This document shows, piece after piece, positions 1 through 53,873 of a DNA stretch of 53,873 nt. Below the pieces are notes generated by a model. The model was given only the letters and a program-made list of their open reading frames with translations. It was not told the DNA's origin and did not search any database. This DNA is from Oscillospiraceae bacterium. Lineage in GTDB: Bacteria > Bacillota > Clostridia > Oscillospirales > Oscillospiraceae. The stretch spans positions 1-53,873 of the forward strand of contig JAFZDL010000088.1 of NCBI GenBank assembly GCA_017561205.1, written 5' to 3'. A program made the translations under genes and the position numbers. How positions within the stretch are numbered: position 1 is the first letter of the stretch; every line of letters begins with the position of its first letter.

Positions 1-591
1 GACCGTCATGACCTCCTGAGAGATCGTCGCGGAGAACAAGCCCAGGTTCTTCCGGTTCTTCACCTTCTCGATGATCTTCGTTACATCTTTGAAAAAGCCC
101 ATATCCAGCATCCGGTCTGCCTCGTCCAGCACCACGGTCTGAATCTTGTCAAAGCGGATATTTTTTCGGTTATAATGGTCCATCAGACGACCGGGAGTAG
201 CCACCACGATCTGCGGTTTCTTCTCCAACTGCTTGGCTTGGCCCACAATGCCTGCGCCGCCGTAAAGCACCGCCACACGGATGCCCTGGTAATAGGTCAG
301 CAGGCTGCGCAGCTCGTCACCGATCTGAATGCTCAGCTCCCGGGTAGGCGCCAAAATAAGGCCCTGCACATCCTCACATTTTGGGTCGATATGCTCAATC
401 ATAGGAATACCAAAAGCGAAGGTCTTACCTGTGCCGGTAGGAGCTTTGGCAATCACATCTTTCCACTGCATAAATTCGGGAATGGCCTTGGCCTGGATAG
501 TGGTGGGATAGCCGTATCCCTTTTTCTCCAGTGCCTTGCACATGGCCTCAGAAAGGCCTAATTCCCGGAAAGAAATCATTTTTTCGTCCAT
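1..591 (-). CDS. DEAD-box ATP-dependent RNA helicase (3' end outside window)
   Basis: The first 197 residues of an RNA helicase that would unwind RNA duplexes using ATP. RecA-like domain 1 is complete for its motifs: Q-motif Gln33, Walker A APTGTGKT (50-57), PTREL (82-86), TPGR (132-135), DEAD (156-159) and SAT (187-189). The helicase C-terminal domain lies beyond base 1. The ATG at 591 is preceded by an AAGGATG ribosome site and gives MDEKMISFRELGL, the usual family opening. It is divergent from tmk. Which DEAD paralogue it is (CshA, DbpA, RhlE-like) cannot be told without the C-terminus. Confidence 0.95.
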   Translation of the reverse strand, partial: MDEKMISFRELGLSEAMCKALEKKGYGYPTTIQAKAIPEFMQWKDVIAKAPTGTGKTFAFGIPMIEHIDPKCEDVQGLILAPTRELSIQIGDELRSLLTYYQGIRVAVLYGGAGIVGQAKQLEKKPQIVVATPGRLMDHYNRKNIRFDKIQTVVLDEADRMLDMGFFKDVTKIIEKVKNRKNLGLFSATISQEVMTV

Positions 592-681
592 TATTCTACA
601 TCCTTTATTCTTTGCTTTTTCTTATTTTAACAGGTTTTTTCGTGATTTGCAACCTTGCAGGCGGTATCTTCCGTTTTTTAG

Positions 682-710
682 TGGACAAAGTGTAAAAGAT
701 ATGCTATATT
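682..710 (+). promoter_or_regulatory. sigma-A promoter for the tmk operon
   Basis: TGGACA (682-687), 17-bp spacer, then TATATT (705-710) preceded by TG at -15/-14 (extended -10). Predicted start is near 717, about 40 nt before the tmk ATG. Confidence 0.75.
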
Positions 711-756
711 TTAAGGTGATAATTTATATTCTGCCAGTGAAAAGGAATCTATAAAT

Positions 757-1425
757 ATGGGCAAACTAATTGTAATTGAAGGCACTGACGGCTCTGGAAA
801 GTCTACGCAGTTTCGTATGATGTCCGAGCATTTAACAAAGGACAATATAGCATTTAAACATTTGGTATTCCCCCGGTATCAGGAGGAAAGCTCTGCGCTG
901 ATCCGGATGTACCTGGGCGGTCAGTTCGGCTCCAAGCCCACCGATGTAAACGCATACGCCGCATCCGCTTTCTATGCGGTGGATCGCTATGCCTCCTACA
1001 AGATGGATTGGGGTCAGTGGTACGAAGACGGCGGACTCATTCTTTCCGACCGGTACACCACCTCCAACGCCGTTCACCAGGCATCCAAGGAGGCGCCGGA
1101 AGACCGGGAAAAGTATCTGCACTGGCTGTATGACTTTGAGTATGCAAAAATGGGTCTTCCCAAGCCGGATTTGGTGATCTATCTGGATGTGCCCACCGAC
1201 TTCACCCAAAAGCTATTGCGTCACCGGGAAGCTGCCACCAACACTACCGCAGATATTCACGAGCAGGATATGCAGTATCTTGCCACCTGCCGGGAGACCG
1301 GACGCGCCGCCGCCGCATACTACGGCTGGACGGTGATCTCCTGCGTTAAGGATGGTCAAATGCGCTCCATTGAGGATATTCACGAAGAAATTTACCGCCA
1401 TGTGCAGGCTTGTTTGGAGGATTAG
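757..1425 (+). CDS. tmk: Thymidylate kinase
   Basis: Phosphorylates dTMP to dTDP for DNA synthesis in the cytoplasm. The 222-residue protein opens with the P-loop GTDGSGKST (9-17) and carries SDRYTTSN (97-104), the DRY/DRH-type dTMP-binding motif. An Arg-rich LID-like segment follows around 150-165. It is slightly longer than the roughly 210-residue canonical enzyme, as is common in Clostridia. The start has an AAGGA site. It is first in a plus-strand run and followed after 2 bp by the DJ-1 gene. Confidence 0.9.
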   Translation: MGKLIVIEGTDGSGKSTQFRMMSEHLTKDNIAFKHLVFPRYQEESSALIRMYLGGQFGSKPTDVNAYAASAFYAVDRYASYKMDWGQWYEDGGLILSDRYTTSNAVHQASKEAPEDREKYLHWLYDFEYAKMGLPKPDLVIYLDVPTDFTQKLLRHREAATNTTADIHEQDMQYLATCRETGRAAAAYYGWTVISCVKDGQMRSIEDIHEEIYRHVQACLED

Positions 1426-1427
1426 GT

Positions 1428-1970
1428 ATGGTTTATGTGCTGTTAGGAACAGGCTTTGAAGAAATGGAAGCCCTCGCGCCTGTGGATTTGATGCGCCGGG
1501 CCGGCATTGATGTGCTGACCGTGGGCGTGACAGGCAAAACTGTATACGGCGGCCACAATATCGGTGTGGAAGCTGACATTTTGTTGGAAGAAATGGACTT
1601 GACCCAGCTGGAAATGATCGTTCTGCCCGGCGGTTTGGGCGGTGTTGCTTCCGCAAGAGCCAGCCAGGGCGCTATGGATGCAATGAAGTTTGCTTGGGAA
1701 AACGGTAAGTTTGTGGCTGCTATCTGTGCTGGTCCTACGGTTTTGGCCGATTTGCACATCACAGACAACAAGCAGGCAACCTGCTATCCCGGCTGTGAAG
1801 AACAAATGGGGAGTGCCATTATGGATTCCCAAGTCCCCTGTATTCGTGACGGCAAGCTGATCACCGGCGCATCTGCCGGCTGCGCCATTCCCTTTGCCTT
1901 GGCGCTCATTGATGCTTTGAAGGGTTCAGAGGCGGCAAAGACCATCGAAAAGCAGATCGTAATCCGCTGA
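1428..1970 (+). CDS. DJ-1/PfpI family protein
   Basis: A 180-residue DJ-1/PfpI-fold protein, a family of glutamine-amidotransferase-like enzymes tied to glyoxal/methylglyoxal or protein deglycation and stress. The nucleophile-elbow Cys100 is visible in AAICAGP, and the acidic partner Glu14 in GFEEMEAL. Length matches the DJ-1 subfamily. An upstream in-frame ATG exists at 1410 inside tmk, but the GGAGG at 1416-1420 sits 7 nt before the ATG at 1428, so 1428 is preferred. The substrate cannot be inferred. Confidence 0.9.
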   Translation: MVYVLLGTGFEEMEALAPVDLMRRAGIDVLTVGVTGKTVYGGHNIGVEADILLEEMDLTQLEMIVLPGGLGGVASARASQGAMDAMKFAWENGKFVAAICAGPTVLADLHITDNKQATCYPGCEEQMGSAIMDSQVPCIRDGKLITGASAGCAIPFALALIDALKGSEAAKTIEKQIVIR

Positions 1971-1982
1971 CAGGAGGTTTCT

Positions 1983-3527
1983 ATGGACAACTATAAGGAC
2001 AACAACCCGGAGTCAAAAGATCCGGAGTGGCTGGAGCGGCTTCTGAACGGAACGGATGCGCCCTGGGAACAGGATTATACCGAAGAAGGCGCAAAAAAAG
2101 TGCCTTCTGTAGACAAATCGGCCGATTCCCAGGATGCGGAACTGGAACGTATCTTGATGGAAAACTGGTCTGACACCACCCCCGCTCCCGAAACCGTCGA
2201 AAAAGAAGTAAATATTTTCGACGAGGATTTTGAATTCGATACGCTGTTGGCAGCGGACGCTCTTGAGAAAGAACCCGAGGAGACCCCTGCAGATATTTCT
2301 GAATTTGAACCCGACTTCCTGGCTGAAGAACAGGAAGCAGAGGAAGATGCGGAAGAAGAACCGGAAACTGCAGAAGCACCCCGGAAAGGCCGTCCCAAGC
2401 GCCAAGCCGGTTACGGTTTGTTAGGCATCCCCCACATCATATCCACTGTGATTTGGCTGGTTTTGATCTTAGCCATCGGTGTTTCTTTGGGGCGAACGCT
2501 GTGGGTTTGCTGCGCAGATTTGATGGCTTTTGGCAAGGAAGACAGAACCGTGTCCATCACCGTGACGGAAGACGATGACATCGACTCTATTGCCGAAAAG
2601 CTGGGCAAAGCCGATTTGGTGCGTTACCCCAACCTGTTTAAATTCTTTGCTAAAGTCACTGACAAGGCTGACAACATTGGTGTTGGCACTTTCACTTTGA
2701 ATTCCCAGTTGGACTACAACGCAATGATCAATGCCATGTATGATTACGGCCCTGAGCAGCAGGTGGTTACCTTGATGTTCCCGGAAGGCTACAACTGCGC
2801 CCAGATCTTTAAACTTTTGGAAGACAACGGTGTTTGCACCGCAGCAGCCCTGGAAGAGTACTGCATGAAGGGCGAGCTGAACGATTACTGGTTCTTGGAA
2901 GGCGTTTCCAGAGATTTCAAGTATTGCCTGGAAGGCTATTTGGCGCCGGATACCTACAAATTCTATGTAGACGACTCCCCCCGCCGTGTTTTGGAAAAGT
3001 TCCTGGACGAGTTTAATCAGCGTTTCACTGACCTCATGAAAGAGGATTTTGAAGAAGTCAAGAAGACCTACGCCAATCGTCTGAAGAACAAGGGCTATAC
3101 CGATGCCTATATCAAAGAACACACTTTGACCGTACAGGATGTGGTCACTTTAGCTTCCATTATTCAGAAGGAAACCGCCTCCGACGCTGAGTGCTATGAC
3201 ATCGCATCCACCTTCTACAACCGTTTGGTTGCCAATATGCAGTTGGGTGCAGATGCCACCGTTTACTATGCCATCGGTGACTATTTCTGGGAAACCGAGG
3301 TTCTGACGCAAAAGCATCTGGACACCGACAGCCCCTACAACACCCGTAAGAACGGCGGTATTCCCCCCAGCCCTATCTGCAATATGGGTGTTCACGCACT
3401 GTATGCTGCTTTGGAGCCCAACGATACCGGCTACTACTACTTTGTTTACGACTCCGAAAAGCACGCTCACCGTTTCGCAAAAACCGAGGCTGAGCATATC
3501 AACAACTTGAGGGAATTGGGATACTAA
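1983..3527 (+). CDS. mltG: Endolytic peptidoglycan transglycosylase MltG (YceG-like)
   Basis: Cleaves nascent glycan strands at the membrane, setting glycan length. Residues 1-140 are an unusually long, acidic, low-complexity cytoplasmic region. A single membrane helix at about 151-175 follows, then the YceG/LysM-like and catalytic domain. The catalytic Glu is E397 in ASIIQKET; FYNRL and the NTRKNGGIPPSPICNMG loop confirm the family. At 514 residues it is longer than E. coli MltG (340) because of the acidic head. AGGAGG lies 8 nt before the ATG. It overlaps trhP by one base (TAATG), so the two are translationally coupled. Confidence 0.93.
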   Translation: MDNYKDNNPESKDPEWLERLLNGTDAPWEQDYTEEGAKKVPSVDKSADSQDAELERILMENWSDTTPAPETVEKEVNIFDEDFEFDTLLAADALEKEPEETPADISEFEPDFLAEEQEAEEDAEEEPETAEAPRKGRPKRQAGYGLLGIPHIISTVIWLVLILAIGVSLGRTLWVCCADLMAFGKEDRTVSITVTEDDDIDSIAEKLGKADLVRYPNLFKFFAKVTDKADNIGVGTFTLNSQLDYNAMINAMYDYGPEQQVVTLMFPEGYNCAQIFKLLEDNGVCTAAALEEYCMKGELNDYWFLEGVSRDFKYCLEGYLAPDTYKFYVDDSPRRVLEKFLDEFNQRFTDLMKEDFEEVKKTYANRLKNKGYTDAYIKEHTLTVQDVVTLASIIQKETASDAECYDIASTFYNRLVANMQLGADATVYYAIGDYFWETEVLTQKHLDTDSPYNTRKNGGIPPSPICNMGVHALYAALEPNDTGYYYFVYDSEKHAHRFAKTEAEHINNLRELGY

Positions 3528-4744
3528 TGGCAAAATTAGAATTATTAAGTCCCGCCGGTGATATGGAGCGGCTGCAAATGGCCGTTCTATATGGCGCGGA
3601 CGCAGTATATTTGGCGGGCACCGCCTTTGGTATGCGTTCCTTTGCAGGAAACTTCACTCCAGAGGAGCTGCCCAAGGCTGTGGAATTTGCCCACAACCAC
3701 GGGGTAAAGGTTCATGTCACCGTGAACACAATGCCCCGCAATGAAGAAATCGCTCAACTGCCCCCCTATTTGGAGCAGCTGCAGGATGCCGGTGTGGATG
3801 CGCTGATTGTTGCAGACTTAGGTGCTTTTACCTTGGCAGGCAAATATGCACCCAAGTGCGAGCGGCATATCTCTACCCAGCAGTCCATCGCCAATTACGA
3901 ATGCGCCCAGGCCTGGTATGATTTGGGCGCGAAACGGGTTGTATTGGCCCGGGAGCTGAACTTGGACGAGATCCGCACCATTCGGGAAAAGACCGATAAG
4001 GATTTGGAGATCGAGACCTTCGGTCACGGCGCTATGTGCGTAAGCTATTCCGGCCGGTGTCTTCTGAGCAATTATATGACCGGGCGGGATTCCAACCGGG
4101 GCGCTTGCGCCCAGCCCTGCCGCTATCAGTATGCGCTGGTGGAAGAGAAGCGGCCCGGAGAGTATTTCCCGGTGTTCGAGGATGAAAAGGGCACATATAT
4201 TATGAACTCCCGGGATATGTGCACCATCGACCATTTACAGGATCTGATGGATGCGGGTATTGACTGCATCAAGATTGAAGGCCGGGCAAAGTCTGCCTAC
4301 TATGCCGCCATTGTCACCGGCGCTTATCGCCATGCCATTGATGACATTGTGGCCGGACGGCCTGTGGATCCGGTTTGGCGAGATGAAGTAGAACACGTGA
4401 GTCACCGGTACTACTCTACCGGCTTCTACTACGGCTACCCCGGGCAGTACACCGAACACTCCCGGTACATACGTCAGTGGCAGATTTGCGCTATTGTGGA
4501 GAGCTGTGACAAAAACGGCCTTGCCCTGTGCAGTCTGCGGAATAAGTTCTCCCAAGGTGATGTTTTGGAGGCTGTGGGTCCCGATATGCGCCCCTTCCCT
4601 TTTACTGTCACAGATATGTGGACAGAAGAGAAAGAGCCCTTGGATCAACCCAGGACGCCCCAGATGAAGTTTTACCTGCAGCTCCCCAAGCAAGTCCCGG
4701 CTATGAGCATTCTCCGCCACAGTGTAGAGCTTTCCGGAAAATAA
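3527..4744 (+). CDS. trhP: U32-family tRNA hydroxylation protein (TrhP/YegQ-like)
   Basis: U32 'collagenase-like' protein. E. coli YegQ/TrhP and B. subtilis YrrN/YrrO, from this family, take part in prephenate-dependent 5-hydroxyuridine formation at tRNA U34. The 405-residue protein has the U32 signature around ETFGHGAMCVSYSGRC with further cysteines in NRGACAQPCRY, the Fe-S/metal region. GEYFPVFEDEKGTYIMNSRD closely resembles the YegQ segment as I remember it. B. subtilis also keeps U32 genes near mltG (yrrL) and greA. Function by homology only; a protease role is less likely. Confidence 0.85.
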   Translation: MAKLELLSPAGDMERLQMAVLYGADAVYLAGTAFGMRSFAGNFTPEELPKAVEFAHNHGVKVHVTVNTMPRNEEIAQLPPYLEQLQDAGVDALIVADLGAFTLAGKYAPKCERHISTQQSIANYECAQAWYDLGAKRVVLARELNLDEIRTIREKTDKDLEIETFGHGAMCVSYSGRCLLSNYMTGRDSNRGACAQPCRYQYALVEEKRPGEYFPVFEDEKGTYIMNSRDMCTIDHLQDLMDAGIDCIKIEGRAKSAYYAAIVTGAYRHAIDDIVAGRPVDPVWRDEVEHVSHRYYSTGFYYGYPGQYTEHSRYIRQWQICAIVESCDKNGLALCSLRNKFSQGDVLEAVGPDMRPFPFTVTDMWTEEKEPLDQPRTPQMKFYLQLPKQVPAMSILRHSVELSGK

Positions 4745-4749
4745 AAGAA

Positions 4750-4782
4750 AACACCCGGCTGTGATACATACAGCCGGGTGTT
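4750..4782. terminator. Bidirectional rho-independent terminator
   Basis: Twelve-bp stem AACACCCGGCTG (4750-4761) / CAGCCGGGTGTT (4771-4782) with a 9-nt loop between convergent trhP and the phosphoglycerol transferase. In the minus direction it is followed by TTTTCTTTT, so it works best for the minus gene. The plus-side T-run is weak. Confidence 0.85.
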
Positions 4783-4785
4783 CTG

Positions 4786-6342
4786 TTAGTTATCGCGATT
4801 TACCTGGAGAATTTCTTCATTGTAGAATTCGGAGTTCTTTTGCAGTTCCCTGTTCAGAGTCTCCTGGCCGTGGATCTCCGTCAAGGTTTTCTCACCGGAG
4901 AAAAGATCTGTTCCCAAGGCCAAGCGATCACCCTCGATCTCCACACCCATAGCCGCCAGGGTGGTGGGGAACATATCAAACACGCCAAACTGCCGGTTCT
5001 TTTCCTGTTTAGGCTCTACGGCAGAGTTGATAATACAGTTATAGATGGTACGGGTATACTCCTCATCAATGCTTTCTAAAAATTCCGGATCCATGGTCAG
5101 ATGGTCGCCACTGATGACGATGGTGGTATTTTCATAGAAATCCTGCTGCTGGACCCAAGTGACAAAGTCATAGACCATAGCCGAGGAACAGGACAGCACA
5201 TTGGCATACTGGTTATCGTACTTCTCCTCACAGTGCTCGCAAACATAGCCGTCCGGAAAGTGGGTATCCGCAGTCAGCATTGTCAAATTGAAGGGCTGAT
5301 CTTTAGCAGCCAGCTCTGTAAGGGTCTCCTTGGCGAAATTGAAGAGTTTGGCATCCTCGTAGCCCCACCATTGAGCATAGCCCTCGGGCAGCTTGCCTGC
5401 GGCAATCATAGCTTTTGTATCGCCAATCTCATAACCACCATGCTCCGTAATATAATGTCTGCGACCACCAAACCCCGCATCGGAGCCCATCAAAAACACA
5501 TTCTTATAGCCCTGTTCCTGCAGAACACTTCCTATGGAGGTGATGCCGGGCATATAGGGCACATCCTCACCACCGAAATTACCGGACAGCAGTGGCACTT
5601 TCACCGGCAAGCCGGAGGTTTGAGACACCAGGGCAGATGCCGTCCAGGTGGTTCCGTCATAATTCAGCGCGCCGCCAAGGCCCTGACTTTCAGAAAAGTT
5701 CACATAGGTATCTGCAAGCTGTGCAAGCTCTGAGATATAATCATTGGCAACACCGTCGCCATCGGGATCCTGGGCATAGGTATTTTCCATCGATTCCAGG
5801 AAAATATAGATCAAATTTCTCTTTTGCTCGGGGAATTTCAGCACGGATTGCTCCGGTTTCACATAATTCTCTTCAATAAAATCCGAGGGAGTAGATGTGG
5901 TAAGCAAATATGAGCCTACCTTCAGTTCCACACAGAAGAACAAAAACGCGATCACCAACAGCCATGCGGAAATGCGGATATAATGTTCCCGGAAAAAGGT
6001 GCAAACCTTACCTTCTGTATATTGCCGATATCGGGAAAAGCGCGCAGATAGTTTTTTCATCCTGCCGGAAACGTACATATACACAAAGAACAGCGGCACT
6101 GCCAGCAGAATGCTCCAGGCGCCAACATGGCTTACCGCTCTGCCGGTATAATAAGAGGGTGTACCCTCTGCAGGCGCTTTCATCTGATACAATATCTGAT
6201 CCAGACGAATATCATCATAGTTGATCAAAAACCAAATGGTTGTAAAGAAAACCACGCAGGCCAGCAGCATCAGAAAGCCAGCGGTGATGATTCCCGCACG
6301 CTTCCGCTTATCTATCTTTTTCTCTTTGATTTCAGCATCCAT
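4786..6342 (-). CDS. LTA synthase/OpgB-family phosphoglycerol transferase (sulfatase fold)
   Basis: Membrane-anchored alkaline-phosphatase-superfamily enzyme that probably moves glycerol-phosphate onto a lipid- or glucan-type acceptor outside the cell. The 518 residues show three N-terminal membrane helices (about 17-39, 75-93 and 120-142), fewer than the five of LtaS. A sulfatase-type domain begins near RNLIYIFLESMENTY. The nucleophile Thr is probably in NYDGTTWTASALVSQTSG, which resembles the OpgB arrangement. Later metal-site motifs include ADTHFPDG and ISGDHLTM. The ATG has a GAGGTAG site. It is monocistronic. True LTA synthesis versus another glycerophosphate modification is open. Confidence 0.82.
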   Translation of the reverse strand: MDAEIKEKKIDKRKRAGIITAGFLMLLACVVFFTTIWFLINYDDIRLDQILYQMKAPAEGTPSYYTGRAVSHVGAWSILLAVPLFFVYMYVSGRMKKLSARFSRYRQYTEGKVCTFFREHYIRISAWLLVIAFLFFCVELKVGSYLLTTSTPSDFIEENYVKPEQSVLKFPEQKRNLIYIFLESMENTYAQDPDGDGVANDYISELAQLADTYVNFSESQGLGGALNYDGTTWTASALVSQTSGLPVKVPLLSGNFGGEDVPYMPGITSIGSVLQEQGYKNVFLMGSDAGFGGRRHYITEHGGYEIGDTKAMIAAGKLPEGYAQWWGYEDAKLFNFAKETLTELAAKDQPFNLTMLTADTHFPDGYVCEHCEEKYDNQYANVLSCSSAMVYDFVTWVQQQDFYENTTIVISGDHLTMDPEFLESIDEEYTRTIYNCIINSAVEPKQEKNRQFGVFDMFPTTLAAMGVEIEGDRLALGTDLFSGEKTLTEIHGQETLNRELQKNSEFYNEEILQVNRDN

Positions 6343-6492
6343 AGATACTACCTCAATCTTTTTTATTTTCAGTCTATCAAAAGAATATGAACAAAACTTG
6401 CTTTAAATATGAACTATTCTTGCAACTTGGATTTCCGCACAATATTATACATCCTTTTGATACAAAAAGAAAGAGGTATTTTGCAAAAAACA

Positions 6493-6549
6493 GTTCCGCT
6501 GAAATTTCAGCGGAACTCAGACTGTCGAGGAACCCCCCTACGGGGGCTT
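6493..6549 (-). terminator. Terminator hairpins after the MBOAT/DHHW operon
   Basis: Read on the minus strand, a small hairpin CCCCC-GTA-GGGGG (6533-6547) comes first. A perfect 12+12-bp palindrome GTTCCGCTGAAA/TTTCAGCGGAAC (6493-6516) follows, and then TGTTTTTTG. Both lie just past the stop at 6551. Confidence 0.75.
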
Positions 6550-6550
6550 T

Positions 6551-7636
6551 CTACTTTAGGGTTGCACTATTGTTTAAAATGAGGGTGCTGTAGGCAAACA
6601 GCACATCCTGGTTTTGGAAGGTCAAAAAGTTGCTCAACAGCTGTGAACTTACATAGCGGATATCCACCAGGGTAACGGTCTTATAATCCTGCAGCAGCAA
6701 GGGAGCTAAGGCACTGCCGAAAGAATCCCGGAAAATTACCAGTTCTCTTTCAGTCTTGGCATTGGGATTTTCTATCCGCAGCAGCGCCTGCGCGCCGGAC
6801 AGGTACACATCATAGGGGTCATTCCCGGAGAGTTTCTCCAAATCATAGATGCTGCAATACTTCCCTGTTTCGTAGTTATACACCCGGCAATCCGCAAGGG
6901 CAGGATTCTCCATCACATAGATCTCTTCCTCTCCCATAGGCAGTGCCGCCTGGCCGTAATAGACGCCCCGGAATTCCTGGCTCACCAGGGTGGGTGTATA
7001 GCCTTCCGGCCGGAAAATGCCCATTGCATCACAGAGGATATTGGCGGTATCCAAAAGCTTTTCCTGCCGCCAATGGGTGTCGGTGCGGTAGTAATCTGTA
7101 ACAGACAAGCTACCGGTAATGTCAACCTGCTTTGCCCAGGGCATCCCTTTTGCCATTTGATTAAATAATTGGGAGTAGTCCATTGTGGGATAGCCCTTGG
7201 GAGGCGCCAAATAGTAGCCCTTATCCGGTATCACCACAGAATATATCTTGCAATCTGTGTTCTGGAGGTAGGTGGTATAAATATAGTCGAACTTCTTCAG
7301 GGCATTGTTTACGGATGCAGCATTTAAGGGGTATTCCAGCTTGGCTGCGTAGCCATCGGCAATATAGATACCATTGTTATCAATTTTCCCCAAAAGCTTA
7401 TAGGAAAATAGGGATTTTAAGGTGCGAAAATTATCCCGCAGAGGGAACTGGTCCAAGGCATAGCCCTCAAATTTCTCCATAAAACTGCCCTTTAGCACAT
7501 CTTCTACGGAGATTTCAGGGAACTGCTTTAAGGGTCTGCGTTCCGATTGGGACATATCCTTACTTGGGGCAAACCAAGCAAATGCCGTCAGTGCTACCCA
7601 CAGGAAAATCACAGTAATTACACCGATTTTTTTCAT
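6551..7636 (-). CDS. DHHW/SGNH (AlgX/DltD-like) protein, probable O-acetylation partner
   Basis: A 361-residue protein with an N-terminal signal-anchor helix (about 4-22) and an extracytoplasmic SGNH-like domain. DTHW (186-189) gives the Asp-His pair of DHHW proteins, and FRDSFGSA (Ser305) the nucleophile motif. Such proteins usually accept acetyl groups exported by an MBOAT enzyme and pass them to a glycan. A frame reaching 7771 overlaps the MBOAT gene, but the ATG at 7636 has an AAGGGGG site and starts a proper signal anchor (MKKIGVITVIFLWVAL). It lies 11 bp after the MBOAT gene, so they are co-transcribed. The acceptor polymer is unknown. Confidence 0.85.
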   Translation of the reverse strand: MKKIGVITVIFLWVALTAFAWFAPSKDMSQSERRPLKQFPEISVEDVLKGSFMEKFEGYALDQFPLRDNFRTLKSLFSYKLLGKIDNNGIYIADGYAAKLEYPLNAASVNNALKKFDYIYTTYLQNTDCKIYSVVIPDKGYYLAPPKGYPTMDYSQLFNQMAKGMPWAKQVDITGSLSVTDYYRTDTHWRQEKLLDTANILCDAMGIFRPEGYTPTLVSQEFRGVYYGQAALPMGEEEIYVMENPALADCRVYNYETGKYCSIYDLEKLSGNDPYDVYLSGAQALLRIENPNAKTERELVIFRDSFGSALAPLLLQDYKTVTLVDIRYVSSQLLSNFLTFQNQDVLFAYSTLILNNSATLK

Positions 7637-7647
7637 AGTCAGCCCCC

Positions 7648-9027
7648 TTAAAAACGGAAATACAGGAACGGGCTGAAAGAGCCGTCCACCAAATAGCCTG
7701 TGCAAAGGAGCAGCAGTGCAATCAAACCCAGCGGCTCTAATACCGTTCCCGCCCGGGTGGGCAAAAGCCAATTCGCCGCTTTCTTCACAAAGGGGGTCGC
7801 ACCCAAAACACTCAACACGAAGAGAACAGCAAAGCTGCGCAAATAATAGAGGGTCTCCCCTGTTACCGCAGGCAGTCCGTCAAAGCCGAACATCGCTGTC
7901 AAATCATCCCCTGCCTGGGCAATGCTCTCGGCATTGAACAGCACAAAGCTGATACACACCGCCAAAAGCACATAAATATGCCGCAAAGCAGCAGGAAGTT
8001 TTTGCAGAAAGGGCAGGATTTTTTCTATCATCAGCAGCACGCCGAACATAAGTCCCCACAGGACAAAATTCCACGCTGCCCCGTGCCACAGGCCTGTGAA
8101 CATCCAAACCGTGAAAATATTCACCGTCCAGCGAAGCTTATTTACCCGGTTGCCACCCATAGGGATATACACATAATCCCGGAACCAGCTGCCAAGGCTC
8201 ATATGCCACCTACGCCAAAACTCCGTCACACTCCGGGAAATATAGGGGTAATTGAAATTCTCAACGAAGTGAAATCCGAAAATTCGTCCTAAGCCGATGG
8301 CCATATCGGAATAGCCGGAAAAATCAAAGTAGATATTCAGCATAAAGCCGATAGCATACATCCAGTAAAACAGCACCGAGGGCTCCTGGGCTTGTCGGAA
8401 GTTCTGAATAAGCAGTGCAAACTGATCGGCAATGAGGATTTTCTTCCCCAAACCAACCAAAAAGCGGCGGACACCTTCACTAACACCATCCCAGCTATGG
8501 CTGCGGCTCTCCAGTTCCCGGGCCACATCCACATAGCGGACAATAGGACCGGCAATGAGCTGGGGAAACAGGGTCACATATGCGCCGAAGGTAACGAGAT
8601 TCCGCTGAGCCGGCACATTGCCCCGGTATACATCGATGGTATAGCTAAGGCTTTGAAATGTATAAAAGCTGATGCCCACCGGCAGAGCAAGGCGCAAAAG
8701 CGGCATGCTGATCCCGGTTGCTGCAGAAAACCCGGAGATAAAAAAGTCTGCATATTTGAATATGCCCAATAGACCCACACCGATCACCACAGACAGGATC
8801 AAAAAGAATCTTTTATACTTTTCACTCTTGCCGATAGCAAGACCGCACAGGTAAAAGGATAAAATGGTCGCAACCATTAGAATCACATATTTCGGCTCGC
8901 CCCAGGCATAAAACACCAGACTAAACAGCAATAGCACCGTGTTTTTGCGCTTTTTAGGCGACAGGAAATAACACAGTATCACCGCCGGCAAAAAGTAATA
9001 TAAAAAGGGAATACTGGAAAATACCAT
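7648..9027 (-). CDS. MBOAT-family O-acyltransferase (AlgI/PatA-like)
   Basis: Polytopic membrane O-acyltransferase of 459 residues that moves acetyl units across the membrane for glycan O-acetylation. The AlgI hallmarks are present: TEFWRRWHMSLGSWFRDYVYIP (269-290) and the invariant membrane His315 in GLWHGAAWN. Around ten hydrophobic helices span the protein. AAGGAG precedes the ATG at 9027. The downstream DHHW protein makes this a typical two-protein acetylation unit. Alginate itself is not expected here; peptidoglycan, teichoic acid or exopolysaccharide are the candidates. Confidence 0.92.
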   Translation of the reverse strand: MVFSSIPFLYYFLPAVILCYFLSPKKRKNTVLLLFSLVFYAWGEPKYVILMVATILSFYLCGLAIGKSEKYKRFFLILSVVIGVGLLGIFKYADFFISGFSAATGISMPLLRLALPVGISFYTFQSLSYTIDVYRGNVPAQRNLVTFGAYVTLFPQLIAGPIVRYVDVARELESRSHSWDGVSEGVRRFLVGLGKKILIADQFALLIQNFRQAQEPSVLFYWMYAIGFMLNIYFDFSGYSDMAIGLGRIFGFHFVENFNYPYISRSVTEFWRRWHMSLGSWFRDYVYIPMGGNRVNKLRWTVNIFTVWMFTGLWHGAAWNFVLWGLMFGVLLMIEKILPFLQKLPAALRHIYVLLAVCISFVLFNAESIAQAGDDLTAMFGFDGLPAVTGETLYYLRSFAVLFVLSVLGATPFVKKAANWLLPTRAGTVLEPLGLIALLLLCTGYLVDGSFSPFLYFRF

Positions 9028-9043
9028 AAATTGCTCCTTGCAA

Positions 9044-9070
9044 AAAAGGGCAGCAACAAGCCGCCCTTTT
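9044..9070 (-). terminator. Rho-independent terminator after the lipoprotein gene
   Basis: Stem AAGGGC-GC/GC-GCCCTT with a 5-nt loop followed on the minus strand by TTTTTTG. It ends the mntP-vanZ-lipoprotein transcript 4 bp after the stop and separates it from the MBOAT gene. Confidence 0.8.
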
Positions 9071-9074
9071 CTTA

Positions 9075-9671
9075 TTAGAGTGTAAAGTCCGGCTTGTTGC
9101 CACAGACCTTTTCAAATGCATCCACATAGGACTGGGCAGTTTTGCCCAAGCCGCTGTCCAGCATAATGAACATCACCACATCACCGTAGCCTGCCAGCAT
9201 CACCTGGTCCGCCTGAACACAGATCCACTTACGGGGATCGATATTGGCTTTCATATCCCGGGCAACCTGCTCCGCCTTGGCTGCATCAGACACCCGCACC
9301 AGCACCAAAGAAAAAGCCTGGGAACCCATCATAGGCTCATAGACCGCACCCTCTTTGATCAACTCCCGGGTTTTAAGTCCCGTATAGCTTTCAAATGCCA
9401 GCAGCGCATCCTCAGAAACATCTTCTAAGTCCAAGGGAATCACCCCGCCCATAAATTCCACAGGGTTTTCTTCCATGATCTTATTGATGTTCTCCTCCAT
9501 TGTGCCGGGCAGAGTTTTGCCCGCCGCAGGCTTGGTGGATTCTGTGGTTGCCGTTGAGCTTGTCTGCGTAGGATTTGATTCGATAGGTGCGACCGGTTCC
9601 TTGGCGCATCTGCAGGCAGACAATGCCATTGCCTGCGTCAGAGCCAGCAGGAATGCGATACATTTTTTCAT
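9075..9671 (-). CDS. Lipoprotein, DUF4358-like
   Basis: A 198-residue exported lipoprotein: positively charged start, hydrophobic stretch and lipobox LSAC (Cys20). A Ser/Thr-rich linker (about 30-55) and one globular domain follow. The latter resembles the DUF4358 family of Clostridia by general pattern (DVSEDALLAFE, then SLVLVRVSDAAKAEQVARD). Its ATG overlaps the vanZ stop by 4 bp (ATGA) and is preceded by GGAGG. It is third in the mntP operon. No molecular role is known, and the family assignment is tentative. Confidence 0.75.
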   Translation of the reverse strand: MKKCIAFLLALTQAMALSACRCAKEPVAPIESNPTQTSSTATTESTKPAAGKTLPGTMEENINKIMEENPVEFMGGVIPLDLEDVSEDALLAFESYTGLKTRELIKEGAVYEPMMGSQAFSLVLVRVSDAAKAEQVARDMKANIDPRKWICVQADQVMLAGYGDVVMFIMLDSGLGKTAQSYVDAFEKVCGNKPDFTL

Positions 9672-10132
9672 TGATTATTTTCCTCCATTGCTTGTTTTTT
9701 ACGGCTTTTGACATAAGCATACCCAACAAGCAACACAATCATACCTATCACTGCGCCGGAGGTATCAATCAAAACATCCTTAAAGCTTGGCCCCCGGTCC
9801 GGAACAAAACGCTGAATGGTCTCATCACAGCAAGCTACCAGGAAAGCCCCGGCCAACGCCAGCAAGCGAGGTTTGTTCAGTAGAAACAAAAATCGAGTCA
9901 AAAACGCGCCCAAGCAAGCAAATTCTGTAAAATGGGCAACTTTTCGAAGTAAACCGTGTCCGCCCTCACCTGACCCTGACTGACCAAGAATGACCTGGTA
10001 GACCACATAACTCACAAACTTACTGATTGCGCCGGAAACAGAGCCGGGCAACAAAGAATTGCCCCAAATAAACAGAATATTGCAGATAATCGCAACCGCC
10101 CAAAAGCGTATCTTTTTTTGGTTATATTCCAT
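9668..10132 (-). CDS. VanZ-like family membrane protein
   Basis: A 154-residue membrane protein with about four helices. It carries the VanZ-family pattern: RKVAHFTEFACLGAF in the middle and DETIQRFVPDRGPSFKDVLIDTSGA near the end. VanZ proteins are linked to teicoplanin resistance and envelope properties, but most family members have no tested role. The start overlaps the mntP stop by one base (TAATG), and the stop overlaps the lipoprotein start, so translation is coupled on both sides. Confidence 0.88.
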   Translation of the reverse strand: MEYNQKKIRFWAVAIICNILFIWGNSLLPGSVSGAISKFVSYVVYQVILGQSGSGEGGHGLLRKVAHFTEFACLGAFLTRFLFLLNKPRLLALAGAFLVACCDETIQRFVPDRGPSFKDVLIDTSGAVIGMIVLLVGYAYVKSRKKQAMEENNQ

Positions 10133-10701
10133 TACAGCACACCCAGATGTTCCAGAAGTATCTTCACACCCAACAAAATCAAAATCACGCCGCCGGTGAC
10201 CTGAGCTTTTTTCTCAAAGCGGCTGCCGAAAATGTTACCGATCTTCACACCCACAGCAGAGAGCGTGCCGGTAAAGGCGCCGATCAGCACCACAGCCAGA
10301 TAAATATTTACATTACCTGCCATTGCCAAGGAAACACCAACAGCCAAAGCATCAATAGATGTAGCGATGGCCATTAAAAACATTGTCTTCATAGAAAAAT
10401 CCGCGTTCTTATCGCAGCACTCGCAATCTGCCTCAAAGACTTCTTTGAGCATATTTGCGCCAATGATAGCTAGCAAGCCAAAGGCGATCCAGTGGTCAAA
10501 AGCTTCAATCTTACCGGCAAACAACGCGCCCAGAAAGAAACCAGCCAAAGGCATCAACGCCTGAAATCCGCCAAACCATGCGCCACAGGTCAAGCACTCT
10601 TTAGGGCCAGCCTTCTTCACAGAAAGGCCCTTACACATAGATACTGCAAAGGCATCCATACTCACACTGAGTGCCAGCAGAAGCAATTCCCAAATTCCCA
10701 T
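10132..10701 (-). CDS. mntP: Manganese efflux pump MntP
   Basis: Six-helix Mn(II) exporter of 189 residues in two homologous halves, each with its own acidic motif: SVSMDAFAVSMCKGL and ATSIDALAVGVSLAM. These Asp residues line the transport path in MntP. A Cys-rich loop (ADCECCDKNAD) joins the halves. A frame reaching 10737 exists, but GGAGGAAG just before the ATG at 10701 decides the start. The predicted leader is only about 40 nt, so there is no room for the yybP-ykoY manganese riboswitch often found before mntP. Confidence 0.92.
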   Translation of the reverse strand: MGIWELLLLALSVSMDAFAVSMCKGLSVKKAGPKECLTCGAWFGGFQALMPLAGFFLGALFAGKIEAFDHWIAFGLLAIIGANMLKEVFEADCECCDKNADFSMKTMFLMAIATSIDALAVGVSLAMAGNVNIYLAVVLIGAFTGTLSAVGVKIGNIFGSRFEKKAQVTGGVILILLGVKILLEHLGVL

Positions 10702-10748
10702 TATACTTCCTCCGCTTATGTAGAGATTCATGCGCACAATAATGCGGT

Positions 10749-10777
10749 ATTATAGCATTTTTATAGCCTATTGTCAA
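10749..10777 (-). promoter_or_regulatory. Consensus sigma-A promoter for mntP-vanZ-lipoprotein
   Basis: On the minus strand, TTGACA (10772-10777), 17-bp spacer, TATAAT (10749-10754), with TGC before the -10. A perfect match to both hexamers. Confidence 0.9.
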
Positions 10778-10790
10778 TTTTTTCTTAGCG

Positions 10791-10827
10791 AAAACAGCCC
10801 TATGACCAAAAGCCATAGGGCTGTTTT
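10791..10827 (-). terminator. Terminator after the CDF gene
   Basis: Fourteen-bp stem AAAACAGCCCTATG / CATAGGGCTGTTTT with a 9-nt loop directly after the CDF stop at 10828. A/T-rich arms make it usable in both directions. Confidence 0.85.
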
Positions 10828-11718
10828 TTAATGATGATGGTGATGATGTCTGGAAGTTTCTTTAAACTCTATATGACAGTCCTTTTCATGGCAATGCTCC
10901 CCTTCCCCTTCCAGCTCCAGGGTTGTATGGCCAATGCCGTGTTCCCGCAATCCCTCTCGGATGACTTCCTTGACCGTGTGCGGGTCTGCATTGGTAACGA
11001 TGTGCATTGTGGCATAATTATGGTAGCCGTCCATACTCCAAATGTGAATATGGTGCACATCCAGCACCCCATTGATCTCCAAAAGATGCTCCTTGATCCC
11101 CCGGACATCTATGCCGTGGGGCGTTTTTTCCAGAAACAGGTCGAGGGCTTCTTTCAAATTTTTTGCGGCATTTATAAAGATAAACACTGCTACACCAACG
11201 GACATAATGGGGTCAATGATGGCAAAGTCAGTAAATCGCATCACAACTGCGCCCACCAGCACCACTGCCCAACCCAGCACATCTTCCAGCATATGCAGGT
11301 TCACAGCCTTTTGGTTCAGAGAATCCCCCTCCCGGGTGAAAAAAGCGGCGCAAAAATTTACGGCTACACCTACCACAGCAAAGAGAATCATACCATTATA
11401 GTTGATTTCAGAGGGTGTGATGATTCTGCACACGGCATTATAGATCACAAAACAGGAGCCAACCAACAAGATAAGTGTAGTGATGACACTGCCGATAACA
11501 GAGTATCGGGCATAACCGTAGGTATTGGTTTCGTCGGGTTGCTTTTTGCTTTTCTTTTCTAGAAAGTAAGAAATACCAATACTGGCAGCATCGCCGATGT
11601 CATGGACCGCATCGGACACGATAGCCACACTGCCGGTAAAAATACCGCCTGCAAATTCAAATATAGAAAACAGCAAATTCAGCAAAAAGGCAATCAGAAT
11701 ATTCTTCTCGGTTTTCAT
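10828..11718 (-). CDS. Cation diffusion facilitator (CzcD/ZitB-like) metal exporter
   Basis: Inner-membrane metal/proton antiporter of 296 residues with six helices and a cytoplasmic ferredoxin-like tail. Metal-site residues are H39/D43 in helix 2 (SDAVHDIGD) and H142/D146 in helix 5 (HMLEDVLG), the HxxxD pairs typical of Zn/Co/Cd exporters. The C-terminus is Cys/His rich (EHCHEKDCHIEF) and ends in six consecutive histidines, a probable metal-buffering tail. It is divergent from a TetR gene with an operator between them, so repression by that TetR is likely. Metal specificity is not settled. Confidence 0.92.
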   Translation of the reverse strand: MKTEKNILIAFLLNLLFSIFEFAGGIFTGSVAIVSDAVHDIGDAASIGISYFLEKKSKKQPDETNTYGYARYSVIGSVITTLILLVGSCFVIYNAVCRIITPSEINYNGMILFAVVGVAVNFCAAFFTREGDSLNQKAVNLHMLEDVLGWAVVLVGAVVMRFTDFAIIDPIMSVGVAVFIFINAAKNLKEALDLFLEKTPHGIDVRGIKEHLLEINGVLDVHHIHIWSMDGYHNYATMHIVTNADPHTVKEVIREGLREHGIGHTTLELEGEGEHCHEKDCHIEFKETSRHHHHHH

Positions 11719-11730
11719 AAAGACCCCCTG

Positions 11731-11818
11731 TTGACATACGCAAGTATATGCGATACAATATGTACACTACCGAACACTTCGTTCGGTTATATTATATAAA
11801 ATTTGGCTATTATTTCAA
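11731..11818. promoter_or_regulatory. Divergent tetR/CDF promoters with TetR operator
   Basis: Plus promoter: TTGACA (11731-11736), 17 bp, TACAAT (11754-11759). Minus promoter: TTGAAA (11813-11818), 16 bp, TATAAT (11791-11796). Between the two -10 boxes is the inverted repeat ACCGAAC-ACTTC-GTTCGGT (11769-11787), placed to cover both transcription starts. Confidence 0.85.
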
Positions 11819-11867
11819 CATACGATAGCCCACGGTTATTCATTACTGAACAAATTGGAGTAATTGT

Positions 11868-12413
11868 ATGGACAGACGGCAACGAAAAACACGGGAAGCG
11901 ATCTTTCACGCTTTTACCAAGCTCCTATCTCAAAAAGATTTTAACCAAATCACTGTTGGGGAAATCATAGAGGTTGCAGATGTCGGCAGAGCCACTTTCT
12001 ATTCCCATTTTGAAACCAAGGATTATCTTTTGAAAGCCTTTTGCGAAGAACTGTTCTGTCATATATTCGATACTGAAAACGATGATCCCCACGGGCATCG
12101 CCATATTTTTGATTGTGACGGCTCTGACTCAGTTTTTTTGCACCTATTTCAGCATTTGCAAAATAATGATAATAACATTCTTGCGCTGCTGGCATCCCAA
12201 AACAATGATTTGTTTTTAAACTATTTCCGCGCCAATTTGGAAACCCTTGTGGAAAGTCAACTTTCGCTTTTTGAACGCCCCACAAATATTCCGGAAGCCT
12301 TTTGGAAAAATCATATTATCTCCACCTTTGTAGAAACCTTAAAATGGTGGATCGCGTGTGGAATGAAAGAGACTCCTGAAGTGATAACAGAATATTTTTT
12401 CACGGTAGTATAA
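11868..12413 (+). CDS. TetR/AcrR-family transcriptional regulator
   Basis: A 181-residue regulator. The N-terminal TetR helix-turn-helix spans about residues 5-52 (RKTREAIFHAFTKLL, then ITVGEIIEVADVGRATFYSHFETKDYLL). A ligand/dimer domain follows, and the middle His/Asp-rich stretch (HIFDTENDDPHGHRHIFD) could bind metal. It is divergently transcribed from the CDF exporter and shares its operator, which suggests it senses the exported metal or a related stress and represses both genes. Confidence 0.9.
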   Translation: MDRRQRKTREAIFHAFTKLLSQKDFNQITVGEIIEVADVGRATFYSHFETKDYLLKAFCEELFCHIFDTENDDPHGHRHIFDCDGSDSVFLHLFQHLQNNDNNILALLASQNNDLFLNYFRANLETLVESQLSLFERPTNIPEAFWKNHIISTFVETLKWWIACGMKETPEVITEYFFTVV

Positions 12414-12416
12414 CAC

Positions 12417-12452
12417 AAACCACCCTATGACTTTACGGTCATAGGGTGGTTT
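12417..12452. terminator. Terminator after tetR, ancestral lysS terminator
   Basis: Stem AAACCACCCTATGA / TCATAGGGTGGTTT (12417-12430, 12439-12452) followed by GATTTTCTT. It sits 8 bp from the lysS-like repeat at 12460. Before the elements inserted, it would have ended lysS as well. Confidence 0.85.
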
Positions 12453-12459
12453 GATTTTC

Positions 12460-12486
12460 TTAATCGAGGGGTTTCATCGTGGGGAT
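12460..12486 (-). repeat. att site 1 (outer end of element A), lysS 3'-end copy
   Basis: Minus strand reads ATC CCC ACG ATG AAA CCC CTC GAT TAA, i.e. I-P-T-M-K-P-L-D-stop, the LysRS C-terminus. It shares AATCGAGGGGTTTCAT with the site at 22,094, and the inner ATGAA block with the real lysS end at 33,563. Confidence 0.85.
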
Positions 12487-12601
12487 TATCTTATAAAATG
12501 CACGAAAACTGGAAGTGGACATTGCATTTTGTGTTTGACCCTCTAAAAACCGCAAGATATTGTGTTATTTCGATTGTCGGTTTGCTGTTGGCAAACTCGG
12601 C

Positions 12602-12645
12602 GTGTTGTGGCACAACACAATGAAAATTGGTAAAATATTTGGTAC
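12602..12645. repeat. Element A left-end integrase arm site and palindrome
   Basis: Perfect palindrome GTGTTGTG-G-CACAACAC (12602-12618) followed by AAAATTGGTAAAATATTTGG (12623-12642) then TAC. The second motif recurs at the right end of the element (22,012). An outer inverted repeat AAAATGCA (12495-12502) / TGCATTTT (12533-12540) lies between it and att1. Confidence 0.6.
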
Positions 12646-12655
12646 GGTTGGTACA

Positions 12656-13930
12656 TCAGGTTAGTTTGATTTTTCCTTGCAGACTAACAAATGCTTGTTG
12701 CTTCTTTTGGGTAGTCAAATCGGTATATACATCTAAAGTTGTAGAAATATCGGCGTGCCCCATAATCTCTTGAATGAATTTTAATGTAACCTCGTCACCT
12801 TGATTTTCGCAAAGGCGAGTACAGAAAGTATGGCGTAGATTATGTACGGTAAAATGCGGAATTAGCAACGGCGTTCTTCCCTCTGCCTGTGCTGTTTTCG
12901 TTTCCTCGGCGTTATATTCTTTATAGATACGCTCAATCGCCCTGTTTATACAATGTGCCGAGAGCACATCACCAAAACGATTTTTGAATATAAAGCCGGA
13001 ATATCCATCAATAACAGTATGGTTATAGCCATCAAATTTTTGATAGTTATATTCCGTAATTAACGCTTCCTTTACCTCGTCAAACATCGGAACACTACGC
13101 ACACCGGCTTTTGTCTTTGGCGTGGTAATATGAAATTCGCACTTGCCACTATCCTGTTGGCGGTAAATCAAGTTATGATTTATACTAATCAATTTGTTTT
13201 CAAAATCACAATCTTCCCAACGCAAACCGATAATTTCACCCACCCTACATCCAGTACCGAGAAGAACAGTAAAGACAGGCATCCAATGCTTATACACCTT
13301 TGAATTAGCAACATAGTCTATAAAAGCCGCCTGTTGCTCCTCTGTAAGTGCTTTGCGTTTTGGCTTGTCCCAATCCCTACGGCTCTTAATTTCGCTCATA
13401 ACGCCTTTTGTGGGGTTCTTGCGGATATAATCATCACGCACCGCCGTTTCAAAGATGGGGTGTAAAATCGTGTTGATTACTTCCATACTGTTTGGCTTAA
13501 AGCCTTTTTCGTCAATCAACGAATGATACAGCTTTTTAATATCGCTGTATTTGATACTTGACAGCTTCTTTTTACCCAATCCATTACTGATATATTTTCT
13601 GTACATATACTTATAATTTGTTCGGGTGGATTGCTTTAACGGTCTTTCTTCAATGTAAACAGCAAAGAAATCATTTAGTATTGTTCTCTGTGCCGCCACG
13701 GTGTTTATGCCGTCCTCTCTGTCACGCTCTATCCGTTTTTCCATCTCACGCAGACATTCTGTATGCTCTTTTCTTGGCGGCGTTATATCGGTCTCTGTCA
13801 GCCGCCAAGAATAAACGCTTCTTGATACCCCCTTTTGGTCTATATACCTATATTCGTATCTGCCGGAACTCTTTTGATATTCTCCGTTTCGTAATACCCT
13901 GTTCCGATTATCATATCGTTTCTGTGCCAT
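12656..13930 (-). CDS. Tyrosine integrase of element A (Tn916-type)
   Basis: Site-specific recombinase expected to integrate and excise element A at the lysS 3' end. The 424 residues comprise an N-terminal arm-binding domain (YEYRYIDQKGVSRSVYSWRL), a SAM-like core-binding domain (about 80-180) and a catalytic domain. All catalytic residues are present: Arg229, His363-x-x-Arg366-His367, His392 and Tyr402. A longer frame reaches 13999, but AAAGGAG precedes the ATG at 13930. It lies directly inside att1. It is clearly related to the element B integrase but not a near-identical copy, consistent with shared target choice. Confidence 0.95.
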   Translation of the reverse strand: MAQKRYDNRNRVLRNGEYQKSSGRYEYRYIDQKGVSRSVYSWRLTETDITPPRKEHTECLREMEKRIERDREDGINTVAAQRTILNDFFAVYIEERPLKQSTRTNYKYMYRKYISNGLGKKKLSSIKYSDIKKLYHSLIDEKGFKPNSMEVINTILHPIFETAVRDDYIRKNPTKGVMSEIKSRRDWDKPKRKALTEEQQAAFIDYVANSKVYKHWMPVFTVLLGTGCRVGEIIGLRWEDCDFENKLISINHNLIYRQQDSGKCEFHITTPKTKAGVRSVPMFDEVKEALITEYNYQKFDGYNHTVIDGYSGFIFKNRFGDVLSAHCINRAIERIYKEYNAEETKTAQAEGRTPLLIPHFTVHNLRHTFCTRLCENQGDEVTLKFIQEIMGHADISTTLDVYTDLTTQKKQQAFVSLQGKIKLT

Positions 13931-14522
13931 AAAACTCCTTTCGTTCTTGACACACGATATAGCATAAGCATTATACCATATCGCATACCAAAAATACAAT
14001 GAAATACATTAAATTTGATACTTATCAAAAAGACTATCAAAACTCCGCTGTTATGGGATTTTATTGATGTGCTCATTTCAATCACAGAAAACACTTGCAC
14101 TCAAAACCCCATAGTAATCGAAAGTTTATATGCTCTTTTTTATGCTTTATTCAATGGTAAATCGTTGTCTTGCAACATATTTTTAATTCCCACGCATAAA
14201 GTTGACGATTTACTTTTTGGATATTGCCACGGTGTACTATGGAAGATATACCCCATAGCCACCGTGTTTTTTCTTGGATTATCGCATTTTCCCTTATCGC
14301 TCTTGTTCTCATATCTGCTATAAGATAGATATACTCGCACACTGTAAAATTGCGTTAATCCGTTGTGCCGTAACGCTTTGCAGGCATTCACATCATTTCA
14401 AAAAATGCAAGTAAGAAAACCATATAAAACCATTCTAAAATACGCTTGTTATGGACTTTTGCTCAACAAACAGCTTGTTTCATAAAATGCAAGCAAACGG
14501 CTGTTATGGTCTTTTGAGAATG
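13931..14522. repeat. 592-bp gene-free tract with three repeated motifs
   Basis: No convincing gene. Three copies of a roughly 20-bp motif with core TGTTATGG then TTTT: 14045-14066, 14442-14464 and 14497-14517. Two AAAATGCAAG blocks (14403 and 14484) precede copies 2 and 3. A terminator-like hairpin is at 14228-14272. The tract lies just 3' of the possible initiator gene, so iteron-like or recombination-accessory roles are conceivable but untested. Confidence 0.45.
14228..14272 (+). terminator. Terminator-like hairpin in gene-free tract
   Basis: CACGGTG...CTATGG / CCATAG...CACCGTG followed by TTTTTT on the plus strand. No gene ends here on that strand, so it may end an unannotated short RNA. 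Confidence 0.5.
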
Positions 14523-15443
14523 TTATTTACAAAACGCACCTAAAATTTCAACCTGTTTATAGTTTGACCCGCAGTACAAAATATGTGGGTTGATACATAT
14601 CTTTGCTCCGGCTTTGTTGATACCGTCATAAGCTATTGCACAAAAACGCTCTTGTTTTCCGTCCACCTCAAAGCTCACATCACGATATATAGCTAACAGC
14701 TTATTGATGTGCAACACATCGTATCCTATCAATCTGCAAAATTCCGCTACCGATAGCAACTCCAATTTTTCTATGTCCGTTTCTGTAGGGTTGTAACATA
14801 GCAAATTGTATTCGATATTGATATATGGGAGTAACTTAAAGAAATACCCTAATTGCCGATGATTGCCCCTTGCCGTAGTTTCATACAGCGTTCTGACACC
14901 GTTGGTATAAATCTTTTGATACCGAGTGTATTCCGCAGAGTGCTTAATATGCCCTCTCCGAAAAATGTTTTCATTTGTGAATATCAAGCCGCTTTCCGCT
15001 TCAACAATATATTCCGGACTAACCTCTTTCCAAAAGCGAAAAACGGTTGCTTTCGATAATCCTAACACTTGGGGTAAATCCTTGTAGTAGATGGGTGTTC
15101 TTTGCGTTAACATCAATTTGTTGCTTTCAAAACCTGTAAAGGTATTTAGATATATAAGGCGTGTCACCGTTTCGGGAGCGATACCAACAAACCGTTCATT
15201 TGTTGGAACAAAAAAATAATTGCCTAACGGCTTATTTGCCGCCCTACTAAAGCTTCTTTCTGCCTCACGCTGCTTGCGTTCCCGATATGCCATCTGTTGT
15301 TCGGGGGTATAAAAAATAGTCCCTATCGGTGCTTCAATAACAGTTGATTGTCGCACCTCTCCTGTTGACCGTTCTATAGCCAACCGCTGACCTGTACTGT
15401 CAGTTATGTATTCATAACCCTTTAGTTCGTTTATGTTTATCAC
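14523..15443 (-). CDS. Possible winged-helix replication/regulatory protein of element A
   Basis: A protein of about 306 residues that I do not recognise with certainty. A helix-turn-helix-like segment reads YYKDLPQVLGLSKATVFRFWKEV. A Lys/Arg/Glu-rich stretch (YRERKQREAERSFSRAANK) lies near the N-terminus. The C-terminal half is mixed alpha/beta (LLSVAEFCRLIGYD). Plasmid-type initiators often have this layout, and the repeats just downstream would fit an origin. That is inference. The start is uncertain: the frame is open to a GTG at 15479, and the GTG at 15443 is chosen to limit overlap with the upstream gene. Neither has a good ribosome site. Confidence 0.6.
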   Translation of the reverse strand: MININELKGYEYITDSTGQRLAIERSTGEVRQSTVIEAPIGTIFYTPEQQMAYRERKQREAERSFSRAANKPLGNYFFVPTNERFVGIAPETVTRLIYLNTFTGFESNKLMLTQRTPIYYKDLPQVLGLSKATVFRFWKEVSPEYIVEAESGLIFTNENIFRRGHIKHSAEYTRYQKIYTNGVRTLYETTARGNHRQLGYFFKLLPYINIEYNLLCYNPTETDIEKLELLSVAEFCRLIGYDVLHINKLLAIYRDVSFEVDGKQERFCAIAYDGINKAGAKICINPHILYCGSNYKQVEILGAFCK

Positions 15444-15633
15444 CTCTGTACTTTTCTTGTGTTTTCTCGTTGAATACACTCATATATCTATCTGCACATT
15501 TGCCGCAGATACGCAGTTTCAATTCCTCTCCGTCATTTTCGCTACCATAATTGCACCGCAAATTCAAGGAAGATAGTACCATTTCATAGCCACCGCAGAT
15601 TTCGCATATAAAATGCGTGTTTTGTACGCTCAT
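15412..15633 (-). CDS. Small zinc-ribbon-like protein
   Basis: A 73-residue hypothetical protein. Two Cys pairs, FICEICGG near residue 9 and RICGKCADRY near residue 45, look like a treble-clef/zinc-ribbon pair. The C-terminus is strongly basic (KYRGDKHKRTKGL), suggesting nucleic-acid binding. The ATG at 15633 follows AAAGGCGGTGAT. Its 3' end overlaps the next gene in another frame, so the two are probably co-translated. No named family is assigned. Confidence 0.65.
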   Translation of the reverse strand: MSVQNTHFICEICGGYEMVLSSLNLRCNYGSENDGEELKLRICGKCADRYMSVFNEKTQEKYRGDKHKRTKGL

Positions 15634-15733
15634 ATCATCACCGCCTTTCTTCGTAAATTGTTTCATCACCCCACAAGTGCACATTTACTATGGGTCAATA
15701 CGGAACGCCGCAAAGGGTGTACCGAAAAGAAAA

Positions 15734-15782
15734 AAGCCGCACAACACAAGATGGGGATTACCCATTCTGTGAAGTGCGACTT
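15734..15782 (-). terminator. Terminator of the secreted-protein/XRE operon
   Basis: Long minus-strand hairpin with outer arms AAGTCGCAC / GTGCGGCTT and inner pairs ATGGG/CCCAT, followed by TTTTTTC. It lies 130 bp after the stop at 15913. Confidence 0.7.
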
Positions 15783-15912
15783 ATCTTTTAACTATTGTTT
15801 TCGTGCGTACTCATTATTAACTTTTCGTCTGCTTAATTATATCAAAATTTTGAAGTTCTGTCAATGAAGCCCCTTGTTGCGGCACAACGCCCGATTGTAA
15901 ACGATTTGTAAA

Positions 15913-16416
15913 TTACTCCCAATACTCGTCGATAATGACCTCATATTGCATTCTTCCTTCGTAGATACCGGCTTTTGCAATATCCGTATCACCTTGTACG
16001 CTAACACCAAACGAAGCACCCGCCGTTCCATCTTCTGATATAGATGAGCTTGTAATTCTCGCCAAATATGGTGAATACTGCGTTACTTCCGTGCCATCTT
16101 GTGCGGTGAATTGAACATTAAATACATTATCACTATTAGGATGAGTAAGAGAAATAGCATTGTTTTCGTTAAGGTTTGTAATCTTAACTTTAATTGTCTC
16201 ACCAATAGCAACATTGGCATCGCTGACCATTATGCTCCAAGTTTCAGGATTTTCCAATTCAATTATTGACGGGATAGATATAGTACAAGTGCTATAAACC
16301 CTTTTGCTGATAACACTTTCGCCGTTGGCAGAATACGGACAATCAGCCGCAAAAGCTGACATAGGCATAGCCAACAGCAACGCCGCACACATAAGCATAC
16401 ATAAAATCTTTTTCAT
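15913..16416 (-). CDS. Secreted beta-sandwich-like protein of element A
   Basis: A 167-residue exported protein. A clear signal peptide (1-23, ending MSAFA-AD) is followed by a domain with alternating hydrophobic strands: CTISIPSIIELE, WSIMVSDANVAIGETIKVKITNLN and the final MQYEVIIDEYW. The pattern resembles small surface beta-sandwich proteins of Firmicutes (WxL/camelysin-like), but I cannot name the family. The preceding gene codes for a membrane-anchored partner of related style (IQIPAVTGLNMRAG), 15 bp upstream, so they probably act together at the cell surface. Confidence 0.75.
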   Translation of the reverse strand: MKKILCMLMCAALLLAMPMSAFAADCPYSANGESVISKRVYSTCTISIPSIIELENPETWSIMVSDANVAIGETIKVKITNLNENNAISLTHPNSDNVFNVQFTAQDGTEVTQYSPYLARITSSSISEDGTAGASFGVSVQGDTDIAKAGIYEGRMQYEVIIDEYWE

Positions 16417-16431
16417 AATGACTACCTCTTT

Positions 16432-16923
16432 CTATTGTGAATTTATTTCTAAAACAACATTACTGCCGTTTAGTTGCGTTTTGCCGTCCAAAGCATAACA
16501 GTTGTATATCATACGGCAATTACGATATAAACCCCGCTGTAGCTCCTGTGACAGCGTTATAGCGGTTATATGCTCACCTGGTGCAAGCATACCCGACTTG
16601 TATATCACGGTATCATCCGACAGGCAAAGCGTTATTACAAAGTAACAGCTATTCTCATTTGGGTTGTAGAAATCTACTGTCTGTTCAAGCTGTCCCGCTC
16701 GCATATTCAAACCTGTAACAGCGGGGATTTGTATTCTGCCATTGTTATCTCCGGCGGGTACAAAATCCAACACCTTATCCGTTGTGCTTCCTGTAGTGCT
16801 GTCGGTGCCGCTCGGTGGGGGCGTAGAGCGGTTACAGTACCGCAAGCTGATAATCAGCATTATCAAAATAACGATAGCGGCGGTTATGTATAGAATTGTC
16901 CGCAGTTTCTTATTCTTCATCAT
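16432..16923 (-). CDS. Membrane-anchored hypothetical protein of element A
   Basis: About 163 residues: a short basic N-terminus (MMKNKKLR), one membrane helix (about 8-28), a Ser/Thr/Gly linker (about 34-55) and an extracytoplasmic domain with two Cys pairs. The start overlaps the end of the XRE gene by 14 bp. A longer frame to 16953 exists, and ATGs at 16923 and 16920 both fit; none has a strong ribosome site, so coupling to the XRE gene is likely. Its operon with an XRE regulator and a secreted protein is reminiscent of element cargo that alters the surface, but no function is known. Confidence 0.65.
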   Translation of the reverse strand: MMKNKKLRTILYITAAIVILIMLIISLRYCNRSTPPPSGTDSTTGSTTDKVLDFVPAGDNNGRIQIPAVTGLNMRAGQLEQTVDFYNPNENSCYFVITLCLSDDTVIYKSGMLAPGEHITAITLSQELQRGLYRNCRMIYNCYALDGKTQLNGSNVVLEINSQ

Positions 16924-17248
16924 CGTAAACACTTTCATCGTCATACTGTGCAAGCCGCCTATTCCGCACGCTCATTGAAGCCACAAGCTCCGTGACTAAT
17001 GTAGCTTCTGCCGCCGTCAAATATGTAAGGTCTATGGATACGGTGTCCGTTCGTCCAAGAAGATAATCCGTTGACACGCAGTATAGATTTGCGAATTTCA
17101 GTAATACCTCAAAAGACGGTTGCCGTAAATCATTTTCGTATGCAGATATGGTGGACTTTGTTACACCTATCATTTTTGCCACTTGCTCTTGTCGCAAGTG
17201 CTTGCTAACTCTTAACTCCCGTAGCCGGATAGATAAATCAAGTATCAT
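16910..17248 (-). CDS. XRE-family transcriptional regulator
   Basis: A 112-residue Cro/CI-type repressor. The helix-turn-helix fills residues 8-62 (LRELRVSKHLRQEQVAKMIG, VTKSTISAYENDLRQPSFEVL, CVSTDYLLGRTD). An acidic tail follows (DDESVYDDEE). Its own promoter contains a perfect 8-5-8 inverted repeat, so it is probably autoregulated. It is first gene of the operon with the membrane and secreted proteins, which it presumably controls. Confidence 0.9.
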   Translation of the reverse strand: MILDLSIRLRELRVSKHLRQEQVAKMIGVTKSTISAYENDLRQPSFEVLLKFANLYCVSTDYLLGRTDTVSIDLTYLTAAEATLVTELVASMSVRNRRLAQYDDESVYDDEE

Positions 17249-17271
17249 TGTGCTTCACCTCGCACACAACA

Positions 17272-17302
17272 ATTATACTCATTTTCGATTGCTTATCGAA
17301 AA
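17272..17302 (-). promoter_or_regulatory. Promoter and operator of the XRE operon
   Basis: Perfect inverted repeat TTTTCGAT-TGCTT-ATCGAAAA (17282-17302) covers the -35 position. TATAAT lies on the minus strand at 17272-17277, 23 nt before the ATG at 17248. This suggests negative autoregulation. Confidence 0.7.
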
Positions 17303-17344
17303 CTTTAGGTTGCGTTTTGCTGACTTTCTCCCATAACAACAAAA

Positions 17345-17375
17345 AAGCCGCATAACCCATTACGGTTACACGGCT
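17345..17375 (-). terminator. Terminator after the small HTH gene
   Basis: Minus-strand stem AGCCGTGTAACC / GGTTATGCGGCT with a short loop and TTTTTTG behind it, ending the transcript of the 77-residue HTH gene. Confidence 0.75.
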
Positions 17376-17412
17376 CAAAAAAGTATTGGATTTAACAACG
17401 CTGTGGGGGCGG

Positions 17413-17646
17413 TCATTCTTCATCCACATATTCCAAGAAGTCACCCGGCTGACAAGAGAGTAAAGCACAAATCTGTGCAATATTTGCCCAACTGATAGGC
17501 TCGTTCTTCCTTAGCTTTTGGATAGTGCTTTCAGCTAACATTTTTTCTTTGCGGAGAGTATTCGTATTTGCCCCCTTATCTTTTAGAGCTTTCAGCACAT
17601 CAATCTTGTATCTAAGATTTGCGGTAGGCTTTTCGATTGCTGACAT
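17413..17646 (-). CDS. Small Cro/CI-type HTH regulator
   Basis: A 77-residue single-domain regulator of the HTH_26-like class: KIDVLKALKDKGANTNTLRK, then ESTIQKLRKNEPISWANIAQ, then CQPGDFLEYV. The ATG at 17646 follows GAGGTG; a longer frame to 17673 lacks a ribosome site. It is divergent from the coiled-coil/SprT genes across a region with four copies of an 18-bp palindrome, making it the best candidate for the protein that binds them. It would act as the lysogeny-type switch of element A. Confidence 0.82.
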   Translation of the reverse strand: MSAIEKPTANLRYKIDVLKALKDKGANTNTLRKEKMLAESTIQKLRKNEPISWANIAQICALLSCQPGDFLEYVDEE

Positions 17647-17796
17647 TATAAACACCTCAACTTTCCTAATCATTTACTGTATGGGAGAAAAAGCGACTTG
17701 TCTCAAATAGAAAGTGGATTGCGGTGCAAATACCATAACGCCCCGCCCCACTACTTGATACACCTTTTCTATTGTAAAACATTGTATCACAAAAAC

Positions 17797-17908
17797 TACA
17801 CGAAAACAAGTGTAATATTGCACAAAAATATACACGAATATTTGTGTAATTTTTGCACGAATAAAAGTGTAATTTTCTATTGACATTACACGAATATCGG
17901 TGTATAAT
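17797..17908. promoter_or_regulatory. Four-operator switch region with divergent promoters
   Basis: Four 18-bp sites of the form TACAC-8nt-GTGTA: 17797-17814, 17831-17848, 17854-17871 (first base pair degenerate) and 17887-17904. Start-to-start spacings are 34, 23 and 33 bp, close to whole helical turns. Site 4 fills the spacer of a perfect plus promoter, TTGACA (17880-17885), 17 bp, TATAAT (17903-17908). Site 1 overlaps a possible minus promoter (TTGTTT, 17 bp, TACAAT). Bound repressor would block both. Confidence 0.8.
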
Positions 17909-17991
17909 TAGGGTACAGTACAGGGGCAGACCAACCGCAACGGACACGCTCCACACGCTGAATACAAAGTATTAAAGGAGAACAAAAAACA

Positions 17992-18267
17992 ATGTCAACA
18001 CACGAAATGGAAAGCAAGATTGCAAAACTGCAAGAATGGGAAGCATTAGCCGCTGAAGCTCACGCAGAAGCGGAAGCGTTAAGGGATGAAATCAAAGCCG
18101 AAATGCTTACCAGGGAGACGGAAGAAATGGAAGCCGGACGATTTATTATCCGTTGGACTTCGGTACTGTCAAACCGCTTTGATACTACAACCTTTAAGAA
18201 AGACCACGCCGATATGTACAAGCAGTACACAAAGCAGACCGCAAGCCGCCGATTTAGTATCGCATAA
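17992..18267 (+). CDS. Small coiled-coil hypothetical protein
   Basis: A 91-residue protein of unknown function. Residues 5-45 are a Glu/Ala-rich helix with coiled-coil periodicity (KIAKLQEWEALAAEAHAEAE). A short basic C-terminal part follows (FKKDHADMYKQYTKQTASRR). AAAGGAG precedes the ATG. It is first gene downstream of the operator-controlled promoter, about 85 nt from the -10, so it is probably an early, repressor-controlled element gene. The layout resembles small phage accessory proteins, but no family is claimed. Confidence 0.75.
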   Translation: MSTHEMESKIAKLQEWEALAAEAHAEAEALRDEIKAEMLTRETEEMEAGRFIIRWTSVLSNRFDTTTFKKDHADMYKQYTKQTASRRFSIA

Positions 18268-18423
18268 AGAAAGCCCCTTGTACAACACGCCGACCAAAGC
18301 AAGAGTACAAGAGACTTTACCCACAGCCACAGCGGGAGCGGGTACAAATATTATATCGTATCCGCTCCCTAAAATCAATACAAACGGATGAATTATCCAA
18401 AGAAGAAAAGGAGCGTTTACATT

Positions 18424-19098
18424 ATGAAACAGATTGACAAAATGAGCAGATTGACCGGAGAGCTTGAAAAGTGTTTCCGCTTACTCAATCAAGACTTTTT
18501 CAACGGCGAATTACCTACCCCCATTATCACAGTTATTCCCACGCCCAGAGCATACGCTCATTATGTACCCTTTGACATTTGGGATACAAGGGACAGCAAA
18601 AAAAGAGAAATCAACATAGCAAGCGGTACGCTTGACAGACCACTTGAAAACATCATAGCAAGTTTACTTCACGAAATGGTTCACTTTTATGATGATGTTA
18701 TATTAAACATTCAAGATGTATCCCGCAAGGGACAGTACCACAACAAACGCTTTGCGGAACAAGCGGAGAAAAGAGGACTAATCGTTACCCGCTCCGAAAA
18801 ATATGGATGGGCACACACCGCACCCGCTGACCGTCTGCTTGAATGGGTACTTGACCACAACGAACTGAGAGAGGTTGAAATGTGCAGAGCAACCCCCACC
18901 TTTGCCGCTGTCGGCATTGGCACACACGCAAGCAACGGCGGGGAGCTTCGCCCCATAATTACCACAAGCAACAGCCACCACAGGACATACCGCTGTCCCT
19001 GTTGTGGTAACAGCGTGAGAGCCACAAAGCAAGTCAACATCATATGTGGTGATTGTATGGAGCGTATGATATTAAAGGGGGCGTATGTAAATGCTTGA
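18424..19098 (+). CDS. SprT-like zinc metalloprotein
   Basis: A 224-residue SprT-like protein with a gluzincin HEMVH site (83-87) and a third ligand probably in GQYHNKRFAEQAEKRG. A C-terminal zinc ribbon reads CPCCGN...CGDCM. SprT/Spartan proteins degrade DNA-protein crosslinks, and small homologues are common on Firmicutes mobile elements. The ATG at 18424 has AAAAGGAG upstream; an earlier in-frame ATG at 18388 lacks one. A GGGAGCGG/CCGCTCCC hairpin (18334-18369) precedes it. A role in element DNA processing is inference. Confidence 0.85.
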   Translation: MKQIDKMSRLTGELEKCFRLLNQDFFNGELPTPIITVIPTPRAYAHYVPFDIWDTRDSKKREINIASGTLDRPLENIIASLLHEMVHFYDDVILNIQDVSRKGQYHNKRFAEQAEKRGLIVTRSEKYGWAHTAPADRLLEWVLDHNELREVEMCRATPTFAAVGIGTHASNGGELRPIITTSNSHHRTYRCPCCGNSVRATKQVNIICGDCMERMILKGAYVNA

Positions 19099-19189
19099 CC
19101 TTTTTGTGTATGCAATAATTGTTGGCGTGTGTGGAGTATGCCCGCCTATCGGTTTCTTATTGTTTATACTGTACTCTAAGTTAAAATAG
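19091..19189 (+). CDS. Possible 32-residue membrane peptide
   Basis: Short frame starting 8 bp before the SprT-like stop, with GGGGGCG about 10 nt upstream. The peptide has an acidic start (MLDLFVY), one hydrophobic stretch with CGVCPP in the middle, and a basic end (YSKLK), i.e. a single membrane helix. It is plausible as a coupled small membrane protein, but nothing beyond layout supports it. Confidence 0.35.
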   Translation: MLDLFVYAIIVGVCGVCPPIGFLLFILYSKLK

Positions 19190-19312
19190 GCTACAGCCTA
19201 TCCTTACACGCAAAAAGTGCCCGAAAATCCGTCAGTATGATATTGCATATTCATCACCTTGACATTTCGTAGGGCACATCTAAGATTTCATTTATACAAA
19301 GGAGCGTTATAT

Positions 19313-19891
19313 ATGCGTTTAGCTTATGTTAGAGTATCTACCGCAGAGCAGAACGAGCAACGGCAAGTTGAAGCTATGAAGCGGTACGATATAGAGAAAT
19401 TTTTTATAGAAAAGGTATCCGGCAAGGATATCAATCGACCAAAGCTGCAAGAGCTTTTGGAGTTTGCAAGAGAGGGCGACACAATACACATACACGATTT
19501 TTCCCGCCTTGCTCGCTCTACAAAGGATTTGCTTGACATTGTGGAACAGCTTAATAGAAAGGGTGTCCACCTGGTGAGCAACAAAGAGAACATAGACAGC
19601 AGTACCCCTACAGGACGGCTAATGTTGACTATGATAGGAGCTATTAACGAATTTGAGCGTACCAACCTTTTGGAAAGACAAAGAGAGGGTATTGCAATCG
19701 CAAAGCGTGAGGGAAAATATAAAGGTAGTAAAGCTATAACTATTGCTGATTTTCCCGAACATTACCACAGATATATGACAAGGCAAATCACAAAATCCGC
19801 CCTTGCTCGGCAGTTAGGTATCAGCCGTCCAACACTAAACAGGCTTATCGTTGAACACGAAAGCACAGCGGGGATTATTCACAACGGATAA
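19313..19891 (+). CDS. Serine recombinase (resolvase/invertase)
   Basis: Small serine recombinase of 192 residues. The catalytic Ser9 is in YVRVSTAEQN, and the active-site Arg motif is in DFSRLARSTKDL. The long E helix (TGRLMLTMIGAINEFERTNLLERQREGI) is intact. A C-terminal helix-turn-helix (ITKSALARQLGISRPTLNRLI) binds DNA. A frame from 19259 exists, but AAAGGAG before the ATG at 19313 decides the start. It could resolve multimers or invert a segment; no matching inverted crossover sites were seen nearby. In element A it is the second recombinase besides Int. Confidence 0.93.
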   Translation: MRLAYVRVSTAEQNEQRQVEAMKRYDIEKFFIEKVSGKDINRPKLQELLEFAREGDTIHIHDFSRLARSTKDLLDIVEQLNRKGVHLVSNKENIDSSTPTGRLMLTMIGAINEFERTNLLERQREGIAIAKREGKYKGSKAITIADFPEHYHRYMTRQITKSALARQLGISRPTLNRLIVEHESTAGIIHNG

Positions 19892-19947
19892 TCCCCCTTG
19901 CTTTAGCCTATAAGTTTGCAATTTGTTGTATATTAGTTTGCGTTCTG

Positions 19948-19976
19948 TTGATTTTCATATGTTTTTGTGGTAGAAT
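19948..19976 (+). promoter_or_regulatory. Promoter for the unknown gene pair of element A
   Basis: TTGATT (19948-19953), 17-bp spacer, TAGAAT (19971-19976), about 50 nt before the ATG at 20027. The pair is thus transcribed separately from the recombinase gene. Confidence 0.65.
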
Positions 19977-20026
19977 TATAAAAAATGAAAGGGTATGTCT
20001 TGCAGAGCAAGCAAGGTGATTGAACT

Positions 20027-20674
20027 ATGTTTGAATTTTTTACTGCTTTGTTTGGTGGTCTGTTCTATGGAAAAAAATACTCCAACGAAAAAGCAAAACT
20101 AAAAGCGTTTGACGAGAGACAAAAGGCATATTCATTGACGAGAGACGATATAGAAGCAAGATGTGTCGCAAATTACGAATTGGAAAAATGGGCAAAAGAT
20201 TTTATATCAAGCGGTCAACACTTCGAGGATATTTGTAATTGGTTTGCAGAGGATTTTCGATATGTTTTCGGTAGTGATTGGAAAGAGAAGCTACATATCC
20301 CACCCAAATCGCCTGTACTAAATCCGCAAATATACAAAAATGAAGCGTATTCTTTTTCTGTTCCGGCAAACCATATCACTTGGGTCTATCACTTGCTGTT
20401 GGCAAGAAAGGGCAAAATCGACCACGGTGTTCCCGGCTTTGGATACCCAATAGGCGGCATTAACGAAAAGGATATGACAATTAAGTTTGCTGAATGTATT
20501 GAGGGTCAGTTACTGAATGCCGGAGTGCGTAATATTCGATTAGCTCTTGAATTAGATATGATATGCGGCACACGCAGACGAACAGCGAGTGACCTTTGCG
20601 GCGGCAATATCAAGATAGAGTCTTTGTGCCATCATCCGACACATCGGCTTTGGAATGACTATGTACAGAAATAA
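20027..20674 (+). CDS. Hypothetical protein of element A
   Basis: A 215-residue protein not recognised. The N-terminus is weakly hydrophobic (MFEFFTALFGGLFYGKKYS) and then strongly charged (NEKAKLKAFDERQKAY). The rest looks globular, with scattered Cys/His (ELDMICGTRRRTASDLCGG, SLCHHPTH). It has its own promoter and precedes the next gene by 16 bp. Position at the right end of the element, away from core functions, suggests cargo. Confidence 0.7.
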   Translation: MFEFFTALFGGLFYGKKYSNEKAKLKAFDERQKAYSLTRDDIEARCVANYELEKWAKDFISSGQHFEDICNWFAEDFRYVFGSDWKEKLHIPPKSPVLNPQIYKNEAYSFSVPANHITWVYHLLLARKGKIDHGVPGFGYPIGGINEKDMTIKFAECIEGQLLNAGVRNIRLALELDMICGTRRRTASDLCGGNIKIESLCHHPTHRLWNDYVQK

Positions 20675-20690
20675 AGCGTGAGGAAAGCAT

Positions 20691-21641
20691 ATGCAAGTTT
20701 TGTTTATTATTGCAGGCATTCTTTTCTATGGTTCGATTTTAACAGCTATTGGTATATTTGCATATCACAAAATCAAGCCGTTACCACCCGAAAAGAAAAA
20801 GAAGATATACATATGGAGCGGCGTTGTTCTTGCAGTTATCGTTATTGCCGTAGCTATAATTGGGGTTGTATCATATCTGCAAAACAGAATACTCCCCACA
20901 GAAGAATATCTACTTGGAGAATGGACGGCAAGCAACGAAAACGGTGAAGCTACCATTGTCTTTGAAAAGGATAACGGAGAATACACCGCAGAATGGTCTA
21001 TATACGATTATTCCAATAAGGAATGGAGCAAAAGCACCTTTACTATAAAGGAAATCGACAATTATGTAATGACTATTTTGATGGATGACGGAACAATAGA
21101 GTTTGTTCCATTTGCCGTTAGCAAAGATACTTTGTTTTTTGCCGACACGGAGTATAAAAGCGAGAACAAAAATGTTCCCATCCCAAAAGAAAAATTTGCT
21201 TATATTGTAGACGATGTGATACATCCTGTCACAATGGGGTGTTATATGGGAATGTCAGTTGATGAAGCGGACAAAGCATTACCTTATAAACTTGAAGAAC
21301 GCTATAGCAATAGCTATTATTGCGAACTCCCCGAAGAAAAGTACGGAGAAGTTTCACTCCAATTAAGATTTGACGATGAGTATGGTCTTGATGAAATCAA
21401 ATACTGGATTGACGATAAGTATTATGAAGATAGATATACTCTAATCGAATATTTATCGGATTTGTATGGTGAGTACGAAGAAAAACAATGGTCTAATATG
21501 GAAAAATATTATAGCTACATATGGACTTCCGGCAACCTTGAAATTAGATTGACCGAAGATACCGAGGAGAAATCAATATTCATTGACTACAGCATTGATA
21601 CAGACTGGTTACTTGAATACAAAAGAAACAATAAAGATTAA
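20691..21641 (+). CDS. Two-helix membrane protein with extracytoplasmic domain
   Basis: A 316-residue protein of unknown role. Two N-terminal membrane helices (about 2-23 and 37-62) flank a basic cytoplasmic loop (HKIKPLPPEKKKK). The long acidic remainder is predicted outside the cell. It contains two beta-rich segments: LLGEWTASNENGEATIVFEK and, after about residue 175, MGCYMGMSVDEADKAL. The former resembles small lipocalin/'LGxW' type folds, which is only an impression. GAGGAAAG precedes the ATG. A strong terminator follows. Confidence 0.75.
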   Translation: MQVLFIIAGILFYGSILTAIGIFAYHKIKPLPPEKKKKIYIWSGVVLAVIVIAVAIIGVVSYLQNRILPTEEYLLGEWTASNENGEATIVFEKDNGEYTAEWSIYDYSNKEWSKSTFTIKEIDNYVMTILMDDGTIEFVPFAVSKDTLFFADTEYKSENKNVPIPKEKFAYIVDDVIHPVTMGCYMGMSVDEADKALPYKLEERYSNSYYCELPEEKYGEVSLQLRFDDEYGLDEIKYWIDDKYYEDRYTLIEYLSDLYGEYEEKQWSNMEKYYSYIWTSGNLEIRLTEDTEEKSIFIDYSIDTDWLLEYKRNNKD

Positions 21642-21644
21642 GTC

Positions 21645-21668
21645 AAAGCCGCCGATTATGGCGGCTTT
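21645..21668 (+). terminator. Terminator after the element A cargo pair
   Basis: AAAGCCGCC-GATTAT-GGCGGCTTT followed by ACTTTTGTCTTT, 3 bp after the stop. Confidence 0.85.
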
Positions 21669-22090
21669 ACTTTTGTCTTTGGATAGAAAAACGGCTACCC
21701 TACACGAAGCAGAGTAGCCGCCGGAAAGCACCGCAGAATAACCACAAACTGCAATGCAACCACTATAGAGCCGTATTGCTACAACTCGGGAGCAGACCGA
21801 ATAACCACAAACTGTCTGCTCTTGCTTGCTATTATACCATATGACATCATCCAAAGTCAACGAACTGCAAATAACATTATCGCATTCAGCAAACATTTAT
21901 ATCGGGCAAAACACTTTCAGTTTTTCACTTTCAAAAACTGGACATAGAAAACGGACTATTCGTGGTGAATAGTCCGTATTTCCATAGCTATATCGTGTCT
22001 TTTTGATTAGTAAAATTGGTAAACTTTTTGGTAAACTGTCTGTTTTCGGCTTTTGCATACCCGAAAAGCCCTTGTGTACCAACGCTTTTA
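21669..22090. repeat. Gene-free right end of element A with stem-loops
   Basis: No credible gene. Hairpins: CGGCTAC/GTAGCCG (about 21692-21719), GCAG/CTGC and AGCAGAC/GTCTGCT, the latter two enclosing the same AATAACCACAAACT loop (about 21737 and 21800), and a perfect GGACTATTC-GTGGT-GAATAGTCC near 21955. The right arm site AAAATTGGTAAACTTTTTGG follows at 22012. Confidence 0.55.
22012..22036 (+). repeat. Element A right-end integrase arm site
   Basis: AAAATTGGTAAACTTTTTGG then TAAAC, a direct-orientation match to the left-end motif at 12,623. Paired terminal arm sites are normal for tyrosine-integrase elements. Confidence 0.6.
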
Positions 22091-22117
22091 TCAATCGAGG
22101 GGTTTCATTGTTGGGAT
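22091..22117 (-). repeat. att site 2 (element A/element B junction), lysS 3'-end copy
   Basis: Minus strand reads ATC CCA ACA ATG AAA CCC CTC GAT TGA, again I-P-T-M-K-P-L-D-stop. It matches att1 for 16 consecutive bases and the functional lysS end for ACAATGAA. It separates two complete integrase modules. Confidence 0.85.
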
Positions 22118-22129
22118 GCTCTTTGAGTC

Positions 22130-22278
22130 TCTCATACCCTCTCATAGCCCTGCAATCCTTCTCATAAATTTTGCTTGTTTCATTAGATTTTTGGACTTCT
22201 CATATAGCCGCACCCATTCTCACTCCTGGGCCAAAAATTCTCGGAAGTTTGGGGTACTTCTGGGGTAAATTCAATTTT
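22130..22278. repeat. Element B left-end arm sites
   Basis: TCTCATA occurs at 22130, 22140, 22160 and 22198; the first three are 10 and 20 bp apart, i.e. on one helix face. It is followed by AAGTTTGGGGTACTTCTGGG (22245-22264) then GTAAAT, which recurs at the right end (33,483). These probably bind Int and/or Xis. Confidence 0.6.
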
Positions 22279-22363
22279 TCCGCAACCAATGAAACCAGTT
22301 AACTCTGATATAGAGATTATAACACAAAAACTACTGATTTGCAACCCAAAATCAAAAGAAAAA

Positions 22364-22387
22364 GGGACTGCCATCAAAGACAGTCCC
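22364..22387 (-). terminator. Terminator after the small Cys-rich gene
   Basis: Minus-strand stem GGGACTG / CAGTCCC with TTTTTCTTTTG behind it, just past the stop at 22399. Confidence 0.75.
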
Positions 22388-22398
22388 GCCATTCAAAT

Positions 22399-22593
22399 TT
22401 ATGCTGTTTTCTTCTTTTCTGTCAGCATCTTGATAACCGTTTCGTGTGCACCTTCGATGTGGCAATGCCTACAACTAAGATGATAACCACGATAGCAACA
22501 TAAATCACAAGACTTTTCAAAATTCTTTGTTGCTTGATAAACGGTCACAGATTCATATTGTTTTTGAATTGCAATATCTGTAAATCTGCTCAT
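22399..22593 (-). CDS. Small Cys/His-rich protein downstream of Int
   Basis: A 64-residue protein with a dense metal-site-like pattern: SCDLCCYRGYHLSCRHCHIEG (five Cys plus His). AAGGAAG lies at proper distance from the ATG at 22593. It is 97 bp after the integrase and shares its strand; the terminator after it closes the integration module. Function unknown. A zinc-knuckle DNA- or protein-binding role is a guess. Confidence 0.7.
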   Translation of the reverse strand: MSRFTDIAIQKQYESVTVYQATKNFEKSCDLCCYRGYHLSCRHCHIEGAHETVIKMLTEKKKTA

Positions 22594-22690
22594 CGCAAAT
22601 ACTTCCTTTCTTCAAGATTTAGAAAGAAATAATTTGTTGAGATAAGCGATAATCATATATTGTGTTGACGAAATTCAATTATTTCTTGTT

Positions 22691-24007
22691 TTATGGATTT
22701 ACTTGGCCAAGATAAATGTTATTCTTGACCTTCTCCAATGCTTTCCGTTTCAATTCCTCGGAAACATCGGTGTAAATTTCAATGGTTGTTTTGACATCCT
22801 TATGCCCCATAAGGTTTTGAATGACCGCCAAAGGAATCATATTGTCGTTGTTGATAGATTCTTCCATCAGACGAGTGCAGAAGGAATGTCGTAACTGGTG
22901 GGTTGTCATATGCGGTATCAATACAGCATCACGGAATTCCAATTCGGCAATTTCCTTTTCCTTCTCATTATAATCACGAATGATGCGAGCGATTCCATCA
23001 TTGACACTGGATAAGGACAGCACAGTGCCGTATCGGTTCGTGAACACCCAATCACTATAACCATCAATGACGGTGTTTGCCGTGCCGTGTTGCTCCTGAT
23101 ATGCCTTTTCAGCCAGCAATGCCTCACGAACTTCTTTCATCATTGGAATGGTTCTGATACCCGCCTTGGTCTTTGGAGCAGGATGTACACGGTAACCACA
23201 AGTGCCATCCTCCCACTGGCGATAAATCAGTGTATGAGTGATATAGATGCAGTCGTTCTTGAAATCGCAATTTTTCCACACGAGTCCAGTGCATTCACCA
23301 ATTCTCATTCCTGTGCCGAGCAAAACGGTCAGGATATTTTTCCATCTGGAATAATCCCTGTTACTTCTCATAAAGTCCACAAATGCCATTTGCTGTTCCA
23401 GAGTGAAGGCATATTTTGTCGTAACCTTTTTAGGCTGCCACTCCTTCATCTGACGAATCTCCTTCATAGCAGGTATGCAAGGGTTTTTACGAATTAGATT
23501 GTCAAAGACCGCCTTCTCAAATACGGGGTTGAGAATCGTATGTACAACCTCCATAGAATTTGGTTTCAACCCGTGCTTGGTAATGAGTTCATTGTAGAAT
23601 CTCTTCATATCAGAATAATTGATATTACCAATCTGCCGTTTGCCGAACCCTTTACGAACATATTTATTATAATTGTAAATATATCCTGTTCGAGTCGAAT
23701 CTGACAAATTCAACTTACCCTTAATGTGCAAGTCAAATCTCTCATTCAAAGTTGCTTTTTGGGAATGTAACGGAGTAATACCATCGTTCAAATCCTGCTG
23801 AATTTCCCGCTCCATATCCCGCAATGCTTCACAATGCCGTTTTCCTTTGGGAACGGGGTCAGAATGAGATAATCTCCAGCTATAGATGCTTTTGCGAATT
23901 CCGTTAGCATCATAATAGCGATACTCATACAAACCATTCTTTTTCTGCCGTTCGCCATCTTGTAAGGGTCTGCCTTGATTATCTCTTCTTGATGCAGGTG
24001 TTCTCAT
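22691..24007 (-). CDS. Tyrosine integrase of element B (Tn916-type)
   Basis: Recombinase for element B at the lysS 3' end. The 438 residues have an N-terminal arm-binding domain (LYEYRYYDANGIRKSIYSWRL), a core-binding domain (about 90-190) and a catalytic domain with Arg235, His370-x-x-Arg373-His374, His402 and Tyr412 all present. AGGAGG precedes the ATG. Its first 29 bases overlap the zinc-ribbon gene, giving a xis - zinc-ribbon - int operon. It shares the YSWRL and GTGxRxGE blocks with the element A integrase, so both belong to one lysS-targeting lineage. Confidence 0.96.
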   Translation of the reverse strand: MRTPASRRDNQGRPLQDGERQKKNGLYEYRYYDANGIRKSIYSWRLSHSDPVPKGKRHCEALRDMEREIQQDLNDGITPLHSQKATLNERFDLHIKGKLNLSDSTRTGYIYNYNKYVRKGFGKRQIGNINYSDMKRFYNELITKHGLKPNSMEVVHTILNPVFEKAVFDNLIRKNPCIPAMKEIRQMKEWQPKKVTTKYAFTLEQQMAFVDFMRSNRDYSRWKNILTVLLGTGMRIGECTGLVWKNCDFKNDCIYITHTLIYRQWEDGTCGYRVHPAPKTKAGIRTIPMMKEVREALLAEKAYQEQHGTANTVIDGYSDWVFTNRYGTVLSLSSVNDGIARIIRDYNEKEKEIAELEFRDAVLIPHMTTHQLRHSFCTRLMEESINNDNMIPLAVIQNLMGHKDVKTTIEIYTDVSEELKRKALEKVKNNIYLGQVNP

Positions 24008-24407
24008 ACCAAAATCCTCCTAAATCCAAATTTCTGCCTGCGAATGATTTTCCAAGACACCCGCAGGATTTCGTGTTGCCACTCCGCAGGTCAACCGAGG
24101 AAACCGTAGTCATTTTCCCACAGTCGCACTTACACCGCCAAAGTGCCTTACGGTGCTGCGATGTTCCCACTCTCTTTTTAACGGTCAATTTACCAAACCG
24201 TTGCCCTTTTAGGTCAAGGGCATGGGAAACTCTTTTCAAGCATCCGCAAGACTTTTTATGCCCGTTCCTCAAATCACTGGAAGTGGCGAATGTGGTCTTG
24301 CCACATTCGCACAAACACTCCCACACAACAGAATCCTTGTAGTTCCTGCCGTGCTCCTTAATGACTGTCAAACGGTTGAACTTCATACCAGTTAAGTCAT
24401 ATTTCAA
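23979..24407 (-). CDS. Duplicated zinc-ribbon protein between Xis and Int
   Basis: 142 residues made of two copies of one unit, roughly G-x-x-F-x-R/K-L-T-V...W-x-C-x-C-x-C-G...S-x-D-L-R-x-G...K-S-C-G-C-L (about 7-57 and 67-118). Such units sit at the N-termini of phage HNH/AP2-type proteins and probably bind DNA through zinc. Here there is no nuclease domain. The start is a TTG at 24407 behind GGGGG, because an in-frame stop lies two codons upstream. Its position suggests an accessory factor for recombination, which is inference. Confidence 0.75.
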   Translation of the reverse strand: MKYDLTGMKFNRLTVIKEHGRNYKDSVVWECLCECGKTTFATSSDLRNGHKKSCGCLKRVSHALDLKGQRFGKLTVKKRVGTSQHRKALWRCKCDCGKMTTVSSVDLRSGNTKSCGCLGKSFAGRNLDLGGFWYENTCIKKR

Positions 24408-24423
24408 ATTTCACACCCCCTTC

Positions 24424-24648
24424 TTAATAGTGGATTGCACTCTCTTTGAGAATGTACTGCTCAAAGAGGGGTCTCTTAATGAGGGTCTTCGTTCCAATGT
24501 GAAGCAAATAGTCCGCATTTGGATGGCGACCAATGAGTCTTCGCAAGGTGTGCTCTCCGATACCGAAGATACCGCAAGCCTCCTCAATTGTAAGATTAAA
24601 TTTGTTTTCAGGTGCAATTTTAGGAATTGCCATACCCATAGTACACAT
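24424..24648 (-). CDS. xis: Excisionase (Tn916 Xis-like)
   Basis: A 74-residue winged-helix recombination directionality factor. NLTIEEACGIFGIGEHTLRRLI followed by LLHIGTKTLIKRPLFEQYI matches the Tn916 Xis pattern ([20 protein letters not shown]) I know. AAAGGAG precedes the ATG at 24648. It is first gene of the xis - zinc-ribbon - int operon. With Int it should drive excision of element B at att2/att3. Confidence 0.88.
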   Translation of the reverse strand: MCTMGMAIPKIAPENKFNLTIEEACGIFGIGEHTLRRLIGRHPNADYLLHIGTKTLIKRPLFEQYILKESAIHY

Positions 24649-25001
24649 ATAAAAAATCTCCTTTCAAAATTAAGTAATATTTTTATCTGAATCATTGTCA
24701 ATTTCTTGCCCTTTCCGCATCAGTTCGGTAGGTTGACTGTCGTGAGACTTATGCGATGCACGACCTCGCAGGTTTGGGGTTCTTCATATTAAGTTTTCAA
24801 GGTGCTTGACAATTTACCGCCTTTTTGCTATACTGTTAGCAAGACTTATTTTTATGGGCAGGTTCAAGGGTTCGCCCTTCACCTATACCCATAGCAGTCG
24901 ATAAATTTTGGGTGGTTCGTATTCCACCTTTACCGTTATTATACACAAAAACCTCTTCATTGTCAAGCCTATGAAGAAAAAATTTTTTGAGAGGTGCTTT
25001 T
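24649..25001 (+). promoter_or_regulatory. Strong promoter and structured leader of the recombinase-like gene
   Basis: Plus promoter TTGACA (24806-24811), 17 bp, TATACT (24829-24834) with TG before the -10. The roughly 160-nt leader folds into TATGGG/CCCATA, AGGT/ACCT and AAGGG-TTCG-CCCTT nested arms (24853-24893) capped by a UUCG tetraloop. A GGTGG/CCACC hairpin follows near 24911. No gene is seen in 24649-24805. The leader may regulate translation or be a small RNA. Confidence 0.65.
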
Positions 25002-25928
25002 ATGCCAGAAATAGTAGGTTACGGTGTTTGTATTAGAAATACACCCATTAAAGTCGAGAACACAGTTGTTTATCAAGAACTTACCAACATTGGTATTAAC
25101 TTGGACAAAATATCTATTGATATTGTCCGTGCCGACACTACAGCTCGCCCTCAATTAGCAGAATTAATCAAGGAATTGGGTGTAGGCGACCAAATACATA
25201 TGTACTCTATCGATGCATTTTTGTTGGGCGATTGCAGAAGAGCAATATTGTATTATTCTGATATCCTCAAAAAAGGAATCGACCTTGTTATTTATGATTT
25301 TGATGGAGCAATCGCAAAATTATCACCATTCTCAACTCTTCGCTTTGGCGATAGAAAAGCAGGTGAAGAACTCCTTGTAAAATCTTTAAAATCAACAGAT
25401 GAACTAATATACGATTTTGGAGAATATTTTGTCGATGCCACTCCTTCTAAAAATTCTGGCGGGTTACGAACGGAAGCCAGAGCAAACATAAGCAATGCAT
25501 TTAAGGAAATATATTTTGCATATGAGTCATATCAAATAAAGCAAGAGAAGACATTAGAACTCCTAAAAGATTATTGCGGAATTGGCAGTAAAGTTACTTT
25601 TTGGTTGATGGCAAAAGACTATGAGGCTTCTCTACATTATAGCGATGACCTTTCCAATCAACCGTTTGAGATTTTTGACCTACCAAAGCGGTGTGGAAAA
25701 ATTCCAGAGGAATATCATCAAATCACAAAACTTGCAGACTCTTACATTGGTACTATTTCCAGTGAACGAGAACGAGTTGAAATCGCAATGCGAGAATTAA
25801 ATATGATTAGTAGTTACGGTGTTTACCGCCGTTGGCAATTGGTCGCTGAGAAAACTCCCAAGCCCCGAAAGCACATTATAATAGACTTCAATTTTGATGA
25901 CTTTGATGAAAAATATACAAAGAAATAA
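25002..25928 (+). CDS. Degenerate serine-recombinase-like protein
   Basis: A 308-residue protein. Its N-terminal 120 residues follow the serine-recombinase fold by pattern: VGYGVCIRN in place of GYxRVS, then RADTTARPQLAELIKELGVGDQIHMYSIDAF, then ILKKGIDLVIYDFDGAIAKLSPFSTL. The catalytic Ser is missing, and the DRLxRS arginine motif is replaced by SIDAFLLGD, so it is probably inactive as a recombinase. The remaining 190 residues are unrecognised. The ATG at 25002 follows GAGAGGTG. It has a strong promoter of its own. A DNA-binding or regulatory role is possible. Confidence 0.72.
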   Translation: MPEIVGYGVCIRNTPIKVENTVVYQELTNIGINLDKISIDIVRADTTARPQLAELIKELGVGDQIHMYSIDAFLLGDCRRAILYYSDILKKGIDLVIYDFDGAIAKLSPFSTLRFGDRKAGEELLVKSLKSTDELIYDFGEYFVDATPSKNSGGLRTEARANISNAFKEIYFAYESYQIKQEKTLELLKDYCGIGSKVTFWLMAKDYEASLHYSDDLSNQPFEIFDLPKRCGKIPEEYHQITKLADSYIGTISSERERVEIAMRELNMISSYGVYRRWQLVAEKTPKPRKHIIIDFNFDDFDEKYTKK

Positions 25929-25954
25929 AAGAGTGGGATTAGTCCCACTCTTTT
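25927..25954. terminator. Bidirectional terminator between convergent genes
   Basis: AAAAGAGTGGGA-TTAG-TCCCACTCTTTT, perfect 12-bp stem with A- and T-rich arms, shared by the recombinase-like gene and mobV. Confidence 0.9.
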
Positions 25955-27131
25955 ATCTTGCAATATTTCTAATCGCATTCTTATCATTTTGTATCTCAGG
26001 CATTCTCCACAACACCTCTTTAATTAATTCGTGAGCAGCAACACTCGTAGCCTCGAATCTATTTAGTGTAGTTTCAATCTTCTCAAAGTCTTTCCTCATA
26101 AGATTTTTCTTCACATTATGTTGTTGATTGCTAAATGTTCTTCTAACACTCTCTATATCATCGTATAATGCCTGTACTTCGTTTAATTGCTTTTCTATGT
26201 TCTTCTTTCTACTTAATAGGAAAAGTCCGTTCAAAAGTGAGCCGAGGGCATATAGCAAACCATTTGCAAGATTCCCCCAAAAATCCAAATCCTTTCTTAA
26301 TTGTTTCTCTGCCGTAACATCACCTTTTTTCAATTCCCATATGCTATCTTTAATTCTTTTTCTGATAGGTGTTAATTGATTCCAGGTTGAACGGGTTATA
26401 TCCTGATACTGTTTCCATTGGCCATCTAATATCTGTTTCTGTTCTGCTACAATCAAATCAGAATCCTTATCAATAATATCTCTATTCTTTTTTAGTTGTT
26501 CAGATAGTGCTTTTAATTCTTTGATTTCTTTATTTCCGCCCTGTGCCTTTGTAATGCCTGTGTGAACCGATGTTTTAAATCCTAACCACTCTTCTATGTG
26601 GCTATCTAATCTATTATGAAACTGCCTTAAATAGGTTCTATTGATACATTTATCCGTATTGAATATATACATCTCTTTATCTGGTCTGTTTTTATATTTC
26701 TTAATCTTTTTGTGTATCGGAGCAAACTTCAGGTGGATATGAGGTTTAAATTTAAAGTTCTCGTTTTCTAATGATTCGTCTTTATGAACCCAAGCGGAAA
26801 CAATGTTTTCTTTACCGAAATCATTTTCTATTAATTGCACTGCAGCTTTAAAAAATTGTTTTTCCAATTCTTCATTTTTGGGAAAGTCTTCTGGCAATGT
26901 CAAGCATAAAGATACCAGAAAATTTGTATCATCTCTTATCGTTCCTCCCGTATCTTTCACCATTTTTATTAACTCTTTCAGATACTCTTTTGGATTCTCT
27001 ATATTACACAAATTATAGTTTAAATGACTTCTTTCCTTATCAATATTTTCTTTTAAATATGTGTTTTCTCTTGCATCGTGCTCTATCATATGAAAAGCAT
27101 TAATACCTTTATATTTAGCAAAATGTGCCAT
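25953..27131 (-). CDS. MobV (Mob/Pre) family relaxase
   Basis: Nicks oriT to start mobilization. 392 residues. The N-terminal relaxase domain shows motif I-like INAFHMIEHDAREN, SHLNYNLCN (35-43) and the metal motif HKDES...KPHIHLKF, with His116, His131 and His133. The spacing between HKDES and PHIH is longer than in the usual HxDExxPH(M)H. The C-terminal half is charged and helical with a hydrophobic segment near 285-310 (LANGLLYALGSLLNGLFLLS), probably a membrane-associated hairpin. AAGGAG precedes the ATG. A candidate oriT lies 130 bp upstream. Confidence 0.88.
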   Translation of the reverse strand: MAHFAKYKGINAFHMIEHDARENTYLKENIDKERSHLNYNLCNIENPKEYLKELIKMVKDTGGTIRDDTNFLVSLCLTLPEDFPKNEELEKQFFKAAVQLIENDFGKENIVSAWVHKDESLENENFKFKPHIHLKFAPIHKKIKKYKNRPDKEMYIFNTDKCINRTYLRQFHNRLDSHIEEWLGFKTSVHTGITKAQGGNKEIKELKALSEQLKKNRDIIDKDSDLIVAEQKQILDGQWKQYQDITRSTWNQLTPIRKRIKDSIWELKKGDVTAEKQLRKDLDFWGNLANGLLYALGSLLNGLFLLSRKKNIEKQLNEVQALYDDIESVRRTFSNQQHNVKKNLMRKDFEKIETTLNRFEATSVAAHELIKEVLWRMPEIQNDKNAIRNIAR

Positions 27132-27240
27132 TTATATCACTCCTTTAATTTTCTGATATAAATATGTTAAAAGGATTATTTTTACAAACGAAAAAATAAT
27201 GTAGCAAGGTAGGCAATTTTTTTGCTGCCGCAAAAATTCC

Positions 27241-27305
27241 TCCTTGGTCTGCCGACACCTAAAAGGTGTATACACCTTTACCGTGTGGATGCTTCGCCCG
27301 TGTGG
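27241..27305. other. Candidate oriT upstream of mobV
   Basis: Perfect 18-bp palindrome AAAGGTGTATACACCTTT (27262-27279) followed at once by two direct CCGTGTGG repeats (27281-27288 and 27298-27305), about 130-170 bp before mobV. A short inverted repeat directly upstream of the relaxase gene is the usual MobV oriT layout; the nick position is not predicted. Confidence 0.55.
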
Positions 27306-27315
27306 AGGAAGATAC

Positions 27316-27407
27316 ATGAGGAAATACAACAAAATTGAATCAACAGCCAAAAACACCGCCTTTTTCATCAAAAGCGGTGTTTTTCATTTTTACTCATATC
27401 TTTTTTA
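27316..27407 (+). repeat. Repeat copy 1 at left edge of cargo block
   Basis: About 85 bp nearly identical to 31,296-31,388: only three changes across the last 75 bp. It contains AACACCGCC...GGCGGTGTT-type arms with T-rich flanks. Direct orientation. Together the copies bracket the lipoprotein/sigma-factor block. Confidence 0.85.
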
Positions 27408-27408
27408 G
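27316..27408 (+). CDS. Possible 30-residue peptide in repeated cassette
   Basis: Short frame with a strong site, GGAGGAA, 5 nt before the ATG. The peptide runs MRKYNKIESTAKNTAF and then FIKSGVFHFYSYLF. A second copy at 31,296 keeps ESTAKNTAF-Y-IKSGVFHFYSYLF, with two of three base changes silent. The same DNA also forms an ACACCGC/GCGGTGT hairpin, so it may simply be a terminator repeat. Confidence 0.35.
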   Translation: MRKYNKIESTAKNTAFFIKSGVFHFYSYLF

Positions 27409-27416
27409 TAATAAAA

Positions 27417-27483
27417 GTATCATATAGATGATATTTTTCAAAGTATCACCTTGCTGATATCAAATGCATCATCTAAGTGATAC
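27417..27483. promoter_or_regulatory. Three 18-bp palindromic operator-like sites
   Basis: GTATCATATAGATGATAT (27417-27434), GTATCACCTTGCTGATAT (27443-27460) and GCATCATCTAAGTGATAC (27466-27483), consensus GTATCA-6nt-TGATAC, with starts 26 and 23 bp apart. They lie between mobV/oriT and the cargo genes and may be bound by an element regulator such as the XRE protein at 30,933. Confidence 0.65.
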
Positions 27484-27543
27484 TAAATCGCTAAAAATGC
27501 AACAAGGTTTCGATTCAAACAATTTTGCAGCGAAAAAGGCATA

Positions 27544-27580
27544 AAAAAAGATATGCAGAATTTTTCTGCATATCTTTTTT
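27544..27580 (-). terminator. Terminator of the cargo operon
   Basis: Perfect 17-bp stem AAAAAAGATATGCAGAA / TTCTGCATATCTTTTTT with a 3-nt loop, 2 bp after the stop at 27583. One arm (AAAAAAGATATGCAGAA) recurs alone at 32,606. Confidence 0.9.
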
Positions 27581-27582
27581 GC

Positions 27583-28644
27583 TTAATTCTCTTGATAAAC
27601 CGTGCCTTCATAAACACTATCAAATCTGAACGAACCGTCTTCTTCATTGAAGACCACACGAACATCATAGTTCCACCAACCGAGGTCAACATTAGTTTTC
27701 AGATTGTACTCGTTTTCCTTGTCCTCGTTTCTGGTGCAAACCACATCAGAATCCAACACAACCGCTCCGCTATTATCTTTTACGGTAATGTGACCCGTTG
27801 TATTGTACAAGAAACCCTTGTTTAAAGTAATGGTATAGTTGTTACCGCCATTACTGCCAGTCCAAGTGGTATCCTTTGCAAGTTCGTAAGTATTTATCTC
27901 TTCAAATGTGTAGTTTACAACAGACCACTCTTTTGTGTCCGTATTCTTTTCGTAATATACAACAAGTGTGCCTTCCTGAATCAGACCATTTTTCGCACTG
28001 CTTTGCACCTTATTATGAACACTGCCTTTGGTTTTTTCGTATTGGTCTATTTCCTCACCGATAAAAGACTTATATTCTTCACCAAGGTTTTGCTCTGTTA
28101 CATATTGATTCCAGAGTGCTTTGTGGTCAAAGTTTTCCTTTTTGATATAATCAGGAGAAAGTGAAGGGAAAATTACATACAACAAAACTTGTAAAATCGT
28201 CAGACCAATAGCAACTATGGTTGCAATCTTAACCAGTTTTTTTGTAATATCAATGTGCTTCTCATTATTGGTGAAAATTCTGATTAAATCATAAACAATA
28301 GGTTTTACAAGCAAATGTAACAAGGTAATAAAAGCAATTACACCGCTTGCCCATCCATAATCAGGGAAAATCCAACCAATAATCAGAGAGGGAATCAGCG
28401 GGAGCATAATCATAAATATTGCCCCAAATATATTTTCAAAGGCAAATGCTTTGAGGGACATAACCCTTTCTTTGGGTTCACCATCAAAGGGTGTTTCTTC
28501 GCTCTGTATTTCAGTCCCCAAACCTATCGCTCTTAGCAGGTATATGATGATTACACCCGCCCATATTGTTTTAAAGATAGCAGAACTGACAACAAACAGA
28601 ATTACTTGCCATATTAGTCGCTTAATCGCTTGTTTTCGTACCAT
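27583..28644 (-). CDS. Polytopic membrane protein with extracytoplasmic tail
   Basis: 353 residues, not recognised. About four hydrophobic helices lie in the first 170 residues (near 10-36, 68-90, 98-115 and 139-160). A hydrophilic, beta-rich region of about 180 residues follows, with WTGSNGGNNYTITLNKGFLY and a closing DVRVVFNEEDGSFRFDSVYEG. That last motif echoes the end of the sigma-fusion protein (EEDQFYFDTGPFEA), so the two proteins may share a sensing domain type. It is last gene of the cargo operon, 20 bp after the lipoprotein gene. Confidence 0.75.
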   Translation of the reverse strand: MVRKQAIKRLIWQVILFVVSSAIFKTIWAGVIIIYLLRAIGLGTEIQSEETPFDGEPKERVMSLKAFAFENIFGAIFMIMLPLIPSLIIGWIFPDYGWASGVIAFITLLHLLVKPIVYDLIRIFTNNEKHIDITKKLVKIATIVAIGLTILQVLLYVIFPSLSPDYIKKENFDHKALWNQYVTEQNLGEEYKSFIGEEIDQYEKTKGSVHNKVQSSAKNGLIQEGTLVVYYEKNTDTKEWSVVNYTFEEINTYELAKDTTWTGSNGGNNYTITLNKGFLYNTTGHITVKDNSGAVVLDSDVVCTRNEDKENEYNLKTNVDLGWWNYDVRVVFNEEDGSFRFDSVYEGTVYQEN

Positions 28645-28664
28645 AAACTATGCTCTCCAATCTT

Positions 28665-29297
28665 TTATTTTTCAACTGTAAAAGCAAAAGAATCAATGAT
28701 AGGTTCATCAGAGGGAGCACCTCTAAATACAACGGCATATTCTTCTGAAATTAAAGCGAAATAAAAACTGGACATTCTATAACTATAAACTTTGTATGTA
28801 ATACCAGTTTTTGAAGTGAAATCCTTATCGTAGGTAATTTGATGCTGTAGCTCACAAGTAGTAAAGGTTTCATATGCTTCGTTGCTAATAAAACCAAACT
28901 CCAGCTCCTGCTTACTATTAACAACAACATTTAAACCTAGATACTCTAAGGTATCAAATTTTAATCTCAAAACATCAACGGTATTATTCTGTCCTGTCGG
29001 GTCTGGATAAGTGAAACTCCTTGCTTTGCCCACACTGTAATTGCTATCAAGATTGTGCTTTACGATAATATTTTTTTCATCAGGAACAACAAGACAAGCA
29101 ATTTTATTTGCATACTCATCTTCTACAACTTCATTCTTTGTATCACTTTCCGTTGAATTAGTTGTAGTGGATGTGTCTGTATCTGTAATGGTCGTTCCCG
29201 AATTGTTATTATCAACAGAAGTGTCTGTTTTACCACCACAGGCACATAAACCAAATACCATAATCAAGCATAATGCCAAACATAATAATTTTTTCAT
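28665..29297 (-). CDS. Cargo lipoprotein
   Basis: 210 residues with a typical lipoprotein signal peptide (MKKLLCLALCLIMVFGLCAC, lipobox LCAC, Cys20) and a Thr/Ser/Asp-rich linker (about 25-55). A single globular domain follows (ITYKVYSYRMSSFYFALISEEYAVVFRGAPSD). No family recognised. It lies in the same operon as the membrane protein and the membrane-fused sigma factor, so it is a candidate part of an envelope-sensing set. Confidence 0.78.
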   Translation of the reverse strand: MKKLLCLALCLIMVFGLCACGGKTDTSVDNNNSGTTITDTDTSTTTNSTESDTKNEVVEDEYANKIACLVVPDEKNIIVKHNLDSNYSVGKARSFTYPDPTGQNNTVDVLRLKFDTLEYLGLNVVVNSKQELEFGFISNEAYETFTTCELQHQITYDKDFTSKTGITYKVYSYRMSSFYFALISEEYAVVFRGAPSDEPIIDSFAFTVEK

Positions 29298-29347
29298 TTT
29301 ATATTACCTCCAAAATTTTTTACAATATAAATTCCTTTTTCTGTACT

Positions 29348-29461
29348 CTACAATTTTAGTGCTATTAGTATTTTTCGAATTTGCTCTACTCTCTCAGGCG
29401 GGAGTTTGTTCCGTATGGAATCCCATAGAAGAATGTAGTACAAATTGCTGTGTTCTCGCAT
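29348..29461 (-). CDS. 37-residue conserved-looking small protein
   Basis: Short frame with an excellent ribosome site (AAGGAGG, 7-8 nt before the ATG). The peptide is MREHSNLYYILLWDSIRNKL and then PPERVEQIRKILIALKL: one amphipathic and one basic helix, no signal peptide. It sits between the sigma-fusion gene and the lipoprotein in the same orientation. Spacing and Shine-Dalgarno strength argue that it is translated; function unknown. Confidence 0.5.
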   Translation of the reverse strand: MREHSNLYYILLWDSIRNKLPPERVEQIRKILIALKL

Positions 29462-29530
29462 ATGTTTTTCCTCCTTACACTTATAGGAGAAACGAGAGCA
29501 CCGTTTGGTTTTATTTTTTTGAAAAATTTT

Positions 29531-30766
29531 TTATTTCTTTTTTAAAACTGCTTCAAATGGACCTGTATCAAAATAGAATTGGTCTTCTTCGGGTTGATAT
29601 CTTAGGGTGAATTCTTTATATCCAGCATAATCATCTGACCATCCTGCTATTTCCTCATCCAGTTTTATATCATAGAAGGTAGAACCCGCATGCAACATTT
29701 CCGCAGGTCTCCCTGTTCCTGTAAAATGTCGTGAATAATTTGTCCCATCAACAGCATTTACAACCAATCTACCCTCAATACTATCCTCATCCATTTGAGA
29801 GATAACTAATGTAAATTTGTTTTCATTTGATAGGTTTAGTCCAATATTGATTCCGCCTTGACCTTCCCATACCTGCACCAGTTGACCTGCTGATATTTGA
29901 CCGCCCTCGTTTGTAGTTGCATCAGGTTTGTTGACGATGTTCACAACCGCAACCGTGCCACCAACTGCAATCGTTGCCGCTGCAATTGCTGCAACAATCT
30001 TTTGCCAAAGATTCCAAACGATTTTTGTTCCGCTCTTAACCAAAGACGATAAGGACAATTTCGCTCCTGTTGCGGTGGAAACTCCTGTTGCAACGGTTTG
30101 TGCCGTTGTCGCTGACATAGCACTCGCACCAAAATCCGATGCAAACAACCACAACAGAAGAGGAAGAACACCAGCACAACGAAGTTTGACATTGTGTTTC
30201 TTCTCATAGGATTCTACGGATGCTTTGATTGCTTTTCTCGCATAGTTCAGTCTGCTCTTAACTGTTCCTTCTGTAACACCTTGAATCTCGGCAATTTCCT
30301 TGACGGAAAGTTCGTCATAGTAATACAGGATAACGGCAGTTCGCTGTTCTGCGGGAAGACTATCGACAATATCAAGAATCGTCTTCTTGAAATCGTCTTT
30401 GTCGAGGTTTTCCTCAGGGATGAACTCCGTTCTTTCTTCTTCAAGGGTATCAAAGATGGTAGTTCCATCTTCGTTCTCGTCTACTGTAGCTTCTCGATTT
30501 TGCTTTTTCAGGTGTTGCAAACAATGTCTGTATGTAATTTGCCTTGACCAAGCAGGATAAGCGACAGGGTCATTCAAGGAGTTTATGTTCTGAAAAATAG
30601 TAACAAATGTCTCCTGAGTGACATCTGCTGCTAAGGTTTCATCCTTAATTGTCTTTAAAGCGAAGTAATAAACATCGTTGTAAGTTTCAGTAAAGAGGTC
30701 ATTTAATGCCTGATTATCTCCCGCTTGTGCTTTCGCCACAAGGGAAGATAGATTCTCTTTTTGCAT
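29531..30766 (-). CDS. ECF-type sigma factor fused to a membrane helix and outer domain
   Basis: 411 residues. The first 180 are a sigma-70 family factor: region 2 (about 23-90, DVTQETFVTIFQNINSLND) and region 4 (about 137-178, ELSVKEIAEIQGVTEGTVKSRLN). A weakly hydrophobic stretch (199-212) follows, then a clear membrane helix (about 256-278). The roughly 130-residue extracytoplasmic domain begins near VWEGQGGINIG. Such fusions put promoter selection and signal sensing in one chain, without a separate anti-sigma factor. It has its own consensus promoter and heads the cargo operon. Confidence 0.88.
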   Translation of the reverse strand: MQKENLSSLVAKAQAGDNQALNDLFTETYNDVYYFALKTIKDETLAADVTQETFVTIFQNINSLNDPVAYPAWSRQITYRHCLQHLKKQNREATVDENEDGTTIFDTLEEERTEFIPEENLDKDDFKKTILDIVDSLPAEQRTAVILYYYDELSVKEIAEIQGVTEGTVKSRLNYARKAIKASVESYEKKHNVKLRCAGVLPLLLWLFASDFGASAMSATTAQTVATGVSTATGAKLSLSSLVKSGTKIVWNLWQKIVAAIAAATIAVGGTVAVVNIVNKPDATTNEGGQISAGQLVQVWEGQGGINIGLNLSNENKFTLVISQMDEDSIEGRLVVNAVDGTNYSRHFTGTGRPAEMLHAGSTFYDIKLDEEIAGWSDDYAGYKEFTLRYQPEEDQFYFDTGPFEAVLKKK

Positions 30767-30826
30767 ATTTCACCTCACAGTCCAGTTTGCAAATATACTA
30801 ACCGAAAAATATACATACTCTATCCT

Positions 30827-30855
30827 ATTATACTACTATGGTTGTAAATAGTCAA
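30827..30855 (-). promoter_or_regulatory. Sigma-A promoter of the sigma-fusion gene
   Basis: Minus strand TTGACT (30850-30855), 17 bp, TATAAT (30827-30832), about 60 nt upstream of the ATG at 30766. Direct ATAATTGA repeats near 30867-30884 lie between it and the divergent XRE gene. Confidence 0.8.
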
Positions 30856-30932
30856 TGTTTAGCAATCATAATTGATTATAATTGACCTCTGTTTTTAGTA
30901 CAATAATTGTAATGAGAAACGAGGTGAAGGAA

Positions 30933-31265
30933 ATGTATGAAGATGCACAGTTCCTAATGGATATGGGTGAGCGAATCGCCAAACGGAGGAAGGAACTTAA
31001 CCTAACACAAGAACAATTGGCGGAAAGCATCAATTTGAGCCTGCAATCCATTTCCTGCATTGAGTTGGGAAAGAAGGCAATCAGACCGCAAAATCTGGTC
31101 AACCTCTGCAACACCTTAAATATTTCTACCGATTACATATTAACTGGGAAAAAAGAGGTTAAACAATTAGAGGGTGTTTTCAAAAAATTAGCGGTACTGA
31201 GTGAAAGCGACTATACTATGGTTGAAAATCTGGTTGAGCATTTATATAAGAACAGCAAAAAATGA
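30933..31265 (+). CDS. XRE-family regulator of element B
   Basis: A 110-residue Cro/CI-like regulator. HTH residues lie at about 10-65: MGERIAKRRKELNLTQEQLA, ESINLSLQSISCIELGKKAI, ISTDYILTGK. The C-terminal 40 residues are helical (KLAVLSESDYTMVENLVEHLYK). The frame opens at 30882, but GAGGTGAAGG precedes the ATG at 30933. It is divergent from the sigma-fusion gene and may control that operon, and perhaps the GTATCA...TGATAC sites near oriT. Confidence 0.9.
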   Translation: MYEDAQFLMDMGERIAKRRKELNLTQEQLAESINLSLQSISCIELGKKAIRPQNLVNLCNTLNISTDYILTGKKEVKQLEGVFKKLAVLSESDYTMVENLVEHLYKNSKK

Positions 31266-31290
31266 CATCGTGTAAAACGGTGTCATTTTT
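31258..31290 (+). terminator. Terminator after the XRE gene
   Basis: AAAATGACATCG / CGGTGTCATTTTT with a TGTAAAA loop; the left arm includes the stop codon, and TTTTTCTTTT follows. Confidence 0.8.
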
Positions 31291-31295
31291 CTTTT

Positions 31296-31433
31296 ATGAG
31301 CAAATATAAAAACAACAATATTGAATCAACCGCAAAAAACACCGCCTTTTACATCAAAAGCGGTGTTTTTCATTTTTACTCATATCTTTTTTACAAGCAA
31401 ACAAAAACCATCATACTTATAATATCAAATTAA
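31296..31433 (+). repeat. Repeat copy 2 at right edge of cargo block
   Basis: Direct copy of 27,316-27,407 (shared part 31,296-31,388), continuing as a 45-codon open frame that starts MSKYKNNNIESTAKNTAF. No ribosome site precedes this copy's ATG, because the XRE terminator abuts it. Confidence 0.8.
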
Positions 31434-31450
31434 AACAGGTGGTGTTTTAT

Positions 31451-31636
31451 ATGGATACTAAACAAGCAGAAAACATAAACGATTGCTTCAAAAATATTCT
31501 TGAAGGAACGACTTGTCAGCTTGAGCTGAAACCCATACCAGTTTCAAATGCGGATTTCCCAAAAAGGAAGAAAAAGCGGAAAAAGAGGTATCGTTCAATA
31601 GGTTTGTTTTGGGATGGTTATGAAATTTTGATATGA
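31451..31636 (+). CDS. Small basic protein
   Basis: 61 residues: an acidic helical start (MDTKQAENINDCFKNILEG) and a strongly basic centre (FPKRKKKRKKRYRSIG), ending FWDGYEILI. AGGTGG lies 8 nt before the ATG at 31451; a longer frame to 31439 lacks a site. The charge pattern suggests RNA or DNA binding. It is the last gene before the structured-RNA tract. No family recognised. Confidence 0.55.
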   Translation: MDTKQAENINDCFKNILEGTTCQLELKPIPVSNADFPKRKKKRKKRYRSIGLFWDGYEILI

Positions 31637-31784
31637 GGAAATTTTCTTTCGATTTTCAAAACGATTAAACATACTTACTTTGCCATAATAAATATGGTTT
31701 GTGTGTGATGTGATAATATATCTAAGGGGTTAGACAAGTCACATTCTATTTATTTCCCCTCCTTCAAGTGATGTGGATTGTTGC

Positions 31785-31824
31785 AAAAAGGTCTTATCGG
31801 TTCTCGGACTGATAAGACCTTTTT
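31785..31824 (+). terminator. Strong terminator after the small basic gene
   Basis: AAAAAGGTCTTATC / GATAAGACCTTTTT, 14-bp perfect stem, 12-nt loop, then GTTTTT. Confidence 0.9.
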
Positions 31825-32055
31825 GTTTTTCTCGATTTTGAATTGACTTCTATCATACTAATATCACAACTAAATAAAAAAGACCTAATCGGTGCAAACG
31901 ATTAAGTCCAACGGGCAATATAGGAGAGATATATCACCCATACAATAATTATGTCAGATTCCTTTTGATTTTGTAATCAAGTAAAGATACATAAACCACC
32001 ATTGAATGTCTTATCTACCTATAAGGTCGGTAAGGCATTTTTTGTTTCTCTTTTA

Positions 32056-32460
32056 GGCGGTGAAATGGTAGTTAGACACCCTAAATATGCTACGGTTGGT
32101 CACCCCCGTTTGTAGAAAAAAGACTCGGCGGTTGAAGATTTGTTCGCTCTATTCAACTGTCGTCATTGGTTAATGTTTGGGAGTTTATATCACCAAGTAA
32201 ATAAAAGCAAACTCAAGGGCGGTATATTGGAAACGATATACCATTAGGATGCCGTGAAGATGATGACAAAGTCAAGTCCCCAAGGGCACGGTGCGGGAGA
32301 AGACGGTTACGAATGTATGAAGACTTTGTTCTGGCAATGAAAAAACCAGTTAGATAGGAGCGAACCCCAAAGAAGAAACCTCACGGGTCTATTGTCTAAC
32401 TCACCTGCTCTTTAGGTGAGTTATGCCCTTATGCTATTTCCTACGGGTCAGGTTCGAATT
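32056..32460 (+). ncRNA. Candidate large structured RNA
   Basis: At least eight complementary arm pairs in about 400 nt: GGTGA/TCACC (32059, 32100) enclosing GTAG/CTAC; GTTGAA/TTCAAC (32131, 32152); GAGTTT/AAACTC (32181, 32209); GGTATAT/ATATACC (32221, 32236); CCGTG/CACGG (32252, 32287); CAAAGTC/GACTTTG (32267, 32322); long-range CGAACC/GGTTCG (32361, 32451) around AACTCACCT/AGGTGAGTT (32398, 32414). AGTTAGA/TCTAACT offers an alternative pairing. Strand is assumed. Large ornate element RNAs (ROOL, GOLLD, HEARO) are comparison classes, but I cannot assign one. Confidence 0.5.
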
Positions 32461-32484
32461 TGAAAGGGGTTCTGAGTTGGTTGA

Positions 32485-32605
32485 TTTGGTTTCTCAAAAG
32501 GTTGTGTTTAGTTTCTAACAAAGGTTTGAGTTTAGTTTCTCAAAAGGTTTTTGAGTACAGTTTTACAAAAGGTCTTTGAGAAAAGTTTCTCAAAAAGGTT
32601 TTACA
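32485..32605. repeat. Five tandem 22-25-bp repeats (iteron-like)
   Basis: Units start at 32485, 32507, 32531, 32556 and 32581; core GTTTCTCAAAAGGTTTTTGAG-like, with an internal CTCAAAA/TTTTGAG inverted repeat in the best copies. The array is followed at 32606 by AAAAAAGATATGCAGAA, identical to one arm of the cargo terminator. Period near two helical turns suggests protein binding, as in plasmid iterons. Confidence 0.75.
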
Positions 32606-32736
32606 AAAAAAGATATGCAGAAAAAACATTTATCTATACACATCAATCATCTTTAATATGAACGGTTAAGTAAGTCACCAAAATATGACTTAATCGTAAA
32701 TACAATCCACGGTGGCGGAAAGGTATATAGTACACT

Positions 32737-33027
32737 ATGAAAACAAAACCAGAAAAACTTAGAACGGTTATCACACTAATTAAAAATGCAGAAGACGGAG
32801 ATAGACTTCCCAAAAGACAATTTAAAAGTTTACTTTATCAAAGAGTGCGACTTTGCAAAGAATTGGTTGACAGATTATTTGAAATCAACCGAGCAATTAA
32901 CTTTGCAGCAAAAAACAAAGAATATCGCTTACCATACTCAGAGTACAAATCCCTGTGCAACGAAAGGTATACTATCAGACAGGTTTTAAAGGAAGCAAAA
33001 TGGGAAATTTACAATTACAGTACATAA
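32737..33027 (+). CDS. Hypothetical basic helical protein
   Basis: 96 residues, Lys/Arg-rich and predicted all-helical (LPKRQFKSLLYQRVRLCKEL, IRQVLKEAKWEIYNY). GGAAAGG lies 10-12 nt before the ATG. It is the first gene after the tandem repeats, so it could bind them as an initiator-type or accessory protein. That idea rests on position and charge only. Confidence 0.6.
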   Translation: MKTKPEKLRTVITLIKNAEDGDRLPKRQFKSLLYQRVRLCKELVDRLFEINRAINFAAKNKEYRLPYSEYKSLCNERYTIRQVLKEAKWEIYNYST

Positions 33028-33031
33028 AATT

Positions 33032-33053
33032 AAGGCACGGTTTTCCGTGCCTT
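33032..33053. terminator. Bidirectional terminator
   Basis: AAGGCACGG-TTTT-CCGTGCCTT followed by AATTTTT, between convergent genes; the minus gene's stop codon forms part of the stem. Confidence 0.9.
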
Positions 33054-33363
33054 AATTTTTGCCATCCGTGAAGAAGGCATCCAGAACTATTGATGCAATT
33101 GGACTATAATAAGGGTCTAATTTACCCATATAGTTTACAGGTTTATCACTTAAAAACTTTTCTTCATATTTCTCAACAGTCTTTTGTTCCATTTCAGCAA
33201 ATAACTGTTTTTCGAAATCGGTCATTTGCGATACCTTTTTATGTTCGCTCTTTAATTGTCGTTGTGCTTGCAATCTCAAAATCTCTTCGGCATCACTTCT
33301 ACCTGTCTCGGTATTTACCTTGTTCATTAGTTTGTCTAAGTTTTTGTTGTTTCCTGTTGCCAT
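33052..33363 (-). CDS. Hypothetical small charged protein at element B right end
   Basis: 103 residues, not recognised. A helical, Lys/Glu-rich body (NLDKLMNKVNTETGRSDAEE, MTDFEKQLFAEMEQKTVEKYEEK) ends in a more hydrophobic tail (YSPIASIVLDAFF). The ATG at 33363 follows AGGAGTGATAT, the same leader type as mobV (AAGGAGTGATATAA), which hints at common regulation or a mobilization accessory role. A longer frame to 33381 has no site. Confidence 0.6.
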   Translation of the reverse strand: MATGNNKNLDKLMNKVNTETGRSDAEEILRLQAQRQLKSEHKKVSQMTDFEKQLFAEMEQKTVEKYEEKFLSDKPVNYMGKLDPYYSPIASIVLDAFFTDGKN

Positions 33364-33439
33364 AATATCACTCCTAATCATTTGGATTCTATAATAAGAA
33401 TGATAGGAAAGATTTTATTTCAAGCGACTAAAACACAGA

Positions 33440-33467
33440 AAAGGCATCACATTTCTGTGATGCCTTT
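33440..33467 (-). terminator. Element-supplied terminator for lysS
   Basis: AAAGGCATCACA / TGTGATGCCTTT with a 4-nt loop and TTTTCTG following on the minus strand, about 95 bp past the lysS stop. It replaces the native terminator now stranded at 12,417-12,452. Confidence 0.75.
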
Positions 33468-33482
33468 CGGGAAATTATAAGA

Positions 33483-33516
33483 AAGTTTGGGGTAAATAGG
33501 GGGTAAATACGATTTT
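33483..33516 (+). repeat. Element B right-end integrase arm site
   Basis: AAGTTTGGGGTAAATAGGGG then GTAAATACGATTTTC, a direct match to the left-end motif at 22,245. Confidence 0.65.
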
Positions 33517-33562
33517 CACAACCTATCAACACCCCGAAAACCCGCATAAATAAAGGGTTTTA

Positions 33563-33589
33563 TTAGTCCAACGGCTTCATTGTGGGGAA
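33563..33589 (-). repeat. att site 3, the functional lysS 3' end
   Basis: Minus strand reads TTC CCC ACA ATG AAG CCG TTG GAC TAA (F-P-T-M-K-P-L-D-stop). Compared with sites 1 and 2, the last codons are all synonymous alternatives, consistent with the element supplying the end of lysS. Confidence 0.85.
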
Positions 33590-35056
33590 GAGGATGACTT
33601 CGCGGATGGTGTCGTTATTGGTCAGGAGCATTACAGTACGGTCAATACCGATGCCCATGCCACCCGTGGGGGGCATACCGTATTCCATAGCATTCAGGAA
33701 GTCCTCGTCCAGCATTTCGGTCTCGTCGTCGCCGCGCTCGCGCTGCTCCACCTGCTTCATAAAGCGGCCTCTCTGATCGATGGGGTCGTTCAGCTCGGAG
33801 TAAGCATTAGCAAGCTCGGAGTGGCAGACAAACAGCTCAAAACGCTCGGTGAGTCTGGGATCTTTGGGGCTGCGCTTGGTCAGAGGAGATACCTCAACAG
33901 GGTACATTGTAATGAAGGTGGGCTGAATCAGTTTCTCTTCCACTCTCTGATCGAAGCAAGCATACAGAGCATTGCCCCAGGTCTTTTCCGCGGCATCAGC
34001 CAGCTCCACGCCCTTGGCGGCAGCAGCAGCAACAGCCTCAGCATCGTCGGTGATGGCATCAAAGTCGATACCCACATACTCACGAACTGCCTCCACCATA
34101 GTCATACGGCGCCAGCCGGGAGTCAGGTCGATCTTCTCCCCCATCCACTCAACCTCGTAGGTGCCCAGGATTTCCTTGGCGGCGCCGGAGATGATACCCT
34201 CGGCGATGTCCATCATATCGTGGAAATCCGCATAGGCCTGGTACAGCTCAACAGTAGTGAACTCGGGGTTATGCTTGGGGTCCATACCCTCGTTACGGAA
34301 GATACGGCCGATCTCATACACCCGGTCCATACCGCCGATAATCAGCCGCTTCAGAGGCAGTTCGGTAGCGATACGCATATACATATCGATGTCCAGGGTG
34401 TTGTGGTGGGTAATGAAAGGACGGGCAGATGCACCGCCGGCGATGGTGTTCAGCACCGGGGTCTCCACCTCGATGTAGTTCATATTATCAAGATATGCAC
34501 GCATAAACTTGATGAACTTGGAACGGACGATGAAGTTCTGCTTCACCTCGGGGTTCACCATCAAGTCCACATAACGCTGACGGAAACGGATCTCCTTATC
34601 GGTGAGGCCATGGTACTTCTCGGGCAGAGGCAGCAGGGACTTAGAAAGCAGGGTCACGACCTTGGCGCGAACGGAAATCTCCTCGGTGCGGGTCTTGAAC
34701 ACTTCGCCCTCAACGCCCACGATATCGCCGATATCGTACTTCTTGAAACGGGCGTACTCCTCCTCACCCAGCTCGTCGATCTTTACGAACAGCTGGATGC
34801 GGCCGGTGGAGTCCTGCAGATCGCAGAACATAACCTTACCCTGGCCACGCTTGCTCATAAGTCGACCGGCAACGCGGACAGTCTTGCCCTCGAAGCCTTC
34901 ATAGTCGCCCTTGATGGCTGCAGAGTCGGAATTGAAATCAAACTTGGTGATCTGGAAGGGGTCACGGCCCTCGGCCTGCAGAGCCGCCAGCTTTTCCCGG
35001 CGGATCTGGGCCTGCTCGGATACAGGCAGTTCAGCCTGCTGTACAATCTCTGCCAT
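33563..35056 (-). CDS. lysS: Lysyl-tRNA synthetase, class II
   Basis: Charges tRNA-Lys. 497 residues: N-terminal OB-fold anticodon domain (about 55-140), then the class II core with motif 1 around YIEVETPVLN (194-203), motif 2 FRNEGMDPKHNPEFTTVE (253-270) and motif 3 MGIGIDRTVML near the end. The last seven residues, PTMKPLD, are encoded by the integration site, probably by element B sequence. The ATG lies 3 bp after the greA stop, with GAGGG inside the greA end as ribosome site, so the two genes are coupled. Confidence 0.97.
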   Translation of the reverse strand: MAEIVQQAELPVSEQAQIRREKLAALQAEGRDPFQITKFDFNSDSAAIKGDYEGFEGKTVRVAGRLMSKRGQGKVMFCDLQDSTGRIQLFVKIDELGEEEYARFKKYDIGDIVGVEGEVFKTRTEEISVRAKVVTLLSKSLLPLPEKYHGLTDKEIRFRQRYVDLMVNPEVKQNFIVRSKFIKFMRAYLDNMNYIEVETPVLNTIAGGASARPFITHHNTLDIDMYMRIATELPLKRLIIGGMDRVYEIGRIFRNEGMDPKHNPEFTTVELYQAYADFHDMMDIAEGIISGAAKEILGTYEVEWMGEKIDLTPGWRRMTMVEAVREYVGIDFDAITDDAEAVAAAAAKGVELADAAEKTWGNALYACFDQRVEEKLIQPTFITMYPVEVSPLTKRSPKDPRLTERFELFVCHSELANAYSELNDPIDQRGRFMKQVEQRERGDDETEMLDEDFLNAMEYGMPPTGGMGIGIDRTVMLLTNNDTIREVILFPTMKPLD

Positions 35057-35059
35057 GGC

Positions 35060-35536
35060 TTAGCCCTCGCGTGTAACAGCAACGACCTTCATGGTATAAG
35101 AACCGGAAGGCGCATTCACGGTGAACTTATCGCCCTCAGCCTTGCCAACAACAGCGCGGCCAAAGGGAGAATCATCAGACAGCTTGAACTCCATAGGATT
35201 GGCTTCCTGGGAACCGGTAATCTTATAGGTGATCTTCTTGCCGGACTCATCCTCAACTGTAACATTGCAGCCCAAGCCAACGCGGCCGGAAGCCTCGTTC
35301 TCGTCCTCGATGATGACGGCATGGGACAGGATATCCTCGATCTCAGCAATACGGCCATAGAGCTTAGCCTGCTCATTCTTGGCGGCATCGTACTCAGAGT
35401 TTTCGGACAAGTCACCATAGGAGCGGGCTTCTGCGATCATTGCAGCGATCTCACGCTCACGGGTGGTTTTCAGATAATTCAGTTCCTTTTCCAGATCTGC
35501 CAAACGCAAACTGGTAATCTTAAATTCCTTAGCCAT
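35060..35536 (-). CDS. greA: Transcription elongation factor GreA
   Basis: Rescues backtracked RNA polymerase by stimulating transcript cleavage. 158 residues, the standard length. The N-terminal coiled coil carries the acidic tip (EARSYGDLSENSEYDAAKNEQ, about 36-56), and the C-terminal FKBP-like domain ends in SGSYTMKVVAV. The ATG at 35536 follows AAAGGAC; a frame to 35545 is not preferred. It is first gene of the greA-lysS operon, a common Firmicutes pair. Confidence 0.96.
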   Translation of the reverse strand: MAKEFKITSLRLADLEKELNYLKTTREREIAAMIAEARSYGDLSENSEYDAAKNEQAKLYGRIAEIEDILSHAVIIEDENEASGRVGLGCNVTVEDESGKKITYKITGSQEANPMEFKLSDDSPFGRAVVGKAEGDKFTVNAPSGSYTMKVVAVTREG

Positions 35537-35574
35537 AAAACACAAGTCCTTTCTTGGTTAAAAATCATTCTAAT

Positions 35575-35603
35575 ATTATAGGAGATAAAAACTCTCAAGT
35601 CAA
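35575..35603 (-). promoter_or_regulatory. Sigma-A promoter of greA-lysS
   Basis: Minus strand TTGACT (35598-35603), 17 bp, TATAAT (35575-35580), about 40 nt before the greA ATG. Confidence 0.88.
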
Positions 35604-35613
35604 GATTTTTCCA

Positions 35614-36780
35614 CTATTTCTGTGTTTGTTTTCCCTGTAATTGGGCCACAGCAGCCTGGATTTGGGGATCATTTTGGGGCAAAACACCGTTGACAGCGAT
35701 TTTTCTTGCTGTTTTCTCATCCACAGTCACTGTCTGATCCGGTGTCAAGCCGCCGGCTTCTGTCAGGTTCACACCCTTGGGTGTGAAGTATTTTCCGCAG
35801 GAAAGATTGACCGCTGAACCGTCAGAGAGGGCTATCGTTAACTGATAATAGCCCTTACCGGAGGTCTTTTCGCCAAAGACTGTGGCCCAATCGTATTCCC
35901 GCAGTGCCGCCGCAAAAAACTCTGCGGCAGAGTAGCTGTCACCGTTTACCAGCACAGCCATTGGCATTTTTAAACAGGATTCGTCAGACTTTTCCTCACT
36001 CTCATTCCCCAGATAATCTTCCTGGCGGAACAGGACACCCTCCGGCAGAAGACAGTCCAGCACATCAATCATTTCTGCTACATAGCCACCGGGGTTATTC
36101 CGCACATCGAAAATCAGCTTCTTGGCGCCTTGTTTCTGCATCTGCTCGATGGCAACAAGGGTTTCCTTGGCGCAGTCTGTGTTAAAATTATTGATCCGGA
36201 TCAGACCGATATCCTCTGCAATCATTTTTCCTGCGGCAACTGTGATCTTCTGCCGTTTTAAGGTGAAGGATTTCTCCTCTCCATTTCGCAGCACTGTGGT
36301 AGTCAGTTCCGTACCCTCTTCGCCACGGACAAGGTCCGTTACCTGGTCTAAGTCCATACCCGCGATGGATTTACCGTCCACCTTGATAAGAATATCCCCC
36401 GGCAAAATTCCTGCAGCTTCCGCTGCGCCGCCCATGGATACCCCAAGGATATCAATGCCGGTCTTATCTTCCCGGACTGCGATATTCACGCCGATTGCCA
36501 CACCGGAATTATCCTTAAACTCCTGGTGGGCGCTCATTTCCGATGCCGGGATATAGTAGCTCCACTGGTCACCCAAGGCATAAACCAACGCAGAGGCTGC
36601 CGCGTCCTGCGCCTTTTCCATATCCGCTTCGCCCACAAAGTAATGGTCGATTACCCGCTGCAATTCCGTCAGCTTGTCTCTTCCCTGCCGGGCTACCCAA
36701 GCAAACAGCGTTGCTGCTGATGCCAAAGCCGCCACCAGTATATAGGACATTGTCTTCAGAAGCCACTTTTTCCTATTCAT
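35614..36780 (-). CDS. S41 family C-terminal processing protease (CtpA/CtpB-like)
   Basis: Membrane-anchored periplasm-type Ser/Lys protease of 388 residues: signal anchor (about 7-30), PDZ domain (about 95-175, MGGAAEAAGILPGDILIKVDG) and S41 catalytic domain. Ser284 in NGDSYSAAE and Lys309 in TSGKGYYQ are 25 residues apart, as in E. coli Tsp. The frame opens at a TTG at 36795, but the ATG at 36780 with GAGG upstream fits better. It is downstream of ftsEX and an M23 hydrolase, so turnover of wall-hydrolysis factors is a reasonable guess. Confidence 0.92.
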   Translation of the reverse strand: MNRKKWLLKTMSYILVAALASAATLFAWVARQGRDKLTELQRVIDHYFVGEADMEKAQDAAASALVYALGDQWSYYIPASEMSAHQEFKDNSGVAIGVNIAVREDKTGIDILGVSMGGAAEAAGILPGDILIKVDGKSIAGMDLDQVTDLVRGEEGTELTTTVLRNGEEKSFTLKRQKITVAAGKMIAEDIGLIRINNFNTDCAKETLVAIEQMQKQGAKKLIFDVRNNPGGYVAEMIDVLDCLLPEGVLFRQEDYLGNESEEKSDESCLKMPMAVLVNGDSYSAAEFFAAALREYDWATVFGEKTSGKGYYQLTIALSDGSAVNLSCGKYFTPKGVNLTEAGGLTPDQTVTVDEKTARKIAVNGVLPQNDPQIQAAVAQLQGKQTQK

Positions 36781-36805
36781 ATCATAGTACCTCAAATGGA
36801 AATTT

Positions 36806-36832
36806 TCCCACAGCCCCGGTGGAGCTGTGGGA
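36806..36832 (-). terminator. Hairpin between the M23 and S41 genes
   Basis: TCCCACAGC / GCTGTGGGA stem with a 9-nt loop. No T-run follows on the minus strand, so it may only attenuate or protect mRNA ends. Confidence 0.5.
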
Positions 36833-36844
36833 TATATTCTATGT

Positions 36845-38104
36845 TTATCTGATATTGATATATTGCGCCGGATTCACCGCAGAGCCATTATAGTATACAC
36901 CGAAATGCAGGTGCGGTCCGGTGGACGCGCCGGTAGAGCCGCAGTAACCGATAACCTGGCCGGCTTGCACCGTCTGGCCCTCAACTACAATAAAATGGGT
37001 CATATGCATATAGCGGGACACAAAACCGTCCAGGTGGTTGATGTTTACATAGTAGCCTGCGCCGCCAGCCTCGTAAGCGGTCGTCGTTACAACACCCGCC
37101 CGGGTAGCGACAATGGGTGTACCCTGGGGGGCAGACAGGTCAACACCGGCATGGAACCGGGTATCACCGTAAATGGGGTGTTTCCGCCAACCAAAGGGGC
37201 TGGAAAATTCGGTATATCTAATGGGCATCACCCACACCTTACCGCTTGCGTCTACTGTGGAGCCGCTTGTATTGGTAGGGGGCTTTTGTGCCGCCAGCCA
37301 TTCCAGATATTCCTTCTCCTTGGCTTTGTCGTAAGCGGTTTCCGCTGCGCTCAGCTCTCTTAAGGATTCACTTTCGATCTTCTCATGCTCGTCGATCAGC
37401 GCCTGGTAGGCCTGACCCTTGGCAATCAGCGTCTGAAGCAATTCTTCCGCCTCAAGACGGGAAACCTCCATCTGCTGAGAAGCCTCTTCCAGCTCTTTTT
37501 TGCTGGCTTCCAAAGCGATCTTTTCCGATTCCAAGCCGTTTTTTGCCTCAGATACTTCCTTTGCAGCTTCATTGAGTGCTTTCATCCGACGCTGGTCGGC
37601 AGCTGCAATTTCATCAATCATGTTCAGCCGGTCTAGCAGATCGGAGAAGCTATTTGCCTGGAAGAGAACCGCCCAATAGGATACGCTTCCGTTTTCTTCC
37701 ATCGCCCGAACCCGGTCTTTGTACTGCTGACTCAGCTCATCCCAACGGGCTGTAGCCATGTCCAGTTCGGTCTGCTTATCGGCGATCAAGCCATTATAGG
37801 CAGTGATCTGCTTGGACAGGTTCTGCACCTGCTGGTTCAGCAGGAACACCTCCTGATCAATGGCATTCTTACGGGCAACCAGTTGGTTGATTTCCGTCTG
37901 ATTGCCAGCCAGCTGATCTTTCAATGCATTCAGCTTCTCTTTGTTCTTTTTATGCTCTTTCTTCAGCGCTTCGATTTCCTGTTGGATCTCAGCGGAAGTC
38001 TTCGCAGCATCAGCCGTGGGAATGGCCATAGCGATCAGTCCGAAAACCATCACCGCTGCCAACAGACCGGCTATGATACTGACTAAAAGCTGTCTTTTCT
38101 TCAT
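36845..38104 (-). CDS. Coiled-coil M23 peptidase (EnvC/PcsB-like, FtsEX partner)
   Basis: Secreted peptidoglycan endopeptidase or activator of 419 residues. Signal peptide 1-33; long coiled coil (about 36-275) with a central helical hairpin; C-terminal LytM/M23 domain with intact zinc ligands His318 and Asp322 (FHAGVD) and His398-x-His400 (PHLHFG). It lies 21 bp downstream of ftsX, the classic order in which FtsEX gates a coiled-coil hydrolase during division. Unlike E. coli EnvC, which is degenerate, the active site looks complete, so direct hydrolysis is likely. Confidence 0.92.
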   Translation of the reverse strand: MKKRQLLVSIIAGLLAAVMVFGLIAMAIPTADAAKTSAEIQQEIEALKKEHKKNKEKLNALKDQLAGNQTEINQLVARKNAIDQEVFLLNQQVQNLSKQITAYNGLIADKQTELDMATARWDELSQQYKDRVRAMEENGSVSYWAVLFQANSFSDLLDRLNMIDEIAAADQRRMKALNEAAKEVSEAKNGLESEKIALEASKKELEEASQQMEVSRLEAEELLQTLIAKGQAYQALIDEHEKIESESLRELSAAETAYDKAKEKEYLEWLAAQKPPTNTSGSTVDASGKVWVMPIRYTEFSSPFGWRKHPIYGDTRFHAGVDLSAPQGTPIVATRAGVVTTTAYEAGGAGYYVNINHLDGFVSRYMHMTHFIVVEGQTVQAGQVIGYCGSTGASTGPHLHFGVYYNGSAVNPAQYINIR

Positions 38105-38125
38105 TATGTTCTCCTAACGCGACAA

Positions 38126-39022
38126 TTAAACATCCATAAACTTACGGATAGAGGTCCAGCTACCCACAACACCTACAAACAGGCCTGCAGCCACAAATGT
38201 TGCCACCATAGTTTGCATCAGCTCCGGCTGGGTAAAAGGCACGAAACTGAACAGGTGCAGGGTATCTACCACCGTCAGCTTTTCAACCAACGCATTGTAC
38301 ATAGCCCACTCCAGGAAGAAAGCGATCATTGCGCCAACCATACCCAGAATAAAGCCCTCCACCACGAAAGGCAGGCGGATAAAACCGTTGGTTGCGCCCA
38401 CCATCTTCATAATGGCGATCTCATCCTTGCGGTCGTACATAGCCAGCTTAACAGTGTTGGAAATGATCAGCAAGCTGACGATCAACAACACACCGATAAC
38501 CGCAACAGAAGCAATATGCAGCACATTTTTGATGGTGCTGAAGCCTCTTGCGATTTCATAGGCTGCGTTGACCTTGTCAATGCCGGTGATGCTTTCCAAC
38601 TGCGCAGCAGTTTCTTTCATCAGATCATTGTCTTCCAATGTCACCATAAAGCGGTGGCGGATCGTGGTCTTCGGATCCACACCATCAAAAGCCGGATCGT
38701 TGCCATGATCCTCGACGAAACTCTCCCAAGCCTTGTCCCGGTGGACAAACTCTGCTTTATGCACATTGGGGATTTGGTTAATGATGGTACCGATACTTCT
38801 TGCCTCTGCGTCGGTAAGGGAATCGTCTACAAAAGCAAGCACTTCGTTGGTCTTGTTCAGGTCATCAACCATCACATTTACATTGTGAACCAGGCAGCTG
38901 AAGCTACCCACAATTAAAAGACAGGCCACCGTAACCACGACAGCCGCCAGGGACATAAAGCCGTGGAGGAAGATACCACGGATGCCCTCTTTAATCAAAT
39001 AACCGATATTTGTTAATTTCAT
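38126..39022 (-). CDS. ftsX: Cell division ABC transporter permease FtsX
   Basis: 298 residues with four membrane helices: one near 20-45, then an extracellular domain (about 50-165), then three in the C-terminal half (about 172-195, 218-245 and 268-290). The MacB/FtsX-like motif YDRKDEIAIMKMVGATNGFIR is the coupling segment to FtsE. It does not transport; with FtsE it transmits ATP-driven movement to the cell-wall hydrolase encoded next. The start overlaps the ftsE stop by 4 bp. Confidence 0.96.
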   Translation of the reverse strand: MKLTNIGYLIKEGIRGIFLHGFMSLAAVVVTVACLLIVGSFSCLVHNVNVMVDDLNKTNEVLAFVDDSLTDAEARSIGTIINQIPNVHKAEFVHRDKAWESFVEDHGNDPAFDGVDPKTTIRHRFMVTLEDNDLMKETAAQLESITGIDKVNAAYEIARGFSTIKNVLHIASVAVIGVLLIVSLLIISNTVKLAMYDRKDEIAIMKMVGATNGFIRLPFVVEGFILGMVGAMIAFFLEWAMYNALVEKLTVVDTLHLFSFVPFTQPELMQTMVATFVAAGLFVGVVGSWTSIRKFMDV

Positions 39023-39699
39023 AGTCTGTAATACCCATCCGTTCCGTCGTGAACCACCAGACCTTCGTCGATGGCAATGACACGCTTTCCAAACCGCTCC
39101 ACCAAATCACGTTCGTGGGTAACCACCAGCATAGTGGTGCCCAAATTGTTGATCTCCTGCAGCAGGCTCATAATTTCCAGAGAACGAGCCGGGTCCAGGT
39201 TGCCGGTGGGCTCGTCGGCAATGATGGTAGAAGGGTTATTCACCAAGGCTCTTGCAATGGCAAGACGCTGCTGCTCACCGCCGGACAGTTCCGTGGGGTG
39301 GCGTCGGCTCTTATTCTCCAGGCCAACCAGTTCCAGTATGTAGGGTACGCGCTCACGGATCTCCCGCTCCCGGGCGCCGATAGCCCGCATGGCAAACGCC
39401 ACATTGTCATAAACAGACTTGCTGTCGATCAGACGGAAGTCCTGGAACACAACGCCTACTGTGCGGCGCAGATACGGAATCTCACGCTTGCTGATACGCT
39501 CCAAAGAGTAGCCGTTTACATGGACCGTACCGGAGGTGGGCTTCAATTCGCCGGTGATAAGCTTAATAATGGTGGACTTGCCGGAACCGGAAGGACCGAC
39601 CAAAAAGGCAAACTCACCGTCTTCTATCTGCATGGAAACACCCCGCAGGGCATGGGTGCCTACGGAATAAGATTTTGTTACATCAGAAAACGCAATCAT
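39019..39699 (-). CDS. ftsE: Cell division ATP-binding protein FtsE
   Basis: Cytoplasmic ATPase of the FtsEX complex, 226 residues. Walker A GPSGSGKST (35-43), signature LSGGEQQR (138-145), Walker B TIIADEP (158-164) and a downstream His in VVTHERD. The frame runs open to 39858, but GGAG before the ATG at 39699 and the family length fix the start. It heads the ftsE-ftsX-M23(-S41) operon from a consensus promoter 40 nt upstream. Confidence 0.97.
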   Translation of the reverse strand: MIAFSDVTKSYSVGTHALRGVSMQIEDGEFAFLVGPSGSGKSTIIKLITGELKPTSGTVHVNGYSLERISKREIPYLRRTVGVVFQDFRLIDSKSVYDNVAFAMRAIGAREREIRERVPYILELVGLENKSRRHPTELSGGEQQRLAIARALVNNPSTIIADEPTGNLDPARSLEIMSLLQEINNLGTTMLVVTHERDLVERFGKRVIAIDEGLVVHDGTDGYYRL

Positions 39700-39738
39700 A
39701 TCTTTTCTCCAAGATTCTTTCAGAATTATTGTAACCAA

Positions 39739-39768
39739 ATTGTAACATATTGCACTTAGGCCTGTCAA
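39739..39768 (-). promoter_or_regulatory. Promoter of the ftsEX operon
   Basis: Minus strand TTGACA (39763-39768), 18 bp, TACAAT (39739-39744). Confidence 0.85.
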
Positions 39769-39844
39769 CGAGAAAAAACTGAGAAATACTGGAAACACAG
39801 AAAATTCACAATTTCTACAAACTTTTGGAGGCCTAAATACAGGC

Positions 39845-39874
39845 TTTAAGCCGCACATTGCTGTGCGGCTTAAA
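39845..39874 (-). terminator. Hairpin after the PucR-type regulator gene
   Basis: Thirteen-bp dyad with core AAGCCGCACA-TTGC-TGTGCGGCTT, 9 bp past the stop at 39883. The T-run is short. Confidence 0.65.
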
Positions 39875-39882
39875 AATAGTTA

Positions 39883-40971
39883 TTAATAGAGATCGCGAGA
39901 GGATAAGTACTTACGGACCATCAATGCCACTTTAAACACGATAGCATGGTCAAACTGACGCAGGTCCAAACCGGTGAGCTTTTTGATCTTCTCCAAGCGG
40001 TACACCAAAGTGTTCCGGTGGACAAACAGCTTCCGGGAGGTCTCGGACACGTTCAGATTGTTCTCAAAGAACTTATTGATTGTGAACAAAGTCTCGTGGT
40101 CCAGGGTGTCAATAGAATTCTTCTTGAACACCTCGGACAGGAAAATATCGCACAGAGTGGTAGGCAGCTGATAGATCAGACGGCCGATACCCAGGTTTTC
40201 ATAGTTGATGATGCTCTTCTCGGTATCAAATACCTTGCCCACTTCAATAGCTGTCTGGGCTTCTTTGTAAGCATCTGCCAGTTCCCGCAGGTGGCCAACC
40301 ACCGTACCGATACCGATAACGGTAGAAACACCCATCTCCTCGGCCACAGCCGTTTCTACATCCCGGGCCATCTTCTCCAGTTCTTCGTTGGTAGGAATCT
40401 CGGAAAGCTGCTTCACAACAGCGGCATCAGTCTCGTTGATGCTCAGCACAAAGTCCTGAAGCTTATCCGGGAACAGGTTAGAAAGCACATCCACCAAGGT
40501 AGCTTCGCTTTCGCCCATCTGCCGCACCAGGAACACTGCCCGGGGCGCATCGGTAGCAAAATGCAGTTCCTTGGCCCGGACATAAATATCACCGGGCAAG
40601 ATATTGTCCATAATAATATTCTTGATAAAAGTACCCCGGTCGTGTTTTTCCTCATAATAGGACTTGGCATCGTTTAAAGCAATATAAGCCATACTGCAAA
40701 GAAGCTGGCTTTGGGAATCATCACCCTCACAAAACACGGCATACTCAACATTACCTGCATCATCAAAAATAGCGTGAAAAGTCTTCTGTCCCACAGAAAC
40801 AGACTGTTCGCTGCTGTCGGCCAGACTCAGCACAGCCTCCTGGCAACGTTCACCCAGCAGCTCGGGCTCCGTACAGGAAATAACAAAACCCTCACTATCT
40901 ACCACTCCAAACACTCGATCGGATGCTTCTTTTAACTGTTGGATTACACCTTGAAAAACACTGTTAGACAT
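39883..40971 (-). CDS. PucR/CdaR-family transcriptional regulator
   Basis: 362 residues. An N-terminal PAS/GAF-like sensory part (FGVVDSEGFVISCTEPELLG) and a central GGDEF-like CdaR domain (about 150-260, TVIGIGTVVGHLRELADAYKEA) precede a C-terminal PucR-type HTH (about 300-350, ETLFTINKFFENNLNVSETS, then LFVHRNTLVYRLEKI). The ATG at 40971 follows AGGAAGGAA. Family members control sugar-acid, purine or amino-acid pathways, but no target is adjacent. The promoter carries a TTGCA palindrome, suggesting autoregulation. Confidence 0.88.
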   Translation of the reverse strand: MSNSVFQGVIQQLKEASDRVFGVVDSEGFVISCTEPELLGERCQEAVLSLADSSEQSVSVGQKTFHAIFDDAGNVEYAVFCEGDDSQSQLLCSMAYIALNDAKSYYEEKHDRGTFIKNIIMDNILPGDIYVRAKELHFATDAPRAVFLVRQMGESEATLVDVLSNLFPDKLQDFVLSINETDAAVVKQLSEIPTNEELEKMARDVETAVAEEMGVSTVIGIGTVVGHLRELADAYKEAQTAIEVGKVFDTEKSIINYENLGIGRLIYQLPTTLCDIFLSEVFKKNSIDTLDHETLFTINKFFENNLNVSETSRKLFVHRNTLVYRLEKIKKLTGLDLRQFDHAIVFKVALMVRKYLSSRDLY

Positions 40972-40993
40972 TTTTCTGTTCCTTCCTGTTAGA

Positions 40994-41059
40994 ATATTGC
41001 ACAAATACATTTCTCACAAATTGCACGGCCATTATATATTGGTTTTGCACAAATTGCAA
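40994..41059 (-). promoter_or_regulatory. Promoter and repeated palindromic motif of the PucR-type gene
   Basis: Minus strand TTGCAA (41054-41059), 17 bp, TATAAT (41031-41036). Palindrome TTGCA-CAAAT-TGCAA (41045-41059) overlaps the -35. Related pieces occur at ATTGCACAAAT (about 40996) and CACAAATTGCAC (about 41016), flanking the start. Confidence 0.65.
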
Positions 41060-41185
41060 GTCTTTTTTGACATTTTATTGCAAAATCTATGGATTTTTTA
41101 TGTAATATACCCAATAGAGGTCGCCGTCGCCAAGCCAAAACCATTGATAGAATGCGGATTTTCTCCCTTTTCTTTCGTCATTTTG

Positions 41186-41887
41186 CTATACTTCCAACAA
41201 TGCCGAGATTTCTGCCTCGGTCAGTTCCCGAATCTGCCCCCTGGGCAGGTCTCCCAGCATCAGTTTACCCTCTTGTCGGCGCTCCAAATAGGTCACAGGT
41301 AGGCTGCGGCTGGCAAGCATCCGCCGGACCTGGTGATACTTACCTTCACAGACCGTTACCAGGCTTTCCCCCGGGCCTACGGGCTGCAAGATTGCGGGCA
41401 GGCATTTTGTGCCGTCACCCAGTGTAATTCCCTCGGCAAAAGCTTTGACATCTTCTTCTGTGGCTGCGCCTTCGTGCTTGGCATAGTAGAGCTTGGGCAC
41501 TTCCTTTTTCGGAGAGATCAGCCTGTGGAGAAGGTCACCGTCATTGGTAAAAAGCAACAGCCCCTCGGTAGCCTTGTCCAGGCGGCCTACGGGTCTCAGT
41601 TCAAGATGACCATATTCCGCCGGAAGCAACTGCATTACTGTTTTATCATTTTTATCCTCTGTGGCAGTGACGAAGCCGGCAGGCTTGTTGAGCATCACCA
41701 CTACCCTGCCTCGGCGGTTCAGCAGTTCTCCGTCCAGGTGTACGCTTTGGGTATCCGGATCTATCTTCCGGCTGCCCTCACGCTCCGGTTTTCCGTCCAC
41801 GGTCACTCTGCCGTTTTTCAGTATGATCTTTACCTGACTGCGGGTGCCTGCCCCACAGTCACTCAAAAATTTGTCCAACCGTTCCAT
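41186..41887 (-). CDS. rsuA: 16S rRNA pseudouridine synthase (RsuA family)
   Basis: 233 residues: S4 RNA-binding domain (1-50, MERLDKFLSDCGAGTRSQ) and catalytic domain with Asp104 in the GRLDKATEGLLLF motif, then KLYYAKHEG and the late KYHQVRRML. It probably makes pseudouridine 516 of 16S rRNA; RluB/RluE-type 23S targets are the alternative. A frame to 42184 exists, but GGAGAATT before the ATG at 41887 and the S4 start decide. It is divergent from the DUF4830 gene. Confidence 0.93.
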   Translation of the reverse strand: MERLDKFLSDCGAGTRSQVKIILKNGRVTVDGKPEREGSRKIDPDTQSVHLDGELLNRRGRVVVMLNKPAGFVTATEDKNDKTVMQLLPAEYGHLELRPVGRLDKATEGLLLFTNDGDLLHRLISPKKEVPKLYYAKHEGAATEEDVKAFAEGITLGDGTKCLPAILQPVGPGESLVTVCEGKYHQVRRMLASRSLPVTYLERRQEGKLMLGDLPRGQIRELTEAEISALLEV

Positions 41888-41957
41888 AATTCTCCGTTCT
41901 ACCCCGCGGGTTAAGCCAATACAATGTACTGTAAACTTAACCAGGAGGGATTTTATT

Positions 41958-42530
41958 ATGATGGTCATGACCGCAAAGGTCAATATCAAAAAAGTACTGA
42001 TTGCGCTGGCCGCTGTGGCCGGTGTGATCCTTGGGCTGATCCTTTTATTGGGAGGAGGGAATTCTTCCCAGCCCACCGCTGCCCCATCTATGGCAAGCAA
42101 CGACGGACGGGTGCAGTTCTTGCAGAATTTGGGGTGGCAAGTGAACACATCTCCCGCCGAATCCGGACAGGTGCGGATTCCCAAGGAGCAAAATCAGATC
42201 TTCACTCGCTACAATGATCTGCAAAAAAGCGCCGGGTATGACTTGAGTCAGCATTCCGGCAAAACCGTGATGCGCTATGTATACAAGGTGACCAACTACC
42301 CCGGCGCTACAGAGCCGGTATATGCCACGCTCTTGGTGTACAAGGATCAGGTCATTGGTGGTGACATTACCGATACCGCCGCAAAGGGTTCTATGCAGGC
42401 CCTTGTAAAGCACAACCAAATTCCTGCTACCCTTCCTCAAGCAACCGTACCTACTGTAGCCACAGCGCCCACTACTACCGCGCCGACTGCTACTTCCACA
42501 GTACCTACTGCCACAGCGCCTACTAAGTAA
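41958..42530 (+). CDS. DUF4830 membrane-anchored protein
   Basis: 190 residues: basic start, one membrane helix (about 10-32), then a DUF4830-type domain (about 50-150) with FLQNLGWQVN, RIPKEQNQIFTRYNDLQKSAGYDLS and VIGGDITDTA. A tail of about 35 residues is nearly pure Thr/Ala/Pro/Val (TVPTVATAPTTTAPTATSTV), a stalk-like low-complexity region more often seen in surface proteins. AGGAGGGA precedes the ATG at 41958. Function unknown. Confidence 0.85.
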   Translation: MMVMTAKVNIKKVLIALAAVAGVILGLILLLGGGNSSQPTAAPSMASNDGRVQFLQNLGWQVNTSPAESGQVRIPKEQNQIFTRYNDLQKSAGYDLSQHSGKTVMRYVYKVTNYPGATEPVYATLLVYKDQVIGGDITDTAAKGSMQALVKHNQIPATLPQATVPTVATAPTTTAPTATSTVPTATAPTK

Positions 42531-42556
42531 TTTTATTGTAGCACAGACCGGTCTTC

Positions 42557-42585
42557 TTGACAAGTCGACATAGTCGTGGTATGCT
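42557..42585 (+). promoter_or_regulatory. Promoter of the FMN riboswitch-ribU unit
   Basis: TTGACA (42557-42562), 17 bp, TATGCT (42580-42585), with TG before the -10. Confidence 0.8.
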
Positions 42586-42602
42586 ATTGATAATTTCATA
42601 GC

Positions 42603-42760
42603 AATCTTCAGGGCAGGGTGCAATCCCCGACCGGCGGTAAAAGTCCGCGAGCGCAAGCTGAATCGGTGCAATTCCGATACCGACTGTACAGTCAGGATGG
42701 AAGAAGACAAATTTTACTGTATTTTCACGCCCTGGGTATCCTATACCCAGGGCAATTTTT
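42603..42760 (+). promoter_or_regulatory. FMN riboswitch (RFN element) with terminator
   Basis: Aptamer about 42603-42708 with the conserved blocks CAGGGCAGGGTGCAATCCC, GACCGGCGGT, CCGACTGTACAGTC and GGATGGAAGAAGAC. It is followed by an 11-bp terminator GCCCTGGGTAT-CCT-ATACCCAGGGC (42729-42753) and TTTTT. FMN binding should favour the terminator and switch off ribU transcription. Confidence 0.97.
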
Positions 42761-42777
42761 ATGAGGTGAGTGGCATT

Positions 42778-43323
42778 ATGAAGCATGAAAACATTCGTAA
42801 ACTTACTGTAACAGCTATGCTGGTAGCCGTATCCGTGGTACTCGTTTGGCTGGTTCATTTTCCGCTGTTTCCTACAGCAGCATTCTTAGAATATGATCCT
42901 GCCGATATTCCCATTCTGATCGGCACTTTTGCCTATGGCCCTGTGGCAGGTATTTTGCTGACCATCGCAGCCAGCGCCATTCAAGCGCTGACCGTCAGCG
43001 CCCAAAGCGGTCTTTACGGATTTTTAATGCATATAATCTCCACAAGCCTTTTGGCTGTGACTGCCGGCATTATCTACCGTTTCAATCACACCCGCATAGG
43101 CGCAGCCATCGCGCTCACCTGTGGAACGCTGGCAATGGGATTTGGCATGATGTTAGCCAATCATTTCATTACACCTGTTTTTATGGGTGTTCCTGTGTCT
43201 GTGGTGGATGATATGTTATTGACCGTTTTTCTTCCCTTCAATCTGATCAAAGCAGGCTTTAACGCCCTTATAACATTCCTGGTCTACAAGCCCGTATCCA
43301 ACCATTTGATCAGAAAAAACTGA
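42778..43323 (+). CDS. ribU: Riboflavin ECF transporter S component RibU
   Basis: Substrate-binding membrane subunit for riboflavin uptake, working with a shared ECF energizing module not seen here. 181 residues, six helices. FLEYDPADIPILIGTFAYGP near residue 38 matches the conserved RibU segment, and the N-terminus carries the ECF-module-binding AxxxA-type helix. GAGGTGAG precedes the ATG at 42778. Control by the FMN riboswitch supports the substrate. Confidence 0.95.
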   Translation: MKHENIRKLTVTAMLVAVSVVLVWLVHFPLFPTAAFLEYDPADIPILIGTFAYGPVAGILLTIAASAIQALTVSAQSGLYGFLMHIISTSLLAVTAGIIYRFNHTRIGAAIALTCGTLAMGFGMMLANHFITPVFMGVPVSVVDDMLLTVFLPFNLIKAGFNALITFLVYKPVSNHLIRKN

Positions 43324-43350
43324 CAAAGGCGTGCTATATAAGAAGTTAAC

Positions 43351-43377
43351 AAGACCCGTGGCTCAGCCACGGGTCTT
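43351..43377. terminator. Bidirectional terminator between ribU and the DUF1854 gene
   Basis: AAGACCCGTGGC-TCA-GCCACGGGTCTT followed by TGTTTT; convergent genes on both sides. Confidence 0.9.
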
Positions 43378-43381
43378 TGTT

Positions 43382-43867
43382 TTAGATGAAGTTATCCAGC
43401 AAATGACGGCTTTTGGCATCCAACTTGGTTAAGTCAGGAACTTCGTAGCGGTTGTCATTGCCGTCACGCAGGAGCAGGCGGTTGCCCACCTGCTTGAAAC
43501 CGTAGAGCAGGTTGCGGATCTCGATCCGGGCTGGTCCACGGTCTGTCTCCGTATCCAGGGTAATCAAGCCGAACTTCTCTGTGGTGTTCAGAATCTTGGT
43601 AATGCGGGGAATGAGATAATACTCAGCAAGGCAACCCTCTATAATCTCCCTCTGCTCAGCCGGTAGGGTATCCAAGCTGCGGATCACCGCCTGCTCTATA
43701 CCGTTTTCATCCAGAAGGGTAATAAATTTTCTTCCGTTGGAAGAGGGAAACAGGCAGCGGGGCTCTACATTAGAAAAGACAGTGCCGTCTTGCAATTCCA
43801 CATCCACCGTAGTGATATCCTTGCGGGTGAACTTGGCCATATCGCCATCAATATAGATTCGTTCCAT
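43382..43867 (-). CDS. DUF1854 protein
   Basis: 161 residues of the DUF1854 family by pattern: DVELQDGTVFSNVEPRCLFP, LPAEQREIIEGCLAEYYLIP, RGPARIEIRNL and the closing LDAKSRHLLDNFI. In other bacteria this family pairs with an ABC exporter in loci linked to cyanophycin; no cyanophycin gene is visible here. A GTG at 43873 overlaps the ABC stop, but GAGAGG is better spaced for the ATG at 43867. It is co-translated with the exporter and probably supports its function. Confidence 0.85.
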   Translation of the reverse strand: MERIYIDGDMAKFTRKDITTVDVELQDGTVFSNVEPRCLFPSSNGRKFITLLDENGIEQAVIRSLDTLPAEQREIIEGCLAEYYLIPRITKILNTTEKFGLITLDTETDRGPARIEIRNLLYGFKQVGNRLLLRDGNDNRYEVPDLTKLDAKSRHLLDNFI

Positions 43868-43869
43868 AC

Positions 43870-46188
43870 TCACAGCCTCTCTTCTTCTTTCGTCTTCTGA
43901 ATCTCAGCGGACATTGTTTGGATTTGGATCAGCTTATAGTACTTGCCTTTTTGCTCCATCAGTTCCTCGGGTGTGCCCATCTCCAGAATCTTACCTTTAT
44001 CCACCACGATGATCTTATTGGCTTTGCGCAGAGTTGACAGACGGTGAGCGATCATCAAGGTAGTTCTTCCCTGAATCATCTGCTCGATAGCCTCCTGGAT
44101 CTGATGCTCCGTTTCCGAGTCCACGGAAGCGGTGGCTTCATCAAAGAGCAGAATGCTGGGATTCTTCAGCACCGCCCGGGCAATGGATAATCGCTGCCGT
44201 TCACCACCGGACAGGCCCACGCCCCGCTCGCCCAGCACTGTATCGTAGCCATCGGGCAGACGGGCGATAAAACTATGGGCATTTGCCACATCCGCCGCGT
44301 GGATTACATCCTCGACACCGGCGTTTTCGCAGCCATAGGCAATGTTCTGATAGATGGTATCACGGAACATCATAGGTTCTTGCTGAACATAACCCAGTTC
44401 CGAACGGTAGAAGGTCATATCAATATCCCGGATATTGATGTCGTCCACCAAAATTTCGCCGTCGTACTGGTCATAGTAGCGCATCAGCAGGTTAATGATA
44501 GTGGATTTACCCGCGCCGGTAGTACCTACAATACCCACGATATCGCCGGGTTCAATAACAAAATTTACATTGGTCAGGGTCTTTTTTGCCCGGTCAAAGG
44601 AGAAGTTCACATTCCGGAATTCAATCTTGCCGTGGAGCTTGTCCGGGTGCTTGCCGCCGGAGAAATCGTTTTCCGGCTCCGCATCAATAATATCCATCAG
44701 CCGCTCGGCGGCATTGAGGAAGCTTTGATAAGAATCGTTAAGATTGGCAAAGAAATTCACCGGGCCGTAGAACATAGATGCATAGGAAATAAAGGACACC
44801 AGTAGGCCCGCGGAGATAAATTCGGGTTTCTCAATAACCCAGTTACCGCCCACGCTCCAAATGAGCAGAGAGCCACAGGTGACGGCAAAGCCCACCACAT
44901 TGGGGAACAGGGTGATGATCCGGGAGGCTTTGATATCCGTTTGCAACCAGAAATTATTGGCCTTTTTGAACTTGGCCACGCTGCGGTTCTCGCTGGCAAA
45001 GGCCTTAATGACACGGATGCTGGGAATGGTATCGGTCATAATGCTGGTAACTGCCGACCAATGGCGCCAGCTTCTGCGGTAGTAGGGCTGCACTTTTTTA
45101 CCGAAAATCCGGGATCCCATCACCACAAAGGGCACAGGGATCAAGGCAAGCAATGTCATCTGCCAGTTCATAGCAAACATAATCACGATAATGCCCAGCA
45201 GCAGAAAAAGCTGTACCACAACTTCCTGGGTAACACGCATCATAAAGGAGTTGATGGACTGGCTGTCACCACTGATGCGGTTGATAACTGAACCGGTGGA
45301 GGTGCGGTCGTAGAACCGCATCTGTAGCTTTTGGGCTTTTTCATAGACATCGTTACGAATGTCCGTCATAATTCGGTCGCCGGTAACTCGCATAAAATGG
45401 GAGCGGATCGCGCCGATGCCATAATGGATAAGGTGGGCAAACAGCAGCACGAAAACACACTGCAACAGGCCGCTTTTATCTCCGTTGGGCAGCACACTGT
45501 CCACCAGCACCTTGGTCATATAGGGCGGCACCAGCGACACAGCGGTTGTCACCACTGCCAGCAACAGGCAGATTGCCAATATTCCCTTATACGGCAGGAT
45601 ATAACGGCCCAATTTCTGAATCACCTTGTCCTTAGACTGACAATTCATACAGGGCGCGCCGGGGCGGATCAGGGTACGGCCGCATTTGGGGCAGACCCGA
45701 AACTGCTTTTCAAAAGAAGCTTCGATGGTGGACAGTTCTTCTTCCCTGTCCTTTCCGGTGGCAACGCGGGTAATATAGGTCGCCGCCGCGTCAAAGACAG
45801 GGGCTTCCTTATAGGAAAAGCGCAGGAAATTGGTGCAGTTTTCTTCTTCATCCGCAAAAATCAGCAAAGCATTGCCATAACACCGCTTGACAAATGCCCT
45901 TTTCAGCCTCTCAAAGCTATGGGTACGGATACCGTTTTCAAAACTGTCATCCAAGCCGTAAAGCCCCTTATCCGTTACCGCCAGAACACAGCGGGCATAG
46001 CGATTTTTGATACTCAAATCGCCTACTACCACAAACAGAAGCATCTCTTCCTCTGCAAGGGTATTTTCCAATGTGGTTCGCTCGTCGTCGGTGAGTTTTT
46101 TGTTGGCCGCAAACTGCCTACCCCGGAACGGTTCATTAACAGTCAGGCTTGCTTCCTCTCGAAGCTGGGGTGAGTCTGTATTTATCAT
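43870..46188 (-). CDS. ABC exporter with N-terminal PH-like region and zinc ribbon
   Basis: 772-residue half-transporter with an unusual front. Residues 1-160 form a soluble beta-rich domain (ARCVLAVTDKGLYGLDDSFE). A zinc ribbon follows: Cys166, Cys169, Cys180 and Cys183 (CPKCGR, CMNC). Then come a six-helix ABC transmembrane domain (about 193-480) and a nucleotide-binding domain with GTTGAGKST, LSGGERQR and ILLFDEATASVD. The standard exporter is about 580 residues, so roughly 190 are added. The next gene is DUF1854; similar exporter/DUF1854 pairs are annotated as cyanophycin-associated. The substrate is unknown. Confidence 0.92.
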   Translation of the reverse strand: MINTDSPQLREEASLTVNEPFRGRQFAANKKLTDDERTTLENTLAEEEMLLFVVVGDLSIKNRYARCVLAVTDKGLYGLDDSFENGIRTHSFERLKRAFVKRCYGNALLIFADEEENCTNFLRFSYKEAPVFDAAATYITRVATGKDREEELSTIEASFEKQFRVCPKCGRTLIRPGAPCMNCQSKDKVIQKLGRYILPYKGILAICLLLAVVTTAVSLVPPYMTKVLVDSVLPNGDKSGLLQCVFVLLFAHLIHYGIGAIRSHFMRVTGDRIMTDIRNDVYEKAQKLQMRFYDRTSTGSVINRISGDSQSINSFMMRVTQEVVVQLFLLLGIIVIMFAMNWQMTLLALIPVPFVVMGSRIFGKKVQPYYRRSWRHWSAVTSIMTDTIPSIRVIKAFASENRSVAKFKKANNFWLQTDIKASRIITLFPNVVGFAVTCGSLLIWSVGGNWVIEKPEFISAGLLVSFISYASMFYGPVNFFANLNDSYQSFLNAAERLMDIIDAEPENDFSGGKHPDKLHGKIEFRNVNFSFDRAKKTLTNVNFVIEPGDIVGIVGTTGAGKSTIINLLMRYYDQYDGEILVDDINIRDIDMTFYRSELGYVQQEPMMFRDTIYQNIAYGCENAGVEDVIHAADVANAHSFIARLPDGYDTVLGERGVGLSGGERQRLSIARAVLKNPSILLFDEATASVDSETEHQIQEAIEQMIQGRTTLMIAHRLSTLRKANKIIVVDKGKILEMGTPEELMEQKGKYYKLIQIQTMSAEIQKTKEEERL

Positions 46189-46579
46189 AAATTACTTCCT
46201 CCGTTTTGTCCATTACCTCTGGCCAATCACGTCGCGGTGCCGCTACACCTTACAGGGTTGCCAAACCTGCAAAACAGCACGTTTTTAGGGAAGTTCGACT
46301 TTCCTTGTTTTGCGTCAGTATATCACGAATGGCCCCCAATTACAAGATGCACTTTCCACAAAATTGACCCCAATTTTTGTGCAAAAAAGCAACAAAAAGC
46401 AACCTGAAGCGGTTTCCCGGACGAGCAGTGATTTACCCACCATTTTTTGTGATTTTACACACAAAAAACCGCCGTTTTTTAGCAAAAAATACCCCTTTCT
46501 TTCTCCGCAAAAATGTGATATTCTATATATAAAGGAATTGTATCCCTTTTACCTTACCATTATTTAAGGAGTTGTTACT
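46189..46579. promoter_or_regulatory. Divergent ABC exporter/glgC intergenic region
   Basis: Minus promoter for the exporter: TTGTAA (46340-46345), 17 bp, TATACT (46317-46322). Its roughly 120-nt leader holds GGTG-TAGCGG-CACC and AGGGTT/AACCCT-like arms. The glgC promoter is not clear; TATTCT/TATATA near 46521-46530 is the best -10. A T/A-rich stretch with TTTTTT tracts fills 46,370-46,500. No gene seen. Confidence 0.6.
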
Positions 46580-47770
46580 ATGCTTGTTCAGAAAAAACGC
46601 TGCATCGCAATGCTCTTGGCCGGTGGACAAGGCAGCCGGTTGAAGGTCCTCACTGAGAAGACCGCCAAACCCGCCGTTCCCTTCGGCGGCAAATACCGCA
46701 TTATCGATTTCCCCCTCAGCAACTGCGTCAATTCCGGCATTGATACAGTGGGTATTCTCACCCAGTATCAGCCTTTGGAGCTGAACGAGTACATCGGTAA
46801 CGGACAGCCCTGGGGTCTGAACAAGACTCGCAGCTGCGCCCAGGTGCTGCCGCCTTATGAGCGTCACGACAAAAAGAGCGGCTGGTACAAGGGCACTGCC
46901 AATGCCATTTATCAGAACATTGACTTTATTGAGCGTTTTGACCCTGAGTATGTGGTGATCCTCTCCGGCGACCACATTTATAAGATGGATTACAACGCTA
47001 TGGTGGAGTTCCACGAGAAAAGTGGCGCTTCCTGCACCATTGCTGTCCGGGATGTTCCCTTAAGTGAAGCCAGCCGTTTTGGTATTCTCAACACCAACCC
47101 CGACAACTCCATTTACGAATTTGAAGAAAAGCCCGCAAAACCCAAGTCCACCAATGCCTCTATGGGCATTTATGTATTTAACTGGGATGTGCTGCGCAAA
47201 GCGCTTTTGGAGGACGAAGCTGATCCCAATTCTTCCAATGATTTCGGTAAGAACATCATTCCCGGTCTGCTGAATGCAGGTCATAAGATGATGGCCTATC
47301 CCTTTGACGGCTACTGGAAAGATGTGGGCACCATCGACTCTTTGTGGGAGGCCAATATGGACCTGCTGGGCAAGGAGCCGGCTTTCGATATCCGGGGCGA
47401 TGAGCGCCACAAGATCTATGCCCGGAACAATGCTCTCCCCTCTTCCTACATTGACGAAAAAGCAAAGACCGTGAATTGCTTCATCGCAGAGGGCTCAGAG
47501 GTATACGGATCTGTGCAAAGCAGCATTATCTCCACCGGCTGCACTGTGGGCGCAGGCGCTTTGGTGGAAAACTCCGTGGTGATGCCCGGTGTGACCATTG
47601 AATCCGGTGCTATCGTTCGCCATTCTATTGTGGGTGAGAATGCAAAGATCAGCCGCAACGCGGTGGTTGGCGGTGTCTTCACCCCCGAGGAAGAAAAAGC
47701 TATTAGCGTTGTGGCCAAGAATACTGTCGTCGAAACCGGCACGGTAGTTCTGCCCGGCGAAATGCGGTAA
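46580..47770 (+). CDS. glgC: Glucose-1-phosphate adenylyltransferase, catalytic subunit
   Basis: Makes ADP-glucose for glycogen. 396 residues: nucleotidyltransferase domain with GGQGSRL (15-21), [15 protein letters not shown] (30-44), [10 protein letters not shown] and the G1P-binding [10 protein letters not shown]. The C-terminal left-handed beta helix has hexapeptide repeats ([15 protein letters not shown]). AAGGAG precedes the ATG. It is first gene of glgC-glgD-glgA. Confidence 0.96.
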
Positions 47771-47784
47771 AGGAGGGGCAAACT

Positions 47785-48897
47785 ATGAATGTAATGGGTA
47801 TTATTTTTGCCAACGATGCCAATATGGGTGAATTAAGCCATCGGCGCACTATGGGCAGCATTCCCTTTGGCGGCCGCTATCGGCAGATTGACTTCCACCT
47901 TTCCAACATGTCCGCTGCCGGCATTCGTCATATCGGTATTGTTTCCCGGCAGAATTATCAGAGCCTTATTAACCACATCGGCTCCGGTGAAGAATGGGGT
48001 CTGGATTTGGAAGAAGGCGGTCTGGAATTTTTAACTCCATTCGCTATGTCCTCTTCCCACAGCTATCGGGGCAAGCTGGAAGGTCTTTTCCATGCAATGA
48101 ATTTCTTTAATTTCGGCCCGGATAACGAATATGTGGTTATGGCCGACTCCGCCATCTTGTGTAATTTGGATTTAAACAGCGTACTCAATGCTCATATCAA
48201 AAGCGGTAAGGACATCACCGTGGTAACTAAGGCTGGCATTGCCAACGGCAAAAAGCAGCTGGACTTGGCCATCCAGTTAAACGAGTCCGGTGAGATCGCC
48301 GATATTGCTGTGGACTATGCAGCCCCTGACAATTATCTGGCATCCATGGACCTTTTCGTACTGTCCAAGAGCCTTCTGCGAAGACTGGTGCAAGAGTGCA
48401 TCGCCCGGAATCTGTATCATATGGACCGGGACTTGGTGCTGGGCAGCTGGCAGCGGGGAGAAATCACACTGAATGTATATAACTTCCCCGGCCTTGCCAT
48501 GTTTAACGAGTCCGTAGAAGAATATTTCCGCAACTCTTTGGCGCTGCTTAACAGCCGTACCCGCCACGACCTGTTCTACTATAACCATCCTGTTTATACC
48601 AAGGTCCGTGACCGGGTTCCCACCTACTACGGCGAAGAGTCTTCCATCGACAACTGTCTGGTTGCTGACGGCGGTATGCTGGAGGGCAGTGTTCGGGACA
48701 GCGTTTTGTTCCGGCAGGTCACGATCAAGGCCGGCGCTAAAATCGAAAACTGCCTGATTATGAACGATACTATAGTTGGCGAAAACTGCGAATTGAAATA
48801 TGTGATTTTGGACAAGGATGTGGTGATCCAGCCCGGCACCCAACTGATCGGTACACCCAATCGGCCCATTATCATCAAGCGAGGAGAAAAAGTATGA
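47785..48897 (+). CDS. glgD: Glucose-1-phosphate adenylyltransferase, GlgD subunit
   Basis: 370-residue paralogue of GlgC found in Firmicutes. The catalytic GGxGxRL loop is replaced (FANDANMGELSHRRTMGSIP), so it is probably non-catalytic and tunes GlgC in a hetero-oligomer. The PFGGRYRQIDF segment and the C-terminal beta helix (IENCLIMNDTIVGENCELKY) are retained. AGGAGG precedes the ATG. It overlaps glgA by 4 bp. Confidence 0.95.
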   Translation: MNVMGIIFANDANMGELSHRRTMGSIPFGGRYRQIDFHLSNMSAAGIRHIGIVSRQNYQSLINHIGSGEEWGLDLEEGGLEFLTPFAMSSSHSYRGKLEGLFHAMNFFNFGPDNEYVVMADSAILCNLDLNSVLNAHIKSGKDITVVTKAGIANGKKQLDLAIQLNESGEIADIAVDYAAPDNYLASMDLFVLSKSLLRRLVQECIARNLYHMDRDLVLGSWQRGEITLNVYNFPGLAMFNESVEEYFRNSLALLNSRTRHDLFYYNHPVYTKVRDRVPTYYGEESSIDNCLVADGGMLEGSVRDSVLFRQVTIKAGAKIENCLIMNDTIVGENCELKYVILDKDVVIQPGTQLIGTPNRPIIIKRGEKV

Positions 48898-50342
48898 AAA
48901 TTGCCATTTTGGCATCGGAGGGCGCACCTTATATCAAATCCGGTGGTCTGGGAGATGTGATGGAGGCGCTGCCTGCCGCCCTCTCCCAGATTGAAGGCAA
49001 TGAGGTAGCGCTGATCCTCCCTTATTATAAGAAAATACTGGACAATCCTGCCTTTGAAACGGAGCTGGTGTCCCAGTTCCATGTGGCCCTGGGTTGGCGG
49101 CAGCAGTACACCGGTGTGCACAAACTCAAAAACCGTACTGACGGTGTGCAGGTATACTTTCTGGACAATCTGTATTACTTCGGTGGCCGGGAGGGCGCGC
49201 CCTACGGTCACGGCGATGACGGGGAACGGTATGCCTATTTTGCCAAAGCCTGCCTGGATACATTGGTTTCTATCGATTTCATCCCCGATGTGATTCAGTG
49301 CAACGACTGGCAGACTGCCTTGGTTCCGGTGTTCTTAAAATCTCAGTATTATCCTTTCTTCCCCAACACCCGGTGTATGTTCACCATTCACAATATTGAA
49401 TACCAGGGTTGGGCGGACAGCAATTTCTTTGACGATGTGCTTGGTCTTCCCTGGACTTACCGGGAACGACTAGATATGGACGGGGCTGTCAATATGATGA
49501 AGGGCGCTATTGAATGCGCTGATTTGGTAACCACCGTCTCGGAAAGCTACGCGAAAGAGCTGATGCTGCCCTACTATGCCCACGGTCTGTCTTCCGTCCT
49601 TGCCGGCAATGCCGGAAAACTTACCGGCATCACCAACGGCATTGATGTAAACACCTTTAATCCGGAAACAGACCCTGCTCTGCCCGCCCATTACAACGCA
49701 GAAACCTTCACTGAAGGCAAAGCCGCCTGCAAGGCCTCACTGCAGAAAGAAGTGGGGCTGCCTGTGAGGGCTGATGTGCCGCTGATGGTGACGGTCACAA
49801 GACTCGCCGGTCACAAGGGCTTGGATCTGCTGTGCCACATTGCCCGTAGACTCCTGTGGGAAGAGGATTGCCAGTTGTTGATTTTAGGCACTGGAGAGAG
49901 CCATTATGAGAACTTTTTCCGTTCTTTGCAGCAGGAATTCCCCCAAAAGGTGGCTGCAAAGATCACTTTTGACCTCAAGCTTGCTTCCCGGATCTATGCC
50001 GGCGGTGACATCTACCTAATGCCCTCCAAGAGTGAGCCCTGCGGCTTAAGTCAGATGAACGCTATGCGCTACGGCACTGTGCCTGTTGTGCATGCAACCG
50101 GCGGTCTGCGAGATACCGTTCCCCCTGTTGACGAGGACGGCCAAGGCGGTTTGGGCTTTACTTTCCAAAGCTACAACGCAGACGATTTCCTGGGCGCGCT
50201 AAAGCGTTGCTTAAATTTGTACAACAATAAACACGATTCCTTCCGCTCTTTGCAGAAGACCGATATGGAACAGGATTTCAGCTGGGATAAGCCCGCTACG
50301 CGGTATATGGCGCTGTTTCAGAAAATGCTGAAAGGTTTTTAA
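48894..50342 (+). CDS. glgA: Glycogen synthase (GT5)
   Basis: Adds glucose from ADP-glucose to glycogen. 482 residues, GT-B fold. K15-S-G-G-L in YIKSGGLGDVMEALP is the ADP-glucose site. DVIQCNDWQTALVPVFLK, TITGIDVN-type linker residues (GITNGIDVNTFNPETDP) and SKSEPCGLSQMNAMRYGTVPV carry the catalytic Glu region. GAGGAG sits in the glgD end. No branching enzyme or phosphorylase is in the window. Confidence 0.96.
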   Translation: MKIAILASEGAPYIKSGGLGDVMEALPAALSQIEGNEVALILPYYKKILDNPAFETELVSQFHVALGWRQQYTGVHKLKNRTDGVQVYFLDNLYYFGGREGAPYGHGDDGERYAYFAKACLDTLVSIDFIPDVIQCNDWQTALVPVFLKSQYYPFFPNTRCMFTIHNIEYQGWADSNFFDDVLGLPWTYRERLDMDGAVNMMKGAIECADLVTTVSESYAKELMLPYYAHGLSSVLAGNAGKLTGITNGIDVNTFNPETDPALPAHYNAETFTEGKAACKASLQKEVGLPVRADVPLMVTVTRLAGHKGLDLLCHIARRLLWEEDCQLLILGTGESHYENFFRSLQQEFPQKVAAKITFDLKLASRIYAGGDIYLMPSKSEPCGLSQMNAMRYGTVPVVHATGGLRDTVPPVDEDGQGGLGFTFQSYNADDFLGALKRCLNLYNNKHDSFRSLQKTDMEQDFSWDKPATRYMALFQKMLKGF

Positions 50343-50347
50343 GTTAG

Positions 50348-50453
50348 TTGTCATTGCGAACCAGTGACCGATGTCACTGGTGTGGCAATCTAAAGAACAT
50401 ACCTGCTTCTTTGAGATTCCCACGCCAGTGTGCGCACTGGCTCGGAATGACAA
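50348..50453. repeat. Palindromic dispersed-type repeat after glgA
   Basis: About 105 bp with terminal inverted repeats TTGTCATT...AATGACAA. Each half contains a smaller CCAGTG/CACTGG hairpin, and the centre has AATCT/AGATT. The layout is that of a folded intergenic repeat (MITE/REP-like). It carries no T-run and probably acts as a transcript end or mobile palindrome. Confidence 0.7.
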
Positions 50454-50476
50454 TTTACCTTTTCCCCGGTTTTTTC

Positions 50477-50505
50477 TTGACCTTTTACAGTAAATGCCGT
50501 ATGCT
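50477..50505 (+). promoter_or_regulatory. Promoter of the GH13-lrgAB operon
   Basis: TTGACC (50477-50482), 17 bp, TATGCT (50500-50505), about 28 nt before the ATG. Confidence 0.8.
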
Positions 50506-50532
50506 ATAAGTAACCATTTTCAGGAGTATGCT

Positions 50533-52332
50533 ATGCGGATTTTATTTGATTCTCAACAAACGGAATACAAATCGCCCTTCGGCACTTTAGCCGAAGGGCA
50601 ATCCTGCTGTCTGCACATTCATATTCCCTGCTCTGTTGGGTCTGTAAAAGTAGAATGTGTTTTGGATTTGGAAGACGGCACGCCCGGCGCAGTCGCTCCT
50701 TTGCAAAAAGAGTCGACCCAAGGTGCTTATGATATTTGGAGCGGCAGCTTTACGCTGAAGCCGGGGCTGTACTTTTATTATTTCAAAATCTACAAGCCGG
50801 AGGGTTCTTTCCGGTTATTTAAGCAAGGTCCCCATACCAATATGGAAGCAGGCGACCGGTGGCAGCTTACCTGCACACCGGCGGATTTTACTACCCCGGA
50901 CTGGGCAAAGGGCGCTGTGATCTATCAGGTTTTCCCAGATCGTTTTTGCCGGGTTGGAAATTGCGATTTGACCGGCAAATTAGAGCCTTATACCATTCAT
51001 AATTCCTGGGACGAAGAGGTTGTTTGGCAGCCCAACGAAAAAGGCGAAGTGCTGAACAACGACTTTTTCGGTGGAAATTTCCGTGGAATTACCGAAAAGA
51101 TGGACTATATTGCCTCTTTCGGCACTACGATTCTATATTTAAATCCCATTAACAAGGCTTTCTCCAATCACCGCTATGACACCGCTGATTACAAGACTCC
51201 CGACCCCATGCTGGGTACAGAGGAAGATTTTAAGGCCCTGTGTCGGGCCGCCCACAAAAGGGGTATCAAAGTGGTCTTGGATGGGGTGTTTTCCCACACC
51301 GGCTCAAAAAGCACCTATTTTGAATCCGCTTGCAAAAGCAAGGATTCTCCCTACTATTCCTGGTATCAATTCCACCAGTATCCGGACAAATACGAAAGCT
51401 GGTGGGGATTCCATACCCTCCCCACTGTAAACAAGCTAGATCCGGCTTTTATGGACTATATCTTCGGAAGTGATGATTCCGTTATTGCCCACTGGCTTAA
51501 CCTGGGTGCAGACGGATTTCGGCTGGATGTAGCAGACGAGCTGCCCAATGAATTTATTGGTGCGCTTAAAAAGCGGTTGCGGCAGCTCCGCCCCGATGCT
51601 CTGCTCATTGGCGAGGTTTGGGAGGATGCGTCCAACAAAATTTCTTACGGTATCCGCCGAAAGTATTTTACTGAAGGTGTGCTGGATTCCTGCATGAATT
51701 ACCCCTTCCGCACCGCAATTCTGAACTTCCTGCGGAGTAAAGACGATGGCGCAGCTTTCCGGGAAACGGTAATGTCCATTGCAGAAAATTATCCGCCCCA
51801 GGTCCTTGCCTGCAATATGAATCTGCTGGGCAGCCACGATACTCCTCGGATTCTTACTGCGCTGGTTGATGCTTTTGATTACAGTCGGGAGGTGGCTGCA
51901 ACAAAAAAACTTTCCCCGGAAGTGCTGAAACAAGCAAAGGAAAAGCTTTTTACAGCGGCATTTCTCCAATACACCCTCCCCGGCGCGCCCAGCATCTACT
52001 ATGGTGACGAGGCAGGCATGGAGGGTCACAAAGACCCCTTCAACCGCTGCACCTACCCCTGGGGAAAGGTCGATCCCATTCTGCTGGGACTGTACAGGAC
52101 TTTGGGAAATCTCCGCAAAGAGCATCCTGCTCTGCAATTGGGTGACATTCGGTTTTTCCAAGCAGGAGAGAAAAAACTTGGCTTTAGCCGCAGTTATGCG
52201 GGCAAGTCAGTAAAGATTTATGTAAACCAAAGCGGTGGCAACTGGGACATTCCGGAAGAACCTGTGCTGATGAGCCACTGGCTGAACGGTCAAGCCCTTG
52301 CTCCCGGTGGGTTCTGCATTATGGAGGACTAA
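50533..52332 (+). CDS. GH13 maltodextrin-degrading enzyme (neopullulanase/cyclomaltodextrinase-like)
   Basis: 599 residues, no signal peptide, so it acts on imported or storage alpha-glucans. An N-terminal carbohydrate-binding beta domain (about 1-115) precedes a (beta/alpha)8 barrel with all four GH13 regions: DGVFSHTG (250-257), GFRLDVADE with nucleophile Asp332, GEVWED with acid/base Glu361, and LLGSHDT with Asp436. The start at 50533 has AGGAG 6 nt upstream; the frame from 50494 contains the promoter. Next to glg genes, it may trim glycogen or maltodextrin. Confidence 0.93.
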   Translation: MRILFDSQQTEYKSPFGTLAEGQSCCLHIHIPCSVGSVKVECVLDLEDGTPGAVAPLQKESTQGAYDIWSGSFTLKPGLYFYYFKIYKPEGSFRLFKQGPHTNMEAGDRWQLTCTPADFTTPDWAKGAVIYQVFPDRFCRVGNCDLTGKLEPYTIHNSWDEEVVWQPNEKGEVLNNDFFGGNFRGITEKMDYIASFGTTILYLNPINKAFSNHRYDTADYKTPDPMLGTEEDFKALCRAAHKRGIKVVLDGVFSHTGSKSTYFESACKSKDSPYYSWYQFHQYPDKYESWWGFHTLPTVNKLDPAFMDYIFGSDDSVIAHWLNLGADGFRLDVADELPNEFIGALKKRLRQLRPDALLIGEVWEDASNKISYGIRRKYFTEGVLDSCMNYPFRTAILNFLRSKDDGAAFRETVMSIAENYPPQVLACNMNLLGSHDTPRILTALVDAFDYSREVAATKKLSPEVLKQAKEKLFTAAFLQYTLPGAPSIYYGDEAGMEGHKDPFNRCTYPWGKVDPILLGLYRTLGNLRKEHPALQLGDIRFFQAGEKKLGFSRSYAGKSVKIYVNQSGGNWDIPEEPVLMSHWLNGQALAPGGFCIMED

Positions 52333-52333
52333 G

Positions 52334-52504
52334 ATGGAATACTTTTTCAGCGGCTACTGCCGCACTTTGGATAAGAGCCGTATGGTTGCTGTGGAAACCG
52401 AAGACGGAAAAGTCATCGATGTGGATTGCTGCTTTGAAAACTGCATCCATGCTCCCAACTGCACCATTGCCCAAGAAATACGCAAATTAAGCGAAGATCA
52501 ATAA
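52334..52504 (+). CDS. Small conserved-looking hypothetical protein
   Basis: 56 residues, one base after the GH13 stop, with GGAGG inside the GH13 end as ribosome site. The sequence MEYFFSGYCRTLDKSRMVAV begins a beta hairpin; VDCCFENCIHAPNCTIAQEI contains four Cys and a His, possibly a metal or Fe-S site. Tight spacing to both neighbours shows it is an operon member. Function unknown. Confidence 0.75.
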   Translation: MEYFFSGYCRTLDKSRMVAVETEDGKVIDVDCCFENCIHAPNCTIAQEIRKLSEDQ

Positions 52505-52519
52505 ACAAAGAGGACCTCT

Positions 52520-52882
52520 ATGAAATACGTTACCCAATTACTTTATATCCTTCTTTTCTCCGGATTGGGGGAACTGCTGGAGCGGGTTATCCCTCTCCCC
52601 ATTCCTGCCGCTATTTACGGACTTATCCTGCTGCTGATCGCATTGTGTACAGGGTTGCTAAAGGAAGAAAAAATTGCCGATTCTGCAGATTTCCTTATTG
52701 CTATTATGCCGGTGCTGTTTGTAGCGCCTGCGGTAAAGATCCTGCAATACTGGGGCTTGATTGCCCCCAATCTTGCCGCCATCTGCATAATCATTGCAGT
52801 GTCCACCATCCTGGTGTTTATTGTCAGCGGACTGATCACCAAGTGGATCCAAGGTCGGAAGGGAGGTAAGGATAATGGGTGA
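52520..52882 (+). CDS. lrgA: CidA/LrgA family holin-like protein
   Basis: 120 residues, four helices, the CidA/LrgA pattern (LFSGLGELLERVIPLPIPAAIYGLILLL, then FLIAIMPVLFVAPAVKIL). These holin-like proteins with LrgB affect autolysis or export of small metabolites such as pyruvate. AGAGGACC precedes the ATG. It overlaps lrgB by 8 bp. Confidence 0.93.
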   Translation: MKYVTQLLYILLFSGLGELLERVIPLPIPAAIYGLILLLIALCTGLLKEEKIADSADFLIAIMPVLFVAPAVKILQYWGLIAPNLAAICIIIAVSTILVFIVSGLITKWIQGRKGGKDNG

Positions 52883-53567
52883 TTTTCTCATGTCACTTCC
52901 TCTTTTCTGCCTTTTGCTGACGGTGGGTGCTTTCCAGATTGGCCTTTGGTGTCACAAAAAGACCGGTTTAATTCTCTGCAATCCCATTCTCATAGGCGCG
53001 GCCTTAGTGGGCGCGGTGCTTTTACTTCTGGACATTGATATGTCCGCTTACCAGGACAAAACCGCCGGCATCTCCTGGCTGCTGACACCGGCTACTGTCT
53101 GCTTTGCGGTACCACTGTATCGGCAGATGAAGGTGCTAAAAAAGAATCTGCCTGCCGTCATTACGGGTGTTGCTGCGGGTACAGCGGTCAGTCTCGGCAG
53201 CATTTTGGCTCTGTGTCTTATTTGGAAGCTTGAAGGACCTCTATCCGTTTCTCTGCTGCCTAAATCCATTACCACCGCCATGGGTATGGTACTTGCCGAG
53301 CAAAACGGCGGTATCCCTGCTTTAAGCTCCGTGGCTATTTTGATTACGGGTATTTTAGGAAATCTTATAGGTCCTTTTCTTTGCAAAATCTTAAAGCTTA
53401 CCGATCCCATCAGCCAAGGCGTTGCCTACGGCACAGCCTCCCACATTATCGGCACTTCCAAGGCGACGCAAATTGACCCTCTGACAGGCGCCGTAAGCAG
53501 TTTATCGTTGGTTGTGGCAGGTATTTTGACCGCATTGGTTTTCCCTTTCTTATGCAAATTTATTTAA
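52875..53567 (+). CDS. lrgB: LrgB family protein
   Basis: 230 residues, about seven helices, matching the LrgB/CidB/YohK family: LLPKSITTAMGMVLAEQNGG, then AYGTASHIIGTSKATQ. It forms the second membrane subunit with LrgA. GGGAGG precedes the ATG inside lrgA. Its presence behind a glucan hydrolase may reflect carbon-overflow control, which is inference. Confidence 0.94.
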   Translation: MGDFLMSLPLFCLLLTVGAFQIGLWCHKKTGLILCNPILIGAALVGAVLLLLDIDMSAYQDKTAGISWLLTPATVCFAVPLYRQMKVLKKNLPAVITGVAAGTAVSLGSILALCLIWKLEGPLSVSLLPKSITTAMGMVLAEQNGGIPALSSVAILITGILGNLIGPFLCKILKLTDPISQGVAYGTASHIIGTSKATQIDPLTGAVSSLSLVVAGILTALVFPFLCKFI

Positions 53568-53573
53568 CAAAAG

Positions 53574-53606
53574 TGCCGCTGTACCGGGTGTACGGCGGCA
53601 TTTTTC
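53574..53606 (+). terminator. Terminator after lrgB
   Basis: TGCCGC-TGTAC / GTAC-GGCGGCA-type stem followed by TTTTTCC; a second small hairpin ATCCCCC/GGGGGAT follows at 53622-53638. Confidence 0.8.
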
Positions 53607-53669
53607 CAATTGCAGGAAAAATCCCCCACCGGGGGATGGAAATTCCGTCGATTTATGGGCAAATAACCA

Positions 53670-53698
53670 TTGACTTTTGAGGGCAAAAGCATTAGAAT
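53670..53698 (+). promoter_or_regulatory. Promoter of the last, truncated gene
   Basis: TTGACT (53670-53675), 17 bp, TAGAAT (53693-53698), about 60 nt before the TTG start. Confidence 0.75.
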
Positions 53699-53761
53699 AA
53701 TACTGATATACAATGCGCTAATCTGCGTTGGCGCAAAATCAACAAATAGGAGGAAATCACA

Positions 53762-53873
53762 TTGAAGGATTGGGCATTCACTACGTCTGTCGAGGAAATG
53801 GAAGCTGCCACCAACGAGCTGTTGGAAACCGCTCACAAGGTCGGCGCTGACACTTGGCAGCAGCGCGTCAAGA
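53762..53873 (+). CDS. Unidentified gene, 5' end only
   Basis: Starts with TTG, 8 nt after AGGAGG, behind a good promoter. The 37 visible codons give MKDWAFTTSVEEMEAATNEL and then LETAHKVGADTWQQRVK; no motif is recognisable and the rest is outside the window. The lack of an ATG nearby and the strong ribosome site support the TTG start. Confidence 0.6.
   Translation, partial: MKDWAFTTSVEEMEAATNELLETAHKVGADTWQQRVK

Follow-up and report, generated by a model that had tools for sequence, protein, structure and literature searches.

The 3′ end of lysS in this contig is very probably occupied by two independent tyrosine-integrase elements, A and B, inserted in tandem at a common core, and the arrays and domain cuts found at lysS in relatives would be products of the same reaction. 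In our model, each element integrated at a ~16 bp core, TCCCNACNATGAARCC, that codes for the PTMKP of lysyl-tRNA synthetase (LysRS), using arm sites near the core at both element ends. Strand exchange within the core would leave lysS with codons and a stop supplied by the element, and each insertion would push the previous site copy outward. Because later elements could use any copy, arrays would grow. In relatives in which a C-terminal tRNA-binding domain follows PTMKP, the same reaction would cut the enzyme at the domain junction, where the element would either end the gene with PLD-stop or supply a tRNA-binding domain of its own. Comparison among genomes shows the sites, boundaries, arrays and detached domains; A and B are also predicted to be mobile and able to excise. 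The window, by which we mean the whole stretch of 53,873 nucleotides that was analysed, contains the following features.

11868..12413, plus strand: TetR-type regulator gene, the chromosomal flank
12417..12452: terminator-like hairpin with CCCTATGAC / GTCATAGGG arms, adjoining tetR
12460..12485, minus strand: att1, the far-end PTMKPLD-stop copy
12460..22090: element A, 9.6 kb, with an integrase, HTH proteins, a SprT-like protein and a resolvase
12623..12644, plus strand: A left-end arm repeat
12656..13999, minus strand: IntA, tyrosine integrase of the same type as IntB, at the left edge of A; three Tn916-Int-type domains
14523..15479, minus strand: A protein matching phrog_9501 (unknown function)
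18388..19098, plus strand: A SprT-like protein, below Pfam's own cut-off
19259..19891, plus strand: A serine resolvase
22012..22033, plus strand: A right-end arm repeat
22091..22116, minus strand: att2, the displaced PTMKPLD-stop copy separating B from A
22091..33562: element B, 11.5 kb, with an integrase, a Tn916-type Xis and a Mob_Pre relaxase
22245..22278, plus strand: B left-end arm repeat
22691..24007, minus strand: IntB, tyrosine integrase at the left edge of B; Integrase_DNA, SAM-like and Phage_integrase domains
24424..24648, minus strand: B excisionase, Tn916-type (Tn916-Xis, E 5e-16)
25953..27131, minus strand: B relaxase (Mob_Pre, E 1e-21)
29531..30766, minus strand: B protein with ECF-type sigma factor regions and a C-terminal extension
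30882..31265, plus strand: B HTH protein
33483..33516, plus strand: B right-end arm repeat
33563..33588, minus strand: att3, the lysS-proximal attachment site; the bases past the core are the right end of B
33563..35056, minus strand: lysS, class II LysRS of the short form ending in PTMKPLD-stop (Pfam tRNA-synt_2)

The original prediction placed three PTMKPLD-stop sites in the direction of lysS, each interval between them having a tyrosine integrase at its left edge and its own pair of arm repeats. As predicted, a degenerate MKPLD-stop pattern had exactly three matches in the window, at 12460, 22091 and 33563, all on the minus strand, and three matches were reached in none of 100 shuffles of the window. 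A six-frame search of the window with TMKPLD, PTMKP and MKPLD gave matches solely at these positions. The copy at 33563 is the true lysS end and the other two are displaced; ARAGORN identified no tRNA gene in the window. Both integrases have Tn916-Int-type domains and contain the TGxR, HxLRH and MGH boxes. The arm repeat of A, AAAATTGGTAAA, occurs exactly twice, at 12623 and 22012 (expected 0.02), as does that of B, AAGTTTGGGGTA, at 22245 and 33483 (expected 0.00). In their longer form the arms repeat directly but imperfectly, with 20 of 22 nt alike in A and 28 of 34 nt in B. Of 102 site copies, 16 had the CCCTATGAC hairpin within 130 nt, compared with 28 hairpins in ~1.0 Mb of collected loci; it is enriched near site copies, not general.

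B has the composition of an IME: it combines an integrase and a relaxase, and the B ORFs submitted to Pfam matched no T4SS family. Type IV secretion genes were absent from the ORFs of both A and B scanned with Pfam, and neither element is classed as an ICE. Because no relaxase was found among the A proteins scanned (Pfam, NCBIfam and PHROGs), A is termed an integrative element rather than an IME; no Xis was seen by eye in A. Integrons were compared by their working only; IntA and IntB are not of the IntI type, as they carry the Tn916-type arm-binding domain and score low against the NCBIfam integron-integrase model (~50–59 bits versus a cut-off of 265).

That lysS might be a general hotspot was likewise supported, nearly all genomes compared being fragmented assemblies. 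Of 136 same-genus genomes, 33 had a displaced site copy, G064 and G051 being doubtful cases among them; in at least seven others the pattern missed such a site that has a detached tRNA-binding domain. With the pattern reversed as a control, none of the 136 genomes matched; the reversed form of a shorter pattern matched 2 of 101. Integrase loci were chosen by similarity to IntB, and 23 of them, including the query's own locus, were at least 36.6% identical to it. PTMKP was found downstream of the integrase at 17 of the 23, at a distance of 193–237 bp in 14 of these 17; no copy lay within 1.5 kb downstream at the other six. None of seven loci with 30.2% identity or less had PTMKP downstream. An empty site joining lysS directly to the tetR terminator, originally suggested as a check, was not found: G065 and G060, which are nearest in the LysRS tree and have neither A nor B, hold ~1.34 kb in the lysS-tetR gap. 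This gap carries a 329-aa gene, HTH-like by eye, for which reason the two genomes were rejected as a clean empty site; no far site copy was seen in it.

Some units between site copies have no integrase of their own. These units of ~0.7–3.9 kb are flanked on either side by site copies, and at a threshold of E 1e-6 none contained an IntA/IntB-like integrase. Some match anti-phage models; ten of their proteins were given to Pfam. The integrases of other elements may act on them. We lean slightly towards the alternative that they are dead remnants riding along with an integrating neighbour (CIMEs) and not cassettes moved in trans. By eye, one such unit, L042, seems to retain an integrase fragment; over 135 bp its left end is 94% identical to the left end of an integrase-bearing element. 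CIMEs of 1.2–13 kb have been described in S. salivarius (PMC7563491). Shared ends argue for movement in trans instead: the five ends of the N1 family (L051, L061, L062, L066 and L087) are common to units with unrelated cargo in different genomes, and a two-gene ABC unit recurs in G062 and G113 with ends that are 81% alike. A DNA search of 136 same-genus genomes, of which four matched, revealed no partner integrase for the N1 family. A 659-bp pair at L086 was set aside as doubtful, as its far copy reads PIMKPLD and belongs to no end family.

In many relatives LysRS has a C-terminal tRNA-binding domain, a tail that matches Pfam tRNA_bind, and the site is the junction before this domain instead of the 3′ end of lysS. 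Fused alleles in G093 and G020:C240 represent the empty site in other genomes of the genus. Compared with the copies of G020 and G058 on the lysS side, these alleles agreed at 113–114 of 120 nt on the left and 25–28 of 96 nt on the right; against far copies they agreed at 83–86 of 96 nt on the right and 37–38 of 120 nt on the left. Insertion at the junction would detach the tRNA-binding domain, and some elements appear to bring one of their own. Genomes of two genera share an identical 160-residue domain (98–100% at the DNA level) joined to catalytic parts that are 74% identical, and unlike domains are detached behind the near-identical element end. When G377 and G252, from different genera, were aligned, the sequence before the core was 75–94% alike per 100 nt, that past the core 98–100% alike for 900 nt, and the last 600 nt ahead of the far copy 99–100% alike, with divergence beyond it; lysS and the detached domain are on different contigs in both. 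This comparison shows one element-like end with its own domain that is common to the two genera. An intact detached domain is also present at the third site of G334. Among the pairs tried, dN/dS of detached domains was 0.03–0.16; because this value mixes selection before and after detachment, we make no functional claim for them. Loss or exchange of the domain may affect tRNA charging.

It is possible, though we think it unlikely, that the short LysRS is ancestral and that repeated gains, perhaps via these same elements, added the tRNA-binding domain. Counts of LysRS state changes do not separate gain from loss, and some elements appear to carry a domain. However, of the ten genomes in which lysS is short and the domain detached, seven have fused near relatives in the tree (G020, G058, G132, G019, G278, G334 and G373, the tree group of G278 and G334 being not resolved and containing a short LysRS too), and the detached pieces retain a linker and an intact domain.

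The original prediction of two stacked site-specific elements is likewise supported, for B by a genome of another lineage. In G430, a distant Clostridia genome, a B homologue sits between lysS and the next site copy, without A. The end pieces of B were 90.4% (851 bp) and 90.8% (5.5 kb) alike between the two, extending to the site copies. Gapless identity of 300 nt of lysS was 0.42 and that of the 200 nt past the core 0.91, and the two LysRS proteins are 58% identical. The LD-stop codons right after the core show synonymous differences between the two B homologues, contrary to what simple crossover would predict. Because the G430 homologue has the same two ends at lysS without A, B is a unit of its own. 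A and B could have arrived together as one composite element with att2 as an internal relic, and they do share orientation and have integrases that are 47–48% alike. This is very improbable given that B with the same ends is followed by other units, not A, in G430 and that each element has an arm pair of its own.

Across 51 distinct far copies, the resemblance to lysS starts with TC, two bases ahead of CCN (each present in 50 of 51). One position further out no nucleotide reaches a majority, 23 of the 51 copies having A there; the search patterns did not include any of these bases. The second copies of L101 (position 3362, in G051) and G228 (G228:C22) have lysS-like sequence upstream of PTMKP and were rejected as clean displaced copies. 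These two indicate that duplication does happen, but the idea that the repeats in general are not attachment sites but duplicated lysS ends, left through homologous recombination or decay, is very hard to reconcile with so sharp a start at TC and with the near-constant integrase-to-site distance.

Integration in protein genes is usually deemed harmless, the element restoring the last codons. If our reading is right, the same reaction can delete an entire domain of an essential tRNA synthetase or exchange it for another, and the architecture of a housekeeping enzyme may accordingly be set by mobile elements. On balance, we slightly favor the view that the junction between the catalytic and tRNA-binding parts of LysRS is a family-wide platform for mobile elements, insertion editing an essential synthetase. 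On such a platform, units from ~0.7 kb integrase-less single-gene units to elements of ~100 kb or more would stack, and the removed domain would be left as a separate ORF with an ATG from the recombination core, or be replaced. The mixture of fused and short LysRS forms across the family would then be largely a product of mobile elements, the lysS landing site of gut Clostridia would be linked with the enterococcal and streptococcal one, and natural before/after pairs would be available for testing the role of the tRNA-binding domain in LysRS. Three findings look new: the integrase-less units between site copies, some of them anti-phage-like; the junction before the tRNA-binding domain as an insertion site at which the domain is detached; and elements that appear to carry their own tRNA-binding domain. 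Our literature search, covering titles and abstract openings, listed no paper on an integrative element that splits a synthetase or swaps one of its domains.

Insertion into lysS has been published before, for vanD islands of enterococci and ICEs of streptococci (PMC8301612, PMC4701971, PMC7168690). The vanD genomic islands Tn6711–Tn6713 of enterococci lie at the lysS 3′ end between copies of a 13-bp repeat, TTCCCNACAATGA, that show one-base differences; they have an integrase and no conjugation genes, form circles detectable by PCR, and were proposed to originate from Clostridiales (PMC8301612). Similarly, A and B are inserted in lysS at TTCCCNACAATGA-like repeats, each with its own tyrosine integrase, and TTCCCNACAATGA overlaps the core. 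In contrast, the vanD islands are 112–126 kb, and the accessible part of that report describes neither a tandem array nor a tRNA-binding domain (PMC8301612). Streptococcal ICEs in lysS, including vanG-family ICEs of S. suis, resemble A and B in their tyrosine integrase and lysS 3′ end target, with repeats of 13–17 bp, but have a conjugation module, which the scanned ORFs of A and B lack; a lysS array is not described in the available portions of these papers (PMC4701971, PMC7168690). From Tn916, with which they share the Integrase_DNA domain and, in B, the Tn916-type Xis, the present elements differ in their fixed target and in having no conjugation module in the ORFs scanned. The CIMEs and composite arrays of S. 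salivarius, as far as the accessible text describes them, are likewise tandem units between att copies, some integrase-less, of 1.2–13 kb with cargo, but target rpmG, rpsI, fda and rplL rather than lysS; the lysS units reach down to ~0.7 kb and have shared end families, unlike those CIMEs (PMC7563491). Finally, the LysRS tail matches tRNA_bind, like Trbp111, Arc1p and MetRS C-terminal domains. The part of the review available names fusions of this domain for MetRS, PheRS and TyrRS, and for LysRS only in Entamoeba; unlike those fusions, the enzyme considered here is a bacterial LysRS that would be split or swapped at the junction (PMC11286949).

The source genome of the window, which is its contig 88, is fragmented (1.8 Mb, 83% complete). 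The original prediction placed three sites coding for PTMKPLD-stop at 12,460, 22,091 and 33,563, and gave each interval between them its own integrase and its own pair of arm repeats. Both points were correct. All three copies were found on the minus strand; lysS itself ends with the one at 33563, and the copies at 22091 and 12460 are displaced from it. The two intervals have the following content.

22091-33562, interval B: a tyrosine integrase (IntB) with a Tn916-Int-type arm-binding domain, a Tn916-type excisionase and a Mob_Pre relaxase.
12460-22090, interval A: a second Tn916-Int-type integrase (IntA), two HTH proteins, a serine resolvase and a weak SprT-like match.

Direct arm repeats, a separate pair for A and for B, lie close to the site copies. 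No relaxase was present among the A proteins searched, and no tRNA gene was found in the window. B also contains a 28-nt stretch in five imperfect copies spaced by 22-25 nt (32479-32602), which could be iterons or a piece of a transfer origin, and an 86-nt direct repeat, 94% alike, that includes an inverted repeat (27322-27407 and 31308-31393). An FMN riboswitch (Rfam RF00050, 107.6 bits) is located at 42600-42712 on the plus strand.

Scanning genome contigs with IntB identified one relative, 98% identical (locus L087), in G430, a Clostridia MAG obtained from the cecum of dairy cattle. Behind lysS, this genome has a 13.3-kb element and then two smaller units (2.37 and 2.07 kb) that lack an IntA- or IntB-like integrase, each of the three being bounded by a PTMKP copy. 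In a gapless comparison with the window, identity was 0.42 across the final 300 nt of lysS and 0.91 across the 200 nt past the core, the shared bases coding for PTMKP. The right (851 bp) and left (5.5 kb) ends of B were 90.4% and 90.8% identical, respectively, and both extended to the site copies; a middle stretch of 2.8 kb was 84% identical. Because the host proteins are far less alike (LysRS, 58%; GreA, 45%), this comparison argues that B was transferred between distant hosts, and the extent of its ends indicates that the site copies are its boundaries. The LD-stop codons just past the core carry synonymous differences between the two copies of B that are unexplained. The prediction of two site-specific elements in tandem at lysS was right in the main.

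Fused lysS alleles, in which a C-terminal tRNA-binding domain follows PTMKP, served as empty sites. Compared with those of G093 and G020:C240, the lysS-side copies of the occupied genomes G020 and G058 were alike at 113-114 of 120 nt on the left and 25-28 of 96 on the right, whereas their far copies were alike at 83-86 of 96 nt on the right and 37-38 of 120 on the left. The G020 assembly holds both an occupied (G020:C4) and a fused (G020:C240) allele, perhaps from two strains. Likeness to lysS starts at TC, two bases ahead of CCN, each base being found in 50 of 51 distinct displaced copies; the preceding base is A in only 23 of the 51. TC was outside the search patterns, and later core bases were part of them.

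Among 136 genomes of the same genus, 71 contained a match to the PTMKPLD pattern and none a match to its reversal; a shorter pattern matched in 48 of 101 and its reversal in 2. After context fetching, displaced copies were present in 33 of the 136 (G064 and G051 being doubtful), which supports the suggestion that lysS is a hotspot in this lineage. At least seven further genomes (G132, G019, G052, G102, G129, G076 and G118) were missed by the pattern although they have such a site with a detached tRNA-binding domain. Of 300 genomes sampled from the family, 110 matched the pattern, 2 matched its reversal and 30 carried IntA-like integrases (E ≤1e-60). To link integrase and site, loci were chosen by similarity to IntB alone, with the query's own locus counted. 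PTMKP was downstream of 17 of the 23 loci at least 36.6% identical to IntB, at 193-237 bp in 14 and at 335, 368 and 579 bp in three; the other six had none within 1.5 kb downstream. By contrast, PTMKP accompanied none of the seven loci at or below 30.2% identity, and the link is thereby shown. A quick integrase tree separated these seven; 28 of the 35 remaining rows adjoin a site copy, several having been picked for it. At five loci (L200 in G278, L206 in G334 and L320-L322 in G166, G252 and G377) the integrase adjoins lysS and points towards it, so these elements integrated in the opposite orientation. Five stretches of viral-collection contigs from IMG/VR (L159-L163) also matched the site pattern.

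What looks new is that the site also marks the boundary between two domains of LysRS. In part of the genus, LysRS has ~150 extra residues past PTMKP that match Pfam tRNA_bind. A search with the fused protein matched lysS in 116 of 136 genomes; it was fused over its full length in 14, and in four more, including G020:C240, a fused gene was truncated by the end of its contig. A separate domain beginning at the site was found in 10 genomes, or 11 with G076 from another search, and G118 has a separate domain besides a fused lysS. The paralogous MetRS domain, ~60-73% identical, had to be kept apart. Same-genus MetRS-like ORFs of ~650-740 aa, so named from ORF length and domain, carry it at the C terminus, a likeness that suggests past domain copying.

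Detached domains can lie far from lysS. In G132, lysS ends in PTMKPLD-stop and the domain is 34.0 kb further on, behind an integrase; the distance is 17.8 kb in G020, whose fused allele is on another contig, 112 kb in G278 from another genus, where intervals of 99 and 13 kb come in between, and 169 kb in its relative G334. For one type of element, six genomes shared a 272-bp left end at 95-100% identity and a seventh (G019) matched at 96-98% over 189 bp, whereas the adjoining domains, among those compared, had dS values of 0.34-0.79, indicating separate insertions. A LysRS tree with 127 rows shows at least 31 switches of state between fused and short (ending PTMKPLD-stop), gains and losses taken together, and lysS transfer may add to this count. 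Of 10 genomes in which a short lysS is combined with a detached domain, seven have fused relatives near by on the tree; two of these seven, G278 and G334, share an unresolved group with just one fused and one short row. The remaining three, G094, G102 and G103, have no fused sister there. Any function of the detached domains is putative.

We also found indications of domain replacement. A further separate domain was present in 8 of 12 fused-lysS genomes checked, eight of which had been chosen for a known or hinted second copy, and absent from the other four. The extra domain of G200 is in two pieces; that of G166 is 98.8 kb off on the same contig, with an integrase adjoining the lysS end. A second copy in G228 was discounted because lysS codons lie upstream of it. 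The 160-residue fused domains of G377 and G252, from different genera, were identical, and their catalytic parts were 74% identical. Their detached domains, on other contigs, shared only 64% and 67% identity with the fused ones. That of G252 had 96% identity to the fused domain of G315, from its own genus; that of G377 reached 88% against the fused domain of G332 and 77% against that of G198, both from its own genus, making its native origin less clear. The DNA of the pair was 75-94% identical per 100 nt ahead of the core, 98-100% for 900 nt past it and 99-100% in the 600 nt preceding the far copy, and then diverged. Most simply, one and the same element would have carried its own domain into two genera. 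This reading rests on G377 and G252, plus the 92%-identical domain of G166.

Neighbouring site copies were 0.66-3.9 kb apart in 15 cases on the contigs read (L086 and L101 being doubtful), and tblastn with IntA and IntB (E 1e-6) detected no integrase inside these units. Ten cargo proteins searched against Pfam included GIY-YIG, M48 peptidase, Fic, an ABC transporter pair, ATP-grasp, HTH-AAA-CYTH, methylase and DUF4153 matches, and one without a match. With PADLOC, four of five hand-picked unit proteins, a selection that gives no rate, matched defence models (UzuA, SoFic, a type IIG enzyme and a specificity subunit), and five window proteins had no match. Left-end families span units with unrelated cargo (L051/L061/L062/L066/L087; L041/L073; L045/L105/L048/L053), and the small units may move in trans. 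In G146 (C20:29320-36696), a fused lysS and a second tRNA-binding domain, 95% identical to the fused one, flank a 5.5-kb unit that lacks an IntA- or IntB-like integrase and whose products look, by eye, like ABC transporter and MATE-like proteins.

Since the site is an interdomain junction, insertion can, judging from these sequences, truncate LysRS or exchange part of it; the succession of events in the window is one that we infer. Tandem elements targeting lysS are already known, and the window adds a case. According to PMC8301612, vanD islands in enterococcal lysS have a 13-bp repeat, TTCCCNACAATGA, which overlaps the core found here, and circular forms were detected by PCR. PMC4701971 and PMC7168690 report that streptococcal ICEs also target lysS, and PMC7563491 describes CIMEs, units between att copies without their own integrase, of 1.2-13 kb in S. 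salivarius.
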